Of a stretch of 64,000 nt of DNA, positions 1 through 64,000 are shown piece by piece. A program made the position numbers and the translations under genes. Within the stretch, counting starts at the first letter, position 1, and the number at the start of each line of letters is the position of its first letter. The notes under the pieces were generated by a model. The model ran no database searches, had not been told where the DNA came from, and was given only the letters and a program-made list of their open reading frames with translations. Location: assembly GCF_001908725.1 (NCBI RefSeq), contig NZ_CP018725.1, forward strand, positions 124,001 to 188,000, read 5' to 3'. The DNA comes from Xanthomonas vesicatoria ATCC 35937 (GTDB lineage: Bacteria; Pseudomonadota; Gammaproteobacteria; Xanthomonadales; Xanthomonadaceae).

Positions 1-1
1 C

Positions 2-1825
2 ACTGCCAACGATACATTGACCTTGGTGAGTGGCAACGACACCACGATCCAGGGCGCACAGGCTATCGGCAACAAGGTGCTCGCCAATGTGGGCGGCGAC
101 CTGCTGATCAAAAGCGAGCAGGACACCAACGAGTACAAAAGCAAGCAGCAACAGGCCAGCCTGACCCTGGCGACCGGCTCTGGTAGCGGCGGCAGCTACA
201 GCCAGCAAAATGTCAACAGCAGCTACACCAGCGTGACCGAGCAGAGCGGTATCCAGGCCGGCAATGGCGGCTTCGACATTGTCGTGGGCGGAGACACCAA
301 GCTAGTCGGCGGTGCGATTGTCAGCTCAGCTAGCTCATCATTGAATACTCTATCGACGGATAGCCTCACGGCAGAAGATCTCAAGAACAAAGCCGAGTAT
401 GAAGCCAATAGTCTTGGTGTGAGCGTTAGCGGATCAGGCTTCAAGCCTACGCTGGGTCTGCCACAGTCGGATAAAGATTCTAGTGTCACGCATAGTGCCA
501 TTGCTGCCGGCTCAATGGAGGTTAGGAATGGCAACTCATCAGCGTTAGATGGCATTAAGAGAGATACGGATGAATTGGCAAATAGCGGTTTAAAGAAAAT
601 TTTCGACGAGCAGAAAGTGTCTGAAAGAATGGAAATCGGGTCTGTTGCAACTGACCTGGTCCGAAACTACCAGGCGCAGCAGATTCGTAAAAAGCAGGAG
701 GCGATTGATGATGTCCAGAAGCGAGCCGATCAAGCGTTAGCGGACGGCAATCTTCAGCTTTCTAGCGATCTACGTGCTGAAGTAGTGAGTTTGCGCGAAG
801 ACCGTGATGGCGGAAAGGTTGGAAAGACATTGACTTATGCTGGTGTTGGCTTTGGTCTTAGTCTCTTGACCGGGAGTTCCTCCCTGGGTGACACCCTCTC
901 TTACGCAAAAGATTTGTTTCTTTACAATGGTGCCGAACTCAATGCAGATACGGCAATTCGCCAAGGACACGAAACCCAAGCAATTGCTTTTACATGTGGT
1001 GTTGGTAAGACTCCAGATCAGTGTGCTGGTTTAAAGCCACCAGCAGGGAAGGGGGTTGATGGACTTCTAGCTTGGGGTAAAGAAAATGATGTGGTAATTA
1101 ATTTCTTGAACGAAATTCCAGAGGGTGCAAATATTATTGCTACCAATGGAATCCTCAACAATCCACAGCGGGCTGGACAATTGGCGATGGGCCATGATAG
1201 GCGGAGTAAAGTAGATGATACCGTGTATGTCCAATATTATGGTACTGGCGGCCTCGCTACGGATCTATTCGCAGCTGGCTGGGAAAAGTTCGCGGTTCCT
1301 TTCGGATTGAACTCGTCCGAGACTACGCGCAGCCTAGCTGACGCAATACTAAGGCAGGGTGACAACGCTGACTTGGAGCTGCTGGCGCATAGTCGCGGCA
1401 CCATCGTAATGGCAAATGCACTCGCTGCTGTGGCTGATTCCGGCTACAAAAATGATAATTCAGGGTTTAACTCAATAAATGTTGGTTCTGCTGTAAGGGC
1501 GGGGCGGCTAGCGAATCCAATAAAGTCGGTTATTGGTGATGGAAGAATTTCCGATCACATGGTTTATTTAAATAACCCCGATGATTTTATGCCGTCTATA
1601 TTGGGTGTTTCTTTTATTGGTGGAACGAAATACGCGGACCCAAGTGATGCTGATTACTATGTGCATAAGGTCCGTAGTAATTTCTGGAAAAGTGTTTTTG
1701 GGGTCGGATCACTTGGGGGTGATGATACGGCCCATAATGGGTACATCAATAATAATATCAAATCGCCAAATAACTGGAATGAAAAGAAAGTTGATGAATA
1801 TAATAAAATGGTCGGCGGTAAATAA
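2..1825 (+). CDS. Filamentous haemagglutinin/CdiA-like exoprotein, 3' part, with a lipase-like C-terminal toxin domain
   Basis: The gene is cut by the left window edge; the reading frame is open from base 2, giving 607 visible residues. The first ~110 residues are Gly/Asn/Thr-rich beta-helix repeats of the haemagglutinin type (for example DTTIQGAQAIGNKV). A segment with EDLKNKAEYEA follows, resembling the region that precedes toxin tips in such proteins, and then an Ala/Lys/Asp-rich helical stretch. The last ~260 residues contain LLAHSRGTIV, an alpha/beta-hydrolase nucleophile elbow (Ser464 counting from base 2), with NNPDDFMP (Asp527/528) and DTAHNGY (His578) in the right order to complete a Ser-Asp-His triad. 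Base composition becomes clearly AT-richer after ~340, as expected for an exchanged toxin tip. Known: two-partner secreted exoproteins carry variable C-terminal toxins. Inferred: this tip is a lipase or phospholipase. No TpsB transporter gene is in the window. Confidence 0.8.
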   Translation, partial: TANDTLTLVSGNDTTIQGAQAIGNKVLANVGGDLLIKSEQDTNEYKSKQQQASLTLATGSGSGGSYSQQNVNSSYTSVTEQSGIQAGNGGFDIVVGGDTKLVGGAIVSSASSSLNTLSTDSLTAEDLKNKAEYEANSLGVSVSGSGFKPTLGLPQSDKDSSVTHSAIAAGSMEVRNGNSSALDGIKRDTDELANSGLKKIFDEQKVSERMEIGSVATDLVRNYQAQQIRKKQEAIDDVQKRADQALADGNLQLSSDLRAEVVSLREDRDGGKVGKTLTYAGVGFGLSLLTGSSSLGDTLSYAKDLFLYNGAELNADTAIRQGHETQAIAFTCGVGKTPDQCAGLKPPAGKGVDGLLAWGKENDVVINFLNEIPEGANIIATNGILNNPQRAGQLAMGHDRRSKVDDTVYVQYYGTGGLATDLFAAGWEKFAVPFGLNSSETTRSLADAILRQGDNADLELLAHSRGTIVMANALAAVADSGYKNDNSGFNSINVGSAVRAGRLANPIKSVIGDGRISDHMVYLNNPDDFMPSILGVSFIGGTKYADPSDADYYVHKVRSNFWKSVFGVGSLGGDDTAHNGYINNNIKSPNNWNEKKVDEYNKMVGGK

Positions 1826-2594
1826 TTCCAGTTGGTGCAAATTTTTGTGGGCTATTTTCGCATCGGCTTCGCTACTTCTTACAGGTTGCGGCGTTTTTCA
1901 AGGGCGTGATGACTTATATGTAGCTTATTTTTCTCCGGATGAGGAGGTGCTTAATATATGTAAAGAGGCTACTGTTGTCGCTGCTAGAGATATTGAAAGT
2001 ATTATAAGGTATAGGCGCTCACGAATTATATGTCCTTCGTACAAAAATGAAACCTCCATACCTATAGACAGTGGCATAGGGCCCAGTCCGGCTTGGGGGC
2101 GGTATGATGGTGGTGGAACTATTTTTTCCGTCAATTCGTTGACGGAAAAGAAGCGTGCTCTCGAAGATGAGCGTGAGAGGGCACGATTGGAAAAACTGTC
2201 TGAACGAAGTGTGCCAATTGAATCTAGTTTTCTAGGTGATTTTCATAGTCACGGGCTGAAGTGGGAAGTTCAAGAAAAAAAATATTTCTTTGATCGAGGC
2301 GATGTTACTGCAAAATCCGATGATAGATATTTTCGCGTCGATCATGCTGGCCGTGCGTTGGGAAGATACGAGGTCACGTATATTTATCGAAGCCCGGCAG
2401 GATGGTGGCTTACCGTTAATGGAAGCTTCGACGGAAGGATGCTTTCTTATCCGGACGTCCTGGCGTCGCGCCTAGCTACACTGCGAACTATTGCCGAGAG
2501 CGTGGAGCTGCAGCCAATGAATGCCGCAAATATTGAATGTTCTTATCAGAAAAAAGCAAAACGAGAAATTTGTCGTTACCGAATTGCGCATTAA
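1794..2594 (+). CDS. AT-rich lipoprotein, probable immunity protein to the upstream toxin
   Basis: This 266-residue protein starts at ATG 1794, inside the last 32 bases of the exoprotein gene, so translation is probably coupled. The start is chosen because it gives a lipoprotein signal: a charged/aromatic N-terminus, a hydrophobic stretch FLWAIFASASLLL, and the lipobox LTGC with Cys32. A longer in-frame extension to 1581 would hide the signal. The mature part has no family I recognise; it holds a charged segment (EKKRALEDERERARLEKL) and many Tyr/Arg residues. Known: immunity proteins against periplasm-acting lipase effectors are often lipoproteins encoded just downstream. Inferred from position, overlap, AT-rich codons and lipidation: protection of the producer from the hydrolase tip. 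It could instead be an unrelated envelope lipoprotein. Confidence 0.7.
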   Translation: MNIIKWSAVNNSSWCKFLWAIFASASLLLTGCGVFQGRDDLYVAYFSPDEEVLNICKEATVVAARDIESIIRYRRSRIICPSYKNETSIPIDSGIGPSPAWGRYDGGGTIFSVNSLTEKKRALEDERERARLEKLSERSVPIESSFLGDFHSHGLKWEVQEKKYFFDRGDVTAKSDDRYFRVDHAGRALGRYEVTYIYRSPAGWWLTVNGSFDGRMLSYPDVLASRLATLRTIAESVELQPMNAANIECSYQKKAKREICRYRIAH

Positions 2595-2639
2595 TTCTTC
2601 TTAGTTTATAGTGACTTTTACTCAGGAGAGGCGAATCCT

Positions 2640-2735
2640 ATGGTGGAGATTATAAAGCGAAATAAAAAGGTTGGAGAAAATTTCAGAATAAATGCTATCG
2701 TAGGAAATTTCGTTCTGAAGATACGCAACGAATAG
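2640..2735 (+). CDS. Short ORF of 31 residues, possibly the beginning of a lost gene
   Basis: ATG at 2640 follows a good ribosome-binding sequence (AGGAG at 2624-2628) at a spacing of about 11 bases. The peptide begins MVEIIKRNKKVGENF and ends at TAG 2733-2735, right where GC-rich haemagglutinin remnant DNA begins. Composition is AT-rich like the lipoprotein before it. It may be the 5' stub of another immunity or accessory gene cut by recombination, or not expressed at all. No family recognised. Confidence 0.3.
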   Translation: MVEIIKRNKKVGENFRINAIVGNFVLKIRNE

Positions 2736-2762
2736 TCAGCAACGGCCCCGGGCCGTCGTTAC

Positions 2763-3297
2763 TAGATCGAGATCGATCCGCGCTTCGTCAGCTACGACAA
2801 CTTCATCATCAGCGACTTCCTGCTAGACAAGCTCGGCGTAGGCCCGGAGTGGACCCAGACCCGCCTGGGCGATGGCTTCTACGAACAGCGTCTGGTGCTG
2901 GATTAGATCACCCAGCTCACCGGCCGCCGCTATCTGGGCAATTACGCCGACGGCGTGGCGTAGTATCGTGCCCTGCTCGAATCCGGCGTAGCCGCCGCAG
3001 GCCAGTTGCAACTCAGCATGGGCGTGGGCCTCACCGTCGCCTAGGCCGCTGCACTCACACAGATATCGTGTGGATGGTGGAGCAGGACTACCAGGGCCAG
3101 AAGATACTGGTGCCGGTGGTCTACCTGGCCTCCAACTTGCTGCAGTTGCGCGGCAATGGTGCCTTGATCGCAGGCGGCAACGTCGAGCTCAACGCCACCA
3201 ACACCACGAGCAACCAGGGTGTCATCGCCGGTGCCGATATCAGTGTCACCGCCGGCAACCTGCTTAATCAGGGGCGCATCAGTGGTACTGGTAGTGA
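2763..3297 (+). pseudogene. Decayed fragment of a filamentous haemagglutinin gene
   Basis: Read in one frame, 2763-3050 encodes haemagglutinin C-terminal-region sequence (IEIDPRF, RLGDGFYEQRLVLD, ITQLTGRRYLGNYADGVA, LSMGVGLTVA), but it is broken by TAG at 2763, 2904, 2961 and 3042. A shift of frame near 3050-3062 then gives DIVWMVEQDYQGQKILVPVVYLASN and beta-helix repeats (GNGALIAGGNVELNATN) to ~3297. From the usual family sequence, three of the four stops replace Gln (CAG to TAG). It cannot make a product. Orphan exoprotein modules of this kind lie downstream of intact two-partner exoprotein genes and can supply new tips by recombination. Confidence 0.8.
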
Positions 3298-3473
3298 AAG
3301 GGAAGAAAATTTGTTCTTATTGTAGTCAATCAACCAACTTGGCGGCTGCCGCCGAGAGGTCCGGGCTAAGTTCGTTGACTGTCTATGATCCTACTACTGG
3401 GAAAACTTTGATTTGGAGTAGGCGGAAAATTGGTTACGGTCTGGTCGAGCTGAAGAGGGCTACTGGTGGATAA
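3298..3473 (+). pseudogene. Toxin-tip remnant with CxxC, resembling the end of a deaminase-type toxin
   Basis: In a frame different from the preceding haemagglutinin fragment, the sequence reads VKGKKICSYC, then a helix-like AAAAERSGL, then a strand SLTVYDPTTGKTLIW, ending at TAA 3471. A CxxC followed by a helix and a strand is the layout of the C-terminal zinc half of deaminase-fold toxins; the upstream [HC]-x-E half is missing. The junction with the haemagglutinin repeats near 3297 is out of frame, so this is a broken toxin tip. The deaminase assignment is inference from the motif layout and from the following gene. Confidence 0.5.
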
Positions 3474-3855
3474 TAAGTACGAATTTATACTTTCCTTCGG
3501 CGTTCCCGGTATGCGTGCTGTTTGCACCGAAGATCCCGCATGGGAAAGGATTGTTGCGGGAATTGAATCCGTCTTTGTAGATGGGGGGCGAGCAACTCTT
3601 ATCATGCATTATTATCATGGAGTTGATGATTCAAATGAGAAAATTACAGCTGTTGTTATGGAGGGGGTTAAAGGAATGTATAGAATTTTGCTAAGGGTCG
3701 ATTCGAATGATCCGAAGCGTGAAATTTTGAAGTGGTGGGGGGGCGAAGGTTGTAATGGAGTTGATTTTGTAAGCTATCTGGATCAGAAGTGGGATCCGAG
3801 AGGTTGGCTGTCTGATTTGGACTTGGCCAAAGACTTGATGAAGGTTTTTTTTTGA
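3466..3855 (+). CDS. Probable Imm1-like immunity protein, truncated at a T9 tract
   Basis: A 129-residue product from GTG 3466, which overlaps the toxin-remnant stop; an SD-like AAGAGGG lies about 8 bases upstream. The reading ends LAKDLMKVFF at a TGA that directly follows nine T (3845-3853). With eight T the frame would continue FFDKGRLNEVSSFKSPWDVDF and stop at 3926-3928, adding about 24 residues. A C-terminus of the form 'FF..G' followed by a Trp is what I expect for Imm1-type immunity proteins, which partner deaminase toxins. The gene is therefore a frameshifted or slippage-prone immunity gene. The family assignment is by resemblance only. Confidence 0.6.
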   Translation: MDNKYEFILSFGVPGMRAVCTEDPAWERIVAGIESVFVDGGRATLIMHYYHGVDDSNEKITAVVMEGVKGMYRILLRVDSNDPKREILKWWGGEGCNGVDFVSYLDQKWDPRGWLSDLDLAKDLMKVFF

Positions 3856-4131
3856 CAAGGGTAGATTGAATGAGGTTTCGAGTTTTAAATCGCCTTGGGA
3901 TGTGGATTTTTCGTTTAGGACTCAATGAATGAACTTGTGGTTTGAGTTAATATTATTTCGACTGCCCGGCTGAACGTTCGTTGTGGATGTTTGCCGTCTG
4001 TATTACGCTAACCGGCACCCGTGTGCAGGCCGGCGGCAGCGCCGCCTTACAGGGACGACGTCCCCCCAAGTTGAGTAGCACATCAGTTTCGAGTCCAATT
4101 CCCTCATGACCCACCCCCGATAGCAGGGCCA

Positions 4132-5010
4132 TCAGTCGATAGAGATTTCGACCTCTTTCGGCGCCAGGGAATTCGCTTGGGACCCGTGTTCTCGGGCGAA
4201 TTCCGCAGGGGTTTTCCATGCCAGTGCACTGTGGGGGCGCTCCTCGTTATAGAAGCGCCGCCACGCTTCGATTTTGCTCCGTGCATCGGCTAGGGACAAG
4301 AACCAATGCTCGTTCAGACACTCCTGTCGCAGCCGGCCGTTGAAGCTTTCCACCATCGCGTTGTCCGTCGGCGTGCCACGTCGGGAAAAGTCCAGCTCTA
4401 CGCCGTTCTCATAGGCCCAGCGGTCCATCACCTTGCCGGCAAACTCACTGCCGTTATCCACTTTGATCGCTTCCGGCTTGCCTCGTTGAGCGACCAGCCG
4501 CGCCACTGCGTCGGCGACATCGTCAGCGCCCAAGGACTGATTTACGACGATATCCAGGCACTCATGCGTGAAGTGGTCCAGCACCGGCAGCAGCCGGAAG
4601 CGACGTCCATCGAACAGCGTGTCACTGACGAAGTCCATGCCCCACAGCGTGTTCGGCGCCGCGGCCACCTTGATCGGTTGCCGGCGACGACTACTGCGAC
4701 TACGTCGCGGGCGACAATGCCGCAACGACAGGCCTTCTTCCTTGTAGATGCGATGCACCCGCTTGTGGTTGTCCCGCCAGCCTTCGCGCCGCAGCATCAC
4801 CAACACCCGTTCGCAGCCATAGTGGATGCGCGTCTGCGTGATCTGGCGCATCCGCAAGCGGATGGCGCTGCAGTCGCGCGCCTTGGCCTTGTACGAAAAC
4901 GCCGAGCGCGACATCGCCACGATCCGCAATGCGCGTCGTTCGCTCACGCCGAAGCGCTCTCTCAAGCGGGCAACCCAGCTGCGCTTCTGGGGCGCCCTTA
5001 GAGTTTTTTT
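4132..5010 (-). CDS. IS407-group transposase OrfB, made as an OrfAB fusion by -1 frameshift
   Basis: About 292 residues follow the A7 slip site, read in the -1 frame (HKKTLRAPQKRSWV onward). The protein has the HTH_21 segment (IHYGCERVLVMLRREGW) and an rve/DDE integrase core: first Asp in LWGMDFVSDTL, second Asp in KVDNGSEF, Glu in NAMVESFNGRLRQECL, followed by the NEERPHSAL motif. All three catalytic acids are present. The product ends at 4132. The frame is open further upstream, but that part only overlaps orfA. Confidence 0.92.
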   Translation of the reverse strand, partial: KKTLRAPQKRSWVARLRERFGVSERRALRIVAMSRSAFSYKAKARDCSAIRLRMRQITQTRIHYGCERVLVMLRREGWRDNHKRVHRIYKEEGLSLRHCRPRRSRSSRRRQPIKVAAAPNTLWGMDFVSDTLFDGRRFRLLPVLDHFTHECLDIVVNQSLGADDVADAVARLVAQRGKPEAIKVDNGSEFAGKVMDRWAYENGVELDFSRRGTPTDNAMVESFNGRLRQECLNEHWFLSLADARSKIEAWRRFYNEERPHSALAWKTPAEFAREHGSQANSLAPKEVEISID

Positions 5011-5264
5011 GTGACCACCTCCTGGAGCATCGCCATGTCCAGGCTCAGGTCGGCAACCAGCTGCTTGAGCTTGCGGTTTTCCTCTTCCAGCACGCGCAGG
5101 CGCTTCAGTTCGGAGGGGCCAAGCCCACCGTATTTCTTGCGCCACACATAGAACGTCGCCTCGGCGATGCCCATCTTGCGGCACACCTCGCCAACCGCCA
5201 TCCCCAGCTCGACCTGCTTGAGCGCGTACGCGATCTGCTCTTCGGTAAAACGCGACTTCTTCAT
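4998..5264 (-). CDS. IS407-group transposase OrfA
   Basis: An 88-residue protein beginning MKKSRFTEEQIAYALK. It contains a helix-turn-helix of the transposase_8 type (MAVGEVCRKMGIAEATFYVW) and a C-terminal leucine-rich coiled coil (LRVLEEENRKLKQLVADL), as in other IS3 OrfA proteins that bind the terminal repeats and dimerise. It ends VTKKL-stop directly after a run of seven A (bases 5004-5010 on the minus strand), the usual site for -1 slippage into orfB. Confidence 0.93.
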   Translation of the reverse strand: MKKSRFTEEQIAYALKQVELGMAVGEVCRKMGIAEATFYVWRKKYGGLGPSELKRLRVLEEENRKLKQLVADLSLDMAMLQEVVTKKL

Positions 5265-5482
5265 CGCCTGATTCCTCGTGATCCACGGGGCCCATGCGGG
5301 GCGAAGTCTCTACTTTACGTTGGCACGGTTTTTCGGGGGTGGGTCACTCACTTGAGGAGATTGTCTATGGCAGCGCGACGCCATAAGGCATTAGTTGAGC
5401 GCAAGTTCGCTTGTTTGCGTAGTCACGGCTTGCACAGATGCTCTGGCAACCTGGTGAACGTTGATAACTCGCCAGAACTCTC

Positions 5483-5983
5483 ATGACGCACCGTCTGTCA
5501 GAAAAATCGCAATGGTTCGGCCTTCTCGGCTGGCTGGCGCTTTGCTATGCAATCGCGGGGCTGGGCGCGGCGGCATCGATCCAGGCGGCCAGCTTTTACG
5601 CTGGGCTACAGCGTCCCGTCTGGGCGCCGCCGGGCTCGCTATTCGGACCGGTTTGGACGGTGTTGTACGGGATGATGGCGGTATCGGTGTGGCTGGTGTG
5701 GCGGCGCGGTGGCTGGACTGAGGCGCGGGTGGCATTGGCTCTATTCGTGGTGCAGCTGGCGCTCAATGGTTTGTGGAGCTGGCTGTTCTTTGCGTGGCAC
5801 ATTGGAGCCTGGGCGTTTGCCGACATCGTTGCGCTATGGCTGGTGCTGGCGGCCACGATCGCGGCATTCGCGAAGAGGCAAACGCTGGCGGCGTGGTTGC
5901 TGCTGCCGTATCTGGCATGGGTGAGCTTTGCGGCGGCGCTTAATTTCTCGGTCTGGCAACTCAATCCTCAGGTGCTCGGCTGA
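5483..5983 (+). CDS. tspO: TspO/MBR family tryptophan-rich membrane protein
   Basis: A 166-residue integral membrane protein with five hydrophobic segments and many Trp residues. The family signature is visible as RPVWAPPGSLFGPVWTVLYG and, later, LNGLWSWLFFAWH. TspO proteins bind porphyrins and other hydrophobic ligands and affect tetrapyrrole and stress metabolism. Its immediate upstream region ends at the insertion sequence (5346), leaving 136 bases for its promoter; an IS promoter effect is possible. It stands alone, with no partner gene that would specify its role. Confidence 0.88.
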   Translation: MTHRLSEKSQWFGLLGWLALCYAIAGLGAAASIQAASFYAGLQRPVWAPPGSLFGPVWTVLYGMMAVSVWLVWRRGGWTEARVALALFVVQLALNGLWSWLFFAWHIGAWAFADIVALWLVLAATIAAFAKRQTLAAWLLLPYLAWVSFAAALNFSVWQLNPQVLG

Positions 5984-6429
5984 TCCTGCGGTGTGACACA
6001 GGCAATTGGCTGGATCTGCATTGTTTACTGGTTCGGAACGCAGGACGACGCTCGTCTGAGCGGTGCGATGAGAATTCATTTTGGAAGCGGTAAGTCGGCA
6101 GCGTCAAAGGGGGCAGGGTGTTCAGAGGAAATGACGGCCTCTGAGCCACCTCTCGCTTCCGCGCTGACCAGACAGGTGCACACGCGTGGATGGGCGCCAA
6201 CCCTGGGTGGGCGCTAACGATGCGAATTGAACCTTTCCTCCTGGACGGCGCTGACAGGTGTTCCAAAGTTGCGCACGGCGGTCCGCCGAGGTCGTCATAA
6301 AAGTTTCCATAGCAATCAATTACTTGCGGGCGCGGCGCCTAAATCCCTGAGCGACAAGGTTTTCTGTTGGCTGTGCCAAGCATGCGCCCACTCCCATTCA
6401 CGCAACGCTTGACAGGCCTCGGTCCGCTG
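5984..6429 (+). other. Intergenic region upstream of the threonine leader
   Basis: No convincing gene is seen. Short open frames lack ribosome-binding sites and family resemblance. A perfect -35-like TTGACA lies at 6409-6414, close to the leader peptide start, but the corresponding -10 (around 6431-6437) is poor. The threonine operon promoter is expected here or just upstream. Confidence 0.5.
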
Positions 6430-6444
6430 ATGTCTTTTGCAGGC

Positions 6445-6576
6445 ATGGGTAACGCCTCCGCCACCGTTTCGCTTCTCTGCCAGCCGCTGCTGTGGGCCGG
6501 TACGGGCGTGGCCGGAATTACCAGCACCATTACCACCGTCACCATTCGCCCGGTGCGGTCCGTCGTCTTCGCGTAA
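6445..6576 (+). CDS. thrL: Threonine operon leader peptide
   Basis: A 43-residue ORF from ATG 6445 (an ATG at 6430 is also in frame) whose C-terminal half carries the run GITSTITTVTI, five Thr and three Ile within eleven residues. It is followed at 15 bases by a GC-rich hairpin and 93 bases later by thrA. This matches the layout of threonine/isoleucine attenuation leaders such as E. coli thrL, although the sequence is longer and otherwise different. The role (ribosome stalling at Thr/Ile codons when these amino acids are scarce) is inferred from this arrangement. Which ATG is used is uncertain; neither has a strong ribosome-binding site. Confidence 0.7.
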   Translation: MGNASATVSLLCQPLLWAGTGVAGITSTITTVTIRPVRSVVFA

Positions 6577-6590
6577 CTTCCGAAAACAAC

Positions 6591-6626
6591 GGCCCCGCAC
6601 CCGGATCAGGATGCGGGGGCTTTCCT
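6591..6626 (+). terminator. Attenuator terminator of the thr operon
   Basis: A stem formed by CCCCGCA and TGCGGGG (6593-6619) is followed by TTTCCT. It starts 15 bases after the leader stop codon and lies before thrA, the position of a transcription attenuator. I did not identify a clear antiterminator partner. Confidence 0.65.
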
Positions 6627-6669
6627 CCCTCATTTGATGCGGACGGGGCCTCCCTAACGAGGTCTGTCG

Positions 6670-9177
6670 ATGTCATCGCCTGTTGTTTCGCTCGAACCCG
6701 CCGCTGTTGCCGCCTCTTCCGCACGCACTGTCGTGCACAAATTCGGCGGCACGTCGGTGGCCGATGCCGAACGCTATCGGCACGTTGCGCACCTGTTGCT
6801 GGCGCGCGACGAGACGGTGCAGGTCACCGTGGTCTCGGCGATGAAGGGGGTCACCGACGCCCTGATCGAGCTGGCCGAGCTGGCCGCGCAGGATCGCCCG
6901 GAGTGGCGCGAGCGTTGGCATGAAACGCGCGCACGCCATCGTGGCGCGGCGGTGGCCTTGCTCGGCGAACACTCGGGGCCAACGGTGGAGTGGCTGGACG
7001 AGCGTTTCGAGCATCTGGCGCAGATCCTGGGGGCCTTGGCGGTGATCGGCGAGTTGCCGCGCGAGGTGCTCGACCGCGTGCAAGGCCTGGGCGAGGTGTA
7101 TTCGGCGCAGCTGTTGGGCGATCACTTCCGCGCCATCGGCGAAGACTGCGCGGTGCTGGATGCGCGCGATGTGCTGGTGGTCAACCGTGGCGAGCTCGGC
7201 GTCGACGTGGACTGGGATACCAGCGCGCGCCGGCTTGCGACCTGGCGCCAGGCGCATCCGCAGACGCGTGTGGTGGTGACCGGATTCGTGGCGCGCGACC
7301 GCGCCGACCGCATCACCACGCTGGGCCGCAACGGCAGCGATTATTCCGGTGCGATCTTCGCGGCATTATTCGATGCGGACGAACTGCATATCTGGACCGA
7401 CGTGGATGGCGTGCTGTCGGCCGACCCGCGCGTGGTGCCGGAGGCAGTGCAGCTGGAAACACTGAGCTACGATGAGGCCTGCGAGCTGGCGTACTTCGGG
7501 GCGAAGGTGGTGCATCCGCAGACCATGTCGCCGGCGATCGAGCGCGGCCTGCCGATCATCATCCGCAACACCTTCCAGCCCGAACATCCGGGCACGCGCA
7601 TCACCGCCAGCAGCGCAGTCAGCGGGCCGATCAAGGGGCTGACGCTGAGCCCGGATCTGGCAGTGCTCAATCTCGAAGGCACCGGCCTAATCGGCGTGCC
7701 GGGCACGGCCGAGCGCGTGTTCGCGGCGCTGCGCACGGCGCAGGTCTCGGTGGTGATGATCTCGCAGGGCTCGTCGGAGCATTCGATCTGCTGCGTGGTC
7801 AAGCAGCATGAGTCCGAGCGTGCACGCACTGCGTTGTTGCAGGCGTTTGCGCACGAACTCACCGTGGGCCAGGTACAGCGCGTGCAGCTGACCACCGGCA
7901 TCAGCGTGTTGGCGGCAGTGGGCGATGGCATGGCCGGGCAGCCGGGTGTGGCGGCGCGGCTGTTCGAATCGCTGGGGCGCGCGCAGGTCAATATCCTGGC
8001 CATCGCGCAGGGATCGTCGGAGCGCAATATCTCGGTGGCCATCGATGCGGCGCATGCGACCAAGGCCTTGCGCGCGGCGCATGCCGGCTTCTGGCTGTCG
8101 CCGCAGACGTTCTCGGTGGGTGTGATCGGGCCGGGCAATGTTGGCGCGGCGTTGCTGGACCAGTTACGCATCGCGCAGCCGCAGCTGCTGGGCAAGGCCA
8201 ACATCGACCTGCGCTTGCGCGCGGTGGTGTCGCGCGGGCGCATGTTGCTGGACGAGCGCGGCCTGGTCGGCGATTGGCGCGATGCGTTTGCATCCGCGGC
8301 CACCACGACCGATCTGGAGCGGTTCACCACGCATCTGCTGTCGGCGCATCTGCCGCATACGGTGATCATCGATTGCAGCGGCAGCGCAGAAGTGGCCGAC
8401 CGCTATGCCGGTTGGTTGGCGGCCGGCATCCATGTGGTGACGCCGAACAAACAAGCCGGCTCCGGCCCCTTGGCGCGCTACGAAGCGATCCGTGCGGCGG
8501 CCGATGCCAGTGGCGCGCGTTTCCGTTACGAGGCCACCGTGGGTGCGGGCCTGCCGGTGATCACCACGCTGCGCGATCTGGTCGATACCGGCGATGCGGT
8601 GACTTCGATCGAAGGCATCTTTTCCGGCACCTTGGCGTGGCTGTTCAACAAATACGACGGCAGCGTGGCGTTCTCCGAACTGGTGACGCAGGCGCGCGGC
8701 ATGGGCTATACCGAGCCGGACCCACGCGACGATCTGTCGGGCGTGGATGTGGCGCGCAAGCTGGTGATTTTGGCACGCGAAGCGGGGCGCGCGATCAGCC
8801 TGGAAGACGTCAACGTCGAAAGCCTGGTGCCAGAAGCATTGCGCCAGGCCAGCGTGGAGGACTTCATGGCGCGCTTGCACGAAGTGGATGCAACGTTCGC
8901 GCAGCGGCTGACCGATGCGCGCGTACGCGGCAATGTGTTGCGCTATGTCGCGCAGCTGCCGCCCGATCGCGCGCCCAGCGTGGGCCTGGTCGAGCTGCCG
9001 GCCGATCATGCCTTCGCCAACCTGCGCCTGACCGACAACGTGGTGCAGTTCACCACGCGGCGTTACTGCGAGAACCCGCTGGTGGTGCAGGGCCCGGGCG
9101 CCGGGCCGGAGGTCACCGCGGCCGGTGTGTTTGCCGATCTGCTGCGCGTGGCGGCGGGCGAGGGGGCGCGATTGTGA
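6670..9177 (+). CDS. thrA: Bifunctional aspartokinase I / homoserine dehydrogenase I
   Basis: An 835-residue fusion enzyme that phosphorylates aspartate and reduces aspartate semialdehyde to homoserine, the first and third steps of threonine/methionine synthesis. The N-terminal kinase starts with VHKFGGTSV (about residue 22) and contains [16 protein letters not shown] regulatory repeats lie around residues 330-470 ([14 protein letters not shown] and [14 protein letters not shown]). The homoserine dehydrogenase Rossmann motif [14 protein letters not shown] begins at about residue 482. Length matches E. coli ThrA (820). It follows the Thr/Ile leader and hairpin and overlaps thrB by four bases (GTGA). 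Confidence 0.97.
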
Positions 9178-10169
9178 GCCAGGCAGTGATCGGTCAATCC
9201 GCAGTCGCGCAAGCGCAATCAGGTGGCGCGTCTTTTGCCACACAGGCGTTGCACGAAGCGCGCGCCTTCGCACCGGCATCGGTTGCCAATGTCGCCGTGG
9301 GCTTCGACTTGTTGGGCTATCCGGTCGATGGCGTGGGCGATACGGTCACGGTGCGCCGCATCGATGCGCCGGTGGTACGCATCGCCGCCATTCGCGGCAC
9401 CACCGTCGCGTTGCCGCTGGATGCCGAGCGCAACACCGCCGGCGCAGCCTTGATGTCGCTGCGCGCAGCACTGGAGTTGCCCTACGGCTTTGAAGTGGAG
9501 ATCGACAAGGGCATCGCGTTGAGCTCAGGCATGGGGGGCTCGGCAGCCTCATGTGTGGCCGCGTTGGTGGCGGCAAACGCACTGCTGGACACGCCGCTGA
9601 GCACGACGCAGCTGTATCAGCATGCGCTCGACGGCGAAGCCGTCGCTAGCGGTAGCCGCCATGGCGACAATCTAGGGCCGCTATTTTTGGGCGGGCTGGT
9701 GCTGTGCACGCTGGAGCGGCTGGTGCCGATCGCAGTGCCAGCGGACTGGCACAGCCTGTTGGTGCACCCGGATGCGGTGCTGGAAACCCGTCGCGCGCGC
9801 GAAGCCCTGGCCGGCGATTATCGACTGCGCGAGTTTGTCGCGCAGAGCACCAATCTTGCGTTGGTGCTGGCAGGCTGCCATGCCGGCGATGCCGGGTTGG
9901 TGCGCGCCGGCTTGCGCGATGTGCTGGTCGAGCCACGCCGTGCCCCGCTGATCACCGGCTTCGCCGCCGCCAAGCAAGCTGCGCTGGCGCATGACGCGAT
10001 GGGCGCGAGCATTTCCGGGGCCGGCCCCAGTGTGTTCGCATGGTTCGAAACGCGTGCCGCCGCGCAGGCCGCTGCGCCTGCGGTGCAGGCCGCGTTCGCC
10101 GCTGCCGGATTCGATAGCCAGTCCTGGGTCTCGCCGATCGCCAGCCCGGCGGCACGGCGGATCGAATGA
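9174..10169 (+). CDS. thrB: Homoserine kinase
   Basis: A GHMP-family kinase of 331 residues that makes O-phosphohomoserine. The GTG start at 9174 overlaps the thrA stop (GTGA). This start is preferred because the frame further upstream only shadows thrA. Family motifs are [16 protein letters not shown] near the N-terminus, the phosphate-binding [14 protein letters not shown] at about residue 113, and a C-terminal [15 protein letters not shown]. It is translationally coupled to thrA; the third gene of the pathway, thrC, is separated by an opposite-strand gene. Confidence 0.96.
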
Positions 10170-10243
10170 GCCGGCATCTGCATGTCCCGGCTCGGCAGGA
10201 TGCAGCGTGCGACGTGCGGACCACGCAGCACGCTGCAGGCCCC

Positions 10244-10558
10244 TTATTCCACGACGACCTCGCTGATCTGCATCACCGGGCTCAGGTCGGTGTAGTTGGC
10301 GATGTCGCCCAGGATCTCCGTCGCGTGCGGGCCGAAGCTAGCGTTGAAGGCCTCGACCGAGTCGCAAAAGATATGGCACATGCCGATGAAGGCCGGCGTG
10401 CTACCCGGCTCGCCGCCGCTGAGTCCCTTGTCCACGGTGTAACGCAGGCAGGCCGCGCCCATGCGCGCGCTCACCAGCGGCATGTGCTGATCGCGGTAGT
10501 AGCTGTGGTCGAAACGGGCGCCTTCGCGGTAGGGGTACATCACGCTGACCTTGATCAT
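10244..10558 (-). CDS. EthD-family small dimeric protein
   Basis: A 104-residue protein starting MIKVSVMYPYREGARFDHSY, a typical EthD/ferredoxin-like alpha-beta-barrel start, followed by DQHMPLVSARMG. Such proteins form dimers and are often oxygenases or accessory proteins in degradation pathways; the substrate here is unknown. The start at 10558 is chosen because the conserved family begins there. It lies antisense between thrB and thrC and splits the usual thrABC order. Confidence 0.8.
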   Translation of the reverse strand: MIKVSVMYPYREGARFDHSYYRDQHMPLVSARMGAACLRYTVDKGLSGGEPGSTPAFIGMCHIFCDSVEAFNASFGPHATEILGDIANYTDLSPVMQISEVVVE

Positions 10559-10716
10559 CTGCCGACTCCACGGAAAGGTGCGGGCAGCATAGCGCTGCAT
10601 CAGCGCGTGCAGTGGACCACTCGGCGGAACGCAGCAACCGCGCCAACCGTGCCCATTTCCTCGACCATTTCATTGCCGGGTAACGCCCGGTCCTGTTTTT
10701 GCCTGGAGTCACGCTG

Positions 10717-12021
10717 ATGTTCATCTCCACCCGTGGCGGCGCACCCGCCGCAAGCCTGAGCCAGGCGATTGCCGCCGGCCTGGCCCCCGATGGCGGACTG
10801 TATGTGCCGCAGACCTTGCCGCCGGCGCGCACGCTGGCCGCCTCTGCCGATCTGGGCGCGACAGCCGCCACGCTGCTGCAGCCGTTTTTCGAAGGCGATG
10901 GGTTGGCGCCCGAGCTGCCTGCCATCTGCGCCGAAGCGTTCGATTTCCCGGCCCCGCTGGTACCACTGGCCACCCCCGGCGACTACGCGCTGGAGCTGTT
11001 CCATGGCCCGACCGCCGCATTCAAGGATTTCGGTGCGCGCTTCTTGGCGGCCTGCCTGACCCGTCTGCGCCGTGCCGAAGACCGCCCGCTCACCATTCTG
11101 GTGGCCACCTCCGGCGATACCGGCGCTGCGGTGGCGGCAGCATTCCATCGCCAGCCCGGCTTGCGTGTGGTGGTGCTGTATCCGGATGGCCGGGTGTCGC
11201 CGCGCCAGGCGCATCAGCTGGGCTGCTTTGGCGACAACATCCAGGCCTTGCGCGTGGCCGGCTCGTTCGACGATTGCCAGGCGATGGTCAAGCAGGCCTT
11301 AAACGACGCGGCGCTGCAGGCGCAGGTGCCGCTGAGTTCGGCCAACAGCATCAGCCTGGGTCGCCTGTTGCCGCAGATGAGCTACTACGCGCACGCGGCC
11401 CTGCAGCACCAGGCGGCCGCAGGCAGTGTGCTGAATCTGGTAGTGCCCACCGGTAATCTGGGCAACGGGCTGGCCGCCATCCTGGCGCGCGCGCTCGGGG
11501 TGCCGCTGGGCAAGATCGCGCTGGCCTCCAATGCCAACCACGTGTTGCCGGACTATTTTGCCGGCGACGACTACGCCCCGCAGCCCAGCGTGGCGACCCT
11601 GGCCAATGCGATGGACGTGGGCGCGCCAAGCAATTTCGAGCGGCTGCGCTGGTTGTACCAGGGCGACGACGCGGCGTTGCGCGAGGCCTTCCGGGCGCTG
11701 TCGGTGGACGATGCGGCCATCAGCCACACCATCCAGCAGCGTTATGCCCGCTACGGCGAGGTGCATTGCCCGCACACCGCCACCGCGGTGCATGTGCTGG
11801 AGCAATTGCGTGCCGAAGGTGCCGAGGGCGTCACCGGGGACTGGGCCGTGGCGGCCACCGCGCACCCGGCCAAGTTCGAAGGCGTGGTGGAGCCGTTGAT
11901 CGGCCGCGCGGTCGAGGTGCCACCCGCGCTGGCCGCGTTATTGCAGCGCCCCGCACACGCTGAAGTCTTGGCGCCGGACTACGCGGCATTCCGGCAGCGC
12001 CTGCTTGCGGATGCGGCCTGA
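10717..12021 (+). CDS. thrC: Threonine synthase
   Basis: A 434-residue PLP enzyme converting O-phosphohomoserine to threonine. The start at ATG 10717 has GGAG at 10705-10708. It begins MFISTRGGAPAASLSQAI and carries the PLP lysine in HGPTAAFKDFGARF (Lys103), the LVATSGDTGAAVA loop and a phosphate-binding VVPTGNLGNG. Although part of the pathway started by thrAB, it is separated from them by an antisense EthD gene, so it probably has its own promoter in 10559-10716. Confidence 0.96.
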   Translation: MFISTRGGAPAASLSQAIAAGLAPDGGLYVPQTLPPARTLAASADLGATAATLLQPFFEGDGLAPELPAICAEAFDFPAPLVPLATPGDYALELFHGPTAAFKDFGARFLAACLTRLRRAEDRPLTILVATSGDTGAAVAAAFHRQPGLRVVVLYPDGRVSPRQAHQLGCFGDNIQALRVAGSFDDCQAMVKQALNDAALQAQVPLSSANSISLGRLLPQMSYYAHAALQHQAAAGSVLNLVVPTGNLGNGLAAILARALGVPLGKIALASNANHVLPDYFAGDDYAPQPSVATLANAMDVGAPSNFERLRWLYQGDDAALREAFRALSVDDAAISHTIQQRYARYGEVHCPHTATAVHVLEQLRAEGAEGVTGDWAVAATAHPAKFEGVVEPLIGRAVEVPPALAALLQRPAHAEVLAPDYAAFRQRLLADAA

Positions 12022-12124
12022 GCCAAACGCGTTCAGCCAGCCGGGGTTGGAAAGTGCCGCGCATGGGGCTATCTCTATCTGGGTGCGGCCCCGGCGTGGC
12101 GCCGCGTTCGATGTGGGTTGCTGC

Positions 12125-12868
12125 ATGTCTTATCGAGTGATTGCCGTTGTCGCCGCGGTGTGCGGCTGGGCAGTGGCGGGTGCGTCCATGGCCGCCGATG
12201 CCATGGTTGCGTCCCCGGTGTCGCCCTTGGGCGCACCGCGTGCGGGGCTGATCGATGCCTTGGCGCGTCAGGCGCCGTCGTTGGACCGCCAGGTCCTGGC
12301 GTTGGCTACCGAGGCGCTGCAGTGCGCGCGCCAGCGCCAGCAGGTAGGCGCCGAACGCGTGCTCAGCGTGATCGACTACAGCCGGCCGTCGACCGAGCGC
12401 CGGTTGTGGGTATTCGACCTGGCGCGGCAGCGGCTGCTGTTCCAGGAGTGGGTGGCGCACGGGCGCAACACTGGCGAGAACCTGGCCGCGAAGTTCTCCA
12501 ACGCCGATGGCAGCTTCCAGTCCAGCCTGGGGGCGTTCACCGCGCAGGAGGCGTACACCGGCCACAACGGCTACTCGTTGCGGCTCAAAGGGCTGGAGCC
12601 GGGCTTCAACGATCACGCGCGCGACCGCGCCATCGTGATCCACGGCGCGCCCTACGTCAGCGAGGCCATCATCCGTAGCCAGGGTCGGCTGGGACGCAGC
12701 CTGGGTTGCCCGGCGGTGCGGCCGGCGGTGGCCAAACAGTTGATCGACACCTTGCGCGAGGGTGCGTTCGTGTTTGCCTATTATCCGGACCGCGCCTGGC
12801 TGCGGCAGTCGCAACTTCTGAGTAGCGGCTGCGGTGCGGCGGTGGCCAGTGCAGTCGGTGGCCGCTGA
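12125..12868 (+). CDS. Exported murein L,D-transpeptidase catalytic-domain protein (YkuD_2 type)
   Basis: A 247-residue protein with a signal peptide (MSYRVIAVVAAVCGWAVAGASMAADA, cleavage probably after an Ala). The start at 12125 is preferred over a longer frame because only it places the signal at the N-terminus. The conserved core reads WVAHGRNTGENLA, GYSLRLKGLEPGFND, IVIHGAPYV and GRLGRSLGCPAV; the last contains the expected catalytic Cys. Members of this family act on periplasmic peptidoglycan or related substrates, but the exact reaction here is not known. It follows thrC with a 103-base gap. Confidence 0.85.
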   Translation: MSYRVIAVVAAVCGWAVAGASMAADAMVASPVSPLGAPRAGLIDALARQAPSLDRQVLALATEALQCARQRQQVGAERVLSVIDYSRPSTERRLWVFDLARQRLLFQEWVAHGRNTGENLAAKFSNADGSFQSSLGAFTAQEAYTGHNGYSLRLKGLEPGFNDHARDRAIVIHGAPYVSEAIIRSQGRLGRSLGCPAVRPAVAKQLIDTLREGAFVFAYYPDRAWLRQSQLLSSGCGAAVASAVGGR

Positions 12869-13064
12869 CGCGTGGTGCACTGCGGGCTGATGCGGGAGTG
12901 CGGTTGAGAACACGGCCGGCGTGAATAAGCGCAGTTGCGGCGCTGCCGCGCTATATGCCAGCGCATAGCCGTCTTCATCACTCCTGCAGGCACTGCATCG
13001 TCGCAACGCGCAGAGGCGTGGCCATGCCATCAACCCCGCTGGGCAACGATCGGCCAAATGGCGC

Positions 13065-13826
13065 TCAGACCGTATCGCCCGCCAGGCCGCGCAGGGCGGG
13101 GTAATCCAGGATCTGTACCAGGTGCAGTTGCGGCAGCGCGATCAGTTGCTGCTGCCTGAGCTTGGTGAAGGTGCGGCTCACCGTTTCCATGGTCAGCCCA
13201 AGATGGTCGGCGATGTCGCCGCGGCTCATCGGCAGTGCAACGGTGTCGCCGCTGGCGCCGGGCTGTGTGGAGCGGGCGGCTAGCCGCAACAGAAAATGCG
13301 CCAGCCGTTCGCTGGGTTGCAGCCGCGCCAGCAGCAGGCCGGTGTCCTGCGCGGCGGCCAGTTCCATGCTGGCGCGTTGCAGCAGCTTGCGCTCCAGATG
13401 CGGGTAGCGATCGCGCAACTGGCGCATCTGCGCCATCGGCGTGCGGCACACGCGGCTATCGACGATGGCTTCGATATCGTGGCGGTGGTGCGCAGTTTCG
13501 GTCAGCCCCACATAGTCACCGGGCAGCACGAAACCGGTGATCTGGCGGCGGCCGTCGGCCAGCGTGCGCACCATGCGCAGGGCGCCGGAGGTGAGGGTAT
13601 AGACGTGCTGGCGCGCATCGCCGGCGCGCACCAGCGTACTGCCGGGTGCATAGCTGGACGCAGTGGTGGCCTGATCGAGCGCGCCCATTTCCTGGGGCGA
13701 CAATGCTGCGCAGATCGCACGGCCGCGGACCGCGCAGAGCGCGCAATCGGAACTGGGCGTGCCGCTGCCGTGTGCTGCGCCGGGCGCAGCGCAGGTCACG
13801 CTGGGGTCTGAAAGCTGCCGATACAT
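13065..13826 (-). CDS. FNR-type Crp-family transcription regulator with four candidate [4Fe-4S] cysteines
   Basis: A 253-residue Crp/Fnr protein. N-terminal cysteines are Cys28, Cys31 and Cys39 ([12 protein letters not shown]), and Cys127 sits in DSRVCRTP, equivalent in place to FNR Cys122; this set suggests an oxygen-sensing iron-sulphur cluster. A cyclic-nucleotide-like beta-roll follows ([23 protein letters not shown]). The C-terminal helix-turn-helix is [19 protein letters not shown], whose E..SR recognition residues match FNR, predicting TTGAT-N4-ATCAA sites. The spacing C-x2-C-x7-C is longer than the C-x2-C-x5-C of E. coli FNR. It is divergent from hisS (110 bases). Confidence 0.88.
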
Positions 13827-13936
13827 GGGTCACGCACTGCCGAGGACGCAGCTCAATGATACGCCATGCGGTCAGCGTGCCCGCCCAGCCGGTAGAATTA
13901 CCGGCTCGCCCCAGTCGTCCTGCAGGAGTTTCGCTC

Positions 13937-15373
13937 GTGATCAAGCCCCGTACGCCGCCCGGCATCATGGAATTGCTGCCACGCGAGCAGATCGCGTTCC
14001 AGCGCATGCTGGACGTCATCCGCCGCAATTACGCGCGGTTCGGGTTCCTGCCGGTCGAAACCCCGGTGTTCGAGCTCTCCGACGTGCTGTTGACCAAATC
14101 CGGCGGCGAAACCGAGCGCCAGGTGTACTTCGTGCAGTCCACCGGGGCGCTGGCCAACGCGGCGGCCGCGGCCGACGAGGGTGCCGAGGGTGGCGGCCTG
14201 CCTGAGCTGGCCCTGCGCTTCGACCTCACCGTGCCGCTGGCGCGCTATGTCGCCGAGCATGAGCACGATCTCAGCTTCCCGTTCCGTCGCTATCAGATGC
14301 AACGCGTATATCGTGGCGAGCGTGCGCAGCGCGGGCGTTTCCGCGAGTTCTACCAGTGCGATATCGATGTGATCGGCAAGGATGCGCTGAGCATCCGCTA
14401 CGACGCCGAAGTGCTGGCGGTGATCCACGCGGTGTTCGCCGAACTGGGCATCGGCGACTTCAAGGTACAGTTGAACAACCGCAAGTTGCTGCGCGGGTTT
14501 TTCGAAAGCCTGGGCGTGGCCGAGGGCGAGCTGCAGCTGGCGGTGCTGCGCGAGGTCGACAAGATCGACAAGCGCGGCGCCGATTACGTGCGCGACACGC
14601 TGGTGGGCGAGGGCTTCAACATCGCCGCCGAGCAGGTGGCCAAGATCCTGGCGTTTGTGGCGGTGCGCTCAAGCGGCCATGCCGATGCGCTGGCACAGTT
14701 GCAGGCGCTGGAAGTCTCGGTTGGGGCCAGTGCGACGCTGGGCGAGGGCATTGCCGAATTGCGCGAGGTGCTGGAACTGGTCAAGGCCTTGGGCGTGCCC
14801 GAGAGCGCGTACTGCCTGAATTTCTCGATCGCGCGTGGGCTGGATTACTACACCGGCACCGTCTACGAAACCACGCTGACCGATCATCCGCAGATCGGCT
14901 CGATCTGCTCGGGCGGCCGCTACGAAAGCCTGGCCAGCCACTACACCAAGTCCAAGTTGCCCGGCGTCGGCATCTCGATTGGCCTGACCCGGTTGTTCTG
15001 GCAGCTGCGCGAGGCCGGTCTGATCCAGGGCATCGCCGAAAGCAGCGTGCAGGCGATGGTGGCGCTGCTGGACGAAACCCGCCTGGACGACGCGCTGGAT
15101 ATCGCGCGCCGGCTGCGCATCGGGGGCATCAACACCGAAGTGCAGATGGAGCCGAAGAAGGTCGGCAAGCAGTTCCAGTACGCCGCCCGCGCCGGCATCC
15201 GCTTTGTGGTGCTGGCCGGCCACGACGAGCTGGCGCGCGGCGTGGTGGCGGTGAAGGACCTGGTGCGCGAGCAGCAGTTCGATGTGCCGCGCGACGAGTT
15301 GGCGAGCACGTTGCAGGTTGAGCTGGAGCAGGCCAGGGCGATGCTGGTGGCCGGAGCCAGGGCCGCCGATTGA
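13937..15373 (+). CDS. hisS: Histidyl-tRNA synthetase
   Basis: A 478-residue class II synthetase. GTG 13937 is the likely start: CAGGAG at 13922-13927 is well placed and the conserved start [17 protein letters not shown] follows at once. Motif 2 is visible as [29 protein letters not shown], abbreviated here by its ends (FRRYQMQ...FREFYQCD), and the histidine motifs are [13 protein letters not shown] and SGGRYESL. The anticodon-binding domain is C-terminal. A strong hairpin terminator follows at 15424, separating it from the histidine operon. Confidence 0.96.
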
Positions 15374-15423
15374 GCGAATGGCACGTCCAGTGGCTTGGCC
15401 AGGCCGCCTGATCGCTGCGAAGA

Positions 15424-15464
15424 CGAACCCACCGATGCCTGGCATCCGTGGGTTTTCGTTTCTT
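15424..15464 (+). terminator. Rho-independent terminator after hisS
   Basis: Stem AACCCAC-c-GATGC / GCATC-c-GTGGGTT (15426-15454) with a three-base loop and a following TTCGTTTCTT tract. It lies 50 bases after the hisS stop. Confidence 0.85.
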
Positions 15465-15527
15465 GCCTGGCGGATGCGGATGTCGGCCTGAACCATTCGC
15501 GTATCAGGCCTTGTGACTAGTGCGCAA

Positions 15528-15567
15528 ATTGCGTTAATGTAATAACACGCTATTACATTAACGCAAT
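15528..15567 (+). promoter_or_regulatory. Operator of the histidine operon: perfect 17-bp inverted repeat reaching the first start codon
   Basis: ATTGCGTTAATGTAATA at 15528-15544 and its exact complement at 15551-15567 are separated by ACACGC. The right arm includes the first two bases of the hisR start codon (15566). A possible promoter is TTGTGA (15511-15516) with TAATGT (15535-15540) at 18-bp spacing, so the -10 lies inside the left arm. Binding of the adjacent TrpR-like regulator here would block transcription. The site is seen directly; the regulator pairing is inferred from position and from the known role of such HisR proteins in Xanthomonadales. Confidence 0.85.
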
Positions 15568-15892
15568 GAAACAACGACCTGCCCCCCGCGAAATCACCGA
15601 TGTCGCCGCCTCGCTCAAGATGCTGGCCGATGCGCTGGCATGCCTGGGCGAGCCCGGCTCGGTCGAGGCATTCCTGCGCGATCTGTGCACCCCGGCCGAG
15701 CTCGAAGCCATGGCCGACCGCTGGCGGGTGGTGCCGCTGCTCGTCAAGGGCGTGCCGTACCGCGAGATCCATGAGCTGACCCAGGTCAGCGTCACGACCA
15801 TCGGGCGCGTTGCGCGCACGCTGGAACACGGCGCCGGCGGTTATGCCGCGGCCCTGCGCGAGCAAGCCGCGCGCCCTGTCGATTCCCACTGA
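15566..15892 (+). CDS. hisR: TrpR-like (YerC/YecD family) repressor of the histidine operon
   Basis: A 108-residue all-helical DNA-binding protein of the TrpR superfamily. The segment LRDLCTPAELEAMADRWRVV followed by KGVPYREIHELTQVSVTTIGR corresponds to the TrpR dimer core and helix-turn-helix. It is the first gene of the histidine operon, its start codon is buried in a perfect palindrome, and hisG begins nine bases after its stop codon. Inferred: histidine-responsive autoregulated repressor of the operon. The symbol follows the name used for this regulator in Xanthomonadales. Confidence 0.85.
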   Translation: MKQRPAPREITDVAASLKMLADALACLGEPGSVEAFLRDLCTPAELEAMADRWRVVPLLVKGVPYREIHELTQVSVTTIGRVARTLEHGAGGYAAALREQAARPVDSH

Positions 15893-18104
<2,212 letters not shown>

Positions 18105-18108
<4 letters not shown>

Positions 18109-19196
18109 GCACGCCATCGATTCTGGAGCTGGTACGCGAAGACCTGCGAGCATTTGCCGGCTATTCGTCGGCACGCACCAGCGCGCTGCAGGGCGATGTC
18201 TGGCTCAACGCCAATGAATCGGCCTGGGGCAATCCGGCCGACCCCAACGGCAGCACGCGACGCTACCCGGATCCGCAACCCAACGGGCTGCGCGTGGCGC
18301 TGGCAGCGTTGTACGGCTGCGCGCCCGAGCAACTGCTGATCGGGCGCGGCAGCGATGAAGCGATCGACCTGCTGGTGCGCGGCCTGTGCGTGCCCGAGCG
18401 CGATGCGGTGGTGGTGACGCCACCGGTGTTCGGCATGTATGCGGTGTGCGCGCGCTTGCAGAATGCGCCGCTGGTCGAGGTGCCCTTGGTCGATGGCAGC
18501 GATGGGTTCCATGCAGACATCGCCGCCATCGTCGGGGCGGCACTGACCTCGAAGGCCAAGCTGGTGTTCCTGTGCTCGCCGTCCAACCCGGCGGGCTCGG
18601 CAATTGCGTTGCAGGACATCGAAGTCGCATTGCAGGCATTGCAGGGCAAGGCGCTGGTGGTTGTCGACGAAGCCTATGGCGAATTTTCGGATGTGCCGTC
18701 TGCAGTTGCGCTGCTGAGCCGCTACGACAATCTTGCCGTGCTGCGCACCTTGTCAAAAGCGCATGCGCTTGCCGCTGCGCGCATCGGCAGCCTGATCGCG
18801 AATGCAGAATTGATCGCGCTGTTGCGGCGCTGCCAGGCCCCCTATCCGGTGCCCACGCCGTGCGCGGCGATGGCCGAGCAGGCGCTGTCTGCGCCGGCAC
18901 TGGAGGTTACACGCCGGCGGATTGCCGAGGTGCGCAGCGAGCGTGAGCGCGTGCGCGTCGCCTTGACGCAGCTGCCAGGTGTCCGTCAGGTCTACGCATC
19001 GCAAGGCAACTTCTTGCTGGTGCGTTTCGAAGACGCCGAGGCTGCCTTCCAGGCGCTGCTGGAAGCCGGCGTGGTGGTGCGCGATCAGCGCGCGGTGCCG
19101 CGCCTGTCCGATGCGTTGCGCATCACGTTGGGCACGGTCGAACAGAACGAGCGCGTGCTCGGTGCGCTGCGGCGCAAGCAGGAGGCTGCGGCATGA
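18105..19196 (+). CDS. hisC: Histidinol-phosphate aminotransferase
   Basis: A 363-residue class I/II PLP aminotransferase converting imidazole-acetol phosphate to histidinol phosphate. Start ATG 18105 (ATGA overlap with hisD). Recognised by [34 protein letters not shown], the PLP lysine in [16 protein letters not shown] and the C-terminal LRITLGT. The gene order and overlaps place it firmly in the histidine operon. Confidence 0.96.
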
Positions 19197-20320
19197 CCCC
19201 GATTCTTTTCGTCGACCGCGATGGCACGCTGATTACCGAGCCTGCCGATTACCAGATCGACGCCTATGAGAAGCTGCGCTTTGTCGACAACGTGATTCCG
19301 GCAATGCTCAAGCTGCGCGACGCCGGCTATCAGTTCGTCATCGTCACCAATCAGGACGGTTTGGGCAGCGAGAGCTATCCGCGGGCTGCGTTCGATGGCC
19401 CCAACAACCTGATGCTGCAGATCTTCGCAAGCCAGGGCATCGCGTTCCGCGAAGTGCTGATCGACTGCAGCTGGCCGGCCGACAATGCGCCAACGCGCAA
19501 GCCCGGCGTTGGCCTGATGGTGCCTTACCTGCAGGACCGCAACATCGACTGGGCGCGCTCGGCAATGGTGGGCGACCGCCTCACCGACATCCAGTTTGCA
19601 CAAAACCTCAACATCCGCGGCTTCCAGCTACGCACCGACGAATTCGGCGGCGAATGGGATTGGCCGGGCATCGCGCACGAACTGGCCGATGCGCCGCGGC
19701 GTGCGGTGGTCCAGCGCAATACAAAAGAAACCAAGATCCGCGTCGAGCTGGACCTGGATCGCGTGGCCGAGCCGCATACCGCTACCGGCCTGCCGTTTTT
19801 CGATCACATGTTGGAGCAAATCGGCAAGCACGGTGGCTTTGCGCTGGATATCCGCGCCGACGGCGACCTGCATATCGACGAGCACCACACCATCGAGGAC
19901 ACCGGCCTGGCGCTGGGCCAGGCGTTGCGCGAAGCCCTGGGCAACAAGCGCGGCATTGGTCGCTACGGGTTCGATCCGGTCGAAAGTCCGTGGCTTGCGG
20001 CGGGCGAGGGTGCGCAGCATGGATTTACCCTGCCGATGGATGAAACCATCGCCAGCGCGGCGCTGGATTTCAGCGGCCGGCCTTACTTCGTGTTCGACGG
20101 CGAGTTCAAGCGCGAACGTGTGGGCGACATGCCGACCGAACTGGTCCCGCATTTCTTCCGCTCCATCTGCGATGCGTCCGGACTGAACCTGCACCTGAGC
20201 GTGCGTGGCGAAAACGATCACCACAAGGTCGAGGCCTGCTTCAAGGCGCTTGCACGCGCCTTGCGCCAGGCGATCCGTCGCGAAGGCACGGCGCTGCCGT
20301 CGACCAAGGGCGCGCTATGA
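19193..20320 (+). CDS. hisB: Bifunctional histidinol-phosphatase / imidazoleglycerol-phosphate dehydratase
   Basis: A 375-residue fusion. The N-terminal HAD phosphatase (residues 1-~165) has [11 protein letters not shown] and the later [12 protein letters not shown]. The C-terminal dehydratase has [17 protein letters not shown], the metal-binding [17 protein letters not shown] and [20 protein letters not shown]. The domain order matches enterobacterial HisB (about 355 residues). It overlaps both neighbours by ATGA. Confidence 0.97.
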
Positions 20321-20919
20321 CCGACCTTGCGCTGATCGATGCCGGTGGCGCCAACCTGGGCTCGGTGCGCTACGCATTGGAGCGGCTCGGCATCGAGGCG
20401 CGGCTGGTGCGCGATGCGGCCGGTTTGCAGGGGGCCGATCGGGTGATCCTGCCCGGCGTGGGCGCCGCACCGGAAGCGATGAAGCGGCTGCGCGCCCAGG
20501 GGTTGATCGAGCCGCTGCGCCAGTTGCAGGTGCCGTTGATCGGTATCTGCCTGGGCATGCAGTTGCTGTTCGAGCGCTCCGAAGAAGGCGATGTGGAATG
20601 TCTTGGCCTGTTGCCGGGCGTGGTGCGCCACATGACGGCGGCACTGGGCATCCGCGTGCCGCATATGGGCTGGAATCAATTGGTACCGATGCGCGAATCG
20701 GCATTGCTGGCTGGCCTGCCCGAGCGCGCCAGTGCCTATTTCGTCCACGGGTACGCCGCGCCAGTCACGCCGGATACGGTGGCCGCCTGCGATCACGGCG
20801 GCTTGTTCACTGCAGTGGTGCAGCAAGGCCTGCGCTGCGGCGCGCAGTTTCACCCGGAGCGTTCGGCCGACACCGGTGCCCGCATCCTGCGCAATTTTCT
20901 TGAGATGAGCTTCCCATGA
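20317..20919 (+). CDS. hisH: Imidazole glycerol phosphate synthase, glutaminase subunit
   Basis: A 200-residue class I glutamine amidotransferase that supplies ammonia to HisF. The catalytic Cys is in [17 protein letters not shown]; His/Glu are in QFHPERS near the C-terminus; PHMGWNQL is family-typical. It overlaps hisB and hisA by four bases each. Confidence 0.97.
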
Positions 20920-21650
20920 GTTTTACCGTCTACCCGGCGCTGGATATCCGCAACGGCCGCGTGGTGCGCTTGCTGCAAGGCGATTACGCGCGCGAAACCC
21001 AGTATGGCGACGATGTGCTGCCGCGTGCGCAGGGGTTTGCCGATGCCGGCGCACAGTGGATGCATCTGGTGGATCTGGATGCGGCCAAGGCCGGTGGCTA
21101 TACCTTGGCCAGCACGCTGGGCGAGATCGCGCGCGTTACCGGTTTGCAGGTGCAGACCGGCGGCGGCGTGCGTTCGCGCGAGGATGTGGCACGTCTCCTC
21201 GATGCTGGTGCGGCGCGCGTGGTGATTGGCTCGCTGGCGGTGCGTGAGAGCGACACCGTCATTGCATGGCTGCAGGAATTTGGTGCGGATCGCCTGACCA
21301 TTGCGCTGGACACGCGTCAGGATGCGGCGGGTGTGTGGCAGTTGCCGGTGCATGGCTGGACCGAAGCGGCCGAGGCCACCCTGGACCAATTGGCGGTGCG
21401 CTATGCGCAGGCCGGCCTGCAGCATCTGCTGTGCACCGACATCGCACGCGATGGCATGTTGTCCGGGCCGAATATGGACCTGTACGCGCATTTGCGTGCA
21501 CTCGCGCCGCAGCTGCAGGTGCAGGTCTCCGGCGGCGCGCGCCATATTGCCGACGTCGCCGCGGCCAAGGCGTCGGGCTGCGCCGGCATCGTGCTGGGCA
21601 AGGCCTTGCTGGAAGGACATCTTGAATTGAAAGAGGCACTCGCATGTTGA
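20916..21650 (+). CDS. hisA: ProFAR isomerase
   Basis: A 244-residue (beta/alpha)8-barrel isomerase. Catalytic Asp10 lies in [18 protein letters not shown], with the second-half phosphate site [11 protein letters not shown] and [11 protein letters not shown]. Its end overlaps hisF by seven bases. Confidence 0.97.
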
Positions 21651-22420
21651 GCCGCCGCATCATTCCGTGCCTGGACGTGCGCGATGGGCGCGTGGTCAAG
21701 GGGGTCAAGTTCCGCGACCACATCGACATGGGCGACATCGTCGAACTCGCATTGCGTTATCGCGCGCAGGGCGCAGACGAGCTGGTGTTCTACGACATCG
21801 GCGCCAGCCCGGAAGGACGCTCGGTCGATTACAGCTGGGTTGAGCGCGTGGCGCGGCTGATCGACATTCCCTTCTGCGTTGCTGGTGGCATCGGCAACGT
21901 CGACACCGCGCGTGCGGTGCTGCACGCCGGTGCCGACAAGATTTCGATCAACTCGCCGGCACTCGGCCGGCCACAGCTGATTTCCGAGCTGGCGGACGCA
22001 TTCGGTGTGCAATGCGTGGTGGTCGGCATCGATTCCATTCGCGAAGAAGACGGCCAGTGGCGGGTGCGTCGCTACACTGGCGACCCCAGCAAGACCCAGG
22101 CATTGCCGATGCGCACGCTGGATTGGGTGGCCGAAGCGCAGCGCCTTGGCGCCGGCGAGATCGTGCTCAATTGCATGGACAACGACGGCGTGCGGCGTGG
22201 CTACGATATTGCGCAGTTGCGCCAGGTGCGTGCGCTGTGTCACGTGCCGTTGATCGCCTCCGGCGGTGCGGGCGAGATGCAGCACTTTGCCGATGTGTTC
22301 GACCAGGCCGATGTGGATGGCGCGCTGGCTGCCAGCGTGTTTCATAGTGGCGCGATTCCGATTCCGCAACTCAAGCGATTTCTGCGTGCGCAACAGATCG
22401 AGGTACGTGATGGGCAGTGA
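21644..22420 (+). CDS. hisF: Imidazole glycerol phosphate synthase, cyclase subunit
   Basis: A 258-residue barrel partner of HisH that makes IGP and AICAR. Asp11 lies in [16 protein letters not shown]; other motifs are [29 protein letters not shown], given here by its ends VAGGIG and DKISINSP, and [12 protein letters not shown]. It overlaps hisA before it and hisIE after it by 11 bases. Confidence 0.97.
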
Positions 22421-23030
22421 CACCGTGGCAACCGACGACGCGCTGACAGCGCTGGACTGGAGCAAGGGCGACGGCTTGTTGCCAGTCATCGTGCAGGACG
22501 CCGACAACCTGCGCGTGCTGATGCTGGGTTACATGAACGCCGAAGCGCTGGCGGTCACCCGGCAGCGCGGCGAAGTCACCTTCTTCAGCCGCAGCAAGCA
22601 GCGCTTGTGGACCAAGGGCGAGAGCTCGGGCAACGTGTTGCGCGTTGTCTCCGTCGAAGCCGACTGCGACGCCGATACAGTGCTGGTGCTGGCGCGTCCG
22701 CACGGACCGACCTGCCATCTGGGCCGCACCAGCTGTTTTCCGAGCGCGCCCGGTCAATTTCTCGGTAGCCTGGATGCATTGATCGCCGCGCGCGAGCGCG
22801 AGCGCCCGCATGGCAGTTACACCACCAAGCTCTTCGAGCAAGGCATCCGCCGCATCGCGCAGAAGGTGGGCGAGGAGGGCGTGGAGACCGCGTTGGCCGG
22901 TGTGGTGCAGGGCGATGCGGAGTTGCTCGGCGAATCGGCCGATCTGCTGTATCACCTGATCGTGCTGCTGCGCGCACGCGGACTTGGCCTGGACGATGCA
23001 GTGGCAGTGCTGGAGTCGCGGCACAAATAG
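22410..23030 (+). CDS. hisI: Bifunctional phosphoribosyl-AMP cyclohydrolase / phosphoribosyl-ATP pyrophosphatase
   Basis: A 206-residue HisIE fusion. The cyclohydrolase half has [29 protein letters not shown] and the zinc-site [10 protein letters not shown]. The pyrophosphatase half (from about residue 120) has [24 protein letters not shown], given by its ends SYTTKLF and [11 protein letters not shown] 22410, inside the hisF end, is the most likely start. It is the last gene of the histidine operon; a repeat-rich gap follows. Confidence 0.95.
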
Positions 23031-23039
23031 GATTGTTAA

Positions 23040-23103
23040 GGGCGTACCCGGGCGCGATGGTGCGCTACCGAGAACGCTTCGTCGCGCCCGGGTGCGCTCC
23101 TAC
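23040..23103. repeat. Hairpin element ending GTGCGCTCCTAC
   Basis: CGTACCCGGGCGCGA near 23043 and TCGCGCCCGGGTGCG near 23081 form an almost perfect inverted repeat. The right end GTGCGCTCCTAC is shared with the next element. It lies downstream of the histidine operon and may serve as a transcript end. Confidence 0.55.
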
Positions 23104-23186
23104 GATGTCGCGCTGTTGGGATGCGGCATGCTCGCCCGTTTCGTTCACGTGGTCACAGAGCAGGTACACGTCCCGCCGGTCTTTGC

Positions 23187-23254
23187 GTAGGAGCACACCT
23201 TGGCGCCATGGGGTGTTACCGGTAAAGCCCCGTCGCGGCCACGTGCGCTCCTAC
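23187..23254. repeat. REP-like element bounded by GTAGGAGC ... GCTCCTAC
   Basis: GTAGGAGCACAC at 23187 and GTGCGCTCCTAC ending 23254 are terminal inverted repeats around ~45 bases. Sequences with these ends are common dispersed intergenic repeats in Xanthomonas. The rest of the gap 23031-23344 shows no gene. Confidence 0.6.
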
Positions 23255-23344
23255 AATGCGTTGGGGTGTGATGGCGTTGCACGCGGTGCCGTCCACGCTG
23301 CGCCGGCAGGTACAATTTCCGCTGGCCTTATCGTGGGAACACGC

Positions 23345-24931
23345 ATGCAGCTTCGCTTCGTTCTTCTAGCCCTGGGTGTGCTCACAGGCAGCGCATACGC
23401 GCGCGATGCAGTGGTCGATGGCATCGTGTACGAAGAGCGCGACGGGCGTGCCGGCCATGGCGCCGATGAGCCTGACCTTGGCGATGTGGCAGTGTCCAAC
23501 GGCGAACAGATCGTGCGTACCGATGCGCAGGGCCGCTACCGCTTGCCGGTGCGCGACGGTCAGACGGTCTTCGTGATCAAGCCAGGCGATCGCCGGTTCG
23601 TGCCTGCCGCCGACGGTTTGCCCGGGTTTTGGCGGCATTACGCGCCGGGCGGTTCGATCAAGCGCAAGTATCGCGGCATCGCCGCCACCGGCCGCAACAC
23701 GCACGGCTGGGATTTCGCGTTGACGCCGCGTGCGGAAGCGGCGGGCAGCGGGTTCGATATGCTGGTCTTTGCCGATAGCCAGACCGCCAGCCTCACCGAT
23801 GTGGGCTATTACCAACGCGACATCGTCGCGCCGATCGTCGGCAAGACCTCGGCCCGACTCGGCACCACGCTGGGCGACATCGTCAGCGACGATCTAAGCC
23901 TGTATCCGGCCTTGAACAAGGTCACCACGCAGCTGGGCGTGCCGTGGTTCCATGTGCCGGGCAATCACGATCTTAATTTCGATGCAGACAACGATGCGCA
24001 TTCGCTCGACAGCTGGCGCGCAGTCTACGGCCCCGACACCTATGCGGTGGAAGAAGCCAACGCCAGCTTCGTGTTTCTGGACGATGTGATCTACACGCCC
24101 GGCGGCAAGCCGGCCTATGTCGGCGGCCTGCGCGAGGACCAGTTCGTGTTTCTGCAGAGCTATCTGGCGCAGCTGCCGCGCGAGCGCCTGCTGGTGCTGG
24201 GCATGCATATCCCGTTGTTCGATGCGGCCCCGGGGCAGGAGACCTTCCGGCATGCCGACCGCAGCCGCCTGTTCGCGCTGCTGAAGGATTTCCCGCATGT
24301 GCTGGTGCTCAGCGGGCACAGCCATACCCAACGACAGGTGGATCACGGCGCCGACGAAGGCTGGCACGGTGCACGTCCGTTGCACGAATACAACGTGGGC
24401 GCGGCCTGCGGCGCGTTCTGGTCGGGTGCCAAGGACGCCGAGGGCATTCCCACCGCCACGATGAGCGACGGCACGCCCAATGGGTATGCGGTGCTGCACG
24501 CCGCGCCCAGCGGCGATTACACGCTGGCGTACCACGCCGCACGCGCGGCCGATGATGCGCAGCTGCTGCTGCAGGCGCCCAAGGTGCTGCGCCAGGGCGC
24601 CTATGCGGCGTGGGGCATCTACGCCAATGTCTTCATGGGCCAGGACGACACCGTTGTTGAGCTGCGGATCGACGATGGCGTTTGGCAGCCGATGAAGCGG
24701 GTGGAGCGCGCCGACCCGCGCGTATTGGCCGAGAACATGCGCGACGATGCGGCAGAGCAACTGCGTGGTTACGACCGCTCGCCCGAGGCCACACCGTCCA
24801 CGCATCTATGGCGTAGCGCGTTACCGACCAACCTGGCGCTGGGCGAGCACCGCCTGGAGGTGCGCGCCACCTTGCCCACCGGGCAATACAGCGCACGCAC
24901 CGCATATCGCCTGCAGCGTGCCGATCCTTGA
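23345..24931 (+). CDS. Exported calcineurin-like phosphoesterase with N- and C-terminal beta domains
   Basis: A 528-residue protein with a signal peptide (MQLRFVLLALGVLTGSAYA). A MetallophosN-type beta domain (GIVYEERDGRAGHG, TDAQGRYRLPVRDGQ) is followed by the metallophosphatase core: MLVFADSQ, GDIVSDD, PGNHDLNFDADN, LGMHIPLFD and LSGHSHTQRQ supply the metal ligands. The usual first DxH appears as DSQ. The end is a MetallophosC-like domain. The substrate is unknown; the location is periplasmic or extracellular. The longer upstream frame is rejected because it masks the signal. Confidence 0.85.
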   Translation: MQLRFVLLALGVLTGSAYARDAVVDGIVYEERDGRAGHGADEPDLGDVAVSNGEQIVRTDAQGRYRLPVRDGQTVFVIKPGDRRFVPAADGLPGFWRHYAPGGSIKRKYRGIAATGRNTHGWDFALTPRAEAAGSGFDMLVFADSQTASLTDVGYYQRDIVAPIVGKTSARLGTTLGDIVSDDLSLYPALNKVTTQLGVPWFHVPGNHDLNFDADNDAHSLDSWRAVYGPDTYAVEEANASFVFLDDVIYTPGGKPAYVGGLREDQFVFLQSYLAQLPRERLLVLGMHIPLFDAAPGQETFRHADRSRLFALLKDFPHVLVLSGHSHTQRQVDHGADEGWHGARPLHEYNVGAACGAFWSGAKDAEGIPTATMSDGTPNGYAVLHAAPSGDYTLAYHAARAADDAQLLLQAPKVLRQGAYAAWGIYANVFMGQDDTVVELRIDDGVWQPMKRVERADPRVLAENMRDDAAEQLRGYDRSPEATPSTHLWRSALPTNLALGEHRLEVRATLPTGQYSARTAYRLQRADP

Positions 24932-25250
24932 TGGAGACGCGCGCGGTTGGCGCCTGGGTCCCACTGAAACAACCGCTGCGCCGCAGTGGGGCGGCCGCGT
25001 GGTAATCAAAGCGGCCTCGCATGTCGAGCCGCCGGCCTTGGTCGCAGTGTCTGTCTCGGATGCGATGCCGGAGACGATGGACGCATACGCAAACGCCTCC
25101 ACAAGGGAGGCGTCTTGGGATCCGGGCTGGCAGGCGATGGCGCGCTGGCGGGGATCGATGCTGGCTGGCGTGAGCTGGCTGGCCGGGCGAGTGTAGCGAG
25201 ACCGCACAAGCGTTGACGAAATGAGAACTAGTCTCAGCGTATTGCGGCGA
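24932..25250. other. Intergenic gap between convergent genes
   Basis: No gene is seen. The only structure is the hairpin at 25093-25113 described separately. Confidence 0.5.
25093..25113. terminator. Possible bidirectional terminator between convergent genes
   Basis: A perfect 8-bp stem ACGCCTCC / GGAGGCGT with a five-base loop, followed by CTTGG. It lies 160 bases after the phosphoesterase and 137 bases beyond the C13 peptidase stop. The T-tract is weak. Confidence 0.4.
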
Positions 25251-26333
25251 TCACGGGGTCGATGGCGCAGGGACTGGCGACGATTTGCGCGGTGCGGGGG
25301 GAGCGGCCGGTGCCTTGGGTCTCGTTGGGCTATCCAGTGACTTCGCATCAGGATCGGCTGTTGGATCCAGATCCTGCCCGGCTTCCGGAGCAACCTCCAG
25401 CGGCGGATACGGATAGGCAACCGCCGGCCCTGCGTGCAGCTCTGCACGCCAGCGTGCCAGCACCGGCGCAATGCGTTTGCCGAGCGATTGCTGCGGTAAC
25501 GACGGTAATTCGCCGTCCTGTTTCTCGCGTGCCGTAATCGCTGCCTTGGCGATGTCGAACGCGGCCAGCGGGTCGTCGCTCTGGTTCATCGCATCGATCA
25601 GCCACGCCTGGCCGAAGTAGGTCGCGTTGGAGGTGTTGCCGCAGCCGAATGACGGCCTATCGGCACGCGCAGCGGTGAGGATCAGCGTGTCCGGCGAGCG
25701 CAGCGCCGGAATGAAGCCGCCCGAATAGCAGGCCGACAGCACGATGATGCGGTTGTCGATGCCGGCATCGTCCAGCGCGGTGCGCAGATCCTGCGGGCTG
25801 ATGAAATCTTCTTCGTTCTGATCCACCTGCACGTACAGCGTGTGGTCTTCGGTGCCGTGGGTGGTGACGAACAGCAGCAGCGCATCTTCCTTGCGATCCA
25901 TGCGCTTGCCGATGGTAGCGAGCGTGTCGTACAGGTTGTCGTAGGTTGCCAGCGGTGCGTATGGGTGCTCGCCCAGGTTGTCCGGATTGTTGACTAGCGT
26001 GACCACGCGGCCGCGTGCATCGAAGCGTTGTTCGAACAATTGCTTGAGGTACAACGTTTCGTTGCGGAATACGTCGTCGCTGGCATCGCCGGCAAAGCCG
26101 ACTACATAGAGATCGGTGACGCCGGGACGCTGCGGCTGCACGGCATCCAGCGCCTTCTTCAGCGCGGCCTGGTCGACCGGGTCCACCTGTGCGGTGTCAT
26201 CGGCGTTCTGCGCCGGTAACGCCGCGCCCGCATCGGGATGACAGCCGGCAACCAGCAAGGCCACGGCGAGAAGCACCAGCATTCGGCGTATCAACACGTG
26301 TAACGCCAGGCGTGAATGGAGCGATGGGGACAA
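25251..26333 (-). CDS. C13-family (legumain/caspase-like) peptidase lipoprotein
   Basis: A 360-residue protein with lipobox LVAGC (Cys31 from the start at 26333; a start at Met18 would shorten the signal). The core is a C13 cysteine peptidase: LYVVGFAGD, then the catalytic His159 in LLLFVTTHGTEDH and Cys202 in IVLSACYSGGF, with an Asp after each hydrophobic strand as in caspase-fold enzymes. The last ~40 residues are Pro/Ala/Ser-rich. Known: bacterial C13 members are poorly characterised; eukaryotic ones cleave after Asn or form GPI transamidase. Predicted location: lipid-anchored in the periplasm. The substrate is unknown. Confidence 0.85.
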   Translation of the reverse strand: MSPSLHSRLALHVLIRRMLVLLAVALLVAGCHPDAGAALPAQNADDTAQVDPVDQAALKKALDAVQPQRPGVTDLYVVGFAGDASDDVFRNETLYLKQLFEQRFDARGRVVTLVNNPDNLGEHPYAPLATYDNLYDTLATIGKRMDRKEDALLLFVTTHGTEDHTLYVQVDQNEEDFISPQDLRTALDDAGIDNRIIVLSACYSGGFIPALRSPDTLILTAARADRPSFGCGNTSNATYFGQAWLIDAMNQSDDPLAAFDIAKAAITAREKQDGELPSLPQQSLGKRIAPVLARWRAELHAGPAVAYPYPPLEVAPEAGQDLDPTADPDAKSLDSPTRPKAPAAPPAPRKSSPVPAPSTP

Positions 26334-26803
26334 GGCCGATGCCTCGATGATGCGTGGAATGGGAATGTGTGGAGCGGCCGGTCAAAGCTTGCCATCACGT
26401 GACTGCAGTTGCCCTCAGGCAGGTCAGGCGCTTTGCTAACGCCGGCAAGGTACGGTGTGTAGATGAGAACGCGCTGTCCGGACCTGCAAGACGCTACGCA
26501 TCGTCTTCCAACCCGTTGGCGCATGCATGAGCTGGCGAACTCATTAGCCCACTAACTCATGCATACGCTGGCAACCAGTGTGCGCCAGGCGAGTTCGCTT
26601 CAGTGGCGCCGGCACGGCTGTGCTGCTTGCAAGATGCGCCCTCAAGCAACCGCAATCGGGAGCCACCTCAGGGCCATTCGTTAGATGAAGCTTCGGTCCC
26701 GGGGCCTGTAGAGGTCCTCCGTCCAACGCATGACATCGACGGTTCTTGCAGCTTCATCGGCCGCCGCACCGGCGGCAGCCGATGTCTCATCGCAATTGCG
26801 GGC
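26334..26803. other. Intergenic region between mtnC and the C13 peptidase gene
   Basis: No gene is seen. It contains an inverted repeat TGCATGAG (26524-26531) / CTCATGCA (26556-26563) and a hairpin around 26755-26783 (ATCGGC...GCCGAT with an inner GCC/GGC stem) just after the mtnC stop that may end the mtn transcript. The promoter of the peptidase gene should be near 26340-26450. Confidence 0.45.
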
Positions 26804-28071
<1,268 letters not shown>

Positions 28072-28106
28072 GGCGGTCTGGCTCACGAATGGGGGACGGG
28101 CGGTAC

Positions 28107-28760
28107 TCAGCGCGTGCCGCGCAGTTTCAGCAGTTCGAGTTCGCAATGCAGCAGGAATTCGAACGCTTCCAGATGACGACGTGCCTCGGCCATGTTGCGG
28201 CCCCAGGCATACAGGCCGTGTCCTTCGATGAGATACCCCCACATGCTCTGTTTGTCCAGCAAGGCGTCGACCTGCGCGGCCAGCACCTGCATGTCCTGGG
28301 TGTTGGCGAACACCGGCACGTCTACTGCGGTTTCGTGGGTGGTATTGCCTTCGAAGGCCTTGAGCAGTTCGTAGCCTTCCAGGCGGATCACGCCGCTGCC
28401 TGCATACAGGCGGGAAGCAATCGTTTGCACCGGCGAGTGGGTATGCAGCACGCAACCGATCTCCGGAAACCGGCGATACAGCTGGGTGTGCAGCAGGGTT
28501 TCGGCAGACGGGCGCAGCGGGCGGCCAACCGCCTGGCCATCGAAGTCCACCACCATGATGTCTTCTTCGACCAGGCGGCCCTTGTCGCGTCCGGAGACGG
28601 TGATCGCAGCGTGCTGTTCGTCCAGGCGATGGGAGAAATTGCTGCTGGTCGCGGGCGTCCAGCCGGCCTGGGCCAGCTCGCGGATATTGCCGATCAGCAA
28701 CTGCGCCAGCTCGTGCAGACGTGCGGCGCTATAGGGCAGGGGGGCAGTGGTCGCATTCAT
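28107..28760 (-). CDS. mtnB: Methylthioribulose-1-phosphate dehydratase
   Basis: A 217-residue class II aldolase-fold zinc enzyme. Motifs: [34 protein letters not shown], the zinc-binding [10 protein letters not shown] and [13 protein letters not shown]. It is the first gene of the leftward mtn set, 35 bases before mtnD. The 5' region holds dispersed hairpin repeats; I saw no SAM riboswitch. mtnA and mtnK or mtnN are not in the window. Confidence 0.95.
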
Positions 28761-28951
28761 GGACCTATTCTACTGCCCCGCCGGATTACGGTCAGGTGCA
28801 GCGCAGCAGGGTGTGTTCTTGCCACGCTCGGATCACGAGTGGCTGACAGACTGTCGCGAGCGCGCGTCTGGCACCGAGCGCAGTAGTTTTTGTAAGCCGT
28901 CTCTGGTTGGTTGCAATCAGAAGCCCGGGTCACATGCTGAGTCGGTCGGGG

Positions 28952-29058
28952 GCTCGGTGTCCTCACCGCTCGCGGGACACGCCGTGAACCCGTCCCTGGG
29001 GGCTCGGTGGCGGCATCCATGCCGCCACACGGTCCCGCAAGCGGCGAGGACACCGAGC
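28952..29058 (-). repeat. Dispersed hairpin element, full copy in minus orientation
   Basis: Two 27-nt arms (28952-28978 and 29032-29058) are complementary with two exceptions, both of which are G.U pairs when read on the minus strand. Inside is the palindrome GGCGGCATCCATGCCGCC. Read on the minus strand it aligns with the element at 29172-29299 (GCGGGACC, GCGGCATGGATGCCGC, GGACG, TGTCCCGCGA). It lies in the 644-base gap between mtnB and an amino-acid permease. Confidence 0.75.
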
Positions 29059-29171
29059 CAGACCGTTGGTCGGTTGCTTGCTGAAAAGCATGTTCGTTGA
29101 TCGGCTGGCGTTAGTTAGGCGGACGCCCTTGTCAGCACAGCAGGGCACCGAGCCTGCTGTTACCCCGTACA

Positions 29172-29299
29172 CCGACCCTCTCGACTGGTCCTTGCCCGCC
29201 CACCGTCGCGGGACCTTATGCGGCATGGATGCCGCATAAGAGCCTACACGGACGTACTTGCGGCATGTCCCGCGATGGTGGGCGGGCAAGGGCCCTGCA
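29172..29299 (+). repeat. Dispersed hairpin element, full copy in plus orientation (128 nt)
   Basis: Outer arms 29191-29214 and 29267-29290 pair over 24 bases with one G.U. The inner hairpin 29215-29240 is a perfect 12-bp stem around GG (CTTATGCGGCAT/ATGCCGCATAAG). The same 128-nt unit recurs at 57040-57167 with compensatory stem changes. The remainder of the gap 28761-29404 shows no gene. Confidence 0.8.
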
Positions 29300-29404
29300 T
29301 CCAAGCGGCAGATCGGCCGCTCTGCACCGAAGACCCGGATCATCCGCGCCGCCATACACCGATGCGCAGTCTTTGCGTCAGCCACCGATGGCTCGCGCGT
29401 TTGC

Positions 29405-30835
29405 TCAGCGGCCGTCGCGCAGGCGGCTATGGCGATAGCCATAGCCGAAATAGACCACCAGCCCGACCAGGGTCCACAGCCCCATCAGCATCCAGTTGTG
29501 CAGGGTCATTGCCGACAGCAAGGCAAGGCAGCTCAGCACACCGGCAGTGCAGATCAGCCACGCGGCCGGCATGCGGAACGGACGCGGCAGTTCCGGATGC
29601 GTGCGGCGCAGGATCAGCACACCGGCACAGACCGCGGCGAAAGCGATCAGCGTGCCCATCGAGGTCAACTCGCCCAGCACATCCAGCGGGAAGACGGCGG
29701 CCAGCAGTGCGATGCCCACACCGGTGATGACGGTATTGATGTGCGGCGTGCGGTACTTGGGATGGATGCGGGTGAAGATCGACGGCAGCAGACCGTCGCG
29801 CGCAATGATCATGAAGATGCGCGGCTGTCCGATGATCATCACCAGCACCACCGACGACAGCCCGATCAGCGCGCCCACTTCCACCACCACCCGCAACCAG
29901 GCCAGCTGCGGATGCGCAGCCACCGCGGTCACCACCGGCTCATCGGTGCCCAGCTGGGTGAACGGCACCAGGCCGGTCATCACCGCGGCCATGGCGATGT
30001 AGAGCACGGTGCAGATCACCAGCGACAGCATCATGCCGATCGGCAGATCGCGCTGCGGCCGGTGCGATTCCTGCGCCGCCACCGACACCGCCTCGAAGCC
30101 GATGTAGGCGAAGAACACCATCGCCGCGCCCCGCAGCACGCCTTCCATGCCGTACTTGCCCGGTGCTTCGTTGGCAGGGATGAAGGGATGCCAGTTGGCA
30201 GGGTCCACGTACTTCCAGCCTGCGGCAATGACCAGGATGATGAGCCCGGTCTTGAGGATCACCATCGCCATGTTCATCGCAGACGACTTGCGGATACCGA
30301 CATAGCACAGCCAGGTCAGCAACAACACGATGCCGGCTGCCGGCAGGTTGGCGATCGCGCCGGTGCGCTGCAGCTTGCCGTCCAGCGGTGCACTGACCAG
30401 GGCCGCTGGTAGATGGATGCCGAAGTGCTCCAGCAGGCTGAGGAAATAGCCGGTCCAGCTGACCGCCACTGCCGAGGCGGACACGCCGTATTCCAGCACC
30501 AGCATCCAGCCGATGAACCAGGCCGCCAGCTCGCCGAAGGTGGCGTAGGTATAGGTGTAGGCGCTGCCGGACACCGGCACCATGGCGGCGAATTCGGCGT
30601 AGGCCATGGCGCAGAACGCGCAGCAGATCGCCGCGAGCACGAACGACAGCACGATCGCCGGGCCGGCATGGTCGGCCGCGGCCTGGCCGGTGATGACGAA
30701 GATGCCGCCGCCGATCACCGCGCCGATGCCCAGGGCGGTCAGCCCCCAGGGCCCGAGCGCGCGTTGCAGGCCCAGCCCGTCGGCCGCCTCATGGCTGGCG
30801 TGCGGGTGTTTGGTGGCCCAAAGTTGTTTGAACAT
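29405..30835 (-). CDS. APC-superfamily amino-acid permease (cationic amino-acid transporter-like)
   Basis: A 476-residue inner-membrane transporter with about 12 hydrophobic segments. The family signature GIGAVIGGGIFVITGQAA in TM1 and the conserved AYAEFAAMVPVSGSAYTY, YIGFEAVSVAAQES and PHPKYRTPH-like loop (IHPKYRTPH) mark the CAT-type branch. The substrate is not readable from the sequence. It is a paralogue of the next gene upstream (30910-32382), with a strong hairpin between them, so the two may not be one simple transcript. Confidence 0.9.
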   Translation of the reverse strand: MFKQLWATKHPHASHEAADGLGLQRALGPWGLTALGIGAVIGGGIFVITGQAAADHAGPAIVLSFVLAAICCAFCAMAYAEFAAMVPVSGSAYTYTYATFGELAAWFIGWMLVLEYGVSASAVAVSWTGYFLSLLEHFGIHLPAALVSAPLDGKLQRTGAIANLPAAGIVLLLTWLCYVGIRKSSAMNMAMVILKTGLIILVIAAGWKYVDPANWHPFIPANEAPGKYGMEGVLRGAAMVFFAYIGFEAVSVAAQESHRPQRDLPIGMMLSLVICTVLYIAMAAVMTGLVPFTQLGTDEPVVTAVAAHPQLAWLRVVVEVGALIGLSSVVLVMIIGQPRIFMIIARDGLLPSIFTRIHPKYRTPHINTVITGVGIALLAAVFPLDVLGELTSMGTLIAFAAVCAGVLILRRTHPELPRPFRMPAAWLICTAGVLSCLALLSAMTLHNWMLMGLWTLVGLVVYFGYGYRHSRLRDGR

Positions 30836-30877
30836 GGAGCGGTTCCGGCTTGGCGCTGCGCGCGATCGTTGAACGAG

Positions 30878-30901
30878 AAGACCGGCGCGAACGCCGGTCT
30901 T
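30878..30901 (-). terminator. Hairpin between the two permease genes
   Basis: A perfect 10-bp stem AAGACCGGCG / CGCCGGTCTT with a CGAA loop (UUCG on the minus-strand transcript), followed on the minus strand by CTCGTTC. UUCG-type loops are very stable. It lies 9 bases after the stop of the upstream permease and before the next gene. Confidence 0.8.
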
Positions 30902-30909
30902 GGAGAGGG

Positions 30910-32382
30910 TCAGGCCTTACGGGCCAGACGGCTATGGTGGATGCCGTAGCCGAAATAGATGAACAGGCCGATCACCGTCCAGCCCACGAACACCTTCCAG
31001 TGCTCCTGGAAGGCCTGGAAGAACAGGAACAGACAGGCCACGGCACCCAGCGGGCAGATCACCATCGCCAACGGCACCCGGAACGGGCGCGGCAGATCTG
31101 GCTTGGTGAAACGCAGCACCATCACGCCGGCGCAGACGGTGGCGAAGGCGAGCAGGGTGCCCATCGACACCAGTTCGCCCAGCACGTTCAACGGGATGAC
31201 TCCGGCCAGCAGCGCCGCGACTACACCGACGAAGATGGTGCCGACATAGGGCGTGCGGAATTTCGGGTGCACCTTGCCGAATAGTTTGGGCATCAACCCA
31301 TCCTTGGCCATGGTGTAGAAGATGCGCGGCTGCGCCATCAGCATCACCAGCACCACCGAGGACAGGCCGGCGATCGCGCCGATCTCCACCGCGGTCTTGA
31401 GCCAGCTCAGTTGCGGGTGCGCTTCCAGCGCGGTGGCCACCGGCTTGGCGGTGCCGAGCTGGGTATACGGCAACAATCCGGTCAATACGGCGCAGACGAT
31501 GATGTAGATGACGGTGCAGATGGCCAGCGACACCAGGATGCCGATCGGCATGTTCTTCTGCGGATCTTTGGTTTCCCCGGCGGAGGTAGAGACCGCATCG
31601 AAGCCGATGTAGGAGAAGAACACGATGGACGCGGCGCGAAACACCCCGTCCCAGCCGAACTGGCCTGGACCGGTGTTTTCCGGGATGAAGGGATGCCAGT
31701 TCGCCGGGTCGATGTAAGCGATGCCGAAGCCGACGAACAGGCAGATCACTACCACCTTGATCGCCACCACGATCGCATTGGCGAACGCCGATTGAGTAAC
31801 GCCCACATAACACAGCATGCTCACCGCAGCGACGATCAACACAGCCGGCAGGTTGACGATGTTGCCGGAGCTGACAAAGCCATGGCCGTCCCAGGCCAAG
31901 GGCGCGCCCGCCAGTTCTGCCGGGAACGGCAGCCCAAGCGTGCCGGTCAGGAAACTGATCAGATAGGCGGACCAACCGACCGCGACGCTGGAGCCGGCAA
32001 ACAGGTACTCAAGCACCAGGCACCAGCCAATGAACCAGGCGATGCCTTCGCCGAGGGTGGCATACGAGTACGAATAGGCGCTGCCGGAGACCGGCATCAT
32101 CGCGGCGAACTCGGCGTAGCACAGGCCGGCGAAGGCGCAGGCGATGCCGGCGAAGACGAACGACAACATCACTGCTGGGCCGGCGTGATTTGCCGCGGCC
32201 TGACCGGTCAGGACAAAGATGCCGGCGCCGATCACTGCGCCGATGCCGAGCATGATCAGATGCTTGGCGGTGAGGGTCCGTTGCAGCGTCGCTTCGCCCT
32301 GCAGGCTGCCTTCGACCGGTTCGCCCGCATCCACACGTCCGGCGGGCTCGATCGGTTTGACCCTCAACAGAGACTTCAGCAT
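30910..32382 (-). CDS. APC-superfamily amino-acid permease, paralogue of the downstream gene
   Basis: A 490-residue, ~12-TM permease beginning MLKSLLRVKPIEPAGRV. The N-terminal membrane signature GIGAVIGAGIFVLTGQAA, CYAEFAAMMPVSGSAYSY, FFSYIGFDAVSTSAGETKDP and VHPKFRTPYVG correspond position by position to the neighbour, so the two arose by duplication. Upstream is a 175-base gap shared with the divergent Nudix gene. Confidence 0.9.
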   Translation of the reverse strand: MLKSLLRVKPIEPAGRVDAGEPVEGSLQGEATLQRTLTAKHLIMLGIGAVIGAGIFVLTGQAAANHAGPAVMLSFVFAGIACAFAGLCYAEFAAMMPVSGSAYSYSYATLGEGIAWFIGWCLVLEYLFAGSSVAVGWSAYLISFLTGTLGLPFPAELAGAPLAWDGHGFVSSGNIVNLPAVLIVAAVSMLCYVGVTQSAFANAIVVAIKVVVICLFVGFGIAYIDPANWHPFIPENTGPGQFGWDGVFRAASIVFFSYIGFDAVSTSAGETKDPQKNMPIGILVSLAICTVIYIIVCAVLTGLLPYTQLGTAKPVATALEAHPQLSWLKTAVEIGAIAGLSSVVLVMLMAQPRIFYTMAKDGLMPKLFGKVHPKFRTPYVGTIFVGVVAALLAGVIPLNVLGELVSMGTLLAFATVCAGVMVLRFTKPDLPRPFRVPLAMVICPLGAVACLFLFFQAFQEHWKVFVGWTVIGLFIYFGYGIHHSRLARKA

Positions 32383-32557
32383 TCAGTACATCCCTAAGTG
32401 GCAGAACGAAGGCGCGCGCGCCTGGGCGAAGGTGTGCGCCGCATCCCAATGGGACAGGCAAGCGGCCTACCTTGCCAAAGCTACACGCTCACGACAAGCG
32501 CGTACGCAGCATGAATGGCGATAATGGTCGCTGGTCAATGACAATCGGGAACGATAG

Positions 32558-33106
32558 ATGGTGGATGCAACCCTGCGACAGCAACTGGCGGCGTACCGCG
32601 CCCGCTGGCCGAACGAGTGCAAAGTGGCCGACCAGTTCGAGCAGCTGCTTGACGATGCCACCGATCCGTTCGTGCGCGAGCGTGTCGAAGGTCATTTCAC
32701 CGGCTCGGCCTGGGTCGTCAGCGCCGACGGCAACCGCACGCTACTGACCCACCATCGCAAGTTGCAGCGCTGGCTGCAGCTGGGCGGCCACGCCGATGGC
32801 GACCGCGATCTGGCGCAAGTGGCGCTGCGCGAGGCCGAAGAAGAGTCCGGTCTAACCGGTTTGCGTCTGGCAGATGCCGAGCTGTTCGACCTGGACCGCC
32901 ACTGGATTCCCGCGCGTGGCGAGGTGGCGGGGCACTGGCATTTCGACGCGCGTTACCTGGTGGTGGCAGGCACCGACGAAGCGTTCGAAGTCAGCGAAGA
33001 ATCGCTTGCACTGGCGTGGCGCCCGATCGCCGAGCTGCTTGCCGAGCCGGAGCTTGATCCCTCGCTGCGGCGCATGGCGCAGAAGTGGTTGGCGAGCCGG
33101 GAGTAG
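32558..33106 (+). CDS. Nudix hydrolase
   Basis: A 182-residue protein with the Nudix box GGHADGDRDLAQVALREAEEESGL shown by its ends (GGHADGD and REAEEESGL). The catalytic REAEEESG is intact, but the Glu expected in Gx5E is Arg. Nudix enzymes hydrolyse nucleoside diphosphates linked to another moiety; the substrate is not predictable. Start ATG 32558 lies in a region divergent from the permease. Confidence 0.85.
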   Translation: MVDATLRQQLAAYRARWPNECKVADQFEQLLDDATDPFVRERVEGHFTGSAWVVSADGNRTLLTHHRKLQRWLQLGGHADGDRDLAQVALREAEEESGLTGLRLADAELFDLDRHWIPARGEVAGHWHFDARYLVVAGTDEAFEVSEESLALAWRPIAELLAEPELDPSLRRMAQKWLASRE

Positions 33107-33266
33107 CGATTCGGGATTCGAGATGGGTAAAACAGCGATTCCGACGCCGTTCCGCATGGCCAGGATGCCGTTTCCTTTTCCTGTCCCTCGACGGCGGCGG
33201 CCCAGTAAACCCTCAAGTAGCCGCGCGCCGTTGTTACGAATCCCCAATCTCGCCCCCCCATCCCGG

Positions 33267-34508
33267 TCAGTAAAGCACCCGCGTCCGCAAGGTACCGGTG
33301 ATCTGTCCGAGCTCGTCCTTCAGCACGCCCGCCAGCTCCTCGCTGGCGCTGACATCGATCACCACATAGCCCACCTTGGGGTCGGTGCGCAAAAACTGGC
33401 CGTCGATATTGAGGTTGTGACGCGAGAACAGTTCATTGATCTGCGACAGCACGCCCGGCACGTTGCGGTGGATGTGCAGCAGCCGCAGGCTGTCGGGGTG
33501 CTCGGGCAGGGTGACCTCGGGGAAATTCACCGCCGACAGGGTGCTGCCGTTGTCGCTGTAGCGCACCAGCTTGGCGGTCACTTCAATCCCGATATTGTCC
33601 TGCGCTTCCAGCGTGCTGCCGCCCACATGCGGGGTCAGGATGACGTTGTCGTGGGCAGTCAGTGGCGATTCGAATGCATCGCCATTGCCCTTGGGCTCGA
33701 CCGGGAACACGTCCACCGCCGCGCCGCCGATCTGGCCGGAGGTGAGCGCCGCATCCAGCGCATCGATGTCGATGACGGTGCCGCGCGAGGCGTTGATCAG
33801 GTGCGCGCCAGGTTTCATGCGGGCGATTTCGGCTGCGCCGATCATGTCCTTGGTGGACGGGGTCTCCGGCACGTGCAAGGTGACCACGTCCGAGCGCGCT
33901 AGCAGGTCGTCCAGGTCAATCGCTGCACGGGCATTGCCCAGCGACAATTTGGTTTCGATGTCGTGGAAGATCACCTGCATGCCTAACGATTCGGCCAGCA
34001 CGCCGACCTGGGTGCCGATATGCCCGTAGCCGACGATGCCCAGCACCTTGCCGCGCGTCTCGTGGCTGCCGGCGGCCGACTTGGACCAACCGCCGCGGTG
34101 GCATTCGGCATTTTTCTGCGGAATGCCGCGCAACAACAGGATCGCTTCGGCGATCACCAACTCGGCCACGCTGCGGGTGTTGGAGTAGGGCGCATTGAAC
34201 ACCGGAATGCCGGCCAGCTCGGCCGCGTCCAGGTCGACCTGGTTGGTGCCGATGCAGAAGCAGCCCACTGCCATTAGCCGCTTGGCATGCGCCAGCACCT
34301 CGGCGCTCAATTGCGTGCGCGAGCGGATGCCCACGATGTGCGCGTCGGCGATGCGCGCGATGAGCTCGTCTTCGGGCAACGACTTGGCGTGCAGTTCGAT
34401 CTGCGAATAACCGGCGGCGCGGAACACATCCACGGCGGTCGGGCTGATGCCTTCCAGCAACAGGACGCGGATGTCCTGCTTGGGAAACGAGGTTTTCTTC
34501 GGCGACAT
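33267..34508 (-). CDS. serA: D-3-phosphoglycerate dehydrogenase
   Basis: A 413-residue enzyme for the first step of serine synthesis. Start at 34508 (MSPKKTSFPKQDIRVLLLEG); an ATG four codons upstream and a longer frame lack better support. NAD-binding GIVGYGHIGTQVG, catalytic region INASRGTVIDIDAL and TPHVGGSTLEAQ, and a C-terminal ACT domain (from about residue 340, NVPGVLSQINELFSRHN) giving likely serine feedback. It is divergent from a D-2-hydroxyglutarate dehydrogenase-like gene across 208 bases. Confidence 0.95.
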   Translation of the reverse strand: MSPKKTSFPKQDIRVLLLEGISPTAVDVFRAAGYSQIELHAKSLPEDELIARIADAHIVGIRSRTQLSAEVLAHAKRLMAVGCFCIGTNQVDLDAAELAGIPVFNAPYSNTRSVAELVIAEAILLLRGIPQKNAECHRGGWSKSAAGSHETRGKVLGIVGYGHIGTQVGVLAESLGMQVIFHDIETKLSLGNARAAIDLDDLLARSDVVTLHVPETPSTKDMIGAAEIARMKPGAHLINASRGTVIDIDALDAALTSGQIGGAAVDVFPVEPKGNGDAFESPLTAHDNVILTPHVGGSTLEAQDNIGIEVTAKLVRYSDNGSTLSAVNFPEVTLPEHPDSLRLLHIHRNVPGVLSQINELFSRHNLNIDGQFLRTDPKVGYVVIDVSASEELAGVLKDELGQITGTLRTRVLY

Positions 34509-34716
34509 GGGGGAGCGCATTGCAGCAATCGGGTCGGCAACTATGCCAGAAGGGGTGCCGGATTGGGCGCTCACACCGCAGCGATTGCCTACGGCAATCC
34601 CTTGCGCCGCAACGGTTTCAGCTGAATCCAACGCCGCGGCAGCACCTGGCCGCGCAACTGGACGAGGCCGCCGCGCGCTGGCACGCTGTGCGGTTCCTAC
34701 TGCAGCGCCGCGTGCC

Positions 34717-36135
34717 ATGACCGATCCCCGCATTCTTTCGTTGCAACAGGCCGTGCCGGCATTGCGTCTGAAAACCGAGCCTGCCGACCTGGAGCATTAC
34801 GGCCGCGACTGGACCCGGCGCTGGACGCCGAACCCGCTGGCCATCGCACTGCCAGGCTCGGTCGAAGAAGTGCAGGCCGTGGTGCGCTGGGCCAACGCGC
34901 AAGGCGTGGCGGTGGTGCCGTCGGGCGGCCGTACCGGTTTGTCCGGTGGCGCGGTGGCCGCCAACGGCGAGCTGGTGCTCAGCCTGGAACGCCTGAACAA
35001 GCCGTTGGATTTCAACGCCGTGGATCGCACGCTCACCGTGCAGGCGGGCATGCCGCTGGAAGCGGTGCACAACGCCGCGCGCGAACAGGGGCTGATCTAT
35101 CCGGTGGATTTCGCCGCACGTGGTTCGTGCTCGATCGGCGGCAACATCGCCACCAATGCCGGCGGCATCCGCGTGATCCGCTACGGCAACACCCGCGAAT
35201 GGATCGCCGGCTTGAAAGTGATCACCGGCGGCGGTGAGTTGCTCGAGCTCAACAACGCCTTGGTGAAAAATTCCAGCGGCTACGATTTCCGTCATCTGAT
35301 GATCGGCTCCGAAGGCACGCTTGGCATCGTGGTCGAAGCCACGCTACGGCTGACCGCCCCCCCGCCACCGAGCAATGTGATGCTGCTGGCGCTGCCCTCG
35401 TTCGAGGTGTTGATGCAGGTGTTCGCCGCATTCCGCGCGCAACTGCGGCTGGAAGCGTTCGAGTTCTTCACCGACCGCGCGCTGGAGCATGTGCTCGCGC
35501 ATGGCGCGCAGGCACCGTTTGCCGAGGTGCACCCGTATTACGTGGTCACCGAGTTCGCGGCCGGCGATGCCGCGCAGGAAGCGGCCGCGATGGCTGCATT
35601 TGAAACCTGCATGGAGCAGGGCTGGGTCAGCGACGGGGTGATCAGCCAGAGCGATGCGCAGGCGGCGCAGCTGTGGCGGCTGCGCGAAGGCATCACCGAA
35701 GCGCTGGCGCGCTATACGCCCTACAAAAACGATGTGTCGGTGCGCATCTCGGCAATGCCGGCATTTCTGGCTGAAACCCAGGCACTGCTTGGCGAGGCGT
35801 ATCCGCATTTCGATGTGGTGTGGTTCGGCCATATCGGCGACGGCAACCTGCATATCAATGTGCTCAAGCCCGACGGCACCAGTCAGGCAGATTTCGTGTC
35901 CGCCTGCGATCAGGTCACCAAGATGTTGGCGCAGGCGTTGCAGCGCTTCGGCGGCAGTATTTCTGCCGAACACGGCATCGGGCTGGTCAAGAAGCCCTAC
36001 TTGTGGAGCACGCGCTCTGCCGCAGACGTCGCGGTGATGCGCGGCGTCAAACGTGTGCTCGATCCTCATCTTTTGCTGAATCCCGGCAAGCTGTTCGACA
36101 TGGATGAGGTGCCCGGCGCAACGCGCGGCGGGTAG
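34717..36135 (+). CDS. FAD-binding oxidoreductase, D-2-hydroxyglutarate dehydrogenase-like
   Basis: A 472-residue flavoprotein of the GlcD/D2HGDH type. The PCMH FAD-binding domain shows VVPSGGRTGLSGGAVA, SIGGNIATNAGGIRVIRYG and MIGSEGTLGIVVEA. The C-terminal FAD-oxidase part has WFGHIGDGNLHIN and SAEHGIGLVKKPYL. Known: in other bacteria D2HG dehydrogenase removes D-2-hydroxyglutarate formed by SerA and so drives the unfavourable SerA reaction. The divergent pairing with serA supports that role here. D-lactate or glycolate oxidation are alternatives. Confidence 0.85.
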   Translation: MTDPRILSLQQAVPALRLKTEPADLEHYGRDWTRRWTPNPLAIALPGSVEEVQAVVRWANAQGVAVVPSGGRTGLSGGAVAANGELVLSLERLNKPLDFNAVDRTLTVQAGMPLEAVHNAAREQGLIYPVDFAARGSCSIGGNIATNAGGIRVIRYGNTREWIAGLKVITGGGELLELNNALVKNSSGYDFRHLMIGSEGTLGIVVEATLRLTAPPPPSNVMLLALPSFEVLMQVFAAFRAQLRLEAFEFFTDRALEHVLAHGAQAPFAEVHPYYVVTEFAAGDAAQEAAAMAAFETCMEQGWVSDGVISQSDAQAAQLWRLREGITEALARYTPYKNDVSVRISAMPAFLAETQALLGEAYPHFDVVWFGHIGDGNLHINVLKPDGTSQADFVSACDQVTKMLAQALQRFGGSISAEHGIGLVKKPYLWSTRSAADVAVMRGVKRVLDPHLLLNPGKLFDMDEVPGATRGG

Positions 36136-36169
36136 TCTCTTCATCACCTCACATGGAATCGACACGCCG

Positions 36170-36463
36170 ATGATGCGCTCCCTGGTGTTTTGTGCTTTGA
36201 CCCTGCTGCCGCTGGCAGCTGCCGCATCCAGTCTTGCGGGCACTTCGGCCGGCGCATCGTCGGCCGGTTCGTCCAACAGCAGCAGTTCTGGCGACGACAA
36301 GGTGGTAGCCGAAGCGCGCGAAGATGCGGCCGGTTTCGTGGCCAGCGATGGCGCCATCCGCGGCGCGCGGCTTGAAGCGGCGTTGCTGCAGTTGCGTAGC
36401 CGTAGCGATGCGGCGCGTCTGTCCAGCGACCTGGAACTGGCGCAGTCCATCCTGGCGCAGTGA
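36170..36463 (+). CDS. Small exported DUF2388 protein
   Basis: A 97-residue protein with a signal peptide (MMRSLVFCALTLLPLAAAAS), a Ser/Gly-rich linker, then the DUF2388 core DDKVVAEAREDAAGFVASDG and RGARLEAALLQLR. Function unknown. Its stop overlaps the GTG start of the next gene (GTGA), indicating coupled synthesis with the DUF4105 protein. Confidence 0.8.
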   Translation: MMRSLVFCALTLLPLAAAASSLAGTSAGASSAGSSNSSSSGDDKVVAEAREDAAGFVASDGAIRGARLEAALLQLRSRSDAARLSSDLELAQSILAQ

Positions 36464-38343
36464 ATCGTCGCCGCCGGTGCGTATGGCTGTGGCTGGCCGT
36501 CGCGATCGCACCGGCGGCGCAAGCGCAATCGCAGCGTTCGCCCGCGCTGCAGGTTTCGGTTGTCGCATCGGAGCTGAGCCCGTCCGAGCGTGATGCCAGC
36601 CAGGCGCTGGTACAGCAGGTCCAACGCCGGTTACCAGTCGGCTGGGTAGCGCGCGATGCGGCACCCATCTACTTGCAGTGGCGCCGCGATTTACCGGCGC
36701 AGGTGCATGGTCGCGCGGTGGGCAATCGCATCCTGCTCGATCATGCGCTGTTGGATGCCTGGAGCATGCAGTCCGCGAGTGCACGCAATGACATCAGCGC
36801 CCCGGCCACGCGGGCGGCGATGGCGGCGTTGGTCCATGAATTGGCGCATGTGCGCGACCGCGGGACGGGCAGTGCCTTGTCGCGCGACCCACGCCTGCGC
36901 GATCTTGCCGGCTGGCAGGTGCGTCCCTGGCGAATCGGACGCGGCGCAAACCGCTTCAGCGACCGCAGTCCCGACGCTTACGAGCGGCATAGCCCGGCCG
37001 AATTTGTTGCCGTCAATCTAGAGCATTACGTGCTGGACGCGGACTACGCCTGCCGCCGTCCAGCGCTCGCGGCATGGTTTTCCGAGCGGTTGGGGCCGCC
37101 GTTCGATGCGGTCACCTGCGCGCCGACCTTGCCGTATCTGCAGGCCGACAACGATGCTGGTGCAATGTCGTTGCTGGCCCTGGACCCGGCGCGGGTCTAT
37201 GCGGTGGACTATCTGCTTGCCGAAGGCAACGAGCAGCCGATGAGTCGCTGGGGCCACAGCATGTTGCGGCTGGTGATCTGCGCGCCCGGTCGCGTACCAG
37301 GGCCGGCGTGCCGGCTGGATCTGCAGTATCACCGCGTGCTGTCGTTTCGTGCCTTCGTCGGCGATGTGCAGATCTCCAGCTGGCGCGGGCTGACCGGCGC
37401 GTATCCGTCGCGGCTGTTCGTGCTGCCGTTGAATCAGGTCATCGACGAATACACCAAGGTCGAACTGCGTGCCCTGTCGTCGGTGCCGCTGGCGCTGCGT
37501 CCGGATGAGATCGCCGCGCTGCTGACGCGTGCGGCGCAGGTGCACTGGAGCTACGACGGGCGCTATTACTTCATCAGCAACAACTGCGCGGTGGAGACCT
37601 ACAAATTGTTGCACGACGGCGTGCCGCGTCTTGCTGAAGCCGGCTTGTCATCGATCACCCCGCGCGGCGTGCGCCAGCGGCTGCAGCGCGCCGGCCTTGC
37701 CGATCTGCACGTGTTGGACGACCGCGCGCAGGCCACGCGTCAGGGCTATTACTTCGAATCGGCGGCGGCGCATTATCAGGCCATGTTCGATGTGCTTCGA
37801 CGCGGCATTCCGGTGCCGCAGACGAGTGTCACGCAATGGCTGGATGCCCCGCCTGATGCACGCGCGCAGTGGTTCGAGCGCGGCGGCCTGCGCGAGACCG
37901 CAGCCGCATTGCTGCTGGAACAGGCTGCACTACGGCGACAGGAGCTGGTTGCGCGCGATGCGCTCAAGCGCTTGTTGCGGCCCGGCGCCGAGCGCGCCCC
38001 AATGCAGGATCAACTGCAGGGCCTGTTCGCTCGGCAGGCGCGTCTCAGTCACCCGGCTGCGCTGTTCAATGGCCCCTATCTCAATAGCCCCAGCTACGGT
38101 TTGCCGCAGGCCGACGAGCGGCAATATGTGAACGCGCAGGTTGCGCAGGCGAGCAACGGACTGGCCGATGGTTGGAAGCAATTGCAGGCTCTGGGCCGGC
38201 AGCAGTTGCCAGCTGAGTTGCGTGCCGATCTGGAGCAGGGCGAGGTGAATGTGGAAAGACTGCGTGCACGCTTGCGGGTGCTTGCACAGCCGGTGCAGGC
38301 AGTTGCGGCTGTGCCAGAGCAGGCAATGCCGCGGGAGCAATGA
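36460..38343 (+). CDS. Exported DUF4105 protein with an N-terminal HExxH motif
   Basis: A 627-residue protein from GTG 36460 with a signal peptide (ends APAAQAQ). An N-terminal region holds LVHELAHVRDRG (H126ELAH130), a zinc-metallopeptidase-like motif, followed by HSPAEFVAVNLEHY. The middle is DUF4105: MSRWGHSMLRLVIC, YHRVLSFRAFVGD and YYFISNNCAVETYKLL, with conserved His and Cys that suggest a papain-like/NlpC-type active site. The C-terminus is helical and Gln/Arg-rich. Predicted periplasmic. Activity untested; both motifs are read from the sequence. Confidence 0.8.
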   Translation: MNRRRRCVWLWLAVAIAPAAQAQSQRSPALQVSVVASELSPSERDASQALVQQVQRRLPVGWVARDAAPIYLQWRRDLPAQVHGRAVGNRILLDHALLDAWSMQSASARNDISAPATRAAMAALVHELAHVRDRGTGSALSRDPRLRDLAGWQVRPWRIGRGANRFSDRSPDAYERHSPAEFVAVNLEHYVLDADYACRRPALAAWFSERLGPPFDAVTCAPTLPYLQADNDAGAMSLLALDPARVYAVDYLLAEGNEQPMSRWGHSMLRLVICAPGRVPGPACRLDLQYHRVLSFRAFVGDVQISSWRGLTGAYPSRLFVLPLNQVIDEYTKVELRALSSVPLALRPDEIAALLTRAAQVHWSYDGRYYFISNNCAVETYKLLHDGVPRLAEAGLSSITPRGVRQRLQRAGLADLHVLDDRAQATRQGYYFESAAAHYQAMFDVLRRGIPVPQTSVTQWLDAPPDARAQWFERGGLRETAAALLLEQAALRRQELVARDALKRLLRPGAERAPMQDQLQGLFARQARLSHPAALFNGPYLNSPSYGLPQADERQYVNAQVAQASNGLADGWKQLQALGRQQLPAELRADLEQGEVNVERLRARLRVLAQPVQAVAAVPEQAMPREQ

Positions 38344-38530
38344 AATTGGCGTCCGCTGACGGCGGCGTTGCGGGTGCCGCGGGTGCATCCGAGAGACGAA
38401 CACGCCGACGTCTTGCAGGTCGTTGAACGACGACGCATGCGTCGACGTTGACAACAACACGCATGCCGCATTGCGCTGCGCCCGACAACCGTCGAGAAGA
38501 ACGCGCGGTTAAGCCTGTCTATCGTGAAAG

Positions 38531-38566
38531 AGCGGCTTGCGAGCGTCGACAACGCCGCAAGCCGCT
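38531..38566 (-). terminator. Terminator after the efpL-lipoprotein pair
   Basis: A perfect 11-bp stem AGCGGCTTGCG / CGCAAGCCGCT with a 14-base loop lies 19 bases beyond the lipoprotein stop. On the minus strand CTCTTTCAC follows. Confidence 0.75.
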
Positions 38567-38584
38567 ACATCTGTACGGCGCCGC

Positions 38585-38965
38585 TTAGCTCGCAGGTTGC
38601 AGATCCGCCTGGGTGGCGTACTGCCGCAACCATTGGCTCACATGCGCATCGTTGCGGTAACGCTGCATCAGTTTGGCAAGGCGTGCCGGTGCGGGCGTGC
38701 AGAACTGCGCCACTGCCACTTCGATTTCGTGGCGGCGGTCGGCGTCGTAGGATTCTTCGCCGGCGAAGTGTTCGCAGGTGTCGTAGTCCTCCACCAGCTT
38801 GCGGACATCCTCCGGCATGCCGCACAGGCCTGCCGGATGTTGCAGCCATTCGTCTTCCACCTTGGGATCGGTGCAGGCGACCGCAGCGGAGGCCGGCGCA
38901 GGGGCCGGTTCCGCGGAGCAGGCAGCCAGCAGCCCCAGAACCAGGGCAACGGTGAGACGACGCAT
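38585..38965 (-). CDS. Small putative lipoprotein
   Basis: A 126-residue protein beginning [24 protein letters not shown], with lipobox LAAC (Cys16) and an Ala/Pro linker. The mature part has five further Cys (for example ACTDP, LCGMPED, DTCEHF, QFCTPA), suggesting disulphides in the periplasm. No function recognised. Its start codon overlaps the efpL stop by one base (TGATG), so it is translated from the same transcript. Confidence 0.75.
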   Translation of the reverse strand: MRRLTVALVLGLLAACSAEPAPAPASAAVACTDPKVEDEWLQHPAGLCGMPEDVRKLVEDYDTCEHFAGEESYDADRRHEIEVAVAQFCTPAPARLAKLMQRYRNDAHVSQWLRQYATQADLQPAS

Positions 38966-39531
38966 CAGTCGGCGCGGCCGGCAAATTCGCCGGTGGTGGT
39001 GTTGACCAGCACGCGCTCACCGTTGGTGATGTACTCGGGCACCATGATTTCCATGCCGGTGTTGAGCTTGGCCGGTTTGGGGCGTTTGGTGGCGGTGCCA
39101 CCCTTGAGCTCCGGCGGCGTCTCGACGACTTCCAGCGTCACCGTCTGCGGCAGCTGCACTGCCACTGGCTGGTCGTCGATCACCTGCACATAGATGCCGG
39201 TCAGACCATCGGTGATATAGCCGGCGTCGGTGCCGATCACATCGGCGTCCAGGGTGTAAGGCGTGAAATCTTCGTCGTCCATGAACACGAACGCCTCTCC
39301 ATCCTTGTACGAGAACGTGGACAGGCGGCGCAGCAACTCCACTTCCGGCAGATTGTCGTCGGCATCGAAGCTGGCATCGGTTTTCACGCCGCCCGGCACG
39401 CTGTACATGATGAAGCGAAAGCGCACGTTGCCGCCGCGCCCCTGCGGCGAGCTGCGCTCGATGTCGCGGATCTGGTAGATGCCGCCGTTGTATTCGACGA
39501 CGTTGCCTTTCTTGATGTCGTTAGCTTTCAT
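38965..39531 (-). CDS. efpL: Elongation factor P-like protein (YeiP/EfpL)
   Basis: A 188-residue EF-P paralogue: KOW-like domain [20 protein letters not shown], then OB domains ending [13 protein letters not shown]. The tip loop reads [13 protein letters not shown], with Arg where canonical EF-P carries a modified Lys or Arg in a PGKGQA-type loop; this is characteristic of the YeiP/EfpL branch that helps ribosomes at proline-rich stalls. A downstream lipoprotein gene is coupled by a one-base overlap. Confidence 0.93.
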
Positions 39532-39631
39532 GGGAATCGGGAGTTGGGAATGGGGAATGGGGAAAGCCGGGGCTGGGGTAATGGGAGCAGGGCGCCGTTA
39601 CGATTCCCCATTCCCGTTTCCCGATTCCCGG

Positions 39632-40402
39632 CTACTTGGGTGCCAGCCGCACGCCGCCGTCCAGGCGAATCGTTTCGCCGTTGAGGTAGCGGTTGCGCAG
39701 GATGAAGGCGACGGTATCGGCGTATTCGTCGGGCTGGCCCAGGCGCGAGGGGAACGGAATTGAGGCGGACAGCGATTGCTGTACCGCTTCGGGCATGCCG
39801 TCCACCATGGGGGTCCAGAACACGCCGGGTGCAATCGTCATGACGCGGATACCGAAGCGTGCCAGCTCACGCGCCATCGGCAAGGTCATGCCGACCACGC
39901 CGCCTTTGCTTGCGGCATACGCGGCCTGGCCGATCTGGCCCTCATAGGCGGCTACAGACGCGGTGTTGATGATCACTCCGCGCTCGCCGTCGTCGCCAGC
40001 GACGTTGTGCTGCATCACATCGGCCGCGGCTTTGGCGACATTGAAGCTGCCGACCAGGTTGACCAGCACGGTGTTGCGGAAGGTCGACAGCGGCATCGGC
40101 GCCTCCTTGCCCAGCACGCGGCCAGCGCCAAGGATGCCGGCGCAGTTCACCACAAGATTCAGCCCGCCCAGTGCCTGCGCGGCCTGCGCGATATTGGCGG
40201 CCACCTGTGCCTCGTCGGTGACATCGGTGGCGAAGTAATGCGCGTTGCCGGCACCGAGCGAGGCTAGCGCCGCGTCGGCCTTGTCGGCATTGACGTCGAA
40301 CAACGCCACCTTGCCGCCGTCGGCCACGATGCGTTGTGCCACTGCCAGGCCCAGGCCAGATACGCCGCCGGTGATGACGGCAAGAACAGAGGATGACTGC
40401 AT
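39632..40402 (-). CDS. SDR-family dehydrogenase (3-hydroxyacyl-CoA dehydrogenase type II-like)
   Basis: A 256-residue short-chain dehydrogenase. Cofactor motif VITGGVSGLGLAVAQRI, the NAG-type motif NLVVNCAGILGAG, catalytic Ser in INTASVAAYEGQ and YAASK as Y-x3-K. The C-terminal PFPSRLGQPDEYADTV is typical of the HSD17B10-like branch acting on 3-hydroxyacyl-CoA. A longer open frame upstream is a shadow of the next gene. It is last in a leftward cluster with HMG-CoA lyase and enoyl-CoA hydratase. Confidence 0.88.
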   Translation of the reverse strand: MQSSSVLAVITGGVSGLGLAVAQRIVADGGKVALFDVNADKADAALASLGAGNAHYFATDVTDEAQVAANIAQAAQALGGLNLVVNCAGILGAGRVLGKEAPMPLSTFRNTVLVNLVGSFNVAKAAADVMQHNVAGDDGERGVIINTASVAAYEGQIGQAAYAASKGGVVGMTLPMARELARFGIRVMTIAPGVFWTPMVDGMPEAVQQSLSASIPFPSRLGQPDEYADTVAFILRNRYLNGETIRLDGGVRLAPK

Positions 40403-40545
40403 GCGGTACTTCCCTGAGAGAGACATGGTTGCCGACGGATGCCGGCACGCCAACGGTGCCAAGACGGCCGGCAATTCTAGCCGAAGCCTTTGCGTGATCG
40501 TGCCGGTGGATGCTTGCGTTGCAACGGCCAGGCAACGGCGCGGTG

Positions 40546-41442
40546 TCAGCCGGCGGCCGCCAGCGCCTTGCCCACCTTGCTGCCGGTGTCGCGGCCCAGC
40601 AGGTGCGCCAGCCAGCGGCCGGTGTGGGCGAGGGCGGGCAGGTCGATCCCGGTCGAAATCCCCAAGCCGTGCAGCAGATACACCACGTCTTCGCTGGCGA
40701 CATTGCCGCTGGCGCCCTTGGCGTACGGGCAGCCACCGGCACCGGACACCGCGGCATCCACCACGCGCACACCTTGTTCCAGGCAGGCGGCGATGTTGGC
40801 CAGCGCCTGCCCATAGGTGTCGTGGAAATGCACGGCCAGCGCGTGCATAGGCACCGCCTGCGCCACCGCGGCCAGCATCTGGCGCGCCTTGTGCGGGGTG
40901 CCGACGCCGATGGTGTCGCCCAGCGAAATTTCGTAGCAACCTAGCGCGTACAGCCGCTGCGCGACATCCACCACGTCCGCCACCGGTACCTCGCCTTGAT
41001 ACGGGCAACCCAGCACCGTGGAGACGTAGCCGCGCACGCGCACGCCGTCGCTGGCGGCTTGTGCAAGGATCGGCCGGAACCGCTCGATCGATTCGTCGAT
41101 ACCGGCATTGGTATTGGTGCGGTTGAAGGCCTCCGACGCCGCGGTGAAGACCGCCACTTCCTGCACCCCGGCCGCCTGCGCACGGCTGTAGCCCTGCAGG
41201 TTCGGCACCAGCACCGGATAGGCGATGCCGGGCGCCTGGGTGATGCCGGCGAAGACCTCGGCGGCGTCGGCGAGCTGCGGTACCCAGCGCGGGCTGACGA
41301 AGCTGGTCGCCTCGATGGTGCGCAGGCCGGTGGCCGACAGCCGATCGATCAACGCGATCTTGTCGGCGGTGGCGATCGGTTGCGCCTCGTTCTGTAGCCC
41401 GTCGCGTGGGCCGACCTCCACAATGCGGACGAAGTCGCTCAT
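40546..41442 (-). CDS. mvaB: Hydroxymethylglutaryl-CoA lyase
   Basis: A 298-residue barrel enzyme that splits HMG-CoA into acetoacetate and acetyl-CoA at the end of leucine degradation. Recognised by VRIVEVGPRDGLQNE, the metal-binding AVHFHDTYGQALANI and the active-site Cys loop VSGAGGCPYAKGASGN. Its neighbours (methylglutaconyl-CoA hydratase-like enzyme and an SDR) fit a leucine/isovalerate catabolic cluster. Confidence 0.95.
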   Translation of the reverse strand: MSDFVRIVEVGPRDGLQNEAQPIATADKIALIDRLSATGLRTIEATSFVSPRWVPQLADAAEVFAGITQAPGIAYPVLVPNLQGYSRAQAAGVQEVAVFTAASEAFNRTNTNAGIDESIERFRPILAQAASDGVRVRGYVSTVLGCPYQGEVPVADVVDVAQRLYALGCYEISLGDTIGVGTPHKARQMLAAVAQAVPMHALAVHFHDTYGQALANIAACLEQGVRVVDAAVSGAGGCPYAKGASGNVASEDVVYLLHGLGISTGIDLPALAHTGRWLAHLLGRDTGSKVGKALAAAG

Positions 41443-41548
41443 GCGCGAACCCCGCTGCCTGCAGCAGCGCGAGCGGCGACCAACACCACGTCGCGCATGC
41501 TAGCCGCGGTGCGTCGACAATCATCAGCGAAGAACATGGTTGACGTAC

Positions 41549-41938
41549 TCATGCAGCGCTATGACAGACCACTTCGATGTTGTTGCCATCAGGGTCGAGT
41601 ACGAAAGCGCTGTAATAGTCAGGGTGATAATGCGTGCGCAGGCCAGGTGCACCGTGGTTGCGGCCGCCTGCAACGAGGGCGGCCCGATGAAACGCATCGA
41701 CCTCGGCGCGGTCGGTGGCGACCAACGCCAGATGCGTGTTGCCCGACGCCTGTGGGGCGGCGCCCAGCCAGAGAAACGGCCGCTCGACCCCGAAGCCGGC
41801 GTGGGCGCGGCTGCCTGTTTGTTCCGCACTCAGTTCCGTGATCAATGCAATGTCCAATGGCGCCAATGCGGCCTTATAGAACGCCACGCTGGCGGCCAGG
41901 TCACTGCATCCAAGTCCTACATGATCGATCATGCTCAT
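41549..41938 (-). CDS. VOC-superfamily (glyoxalase-like) protein
   Basis: A 129-residue vicinal oxygen chelate protein: MSMIDHVGLGCSDLAASVAFY at the start (first metal His in IDHVGL), THLALVATDRAEVDAFH in the middle and YYSAFVLDPDGNNIEVV (terminal Glu) at the end. The start at 41938 overlaps the preceding enoyl-CoA hydratase stop (ATGA). Substrate unknown. Confidence 0.88.
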   Translation of the reverse strand: MSMIDHVGLGCSDLAASVAFYKAALAPLDIALITELSAEQTGSRAHAGFGVERPFLWLGAAPQASGNTHLALVATDRAEVDAFHRAALVAGGRNHGAPGLRTHYHPDYYSAFVLDPDGNNIEVVCHSAA

Positions 41939-42732
41939 GCCGCGTTCTCCGGCACCCAGGCCGGGGAGCGTTTGTCCAGGAATGCGCCCAGGCCCTCCTG
42001 GCCTTCGGGCGAAACGCGCAAGCGCGCGATCCATGCGGCGTTGGCGGCATCGATGGCATCGCGGTCGGCGGCCGGCAGCACCGAGCGGACCAGCGACTTG
42101 GCAGTACTCGCAGCCAGCGGCGCGGCCGCCAGCAGCAGGCGAACCTGCCGCTCCACCGCGATGTCCAGTTGATCGGCTGCCACCAGTTGATGCAGCAGCC
42201 CCAACAATTGCGCGGTACCGGCGTCGAAGATCTCGCCGGTGGCGAACCAGCGGCGCGCCTGGCGTGCGCCGATGGCGGCGACGACATACGGCGAAATCAC
42301 TGCAGGCAGCAGGCCCAGCTTGCTCTCGGTCAGGCCGAAGCGCGCCTCGGTGCAACCGATGGCGATATCGCAGCACGCCACCAGCCCCACGCCGCCGCCG
42401 AATGCGGCGCCGTTGACGCGCGCGAGGGTGGGCTTGGGCAGTTCGTCGAGCGTGCGCATCAGGCGTGCCAGCGCCAGCGCATCGACCGCATTTTCGGCCT
42501 CGCTGGCCGTGGCCATGCCGCGCATCCAGTGCAGGTCGGCGCCGGCAGAGAATGCGCCGCCGTCGCCGGTCAGGATCACCACGCGAACGTGCGCCGCCGT
42601 GCCGGCCTGCTGTAGCGCATCGGTCAACGCGAAAATCAAGGTCGCATCGAAGGCGTTGTGCACGCTGGGGCGGTGCAGCCGCAGGGTGCGGACCGGTCCG
42701 TGGTCCTCAACGATCAAGCCGGTGTCCTGCAT
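41935..42732 (-). CDS. Enoyl-CoA hydratase/isomerase family protein, probable methylglutaconyl-CoA hydratase
   Basis: A 265-residue crotonase-fold enzyme if it starts at MQDTGLIVEDHGPVR (42732); ATGs at 42747, 42765 and 42792 are possible but add a poorly conserved stretch. Oxyanion-hole motifs are HNAFDATL / GAFSAGADLHWM and NGAAFGGGVGLVACCDIAIG. Position just upstream of the VOC gene and HMG-CoA lyase suggests the hydratase step of leucine catabolism (LiuC type). Other crotonase reactions cannot be excluded. Confidence 0.85.
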   Translation of the reverse strand: MQDTGLIVEDHGPVRTLRLHRPSVHNAFDATLIFALTDALQQAGTAAHVRVVILTGDGGAFSAGADLHWMRGMATASEAENAVDALALARLMRTLDELPKPTLARVNGAAFGGGVGLVACCDIAIGCTEARFGLTESKLGLLPAVISPYVVAAIGARQARRWFATGEIFDAGTAQLLGLLHQLVAADQLDIAVERQVRLLLAAAPLAASTAKSLVRSVLPAADRDAIDAANAAWIARLRVSPEGQEGLGAFLDKRSPAWVPENAA

Positions 42733-42811
42733 TGCGCATACGTCCATGAATGGGATGCGAACCATGATAGCGGCACGGGTGGCCGGAGCCATGACGCGGT
42801 GCGTCGATGCT

Positions 42812-42834
42812 AGAATTGAGAACCATTCCTAACA
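42812..42834 (+). promoter_or_regulatory. Fur-like box in front of feoA
   Basis: The sequence ATTGAGAACCATTCCTAAC resembles the Fur consensus with TGAGAA and ATTC half-sites. It lies 15 bases before the preferred feoA start and is expected to repress feoAB when iron is plentiful. Confidence 0.6.
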
Positions 42835-42848
42835 ATCAGGCCGTCTTT

Positions 42849-43097
42849 GTGACGCTGTCCGACATGCCCTTGCATCGCGCCGCCATCGTGGACTCCGTGG
42901 AGGATCGCCTCCCCAACGACACGATCGCCCGGCGTCTGCGCGAGCTGGGGTTTGTCGCGGGCGAGGAGGTCACCGTGCTGGCCACCGGGCCGGTCGGTCG
43001 CGAGCCGTTGCTGGTGCAGGTCGGTTACACGCGTTTTGCGTTGCGCCGTAGCGAAGCCGCGCGCGTGCAGGTGCGGCAAGACGGAGCAGCGGCATGA
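42849..43097 (+). CDS. feoA: Ferrous iron transport protein A
   Basis: An 82-residue SH3-like cytosolic partner of FeoB. The core reads HRAAIVDSVEDRLPNDTIARRL, shown by HRAAIVDSV and TIARRLRELGFVAGEEV, then TGPVGREPLLVQVGYTRFALRR. GTG 42849 (or ATG 42864) is chosen because the ATG at 42807 lies upstream of the Fur-like box. The stop overlaps feoB by four bases. Confidence 0.9.
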   Translation: MTLSDMPLHRAAIVDSVEDRLPNDTIARRLRELGFVAGEEVTVLATGPVGREPLLVQVGYTRFALRRSEAARVQVRQDGAAA

Positions 43098-44953
43098 ATG
43101 CGGCAGCGGTGCCGCTACGCCTGGCGCTGGTCGGCAATCCCAACAGCGGCAAGACCGCGTTGTTCAACCAGCTGACCGGCAGCCGTCAGAAGGTGGCCAA
43201 CTACACCGGCGTTACCGTCGAGCGCAAGGAAGGGCATTTCCGTGCGCCGTCCGGTCGCGACTTTGCGGTGCTCGATCTGCCCGGCGCCTATAGCCTGCAG
43301 CCGGCCAGCCTGGACGAGGCGATCACCCGCGACCTGTGCCGCGGCTTCTATCCCGGAGAGCCGGCGCCGGACGTGCTGGTCTGCGTGATGGATGCCACCA
43401 ATCTGCGCCTGCATCTGCGCTTTGCGCTGGAGCTGCGCGAGTTGGGGCGGCCGATGATCGTGGCGCTGAACATGGTCGACGCGGCGCAGCGACGTGGCAT
43501 CGTCATCGATCTGCCGGCCTTGGAGCAGGCGCTCGGCGTGCCGGTGGTGGAAACCGTGGCGGTGCGCCGCGGCGGCGCCAAGGCGCTGGTCGAGCGCATC
43601 GATGCGCAGGTCGCGAGCCTGGCCGCACCGGCCGCCACGCCGCCCGCCGACGGCAACTACCATGCGCAGGTGCGGCAGATCCTGGGCGCGGCGGTGACCA
43701 TGCCGACGCGGACATCGCGCGTGGACGATGCGCTGGACCGCTGGCTGCTGCATCCGGTCTGGGGCCTGGTCACGTTGGCGGTGGTGATGTTCCTGATCTT
43801 CCAGGCGGTGTATGCCTGGGCCACGCCGGTGATGGACCTGATCGATGCCGGCACCGCGATGCTGGGCGAGTGGGTGGGCACCACCTTGCCGGAAGGCCCG
43901 CTCAACAGCCTGCTCAAGGACGGTATCATCGCCGGCCTGGGCGGGGTGATCGTCTTCCTGCCGCAGATCCTGATCCTGTTTGCCTTCATTCTGGCGCTGG
44001 AAGAATCCGGTTACCTGCCGCGTGCGGCGTTCCTGCTCGATCGCATGATGGCGGCGGCGGGATTGTCGGGGCGCTCGTTCATCCCATTGCTGTCGAGCTT
44101 TGCGTGCGCAGTGCCGGGCATCATGTCTACACGCAGCATCCAGGACCCGCGCGACCGGCTGGCCACCATCATGGTGGCGCCATTGATGACGTGCTCGGCG
44201 CGGTTGCCGGTGTATGCGCTGCTGATCGGCGCCTTCATCCCGCAAAAAACCGTGTGGGGCATTTTCAATCAGCAGGGGCTGGTGCTGTTCGCGCTGTATG
44301 CCGCGGCCATCGTCAGTGCGCTGCTGGTGTCGTGGACCATGAAAAAGTGGCGTCGCGACAAGAGCGAGCACCCCTTGATGCTGGAGCTGCCGTCGTACCG
44401 CGTGCCGCATTTGCGCGACCTGGCACTGGGGCTGTGGGAGCGCGCCTGGATCTTCCTCAAGCGCGTGGGCGGCATCATTCTGGCGCTGACCATTCTGCTG
44501 TGGTTCCTGTTGTCGTTCCCGGCTGCGCCGGCCAATGCGACCTTGCCGCCGATCGACTACAGCTTTGCCGGCCGCATCGGCCACGCGATGGCGGTGTTCT
44601 TCGCACCGCTGGGTTTCAACTGGCAGATCTGCATCGCGCTGATTCCCGGCCTTGCCGCACGCGAAGTGGCGGTGGCATCGCTGGCCACCGTCTATGCGTT
44701 GTCGGCCGCAGACGACGATGCAGCGGCGCAGGCGTTGTCGCCACTGATCAGCGATGGTTGGTCGCTGGCCACCGCGTTGTCGCTGCTGGTCTGGTACATC
44801 TACGCGCCGATGTGCATCTCCACCCTGGCCACGATCAAGCGCGAAACCAACTCGTGGAAACAGATGACCATTAGCGCGGTCTATCTGTTCGCACTGGCCT
44901 ATCTGGCCTCGCTGGTGACCTACCAGTTGGCCGTCTTGCTTGGCGCCGGCTGA
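43094..44953 (+). CDS. feoB: Ferrous iron transport protein B
   Basis: A 619-residue Fe(II) transporter with an N-terminal G domain (LVGNPNSGKTALFNQLTG, P-loop Gly14-Thr21; DLPGAYSL; G4 ALNMVDAA) and a C-terminal membrane part with two Gate-like halves (RAAFLLDRMMAAAGLSGRSF and SFACAVPGIMSTR; LIPGLAAREVAVASLATVY). It is shorter than E. coli FeoB (773) mainly at the C-terminus. It is coupled to feoA by ATGA and followed after one base by a small membrane protein gene. Confidence 0.95.
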   Translation: MNAAAVPLRLALVGNPNSGKTALFNQLTGSRQKVANYTGVTVERKEGHFRAPSGRDFAVLDLPGAYSLQPASLDEAITRDLCRGFYPGEPAPDVLVCVMDATNLRLHLRFALELRELGRPMIVALNMVDAAQRRGIVIDLPALEQALGVPVVETVAVRRGGAKALVERIDAQVASLAAPAATPPADGNYHAQVRQILGAAVTMPTRTSRVDDALDRWLLHPVWGLVTLAVVMFLIFQAVYAWATPVMDLIDAGTAMLGEWVGTTLPEGPLNSLLKDGIIAGLGGVIVFLPQILILFAFILALEESGYLPRAAFLLDRMMAAAGLSGRSFIPLLSSFACAVPGIMSTRSIQDPRDRLATIMVAPLMTCSARLPVYALLIGAFIPQKTVWGIFNQQGLVLFALYAAAIVSALLVSWTMKKWRRDKSEHPLMLELPSYRVPHLRDLALGLWERAWIFLKRVGGIILALTILLWFLLSFPAAPANATLPPIDYSFAGRIGHAMAVFFAPLGFNWQICIALIPGLAAREVAVASLATVYALSAADDDAAAQALSPLISDGWSLATALSLLVWYIYAPMCISTLATIKRETNSWKQMTISAVYLFALAYLASLVTYQLAVLLGAG

Positions 44954-44954
44954 C

Positions 44955-45209
44955 ATGGATCTTTCGCTCACCCTGCAATACGTGGTCATCGCCATCGCGG
45001 TGCTGGTCAGCCTTTGGGTGGTGATGAAGAAACAATTCCCCGGCGTCTTGCGACGGATGAGGGGCGTGCTGGCGCTTGCGTTGTTGCGTGATGGGCGACC
45101 GGCGTGGATGCGCACGCTGGGACGTCGGGTGGCGCCGCCGGCAGCGCAGGGCAGTGCCGCCTGCGGCGGTTGCGACAGTTGCGGCCCTGCGCCAACGCGC
45201 AAGCACTGA
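44955..45209 (+). CDS. Small membrane protein with a Cys-rich tail downstream of feoB (DUF6587-like)
   Basis: An 84-residue protein whose ATG at 44955 begins one base after the feoB stop. One TM helix (LQYVVIAIAVLVSLWVVM) is followed by a basic stretch and a C-terminal ACGGCDSCGPAP. The position and Cys cluster recall FeoC-like or 'FeoB-associated Cys-rich membrane' proteins, but the sequence is not classical FeoC. Inferred to assist or regulate FeoB, possibly through metal or redox sensing. Confidence 0.7.
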   Translation: MDLSLTLQYVVIAIAVLVSLWVVMKKQFPGVLRRMRGVLALALLRDGRPAWMRTLGRRVAPPAAQGSAACGGCDSCGPAPTRKH

Positions 45210-45269
45210 CCCCTGCAGCGTCGGCTACACTTGCGCGGCCGCAGGACGCGGCGTGACAGGGGGCGGTGC

Positions 45270-45770
45270 ATGCGTTTGCTGGTGTTGTTGGCGGTCTTGG
45301 CCGCGGTTGCGGGTGTGTACAACTATGGTGGCAACGCGCTCGACGAGAAGCAGGTGCGCGATTTCTATGCAGCGCACGACAAGGCGATGGTGAGTCAGGA
45401 TGGCGAGGCGCTCTGCGCCATGACCGCGCCTGAATTCGAGATGGTGGTGCTGTACCGCATGGACTCCCACCAGAAGCGCGAAACCACCAATCGCGCCAGC
45501 TACTGCAAGTCCAACGGCGAGTGGGCACAGGTGCTGCAGCAGATGCGCCATGTGGCCGAGCCGGATGAGCTGATGGACTACAAGCATTCGATCACCAAGA
45601 TCGAGATCGCCCCCGATGAGCAATCGGCGATGGTCGAAACACGCGCCACGCTCGGTCTGCCGGGTCTGCGCATGACCTTCCGTTCGCGCGACAAGGTGGT
45701 GCGCAAGCGCTGGAAGACCTTGATCACCCGTAGCGAAGGCACTGCCTGGGTTGGGCCTGCGTATCGGTAG
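45270..45770 (+). CDS. Putative exported protein of unknown function
   Basis: A 166-residue protein with an N-terminal hydrophobic segment (MRLLVLLAVLAAVAGVYNYG) that is a signal anchor or signal peptide. An SD-like AGGGGG precedes ATG 45270. The mature part (QVRDFYAAHDKAMVSQDGEALCAMTAPEF) resembles the opening helices of NTF2/SnoaL-like folds, with two Cys at ALCAM and SYCKSN. No specific family recognised. It follows the feo genes by 60 bases and could share their transcript. Confidence 0.65.
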   Translation: MRLLVLLAVLAAVAGVYNYGGNALDEKQVRDFYAAHDKAMVSQDGEALCAMTAPEFEMVVLYRMDSHQKRETTNRASYCKSNGEWAQVLQQMRHVAEPDELMDYKHSITKIEIAPDEQSAMVETRATLGLPGLRMTFRSRDKVVRKRWKTLITRSEGTAWVGPAYR

Positions 45771-45995
45771 CCGCCGGGGGTGGCGTTTTACACGCCGCCG
45801 CTAGGAGCGTCCGGCAATGCGGCTGTGCGCACCGCCGGGCCGGCATGGCCGGGGCACGGCCACTGACGCTCCGGCTCTGCGCGCCATCCACACCTGTCGG
45901 ACGACCGCTCGCCACGTGCTGTCAGCGGTCTGCATCAAAGCACCCACGCTGCAGTGCACAGCGCCGGCGTTGTGGGGGTTGGGTATGCTTGCAGC

Positions 45996-47194
<1,199 letters not shown>

Positions 47195-47198
<4 letters not shown>

Positions 47199-47914
47199 CA
47201 TCGCCCGCCGTGATGCCGCAAGCGCCGGTTGCCACACGCATCGATAGCGTCGCCATCGGCGTCGCGCGCGACTTCACCCGCCCCGGTAGCCGTAGTGCGA
47301 TCGACAAGCGCGTTGTGCAAGGACCGCTGCATGTCGGGGTCGAAGGACTGCAAGGCGACGAGCAGGGCGACCGGCGCGTGCATGGCGGGCCGGACAAGGC
47401 GATCCATCATTATCCGCGCGATCATTACGCGGCTTGGCGCAACGAGCTTGGCGCGTATGCGCTGCTGGATGCCGCCGGCGCGTTCGGCGAGAACCTGAGC
47501 AGCACCGGCCTGACCGAGGCCACGGTCTGCCTCGGCGACCGCTTTACGCTGGGTACCGCCGTGGTGGAGGTCTCGCAGCTGCGTCAGCCGTGCTGGAAAC
47601 TGTCGGACCGCTTCGGTGTGCGCGACATGGCGCGTCGCGTACAGGAAACCGGTCGCACCGGCTGGTATTACCGCGTGTTGCAACCCGGCGCGGTGGCCTC
47701 CGGTGACATGCTGGCATTGCAGGAGCGCCCGCATCCGCAGTGGAGCCTGTCGCGGGTACAGCAGGTGCTGTATGCGCGCGACGTCGACGTCGTGGCCGTC
47801 ACCGAACTGCTGCAGCTTCCGCTGGTGCCGTCGTGGCAGTCCTTGTTCGAGCGCCGCCTGCAGCGCAGCGAAGTGGAAAGCTGGGGCAGAGGCCTGACCG
47901 GCCTTGACGACTAA
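47195..47914 (+). CDS. MOSC domain protein, YiiM-like
   Basis: A 239-residue protein starting at ATG 47195 (ATGA overlap with the aminotransferase). Motifs of the YiiM branch: LQGDEQGDRRVHGGPDKAIHHYP (given by its ends LQGDEQGD and HGGPDKAIHHYP), FGENLSSTGLTE and SQLRQPCWKL, whose Cys is the expected molybdenum-cofactor ligand. YiiM reduces N-hydroxylated compounds. The coupling with an aminotransferase is unexplained. Confidence 0.88.
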
Positions 47915-47989
47915 GAGCAGCTACGACGACTCCCGACTCCGCAATCCCCGCACCTTGTGCAACCCCCGCCGCCTCGCTAGCCTGCGGGC

Positions 47990-48706
47990 ATGACAACGTC
48001 TCCTGTAAAAGTTCTGATCCACGGCGCCTCCGGGCGGATGGGCAAGGCCTTGCTGCGCCTGGCGGCCGAAGACGACGCATTGCACGTCGTCGGCGCGGTG
48101 GTGGGGCGCTCGCCGTCGCAGCGCGTGATCGACGGCGTGCCGTTCTTTGCCGCCAGCGAGCTGGGCGGTGCGCCGGCCTTCGACGTGGCCATCGACTTCA
48201 GCCTGCCGCAGGGCTTTGCGCCGATCCTGGCGCTTTGTGCCCAACGCGGTAAGCCGCTGGTGTCGGGTACGACGGGGCTGGACGAAACCCAGCGCGCCGC
48301 GCTGATCGAAGCGGCGCAACAGATTCCGCTGGTGTGGGCCTCCAACTTCAGTCTTGGCGTCGCGGTGTTGACCGAATTGGTCGAGCGCGCCGCCGGCACC
48401 TTGCCGGGGTGGGACTGCGACATCATCGAGGCGCATCACGTGCATAAGCAGGACGCCCCATCCGGTACCGCATTGACGCTGGGCGAGGCGGCCACCGGCA
48501 GCGGTGCGCAGCCGCGGTTTGCCAGCCTGCGTGCCGGCGACATCGTCGGCGAGCACACCGTGCAGTTCACCGGGCTGGGCGAGCGTGTCGAGCTGGTGCA
48601 TCGCGCGACCAGTCGCGACATCTTCGCGCGCGGTGCGCTGCATGCGGCCAAGCGCCTGATCGGCCGGCCGGCCGGCAGCTATCGGGTGCGCGACCTGGTG
48701 CTGTAA
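47990..48706 (+). CDS. dapB: 4-hydroxy-tetrahydrodipicolinate reductase
   Basis: A 238-residue NAD(P)H enzyme of lysine/diaminopimelate synthesis. N-terminal [17 protein letters not shown], then [26 protein letters not shown], the catalytic [14 protein letters not shown] and the GEHTVQFTG loop. It lies upstream of carA with a 238-base gap that holds the carAB promoter. Confidence 0.96.
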
Positions 48707-48944
48707 CCCGCGCGCAACCGCGCATGAACAACTGCGCGATCGCGTGGCGTATTCATGCCGCCATTGCAGCACACCTGCCGCATCGGCTGTGTTGCAGGCT
48801 GGCATGCCGGGGCACTTGCCTTTACAATTCTCGCTTGCCCGAACCAGCGTCGGACCGGTCCTCAGCACCGCGTCCGCGCTTTGCTGCAACCGGAATTTGG
48901 CCGGAAGCGCATCGGAGTCCCAGGCAGCCAGAGCGAGACCCCAC

Positions 48945-50108
48945 GTGACCCAACCCGCAATCCTTGTCCTCGAAGACGGCACCGTGTTCGAGGGCGAATC
49001 CGTAGGCGCCAACGGGCTTTCCGTCGGTGAAGTGGTGTTCAACACCGCCATGACCGGTTACCAGGAAGTCCTGACCGATCCGTCCTATGCCCGCCAGATG
49101 GTCACGCTGACCTATCCGCATATCGGCAACACCGGTTTTACCGACCAGGACGACGAGGCCCGCAAGATCTGGGCCGCTGGCCTGATCGTGCGCGATGTGC
49201 CGCGTCGTCCAAGCAGCTGGCGCAGCGAAGTGGCCTTGCCGGAATGGCTGCAGGCGCGCGGTGTGGTGGCCATCTCCGGCATCGACACCCGCAAGCTGAC
49301 CCGTCTGTTGCGCGAGAAGGGCGCCCAGAACGGTGCGCTGATGGCTGGCGAGATCGACGTGGAAAAGGCACTGGAAGCCGCGCGCAAGTTCCCCGGCCTG
49401 AAAGGCATGGACCTGGCCAAGGTGGTTTCCACCGAGACCAGCTACAACTGGAAGGAAGGCGCGCTGGATCTGAACTCCGACGCCTTCCTGGGCCTCGGCG
49501 CCCTGAATGTCGGAACGTCCGCACAGGGGCAAACATTCAAAGTTGTTGCCTACGACTACGGTGTCAAGCTCAACATCCTGCGCATGCTGGCCGAGCGCGG
49601 TTGCGATGTCACCGTGGTGCCCGCGCAGACCCCGGTGGCCGAGGTGCTGGCGATGCATCCGGACGGCGTGTTCCTGTCCAACGGCCCAGGCGATCCGGAG
49701 CCCTGCGACTACGCCATCGCTGCGATCCAGAAATTGATCGCCAAGAAGGTGCCGACCTTCGGCATCTGTCTGGGTCATCAGCTGCTGGCGCTGGCCGCCG
49801 GTGCCAAGACGGTGAAAATGACCACCGGCCATCATGGCGCCAATCATCCGGTGCAGGATCTGGATGGCGGGCGGGTGATGATCACCTCGCAGAACCATGG
49901 CTTTGCGGTGGATGAAACCACATTGCCGTCCAATGTGCGGGTCACCCATCGCTCGTTGTTCGATGGCACCAACCAGGGCATTGCCCTGACCGACGCTCCG
50001 GCGTTTTCGTTCCAGGGCCACCCGGAAGCATCGCCGGGACCGCGCGATGTGGGGCCGTTGTTTGATCGGTTTACCGCGTTGATGGCCAAGGATGCCAACC
50101 GCGCATGA
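48945..50108 (+). CDS. carA: Carbamoyl-phosphate synthase small subunit
   Basis: A 387-residue glutaminase subunit. GTG 48945 starts the conserved [17 protein letters not shown]; the longer in-frame extension is not conserved-looking. Catalytic Cys in [13 protein letters not shown], His/Glu in [11 protein letters not shown]; the N-terminal domain has [17 protein letters not shown]. It makes ammonia for CarB in arginine and pyrimidine synthesis. A small membrane-protein gene overlaps its stop (ATGA) and sits between carA and carB. Confidence 0.96.
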
Positions 50109-50461
50109 GCGGTCGTCTGATAGGCGTGCTGATCATCCTGGCGGGTGTGGCGCTGGCGTATTGGGGCGTGTGGATGCCCCTGCAGCAGGCGCAGTCTGGC
50201 GCCGCGTCGATCACCGTGCCTGGAGGCATCAAACTGGCCCTGGTAGTGCCGATGTGTGTGGTGTTCGGCTTCGGCTATGCAATCGGCGGCGGGCGTTTTC
50301 ATCAGGCCATGCACAACACCGACCCGGACAAGGTGCGTCGCTGGGGCAAGACGTCCGGCTTCGGCTGGCTGCTGATAGTGATCAGTTTTGCTGCCGCGTT
50401 CGCACTGCATCAGTGGATGCAGCACAGCCTGCACGCCCTTGGGTATGGGTCGGCCGGATGA
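50105..50461 (+). CDS. Small membrane protein between carA and carB
   Basis: A 118-residue protein with three hydrophobic segments ([53 protein letters not shown]). It starts within the carA stop (ATGA) and ends 115 bases before carB. No family recognised; its placement in the car operon is the only hint and does not give a function. Confidence 0.75.
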
Positions 50462-50576
50462 CTCCGGCACTCGGCTCCGTGGAGTCGATCAATCATCATG
50501 CTGCGTTGCGATCTGATCGCCGCGGCCACTCTTTCCGCACCTGCGGCTTGCCGCATGTATTCAATCGGGTAACGAA

Positions 50577-53815
<3,239 letters not shown>

Positions 53816-53819
<4 letters not shown>

Positions 53820-54292
53820 GAGCACCCATGACGGCAAAGGGCGCGCAGCGTCTGCGCGAGGAATTGGACCAACTGAAATCGGTCAAGCGCCCGGCGGTGA
53901 TCGCCGCGATCGCCGAAGCGCGCGCGCACGGCGATCTGAAAGAGAACGCCGAGTACCACGCCGCGCGCGAGCAGCAGAGCTTCATCGAAGGCCGCATCAA
54001 ACAGCTGGAAGGCGAGCTCTCGCATGCCGAGATCATCGACATCACCAAGCTGTCGGCCGGCAACAAGATCGTGTTCGGCGCCACGGTGACGCTGGCCGAC
54101 ACCGAGACCGACGAAGAGAAGCGCTACCAGATCGTTGGCGATCTGGAAGCGGACATCAAGCTGGGCATGATCGCGATCTCCTCGCCGCTGGCACGTGCGT
54201 TGATCGGCAAGCTGGAGGGCGACTCGGTCACCATCGATGCGCCGGCCGGCCAGCGCGAGTACGAAGTGGTCAGCGTTGCCTATCTGGACTGA
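53816..54292 (+). CDS. greA: Transcript cleavage factor GreA
   Basis: A 158-residue RNA polymerase factor with an N-terminal coiled coil whose tip holds the acidic residues ([18 protein letters not shown]), and a C-terminal FKBP-like domain ([30 protein letters not shown]). It begins in the carB stop codon; a second in-frame ATG (MTAKGAQRL) four codons later is possible. carB-greA-rpfE-recJ form a tight rightward group. Confidence 0.96.
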
Positions 54293-54322
54293 CGCGCCGG
54301 GATTGAACGACGCCACCGCCCG

Positions 54323-55243
54323 ATGACCACCGCCACGCTGCTGCTGCCGGAAAAACGCCGCCTGCCCGGTGAACTGGGCGACACGCCGGTGGCGCGTGCG
54401 CTGGCGCGTGCCGACCAGCAAGGTGCCGAGCCCGGCGAAGTGGCGCAGCTGCAGCGCCACTTCTCGCTGACGCCTGCGCACTGGCCGGTGGCCGCGTTGA
54501 CCCGCCAGCTCGATGCCGGCGATGCGGCCGGTGCGACCTGGGTGCGTGCCGATCCGGCCTATGTGGTGCCGGATATGCAGGGCGCGCGCTTGATGGGCTA
54601 CGGCGAGGCGCTCGGCCCCACGGCCGAGGACCTGGCGGTGTTGCTGCCCATCCTCAAGCCGATGTTTGGCGATGCCGGCTTCCTGCTGGATGCGCCCACG
54701 CCTGCGCGCTGGTATCTGCGGCTGTCGCCGGATGCCAAATTGCCGGAATTTGCGCCACCGGATCTGGCGATCGGCGATGACCTGTTCGAGCATCTGCCGG
54801 CCGGCGAGATCGGCCGGCGCTGGCGTGCCTTGCTGACCGAGGCGCAGGTGCTGCTGCATCAGCATCCCTGGAACGAGGGCCGTGTGGCCAGCGGCAAGCC
54901 GGCGATCAATTCGCTGTGGTTCTGGGGCGGTGGCGTGCTGCCGCATGCGGTCAGCTCGCCGCACCGTCAGGTACGCAGCCGCGAATCACTCCTACGTGCG
55001 CTGGCGCTGGCGGCCGGTGCCGATGCGCAGGGCGAACAACGCGTGGATGCGTTGGTGGACCTGCGCCATCTGCGCTCGCTGCAGCAGTTCAGCGACGACG
55101 CGGTGGCGCCGCTGCTGGCGGCGATGGCACGTGGCGAACTGGATCGGCTGGTGCTGGATTTCCAGGATGGCGAAACCGTGTCGCTGACGCATGCGCAACG
55201 CTGGCGTTTCTGGCGCAAGCCGCGCGCACAGCTGGCGCAATGA
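54323..55243 (+). CDS. rpfE: RpfE-type regulatory/phosphoglycerate mutase-related protein
   Basis: A 306-residue soluble protein distantly related to cofactor-independent phosphoglycerate mutase-like proteins; KPAINSLWFWGGGVLP is its most recognisable motif. The name is given from gene order: in Xanthomonas and Xylella this gene lies between greA and recJ beside the rpf cluster. The biochemical role is not established. It is separated from greA by 30 bases and overlaps recJ by four. Confidence 0.7.
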   Translation: MTTATLLLPEKRRLPGELGDTPVARALARADQQGAEPGEVAQLQRHFSLTPAHWPVAALTRQLDAGDAAGATWVRADPAYVVPDMQGARLMGYGEALGPTAEDLAVLLPILKPMFGDAGFLLDAPTPARWYLRLSPDAKLPEFAPPDLAIGDDLFEHLPAGEIGRRWRALLTEAQVLLHQHPWNEGRVASGKPAINSLWFWGGGVLPHAVSSPHRQVRSRESLLRALALAAGADAQGEQRVDALVDLRHLRSLQQFSDDAVAPLLAAMARGELDRLVLDFQDGETVSLTHAQRWRFWRKPRAQLAQ

Positions 55244-56979
55244 CCTCCACCCCGCGGATCGTCCGGCGCCCGCCCGGGCAGGCCGGCAGCTGGCCCGATG
55301 CCATGTTGCCGCTGCTGCGCCGCATCTATGCCGCGCGTGGCGTCACCGATACCCACGGCGCGCAGCCGCGTCTGGGTCAGTTGCTGTCGCCGCAGTTGCT
55401 GCACAACAGTGACGTGGCGGCCGAGTTGCTGGCCGATGCGATCGCCCGGCAACGGCGCATCCTGGTGGTGGGCGATTTCGACTGCGATGGCGCTACCGCC
55501 TGCGCCGTGGGCGTGCGCGGCCTGCGCATGCTCGGTGCGCTGGATGTGCACCACGCTGTGCCCAATCGCATGGTGCACGGCTATGGTCTGTCGCCTGCAT
55601 TGGTGGACGAACTGGCCGCGCTGCAACCGGATGTGCTGGTCACCGTGGATCACGGTATCGCCTGCCACGCGGGAGTGGCCGCGGCCAAGGCGCGCGGTTG
55701 GACAGTACTGGTCACCGACCACCATCTGCCGGGTGAGGTGTTGCCACCGGCCGATGCGATCGTCGACCCGAACCTGGCGGTCGACGGTTTTCCCAGCAAA
55801 TCGCTGGCTGGCGTGGGCGTGATCTTTTACGTATTGCTGGCACTGCGCAGTGCGTTGCGTACGCGTGGCGCCTTCGCCGATCGTTCCGAGCCGGATCTGT
55901 CGGTACTGCTGGATCTGGTCGCCGTCGGCACGGTGGCCGATCTGGTGCCGCTGGACACCAACAACCGTGCGCTTGTGTCGGCCGGGTTGCGTCGGTTGCG
56001 CGAAGGCCGCGGCTGCATCGGATTGCGCGCCTTGATCGATGCCAGCGGCCGCGATATCGCGCGGCTGAGCGCCAGCGATATCGGGTTCGCGCTCGGGCCG
56101 CGCTTGAATGCGGCCGGCCGGCTGGAAGACATGGCATTGGGCATCGAGCTGTTGCTCAGCGAAGACTGGAGCCGGGCACGCGAGATCGCCGCCACGCTGG
56201 AAGAGATCAATGCCGAGCGCCGTGCGGTGCAGCAGTTGATGACCGACGATGCCGAGCAGGCAGTGACCAAGGTGGTGCTAGACGCCGATGGCGCCTTGCC
56301 GATCGCCGCCTGCCTGTTCGATGCGCAGTGGCACCCCGGCGTGATCGGCCTGGTCGCCTCCAAACTGAAAGACCGCTTGCATCGCCCGGTGATCGCGCTG
56401 GCCCCGGCCGAGCCGGGCAGCAGCCAGTTGCGCGGTTCGGCGCGGTCCATTCCCGGCCTGCATATCCGCGACGTGCTGGCAGCGGTGGATGCGCGTCATC
56501 CCGGCCTGATGCAGAAGTTCGGTGGCCATGCGATGGCCGCCGGGCTGAGCATCGATCACGCGGCGTTGGCCACGTTCGAGCAGGCCTTCCAGGCGCAGGT
56601 GATGGCGATGGTGGACGCCTCGCTGCTGCATGCCGAATTGCATAGCGACGGCGAGCTGGCCGCGCACGAACTCGATCATGTACACGCCGAAGCGCTGCGC
56701 GTGGCAGGGCCGTGGGGGCAGGGCTTTCCTGAGCCGTTGTTCGATGGGCAGTTCGAGGTACTGCAATACCGCGTGCTCAAGGAACGCCACCTCAAGCTGA
56801 CGCTGCGCTGCGCCGGCCGTCCCGAGCCGCTCAGTGCCATCCATTTCAACGGCTGGCACGGTAGCGAGCCAGCACGCATGGTGCGGCTGGCATATCGGTT
56901 GGTCAGCGACGATTACCGTGGCGGCACGGCGGTGCAATTGATCGTCGAGCATTGCGAGCCGGCAACACGCCTGGGTTGA
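55240..56979 (+). CDS. recJ: Single-stranded-DNA-specific 5'-3' exonuclease RecJ
   Basis: A 579-residue DHH-family nuclease. Motifs in order: VVGDFDCDGATACAVG (I), VTVDHGIACHAG (II), VTDHHLPGEVLPPADAIVDPN represented by TDHHLPGEVLP (III DHH), VAVGTVADLVPL (IV), LNAAGRLEDM, and a DHHA1 part with RSIPGLHIRDVL and GGHAMAAGLSI. A C-terminal OB domain follows. Start ATG 55240 overlaps the rpfE stop. The 349-base gap after it holds hairpin repeats. Confidence 0.96.
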   Translation: MTSTPRIVRRPPGQAGSWPDAMLPLLRRIYAARGVTDTHGAQPRLGQLLSPQLLHNSDVAAELLADAIARQRRILVVGDFDCDGATACAVGVRGLRMLGALDVHHAVPNRMVHGYGLSPALVDELAALQPDVLVTVDHGIACHAGVAAAKARGWTVLVTDHHLPGEVLPPADAIVDPNLAVDGFPSKSLAGVGVIFYVLLALRSALRTRGAFADRSEPDLSVLLDLVAVGTVADLVPLDTNNRALVSAGLRRLREGRGCIGLRALIDASGRDIARLSASDIGFALGPRLNAAGRLEDMALGIELLLSEDWSRAREIAATLEEINAERRAVQQLMTDDAEQAVTKVVLDADGALPIAACLFDAQWHPGVIGLVASKLKDRLHRPVIALAPAEPGSSQLRGSARSIPGLHIRDVLAAVDARHPGLMQKFGGHAMAAGLSIDHAALATFEQAFQAQVMAMVDASLLHAELHSDGELAAHELDHVHAEALRVAGPWGQGFPEPLFDGQFEVLQYRVLKERHLKLTLRCAGRPEPLSAIHFNGWHGSEPARMVRLAYRLVSDDYRGGTAVQLIVEHCEPATRLG

Positions 56980-57039
56980 TCTGAGAGCTTCGCGCGTCGT
57001 CATCCAGGCACCGCAATCAGTATCGCTTGCCCTGACAAA

Positions 57040-57167
57040 CCGACCATCTCGACTGGTCCTTGCCCGCTCACCGTCGCGGGACCCTTGGCGGCATGGATGC
57101 CGCCAAGGAGCTTACAAGGACGTACTTGCAGCGTGTCCCGCGATGGTGGGCGGGCAAGGGCCCTGCA
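57040..57167 (+). repeat. Dispersed hairpin element, second full plus-orientation copy (128 nt)
   Basis: It aligns without gaps to 29172-29299. Outer arms 57059-57082 and 57135-57158 pair over 24 bases with two G.U pairs. The inner stem 57083-57108 is a perfect 12-bp hairpin around GG. Three inner base pairs differ from the other copy with both partners changed. It lies between recJ and the convergent DUF1176 gene. Confidence 0.8.
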
Positions 57168-57195
57168 GCAAATGCCCAGCGTCGAGTGCGCGATG

Positions 57196-57262
57196 CCTCA
57201 CCGCTTGCGGGACACGCCGTGAATCCGTCCGTGCAGGCTCGATGGCGGCATCCATGCCGCCA
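57196..57262 (-). repeat. Partial minus-orientation copy of the dispersed hairpin element
   Basis: It matches 28961-29028 closely (GCGGGACACGCCGTGAA, GGCGGCATCCATGCCGCC) but its second outer arm is absent. It faces the copy at 57040-57167. The remaining bases up to 57328 show no gene. Confidence 0.7.
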
Positions 57263-57328
57263 CGCACACCCGCCATCGTCATTGGTCCTCGCGCAAGACA
57301 GCGCAGGCATGCACTGTGTTTGCTTCGA

Positions 57329-58366
57329 TCAAGGCGACTGCTTGACCTCGGTGACCAGGGTCGGCAGTTCCCATGCGCCGCCAGCGGCGACCAACCGGCA
57401 CAGGCCAGACGTGGATTTGGAGGTCTGTACAAAGCGACGCCCGTCCCAGGTCCAGCTTTCCTCGCTGTAGCAATCGCCCAGTCCGCGTCCCTTTTGCGAG
57501 GACCGGATGGTGGAACCATCAAGATCGCTGGCATGCGTGGTGACCAGGGTCGGCGCGAACGGCGCGCGCGCGTTGACCACCCAGAAGCCGGTGCCGATGT
57601 TGTAGGCGCCCATCCAGCAATCGGTCGACACCAGCAGCTTGTCGCTGCTCAGGCGGGTGATGGCCAGCGGTTCGGCGGCATCGCTGGCATCCAGGCCCTT
57701 GCATTCCTCATCGGCGGGAAGCGTGGCGCGCAGCGCCTGGTACAGCGCTGGCAAGCTGCCCAAACGGGCGTCGCCGGGTTGCGCTGCTGCCAGCTTGGCT
57801 TCGCGGACCTGCGGCACCGGCAGCGCCGGCAGCACGGAGGCCTCATCACGATCGCCCTTGCGCACCAGCGCGCCGCGCGTGCCAAGCCGGCCCTGAAATT
57901 CGTCCATCTTCAGCAGCGTCGCCGCCGCACCGCGATCGGACAGCTGCCAGCGGCGGCGATCGTTGCCGACCGCGACGATCTTGCTGCTGCGGGTCAGTGC
58001 CGCCAGCAGGGCGGCGACCTGCGTGCTGCTCAATACCGCGGTGCCGCTCTTGCCATCCAGCGCCAGCTTGCCCAGATCGCGTTGATCGATCTGCAGGCTC
58101 AAAGACGCAGGCAGCTTGATCTCGTCGTACTGACCCAGCATCAGCTCGGCCGTCACTGCCTGGCCGGCACCGGCCTTGCGCGTCAGCAACACCGATACCG
58201 GCAGGTGCTCGCCTTCGTCCGGCTGATACCCGGCGGCGCGGCAGGTGCGGGTGTTGTCGCAGGCGATGGTCCAGTCGTCGTGACTGAAGGCGACACTGGT
58301 TGCAGGCGCGGCAAGCGCGATCGCGGGGCTGCACAGCAGGGCCGCGGCAAGCAGGTCATAGCGCAT
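57329..58366 (-). CDS. Exported DUF1176 protein
   Basis: A 345-residue protein with a signal peptide (MRYDLLAAALLCSPAIALAAP). The start at 58366 has AAGGAC upstream and is preferred over a longer frame. The mature protein has DUF1176-like features: WTIACDNTRTCRAAGYQPD at its start, ECKGLDASDAAEPLAITRL, then a C-terminal repeat-like GLGDCYSEESWTWDGRRFVQTS and SGLCRLVAAGG. Paired Cys suggest periplasmic disulphides. Function unknown. Confidence 0.8.
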   Translation of the reverse strand: MRYDLLAAALLCSPAIALAAPATSVAFSHDDWTIACDNTRTCRAAGYQPDEGEHLPVSVLLTRKAGAGQAVTAELMLGQYDEIKLPASLSLQIDQRDLGKLALDGKSGTAVLSSTQVAALLAALTRSSKIVAVGNDRRRWQLSDRGAAATLLKMDEFQGRLGTRGALVRKGDRDEASVLPALPVPQVREAKLAAAQPGDARLGSLPALYQALRATLPADEECKGLDASDAAEPLAITRLSSDKLLVSTDCWMGAYNIGTGFWVVNARAPFAPTLVTTHASDLDGSTIRSSQKGRGLGDCYSEESWTWDGRRFVQTSKSTSGLCRLVAAGGAWELPTLVTEVKQSP

Positions 58367-58612
58367 CGAAGGTCCTTCATCGTGGTCAGGGCCGGCATCT
58401 TGCGGTGCCGGCGGCAGGGCGTCCAGGCGAACCGTCTGCAGGCAGCGAAGACCATTCATGGTGACGCGTGCATCGGCGCGCCGCCGCCGATCGACCACCA
58501 TGCGCGTTGCGCATGCACTGCGCTGTTCGCGCAGTGCCGCCTCGCTCTGGCGACGCTGCGCCAAGCGGCATCGTCTGTTCGGTGTTGTCTGCGCGCCTGT
58601 GGCTTTCAGCGA

Positions 58613-59824
58613 TCACGCCTGGGTGAGCGTTGCCGCGTTGCGCGTCCTGGTAGGCGAGTCGTGCATCGGCATCCCGAACAGCGGGCGCAGCCAGCGCACA
58701 CGGCGAATGAGGTATTCGTGCAAGAGCAGACAGCCGGCGACGGTGGCGGCCAACACCAAGCCCGGTTCCAGCCACGGCCCCAGCTGCAACGGCGCCAACC
58801 AGTACAGCGCCAGGATGATCAGGCTCTGATGCAGGATGTACCAGGGGAACACGGCCTGGGTGCAATACGGCAGCCACGCGAATGGGCGATTCAAACCATG
58901 CCTCGCCCAGCCCAGCAGGGCCAGCAGTGCCAGCCAGGTATAGGCTGCACGCGCGAGCCGCTCGACCACGTCCCAACGGACCGTCGCCAGCAGGGCGGGC
59001 AACTGCACGGAATCGAGCGAGCGGCCCAGATGGCGGATGCTCAGTTCGGTGGCGATCGCCAGCAGCGCGGCGATGAAGGTCGGCCAGCGCAGCTGCACGG
59101 CCCACGTCCAGACGCGTGCGCTGTGGGCCAGCGCATATCCCAGCACGAATAACGGAAACGACTCGGCATGCACGAACCAGTCGCCAACCAGGGCGTGGGT
59201 CGGTGGGTGGCGCGGCATCACCCACAGCAGGCAAAAGGCCCCCCACAGGATGGGGGCCAGCAGCAGGGCCGGTAGCGCGATGGACGTCGGCAGCGCTGGC
59301 AGCGACACGGGCAGCTTGCGGCCCAGCGCAAGCATGGCCATCAGTAGCAAGGTGTAAGGCAGCAGATAGGCCACGTACCACAGGTGGTTCCAGGTGATGC
59401 CGTGTTCCCAGCCATCGAAGCTGCCGGCCGGCCACGGCCGGACCTGCCAATAGCGCAGCAGGAAGCTGCCGAAGCCAGGCACGACCTTGCCGTTGCTGAC
59501 GCCCTGGCAGTACGCCTGCACTGCCACCACCACGAATATGCCGAACAGCAATGGTGGCAACAACCGGCCGCAGCGTCGCCATGCAAACTGCCACGGCGCA
59601 CGTTCCGCACGCGCCAGACCGATCGCGATGCCGGAGATCATGAACAGCAACGGCATCCGCCAGCGGTTGACCGCGATCATCGGCGCCTGCAGCCAGTCGG
59701 TGGTGTACGCACTCTTCAAATGGAAGTCCCAGCCGGCCACGTAGGCCATGGCCACGTGATAGAGGATCAGCAGGGCGAAGGCGAAGATGCGCAAGGCATC
59801 GATATCGTGGCGGCGCTCGGTCAT
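58613..59824 (-). CDS. Membrane acyltransferase, acyltransferase-3/OpgC-like
   Basis: A 403-residue protein with about ten hydrophobic segments. It starts MTERRHDIDALRIFAFALLI, the typical N-terminal His/Asp-Leu-Arg helix of acyltransferase-3 proteins, and has RWRMPLLFMISGIAIG and FPWYILHQSLIILA (conserved His). Known members acylate glycans or lipids at the cytoplasmic membrane. The substrate is not known. It is divergent from rpfD across 191 bases. Confidence 0.85.
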   Translation of the reverse strand: MTERRHDIDALRIFAFALLILYHVAMAYVAGWDFHLKSAYTTDWLQAPMIAVNRWRMPLLFMISGIAIGLARAERAPWQFAWRRCGRLLPPLLFGIFVVVAVQAYCQGVSNGKVVPGFGSFLLRYWQVRPWPAGSFDGWEHGITWNHLWYVAYLLPYTLLLMAMLALGRKLPVSLPALPTSIALPALLLAPILWGAFCLLWVMPRHPPTHALVGDWFVHAESFPLFVLGYALAHSARVWTWAVQLRWPTFIAALLAIATELSIRHLGRSLDSVQLPALLATVRWDVVERLARAAYTWLALLALLGWARHGLNRPFAWLPYCTQAVFPWYILHQSLIILALYWLAPLQLGPWLEPGLVLAATVAGCLLLHEYLIRRVRWLRPLFGMPMHDSPTRTRNAATLTQA

Positions 59825-60015
59825 GGTCGGCGGTTGCTGGAGAAGTGGACCCATCCTGCCCATCGGCCCTCGCAGCAGGTGGGGCCAGGGGTGGAAACCA
59901 CCGCTCGCAGTGACCAGTTGCATCCACCCAGGGACGAACGGTGACGGCCGGGGCGGCGGTTTCGCCTTGCCGCGCAGGCCTCTATGATCGGCACTTGCCA
60001 ACTGCGGACCTATGC

Positions 60016-60930
60016 ATGGAATCGACCGGGTCGCGCCCGCCAATCGCCCGGGAAGGAGCCGGCCGTGCCGCCACGCGCTGGGCCGTCGTGATCTGGTCGC
60101 TGGTGTTTTATCTGAGTGCGCTGGGCAACGTCTTGACCGCCTGGCTGGCTGCGCGCCGCGACGGCGAGCCGATCGTGCTGTGGCAGCTGCTGAGCTGGGA
60201 GCTGAGCAGCGCCACCGCCGCGCTGTTGCTGCTGCCGGCCGTGTTATGGCTGTGCGCACGCTGGCCGCTGCATGCCGATGCCTGGCCGCGACGTGTGCCG
60301 CTGTACCTGAGCGCGGCGCTGGGGTGGTGGCTGGCGCACGTCGCCGGCATGGTGCTGATACGCAAGCTGGTCTACGCGCTGGCCGGCGGGCATTACGATT
60401 TCGGCGGCTGGCTGCAGTGGGTATACGAACTATCCAAGGATCTGCGCACCTTTGCGCTGCTGGTGGCGGTGCAGCACGCGCTGGGCTGGTATGCGCGGCG
60501 GCGTCAGGGCGAGGCGCATCTGCTCGCCGCGCCGGACGAGGGGCCGCCCGTGGAGCCGCTGGATCGTCCGGAACGCTTTCTGGTGCGCAAGCTCGGTCGC
60601 GATTTCCTGGTGGCCACCGCCGACATTGAATGGATCCAGGCTTCCGGCAACTACGTCAACCTGCGCGTCCGCGGTCACGACTATCCCCTACGCAGCACCA
60701 TGGCGGCGATCGAGGCCAGGCTGGAGGCGGCCGTCTTCGTACGGATCCATCGCAGCTATCTGGTCAATCTGGGCCAGGTGCAGGCGATCGAACCGGTCGA
60801 TTCCGGCGACGCGCGCGTGCACCTGCGCGACGCCACGGTGCTGCCCTGCAGTCGCAGCCATCTGGCCGGCTTGCGGGCGCGGGCCGGGCAAGTGGCCGGC
60901 ACGCCCAGGCCGGACGCGGTGAGTGTCTGA
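60016..60930 (+). CDS. rpfD: LytTR-domain membrane regulator RpfD
   Basis: A 304-residue protein with four N-terminal hydrophobic segments (AVVIWSLVFYLSALGNVLTAW and three more), a short linker and a C-terminal LytTR DNA-binding domain from about residue 200 (RDFLVATADIEWIQASGNYV, VFVRIHRSYLVNLGQVQAIE). ATG 60016 is preferred; a start 25 codons earlier is in frame. The gene's place beside recJ and prfB-lysS matches rpfD of the Xanthomonas rpf region. The target genes and the signal sensed are unknown. Confidence 0.8.
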   Translation: MESTGSRPPIAREGAGRAATRWAVVIWSLVFYLSALGNVLTAWLAARRDGEPIVLWQLLSWELSSATAALLLLPAVLWLCARWPLHADAWPRRVPLYLSAALGWWLAHVAGMVLIRKLVYALAGGHYDFGGWLQWVYELSKDLRTFALLVAVQHALGWYARRRQGEAHLLAAPDEGPPVEPLDRPERFLVRKLGRDFLVATADIEWIQASGNYVNLRVRGHDYPLRSTMAAIEARLEAAVFVRIHRSYLVNLGQVQAIEPVDSGDARVHLRDATVLPCSRSHLAGLRARAGQVAGTPRPDAVSV

Positions 60931-61218
60931 AGCAAACACCCGGCAGCGGCGGTGCGGTTGCCTACAAGGGCGTACCCGGAGGGCGTGCGGGATCGGGGCG
61001 ACGGCGGCGTGTCCTGTGATGTGTCCTGGAGACATCAAGCGGCGGGCACGGCCTTTAATCGAGGCCGCTGATATGCGGCGTTGCGCGATGCATGGAATTT
61101 GCACGTCGCTGGCCGGTGCGTGGGAGGGCGCCGAGCAGCGGTGCGCGCCGGCCACCGCTGCGTTCCGCGCATGCGGCCCGCTTGCTAAACTAACCAGCTT
61201 GTTTGCCGGAAGTCCGTC

Positions 61219-62344
61219 ATGATCGAAACCAATCCGATCCGCCAGCGCATCACCGATCTCAACGATCGCGTGCTCTCGCTCAGGGGGTATCTTTGACTAC
61301 GACGCCAAGAAAGAGCGTCTAGAGGAAGTCAGCCGGGAGCTGGAAAGCCCGGACGTGTGGAACGACGCCGAGCGTGCCCAGGCCCTGGGGCGTGAGCGCT
61401 CCATGCTGGAAAAGACCGTTATCGGCATCGCCGATGTGCTGGCCGGGCTCACCGATGCCGGCGAGTTGCTGGACCTGGCCGACAGCGAGCAGGACGAAGA
61501 CACTGCAGTGGCGGTGATCGCCGATCTGGACAAGTACCAGGCCCATGTCGAGAAGCTGGAATTCCAGCGCATGTTCTCCGGGCAGATGGACGGCGCCAAC
61601 GCGTTCGTCGACATCCAGGCCGGCGCCGGCGGCACCGAGGCGCAGGACTGGGCCGAGATCCTGTTGCGCATGTACCTGCGCTGGGCCGAGTCGCGCGGTT
61701 GGAAGACCGAGCTGATGGAAGTGTCCGGCGGCGAAGTGGCGGGCATCAAGTCGGCCACCATCCGCATCGAAGGCGAATACGCCTATGGCTGGCTCAAGAC
61801 CGAGATCGGCGTGCACCGGCTGGTGCGCAAGTCGCCGTTCGATTCGGACAACCGTCGCCACACCAGTTTCACCTCGGTGTTCGTGTCGCCGGAAGTGGAC
61901 GACAACATCGAGATCGACATCAACCCGGCCGACCTGCGCACCGACGTGTATCGCTCGTCTGGCGCAGGTGGTCAGCACGTCAACAAGACCGAATCGGCGG
62001 TACGTATCACCCATATTCCGACCAATACGGTGGTTGCCTGCCAGACCGGCCGCAGCCAGCACCAGAACCGCGACAATGCGATGAAGATGCTGGCGGCCAA
62101 GTTGTACGAGCTGGAAGTGCAGAAGCGCAACGTTGAACGCGACGCGCTGGAAGCCACCAAGTCCGACATTGGCTGGGGCAGCCAGATCCGCAATTACGTG
62201 CTCGATCAGAGCCGTATCAAGGATCTGCGCACCGGTATCGAACGCAGCGACACCCAGAAAGTGCTCGACGGCGACCTGGACGAGTTCGTCGAGGCCAGCC
62301 TGAAGGCCGGTCTGGCGGCAGGCTCCAAACGCCTGGACGCCTGA
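61219..62344 (+). CDS. prfB: Peptide chain release factor 2, with programmed +1 frameshift
   Basis: The zero frame from ATG 61219 ([16 protein letters not shown]) ends at CTT TGA (61291-61296) after 25 codons. Skipping T61294 gives GAC and continues [16 protein letters not shown] to 62344, for a 374-residue product. The SD-like AGGGGG (61282-61287) three bases before CTT is the classic autoregulatory site. RF2 features: tripeptide anticodon SPF in [12 protein letters not shown] and the GGQ loop [18 protein letters not shown]2 level controls its own frameshift. Confidence 0.97.
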
Positions 62345-62540
62345 CCGCAGCGCGAGGTCGCAGCGGATGCGACGGCCTCGCACCACGCTACGCAGGCACC
62401 GCAGCGCCACCCGCGCTGCGGTAGTAAAACGACATCAGTCGACCTGCGCGTGACACCGTCATTATAAAGAGAGCCCGGCGCTGCCGGTGTCTCACTCCCC
62501 ACCGGGCACGCGCCCGACCTCTAGCAGACCGATTCCCGCC

Positions 62541-64000
<1,460 letters not shown>

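Follow-up and report, generated by a model that had tools for sequence, protein, structure and literature searches.

The window considered here is a 64-kb stretch of the 5.35-Mb genome of Xanthomonas vesicatoria ATCC 35937 (positions 124001-188000 of contig NZ_CP018725.1) and holds four copies of a hairpin-forming repeat of two types, A and B, lying on opposite strands. A copy 1 occupies window positions 29172-29299 on the plus strand (90.6 bits with the model R1, see below), and A copy 2 lies at 57040-57167 on the same strand (95.1 bits; P2 loop at 57093-57098, P3 hairpin at 57110-57132). B copy 1 is a full element on the minus strand at 28952-29058 (88.9 bits; P2 loop at 29015-29020, P3 loop at 28992-28997) and B copy 2, also on the minus strand, is a truncated element at 57206-57273 that retains the core and has lost the outer stem (62.9 bits; fold z -0.87). 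In A copy 1 the fold places the 28-nt 5' arm of a stem, P1, at 29187-29214 and its 3' arm at 29267-29294 (95.7% of P1 cells are paired over 52 A copies), enclosing hairpin P2 at 29215-29240, with the hexaloop ATGGAT at 29225-29230, and hairpin P3 at 29242-29264, with the hexaloop ACGGAC at 29248-29253, all on the plus strand.

These observations agree in large part with the sequence-only reading of this DNA. The two A copies align without gaps (90% identity over 134 nt), the three two-sided changes reported for the inner stem (T-A to C-G, A-T to T-A and T-A to G-C) are present, and both minus-strand relatives exist, the partial one being the truncated core described above. The proposed strand preference was supported by the fold energies, which favored the plus strand in A copy 1 (-88.1 vs -82.3 kcal/mol) and A copy 2 (-91.5 vs -82.4 kcal/mol) and the minus strand in B copy 1 (-89.9 vs -80.8 kcal/mol). 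For both strands of all three full elements the fold z ranged from -7.1 to -10.1 and none of 200 shuffles was equally stable; for the truncated B copy z was -0.9 and -1.6 on its two strands. The anatomy was in need of revision: the outer arms, given as 24 nt, form one continuous stem, and next to the single small hairpin first described there is a second one, P3. No Rfam family matched the window at gathering level, and a match to mir-4860 (30.7 bits, gathering 100) was rejected as merely a long GC hairpin.

The full element, 107-128 nt long here, is thus built of a long stem P1 (28 bp in A, 27 bp in B) closing P2, with stems of 8-10 bp, and P3 at its tip, with a core of some 62 nt as the conserved unit. 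Own-genome alignments were made of 52 of 54 A copies (A1) and 42 of 47 B copies (A2), omitting truncated or odd ones. In these the loops are constant on stems that change: a hexaloop ANGGAY with a C-G closing pair is found in P2 of 47 and P3 of 45 of the 52 A copies and in 38 of 42 B copies for either hairpin, the loops being changed in 5 (P2) and 7 (P3) A copies and in 4 and 4 B copies. The loop letters A, G, G and A are nearly invariant, and variation within the loops is greatest at the N of P3 (1.75 / 1.49 bits). CANGGAYG occurs in both loops of 42/52 A and 34/42 B copies, and among these 76 copies the distance from GGA to GGA is 20 nt in 72 and 19 nt in 4. The same arrangement was observed among foreign elements, of which 62 were taken from 23 genomes (40 from four genomes plus 22 others; L083, L087, L092, L095, L102 and L104 left out): 61 have two ANGGAN loops, the GGAs of 54 of these lying 20 nt apart, and 54 of the 62 have two full CANGGAYG motifs. 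With the six omitted elements added back the loop and wobble results stand (66/68 and 58/68, respectively, for the loops).

The four copies were all located in place and are not isolated ones. A blast search of the genome with the A copy gave at least 119 matches and a search with the B copy added further places, e.g., 288119 and 765537 (both counts are lower bounds), and a profile search of 37 regions around A matches detected at least 54 A and at least 47 B copies, some of them truncated. Thirty-two of the 33 places that contain both types carry A and B on opposite strands, the exception lying near 3827904, and at some places A and B follow each other in turn, forming arrays that repeat about every 345 nt. 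The two types are subfamilies of opposite orientation within one dispersed family. An apparent replication-strand bias of A (24/36 places) was dropped, as it presupposed that contig 1 starts at the origin; the ORF found at this end, of 504 aa, is by eye taken to resemble glucose-6-phosphate isomerase and not dnaA.

Copies are gained and lost between related genomes, and the suggestion of a structured mobile repeat is borne out. The recJ protein of the window is 92-96% identical to those of many named Xanthomonas, and in the 34 of 80 recJ loci that were scanned the number of copies downstream of this gene ranged from 0 (e.g., L163, X. cannabis, and L179, X. bromi) to 7 in alternation (L171, X. 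floridensis). Empty sites, both in G239 compared with G691 and at a place with a solitary A copy in X. vesicatoria, were only diverged ones that lack a clean junction. Across the Xanthomonas orthologs of this solo-A place both T-A and C-G occur at one inner pair, with one ortholog mismatched there, and one ortholog (L244) has lost the GGA of P2.

The covariance-model search envisaged for the first four copies was performed with R1, a model built from own-genome cores alone (alignment A3, 31 selected of 46 distinct cores). R1 matched 56 of 274 genomes of the class, in 50 of 222 genera, at E <= 1e-3, and R2, derived from the class-wide cores (alignment A4), matched 52/274 at E <= 1e-4. In a draw from the whole phylum 38/398 genomes matched, 37 of them gammaproteobacteria; the sole match outside the class was a single one with an E of 6.6e-4, which is chance level for that many genomes. 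Within the family to which X. vesicatoria belongs, two other genomes had no R1 match (class sample) and four others had matches (phylum draw). Per-genome copy numbers in these surveys are lower bounds. A 2.3-kb query from G239 matched 35 other places of that genome, only at its positions 1123-1194 (72 nt, the core and inner P1), and the 128-nt A element had no match in plasmid and phage collections at E 1e-5.

The lead to a known relative came from a weak match of a B copy to Rfam RF02770, Ysr224 (17.6 bits, E 0.21, far below the gathering value of 70), a family that pointed to Yersinia. A repeat named YPAL or RU-2 was reportedly described from that genus by De Gregorio in 2006 and Delihas in 2007. 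YPAL/RU-2 contains the same core, its 3' half being identical to a core from G083 at 28 of 31 nt, and its predicted fold is alike, with two ANGGAY hairpins, 21 nt between the GGAs and a long P1 stem; it differs in its length (168 nt vs 107-128 nt here), according to the portion of PMC2759123 used, and in an extra 3-bp hairpin of the predicted fold. The YPAL core signature, a pair of short ANGGAY hairpins and then TTYACGGCGT, all on a long stem, is found here, as is, in X. vesicatoria and its genus, the occurrence in multiple intergenic copies that vary between related genomes. In the consulted part of PMC2229807, YPAL is described as an intergenic, multicopy repeat that duplicates 3-26 bp of its target, is inserted at dyad symmetry and has both filled and empty sites, and CsrA does not appear there. 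The hosts named for YPAL/RU-2 in the excerpts at hand are Yersinia and Erwinia carotovora only, and the part of PMC2267715 covered lists YPAL for Y. pestis and contains no Xanthomonas. As the core occurs both in 56/274 genomes of the class and in the Yersinia repeat, it can be regarded as a class-wide YPAL-type element, and we consider it very probable that the family is a mobile element of this type in which the fold of the core strand is under selection.

The argument for selection on the fold comes from covariation and from the kind of imperfect pairs that are tolerated, both of which had been claimed for the first copies and extend far beyond the window, to the rest of the family in X. vesicatoria and to foreign elements. 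In A, 93 cells with two-sided changes were counted vs 28.8 in shuffled alignments, over 12 pairs vs 7.8 (a value reached by 4/500 shuffles), and in B 30 cells vs 8.7, over 9 pairs vs 3.2; since the copies are kin, this shuffle control is generous, and slid controls were likewise below the observed values. The class-wide cores gave 156 two-sided changes vs 37.4, with 0/500 shuffles reaching this number, in A4, an alignment of 33 rows fitted to the R1 structure that includes 2 low-scoring antisense partial matches and in which one stored P2 pair fails in 27/33 rows. The arm pairs of 68 foreign elements comprised 1918 Watson-Crick, 60 G.U, 17 A.C and 35 other pairs, read on the core strand. This excess of G.U over A.C (p=8.9e-7; 52 vs 16, p=1.4e-5, for the 62 elements) reveals that G.U is tolerated on the core strand. 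P1 in X. vesicatoria goes in the same direction (134:26 in A, 148:16 in B), yet these are inherited counts, and no such excess occurs there in P2 or P3 (10:9 and 4:5 in A; 3:4 and 3:2 in B). When 64 elements were sorted by the direction of their neighbors, G.U:A.C was 8:2 in sense, 31:12 in antisense and 18:5 between convergent or divergent genes. Selection through the mRNA of the neighbors would predict a change of sign and pure arm-to-arm correction no bias at all; as the sign is the same for all gene directions, what remains is a single strand of the core, either as a separate RNA or as single-stranded DNA.

As a single strand the core folds into P2 and P3, presenting two similar ANGGAY hexaloops on stem P1, and it can be hypothesized that the twin loops would serve as a two-site dock for a dimeric protein that binds hairpins. 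The best-matching known protein is CsrA/RsmA, in which case the bound form would be single-stranded RNA of the core strand. According to the consulted part of PMC7652899, the SELEX consensus of CsrA is RUACARGGAUGU with a six-base loop, RsmE binds the hexaloop ANGGAN, and a CsrA dimer bridges sites 10-63 nt apart with an optimum above 18. The core agrees with the sequence criteria of a CsrA site, having two hairpins, the ANGGAN hexaloop and a spacing within 10-63 nt, and P3 variants such as UACAAGGACGUA are near the SELEX sequence. P2 stems of 8-10 bp exceed those of most SELEX hairpins in the data excerpted, and very stable stems are thought to be disadvantageous by the SELEX authors in the same portion of PMC7652899. 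Like CsrB, RsmY/Z and RsmU, the element repeats a hairpin whose six-base loop, ANGGAN, contains GGA, at a spacing compatible with a dimer; those are, however, one sRNA gene each, in contrast to the dispersed, mobile two-site copies seen here, which are mostly antisense in other genomes. One csrA gene is present in X. vesicatoria. In the class sample csrA was found in 51/56 genomes with the element vs 184/218 others (p=0.28, absences by eye), and among near-complete genomes in 43/44 vs 169/192 (Fisher p=0.056), a weak association that is confounded by phylogeny; G196, at 98% completeness, has at least 9 copies and no csrA match. Among open-licence papers no account of the family in Xanthomonas was found, nor any that connects repeats of this kind with CsrA. 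Based on loop, spacing and fold, CsrA/RsmA is tentatively proposed as the reader of the twin loops, with somewhat less than an even chance.

The best explanation overall, for and against which the chances seem to us balanced, is a non-autonomous YPAL-type mobile element whose twin loops form a putative two-site CsrA/RsmA dock. A further and doubtful extension is that the element has spread through the class with a ready-made twin CsrA/RsmA site, so that its copies would act as a distributed and mobile layer of titration or addressing on the Csr/Rsm network, the arms turning over but remaining complementary. In any case, a repeat described from Yersinia becomes a structured element of many gammaproteobacterial genera, and its fold and loops name a partner that can be tested. 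If CsrA/RsmA reads the element, this is a case of a global RNA regulator colonised by mobile DNA; otherwise the family would be a model for a palindrome that spreads without a known transposase and whose arms change yet stay paired.

The core strand may also act as DNA. Here the single-stranded core would be a transposition intermediate, the loops would be read by a transposase or a host factor and the likeness to a CsrA site would be a coincidence, a possibility that we regard as unlikely but as the strongest of the alternatives. The wobble bias on the core strand whatever the gene direction fits this interpretation, as do the appearance and disappearance of copies between related genomes and the spread of the cores within G239. 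What it leaves unexplained is the fit of both loops to ANGGAY, and it also lacks a candidate transposase. In agreement with the first reading, which had noted no transposase nearby, no linked REP transposase was found in the two genomes searched: X. vesicatoria has a single match to a Y1 transposase, at a locus that has no R1 match and is separated by about 69 kb from the closest copy located, and G239, with 36 copies, has none.

Compared with the core, the outer arms present a different picture. Within four foreign genomes, each sampled by ten copies, the cores are 0.85-0.91 identical, the flanks 0.27-0.32, and the arms only 0.39-0.65, so that the latter vary from copy to copy and remain paired nonetheless. 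At arm positions 4-26 of the 62 foreign elements each position has 3-4 types of Watson-Crick pair and 49-62 of 62 pairs are Watson-Crick, the mutual information being near the entropy at many of them; short-stemmed copies also occur, with 8 (L095) and 6 (L104) paired arm positions. In X. vesicatoria the arms are conserved (identity 0.89 in A and 0.83 in B), which indicates that A and B spread there together with their arms. Such variable and clean pairing (94.5-95% Watson-Crick) brings up the main alternative named at the outset, in which one arm of the palindrome serves as template to correct the other at replication, so that covariation would be mutational and would say nothing about RNA. 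A single event of this kind alters both sides at once, and a G.U share of about 3% would be remarkably low if compensatory change were the only process; the low number of pairing intermediates suggests that correction is also at work. The process, however, predicts equal numbers of G.U and A.C, against the 60 and 17 observed, and does not account for the constant loops. Arm-to-arm correction thus probably contributes to the complementarity of the arms and probably does not act alone; as the whole explanation it is rather unlikely.

A role in the transcripts of neighboring genes was evaluated from the gene context, which was taken from home-made ORF calls. Of the 37 places in X. vesicatoria, 18 are convergent, 19 codirectional and none divergent (gene pairs for comparison: 7 convergent and 7 divergent in the window, 1 and 6, respectively, among other pairs in the fetched regions), and at 18/19 codirectional places the family is nearer to the upstream stop, the median distances being 112 nt from that stop and 261 nt to the following start. 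At the solo-A place, in six genomes (of seven orthologs L248 was omitted, its element having a deletion), conservation of the element exceeds that of the adjoining intergenic stretches (identity 0.891 vs 0.783 and 0.773), and in X. campestris RsmU has been described as an RsmA-binding RNA derived from a 3'-UTR (PMC7694677, in part). These data would be consistent with a 3'-UTR element domesticated by the host, acting for the upstream gene as an RsmA sponge or a transcript-end hairpin in the manner of RsmU. Yet at the solo-A place the stretch before the next gene is kept equally well (0.887; gene end 0.907), from 0 to 7 copies follow recJ across the genus, and orientation shows no clear preference at the codirectional places of X. 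vesicatoria (A, 14 sense and 17 antisense; B, 16 and 11), the copy adjoining the gene end at convergent places being antisense in 26/36 cases (p=0.011).

Evidence from other genomes weighs further against this role. Eighty elements at 75 places gave 53 codirectional, 14 convergent and 8 divergent places, by which a rule of 3'-end placement only, drawn from the 0/37 divergent places above, was rejected; in these genomes 23/80 elements lie inside some ORF of at least 150 aa in some frame, and neighbors were assigned after removal of any ORF that covered an element. Single codirectional elements were antisense in 37 cases vs 13 sense (18/63 sense overall, p=9e-4). By genome, from a list of 67 single elements, this excess is largely owed to two genomes and amounts to 9/9 in G083 and 7/8 in G178, where 20 flanking genes were checked with Pfam for their direction (19 with a family), and to 19 to 12 without both (p=0.28). 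With antisense placement the mRNAs of the neighbors would carry the complement, which is devoid of GGA loops, and this weakens a role there. Identity with RsmU was also rejected, as the comEA locus of X. vesicatoria (L292) has no R1 match, judging by locus and not by the RsmU sequence; in the consulted part of PMC7694677, changes in the GGA motifs of RsmU abolished neither its binding nor its function. Altogether, domestication as a 3'-UTR element appears improbable, and the small-RNA, processing or transcript-end function proposed initially is not supported, as the wobble bias keeps to the core strand for every direction of the neighboring genes and foreign single copies are mostly antisense. 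Some foreign copies are located within apparent operons, e.g., between ParA-like and ParB-like genes (L297).

Mobilisation as a REP/BIME by a RAYT transposase is largely refuted and highly implausible: the palindromic, intergenic nature and the alternating, inverted arrays are BIME-like, but the element has no GTAG head, is several times longer than a 20-40 bp REP palindrome and unlike the Xanthomonas REPs in the consulted part of PMC2817692, showed no cognate RAYT flanked by repeats in the two genomes searched, reaches 36 copies in G239 without a Y1 match, and a Y1 match is found in 43/56 genomes with the element vs 143/218 others (p=0.15, read by eye from lists). In its general features, by description, the YPAL-type element resembles ERIC and NEMIS/Correia, which are likewise about 100-170 bp long, mostly intergenic and non-autonomous, and form a long hairpin (PMC2229807, in part).

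A single match to a Y1 (RAYT-type) transposase was found in the Xanthomonas vesicatoria genome (G000:C1:3599712-3600035), and the 3.3 kb locus around it contained no match to the covariance model of the twin-loop element core. Two further matches to this model were detected elsewhere in the same genome, at positions 450-516 (61.0 bits) and 611-680 (45.5 bits) of a locus (L293) close to a second, weaker ComEA-like match. In locus L301 (306-420) a core-model match was extended to 115 nt, a span that suggests the interruption of an element by an internal insertion.

The window contains a repeat pair (23037-23107 and 23188-23258, 73% alike) which looks like the Xanthomonas REP as printed in Table 1 of PMC2817692 (GTAGGAGCGCACC...); these REP-like repeats are a family distinct from the twin-loop element. 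In the foreign gammaproteobacterial genome G239, a second dispersed repeat (L157, 757-954), multicopy within that genome, adjoins the twin-loop element.

The window also encodes two permease-like genes in tandem, at 29405-30835 (Pfam amino acid permease) and 30910-32382, which are 71-75% alike over aligned DNA stretches.

Among the recJ loci, the gene in a record titled Bacillus subtilis SK7B5 (L190) shares 74% identity with the recJ of Xanthomonas used as query; since Stenotrophomonas records give similar identity, this assembly is probably mislabelled or contaminated.
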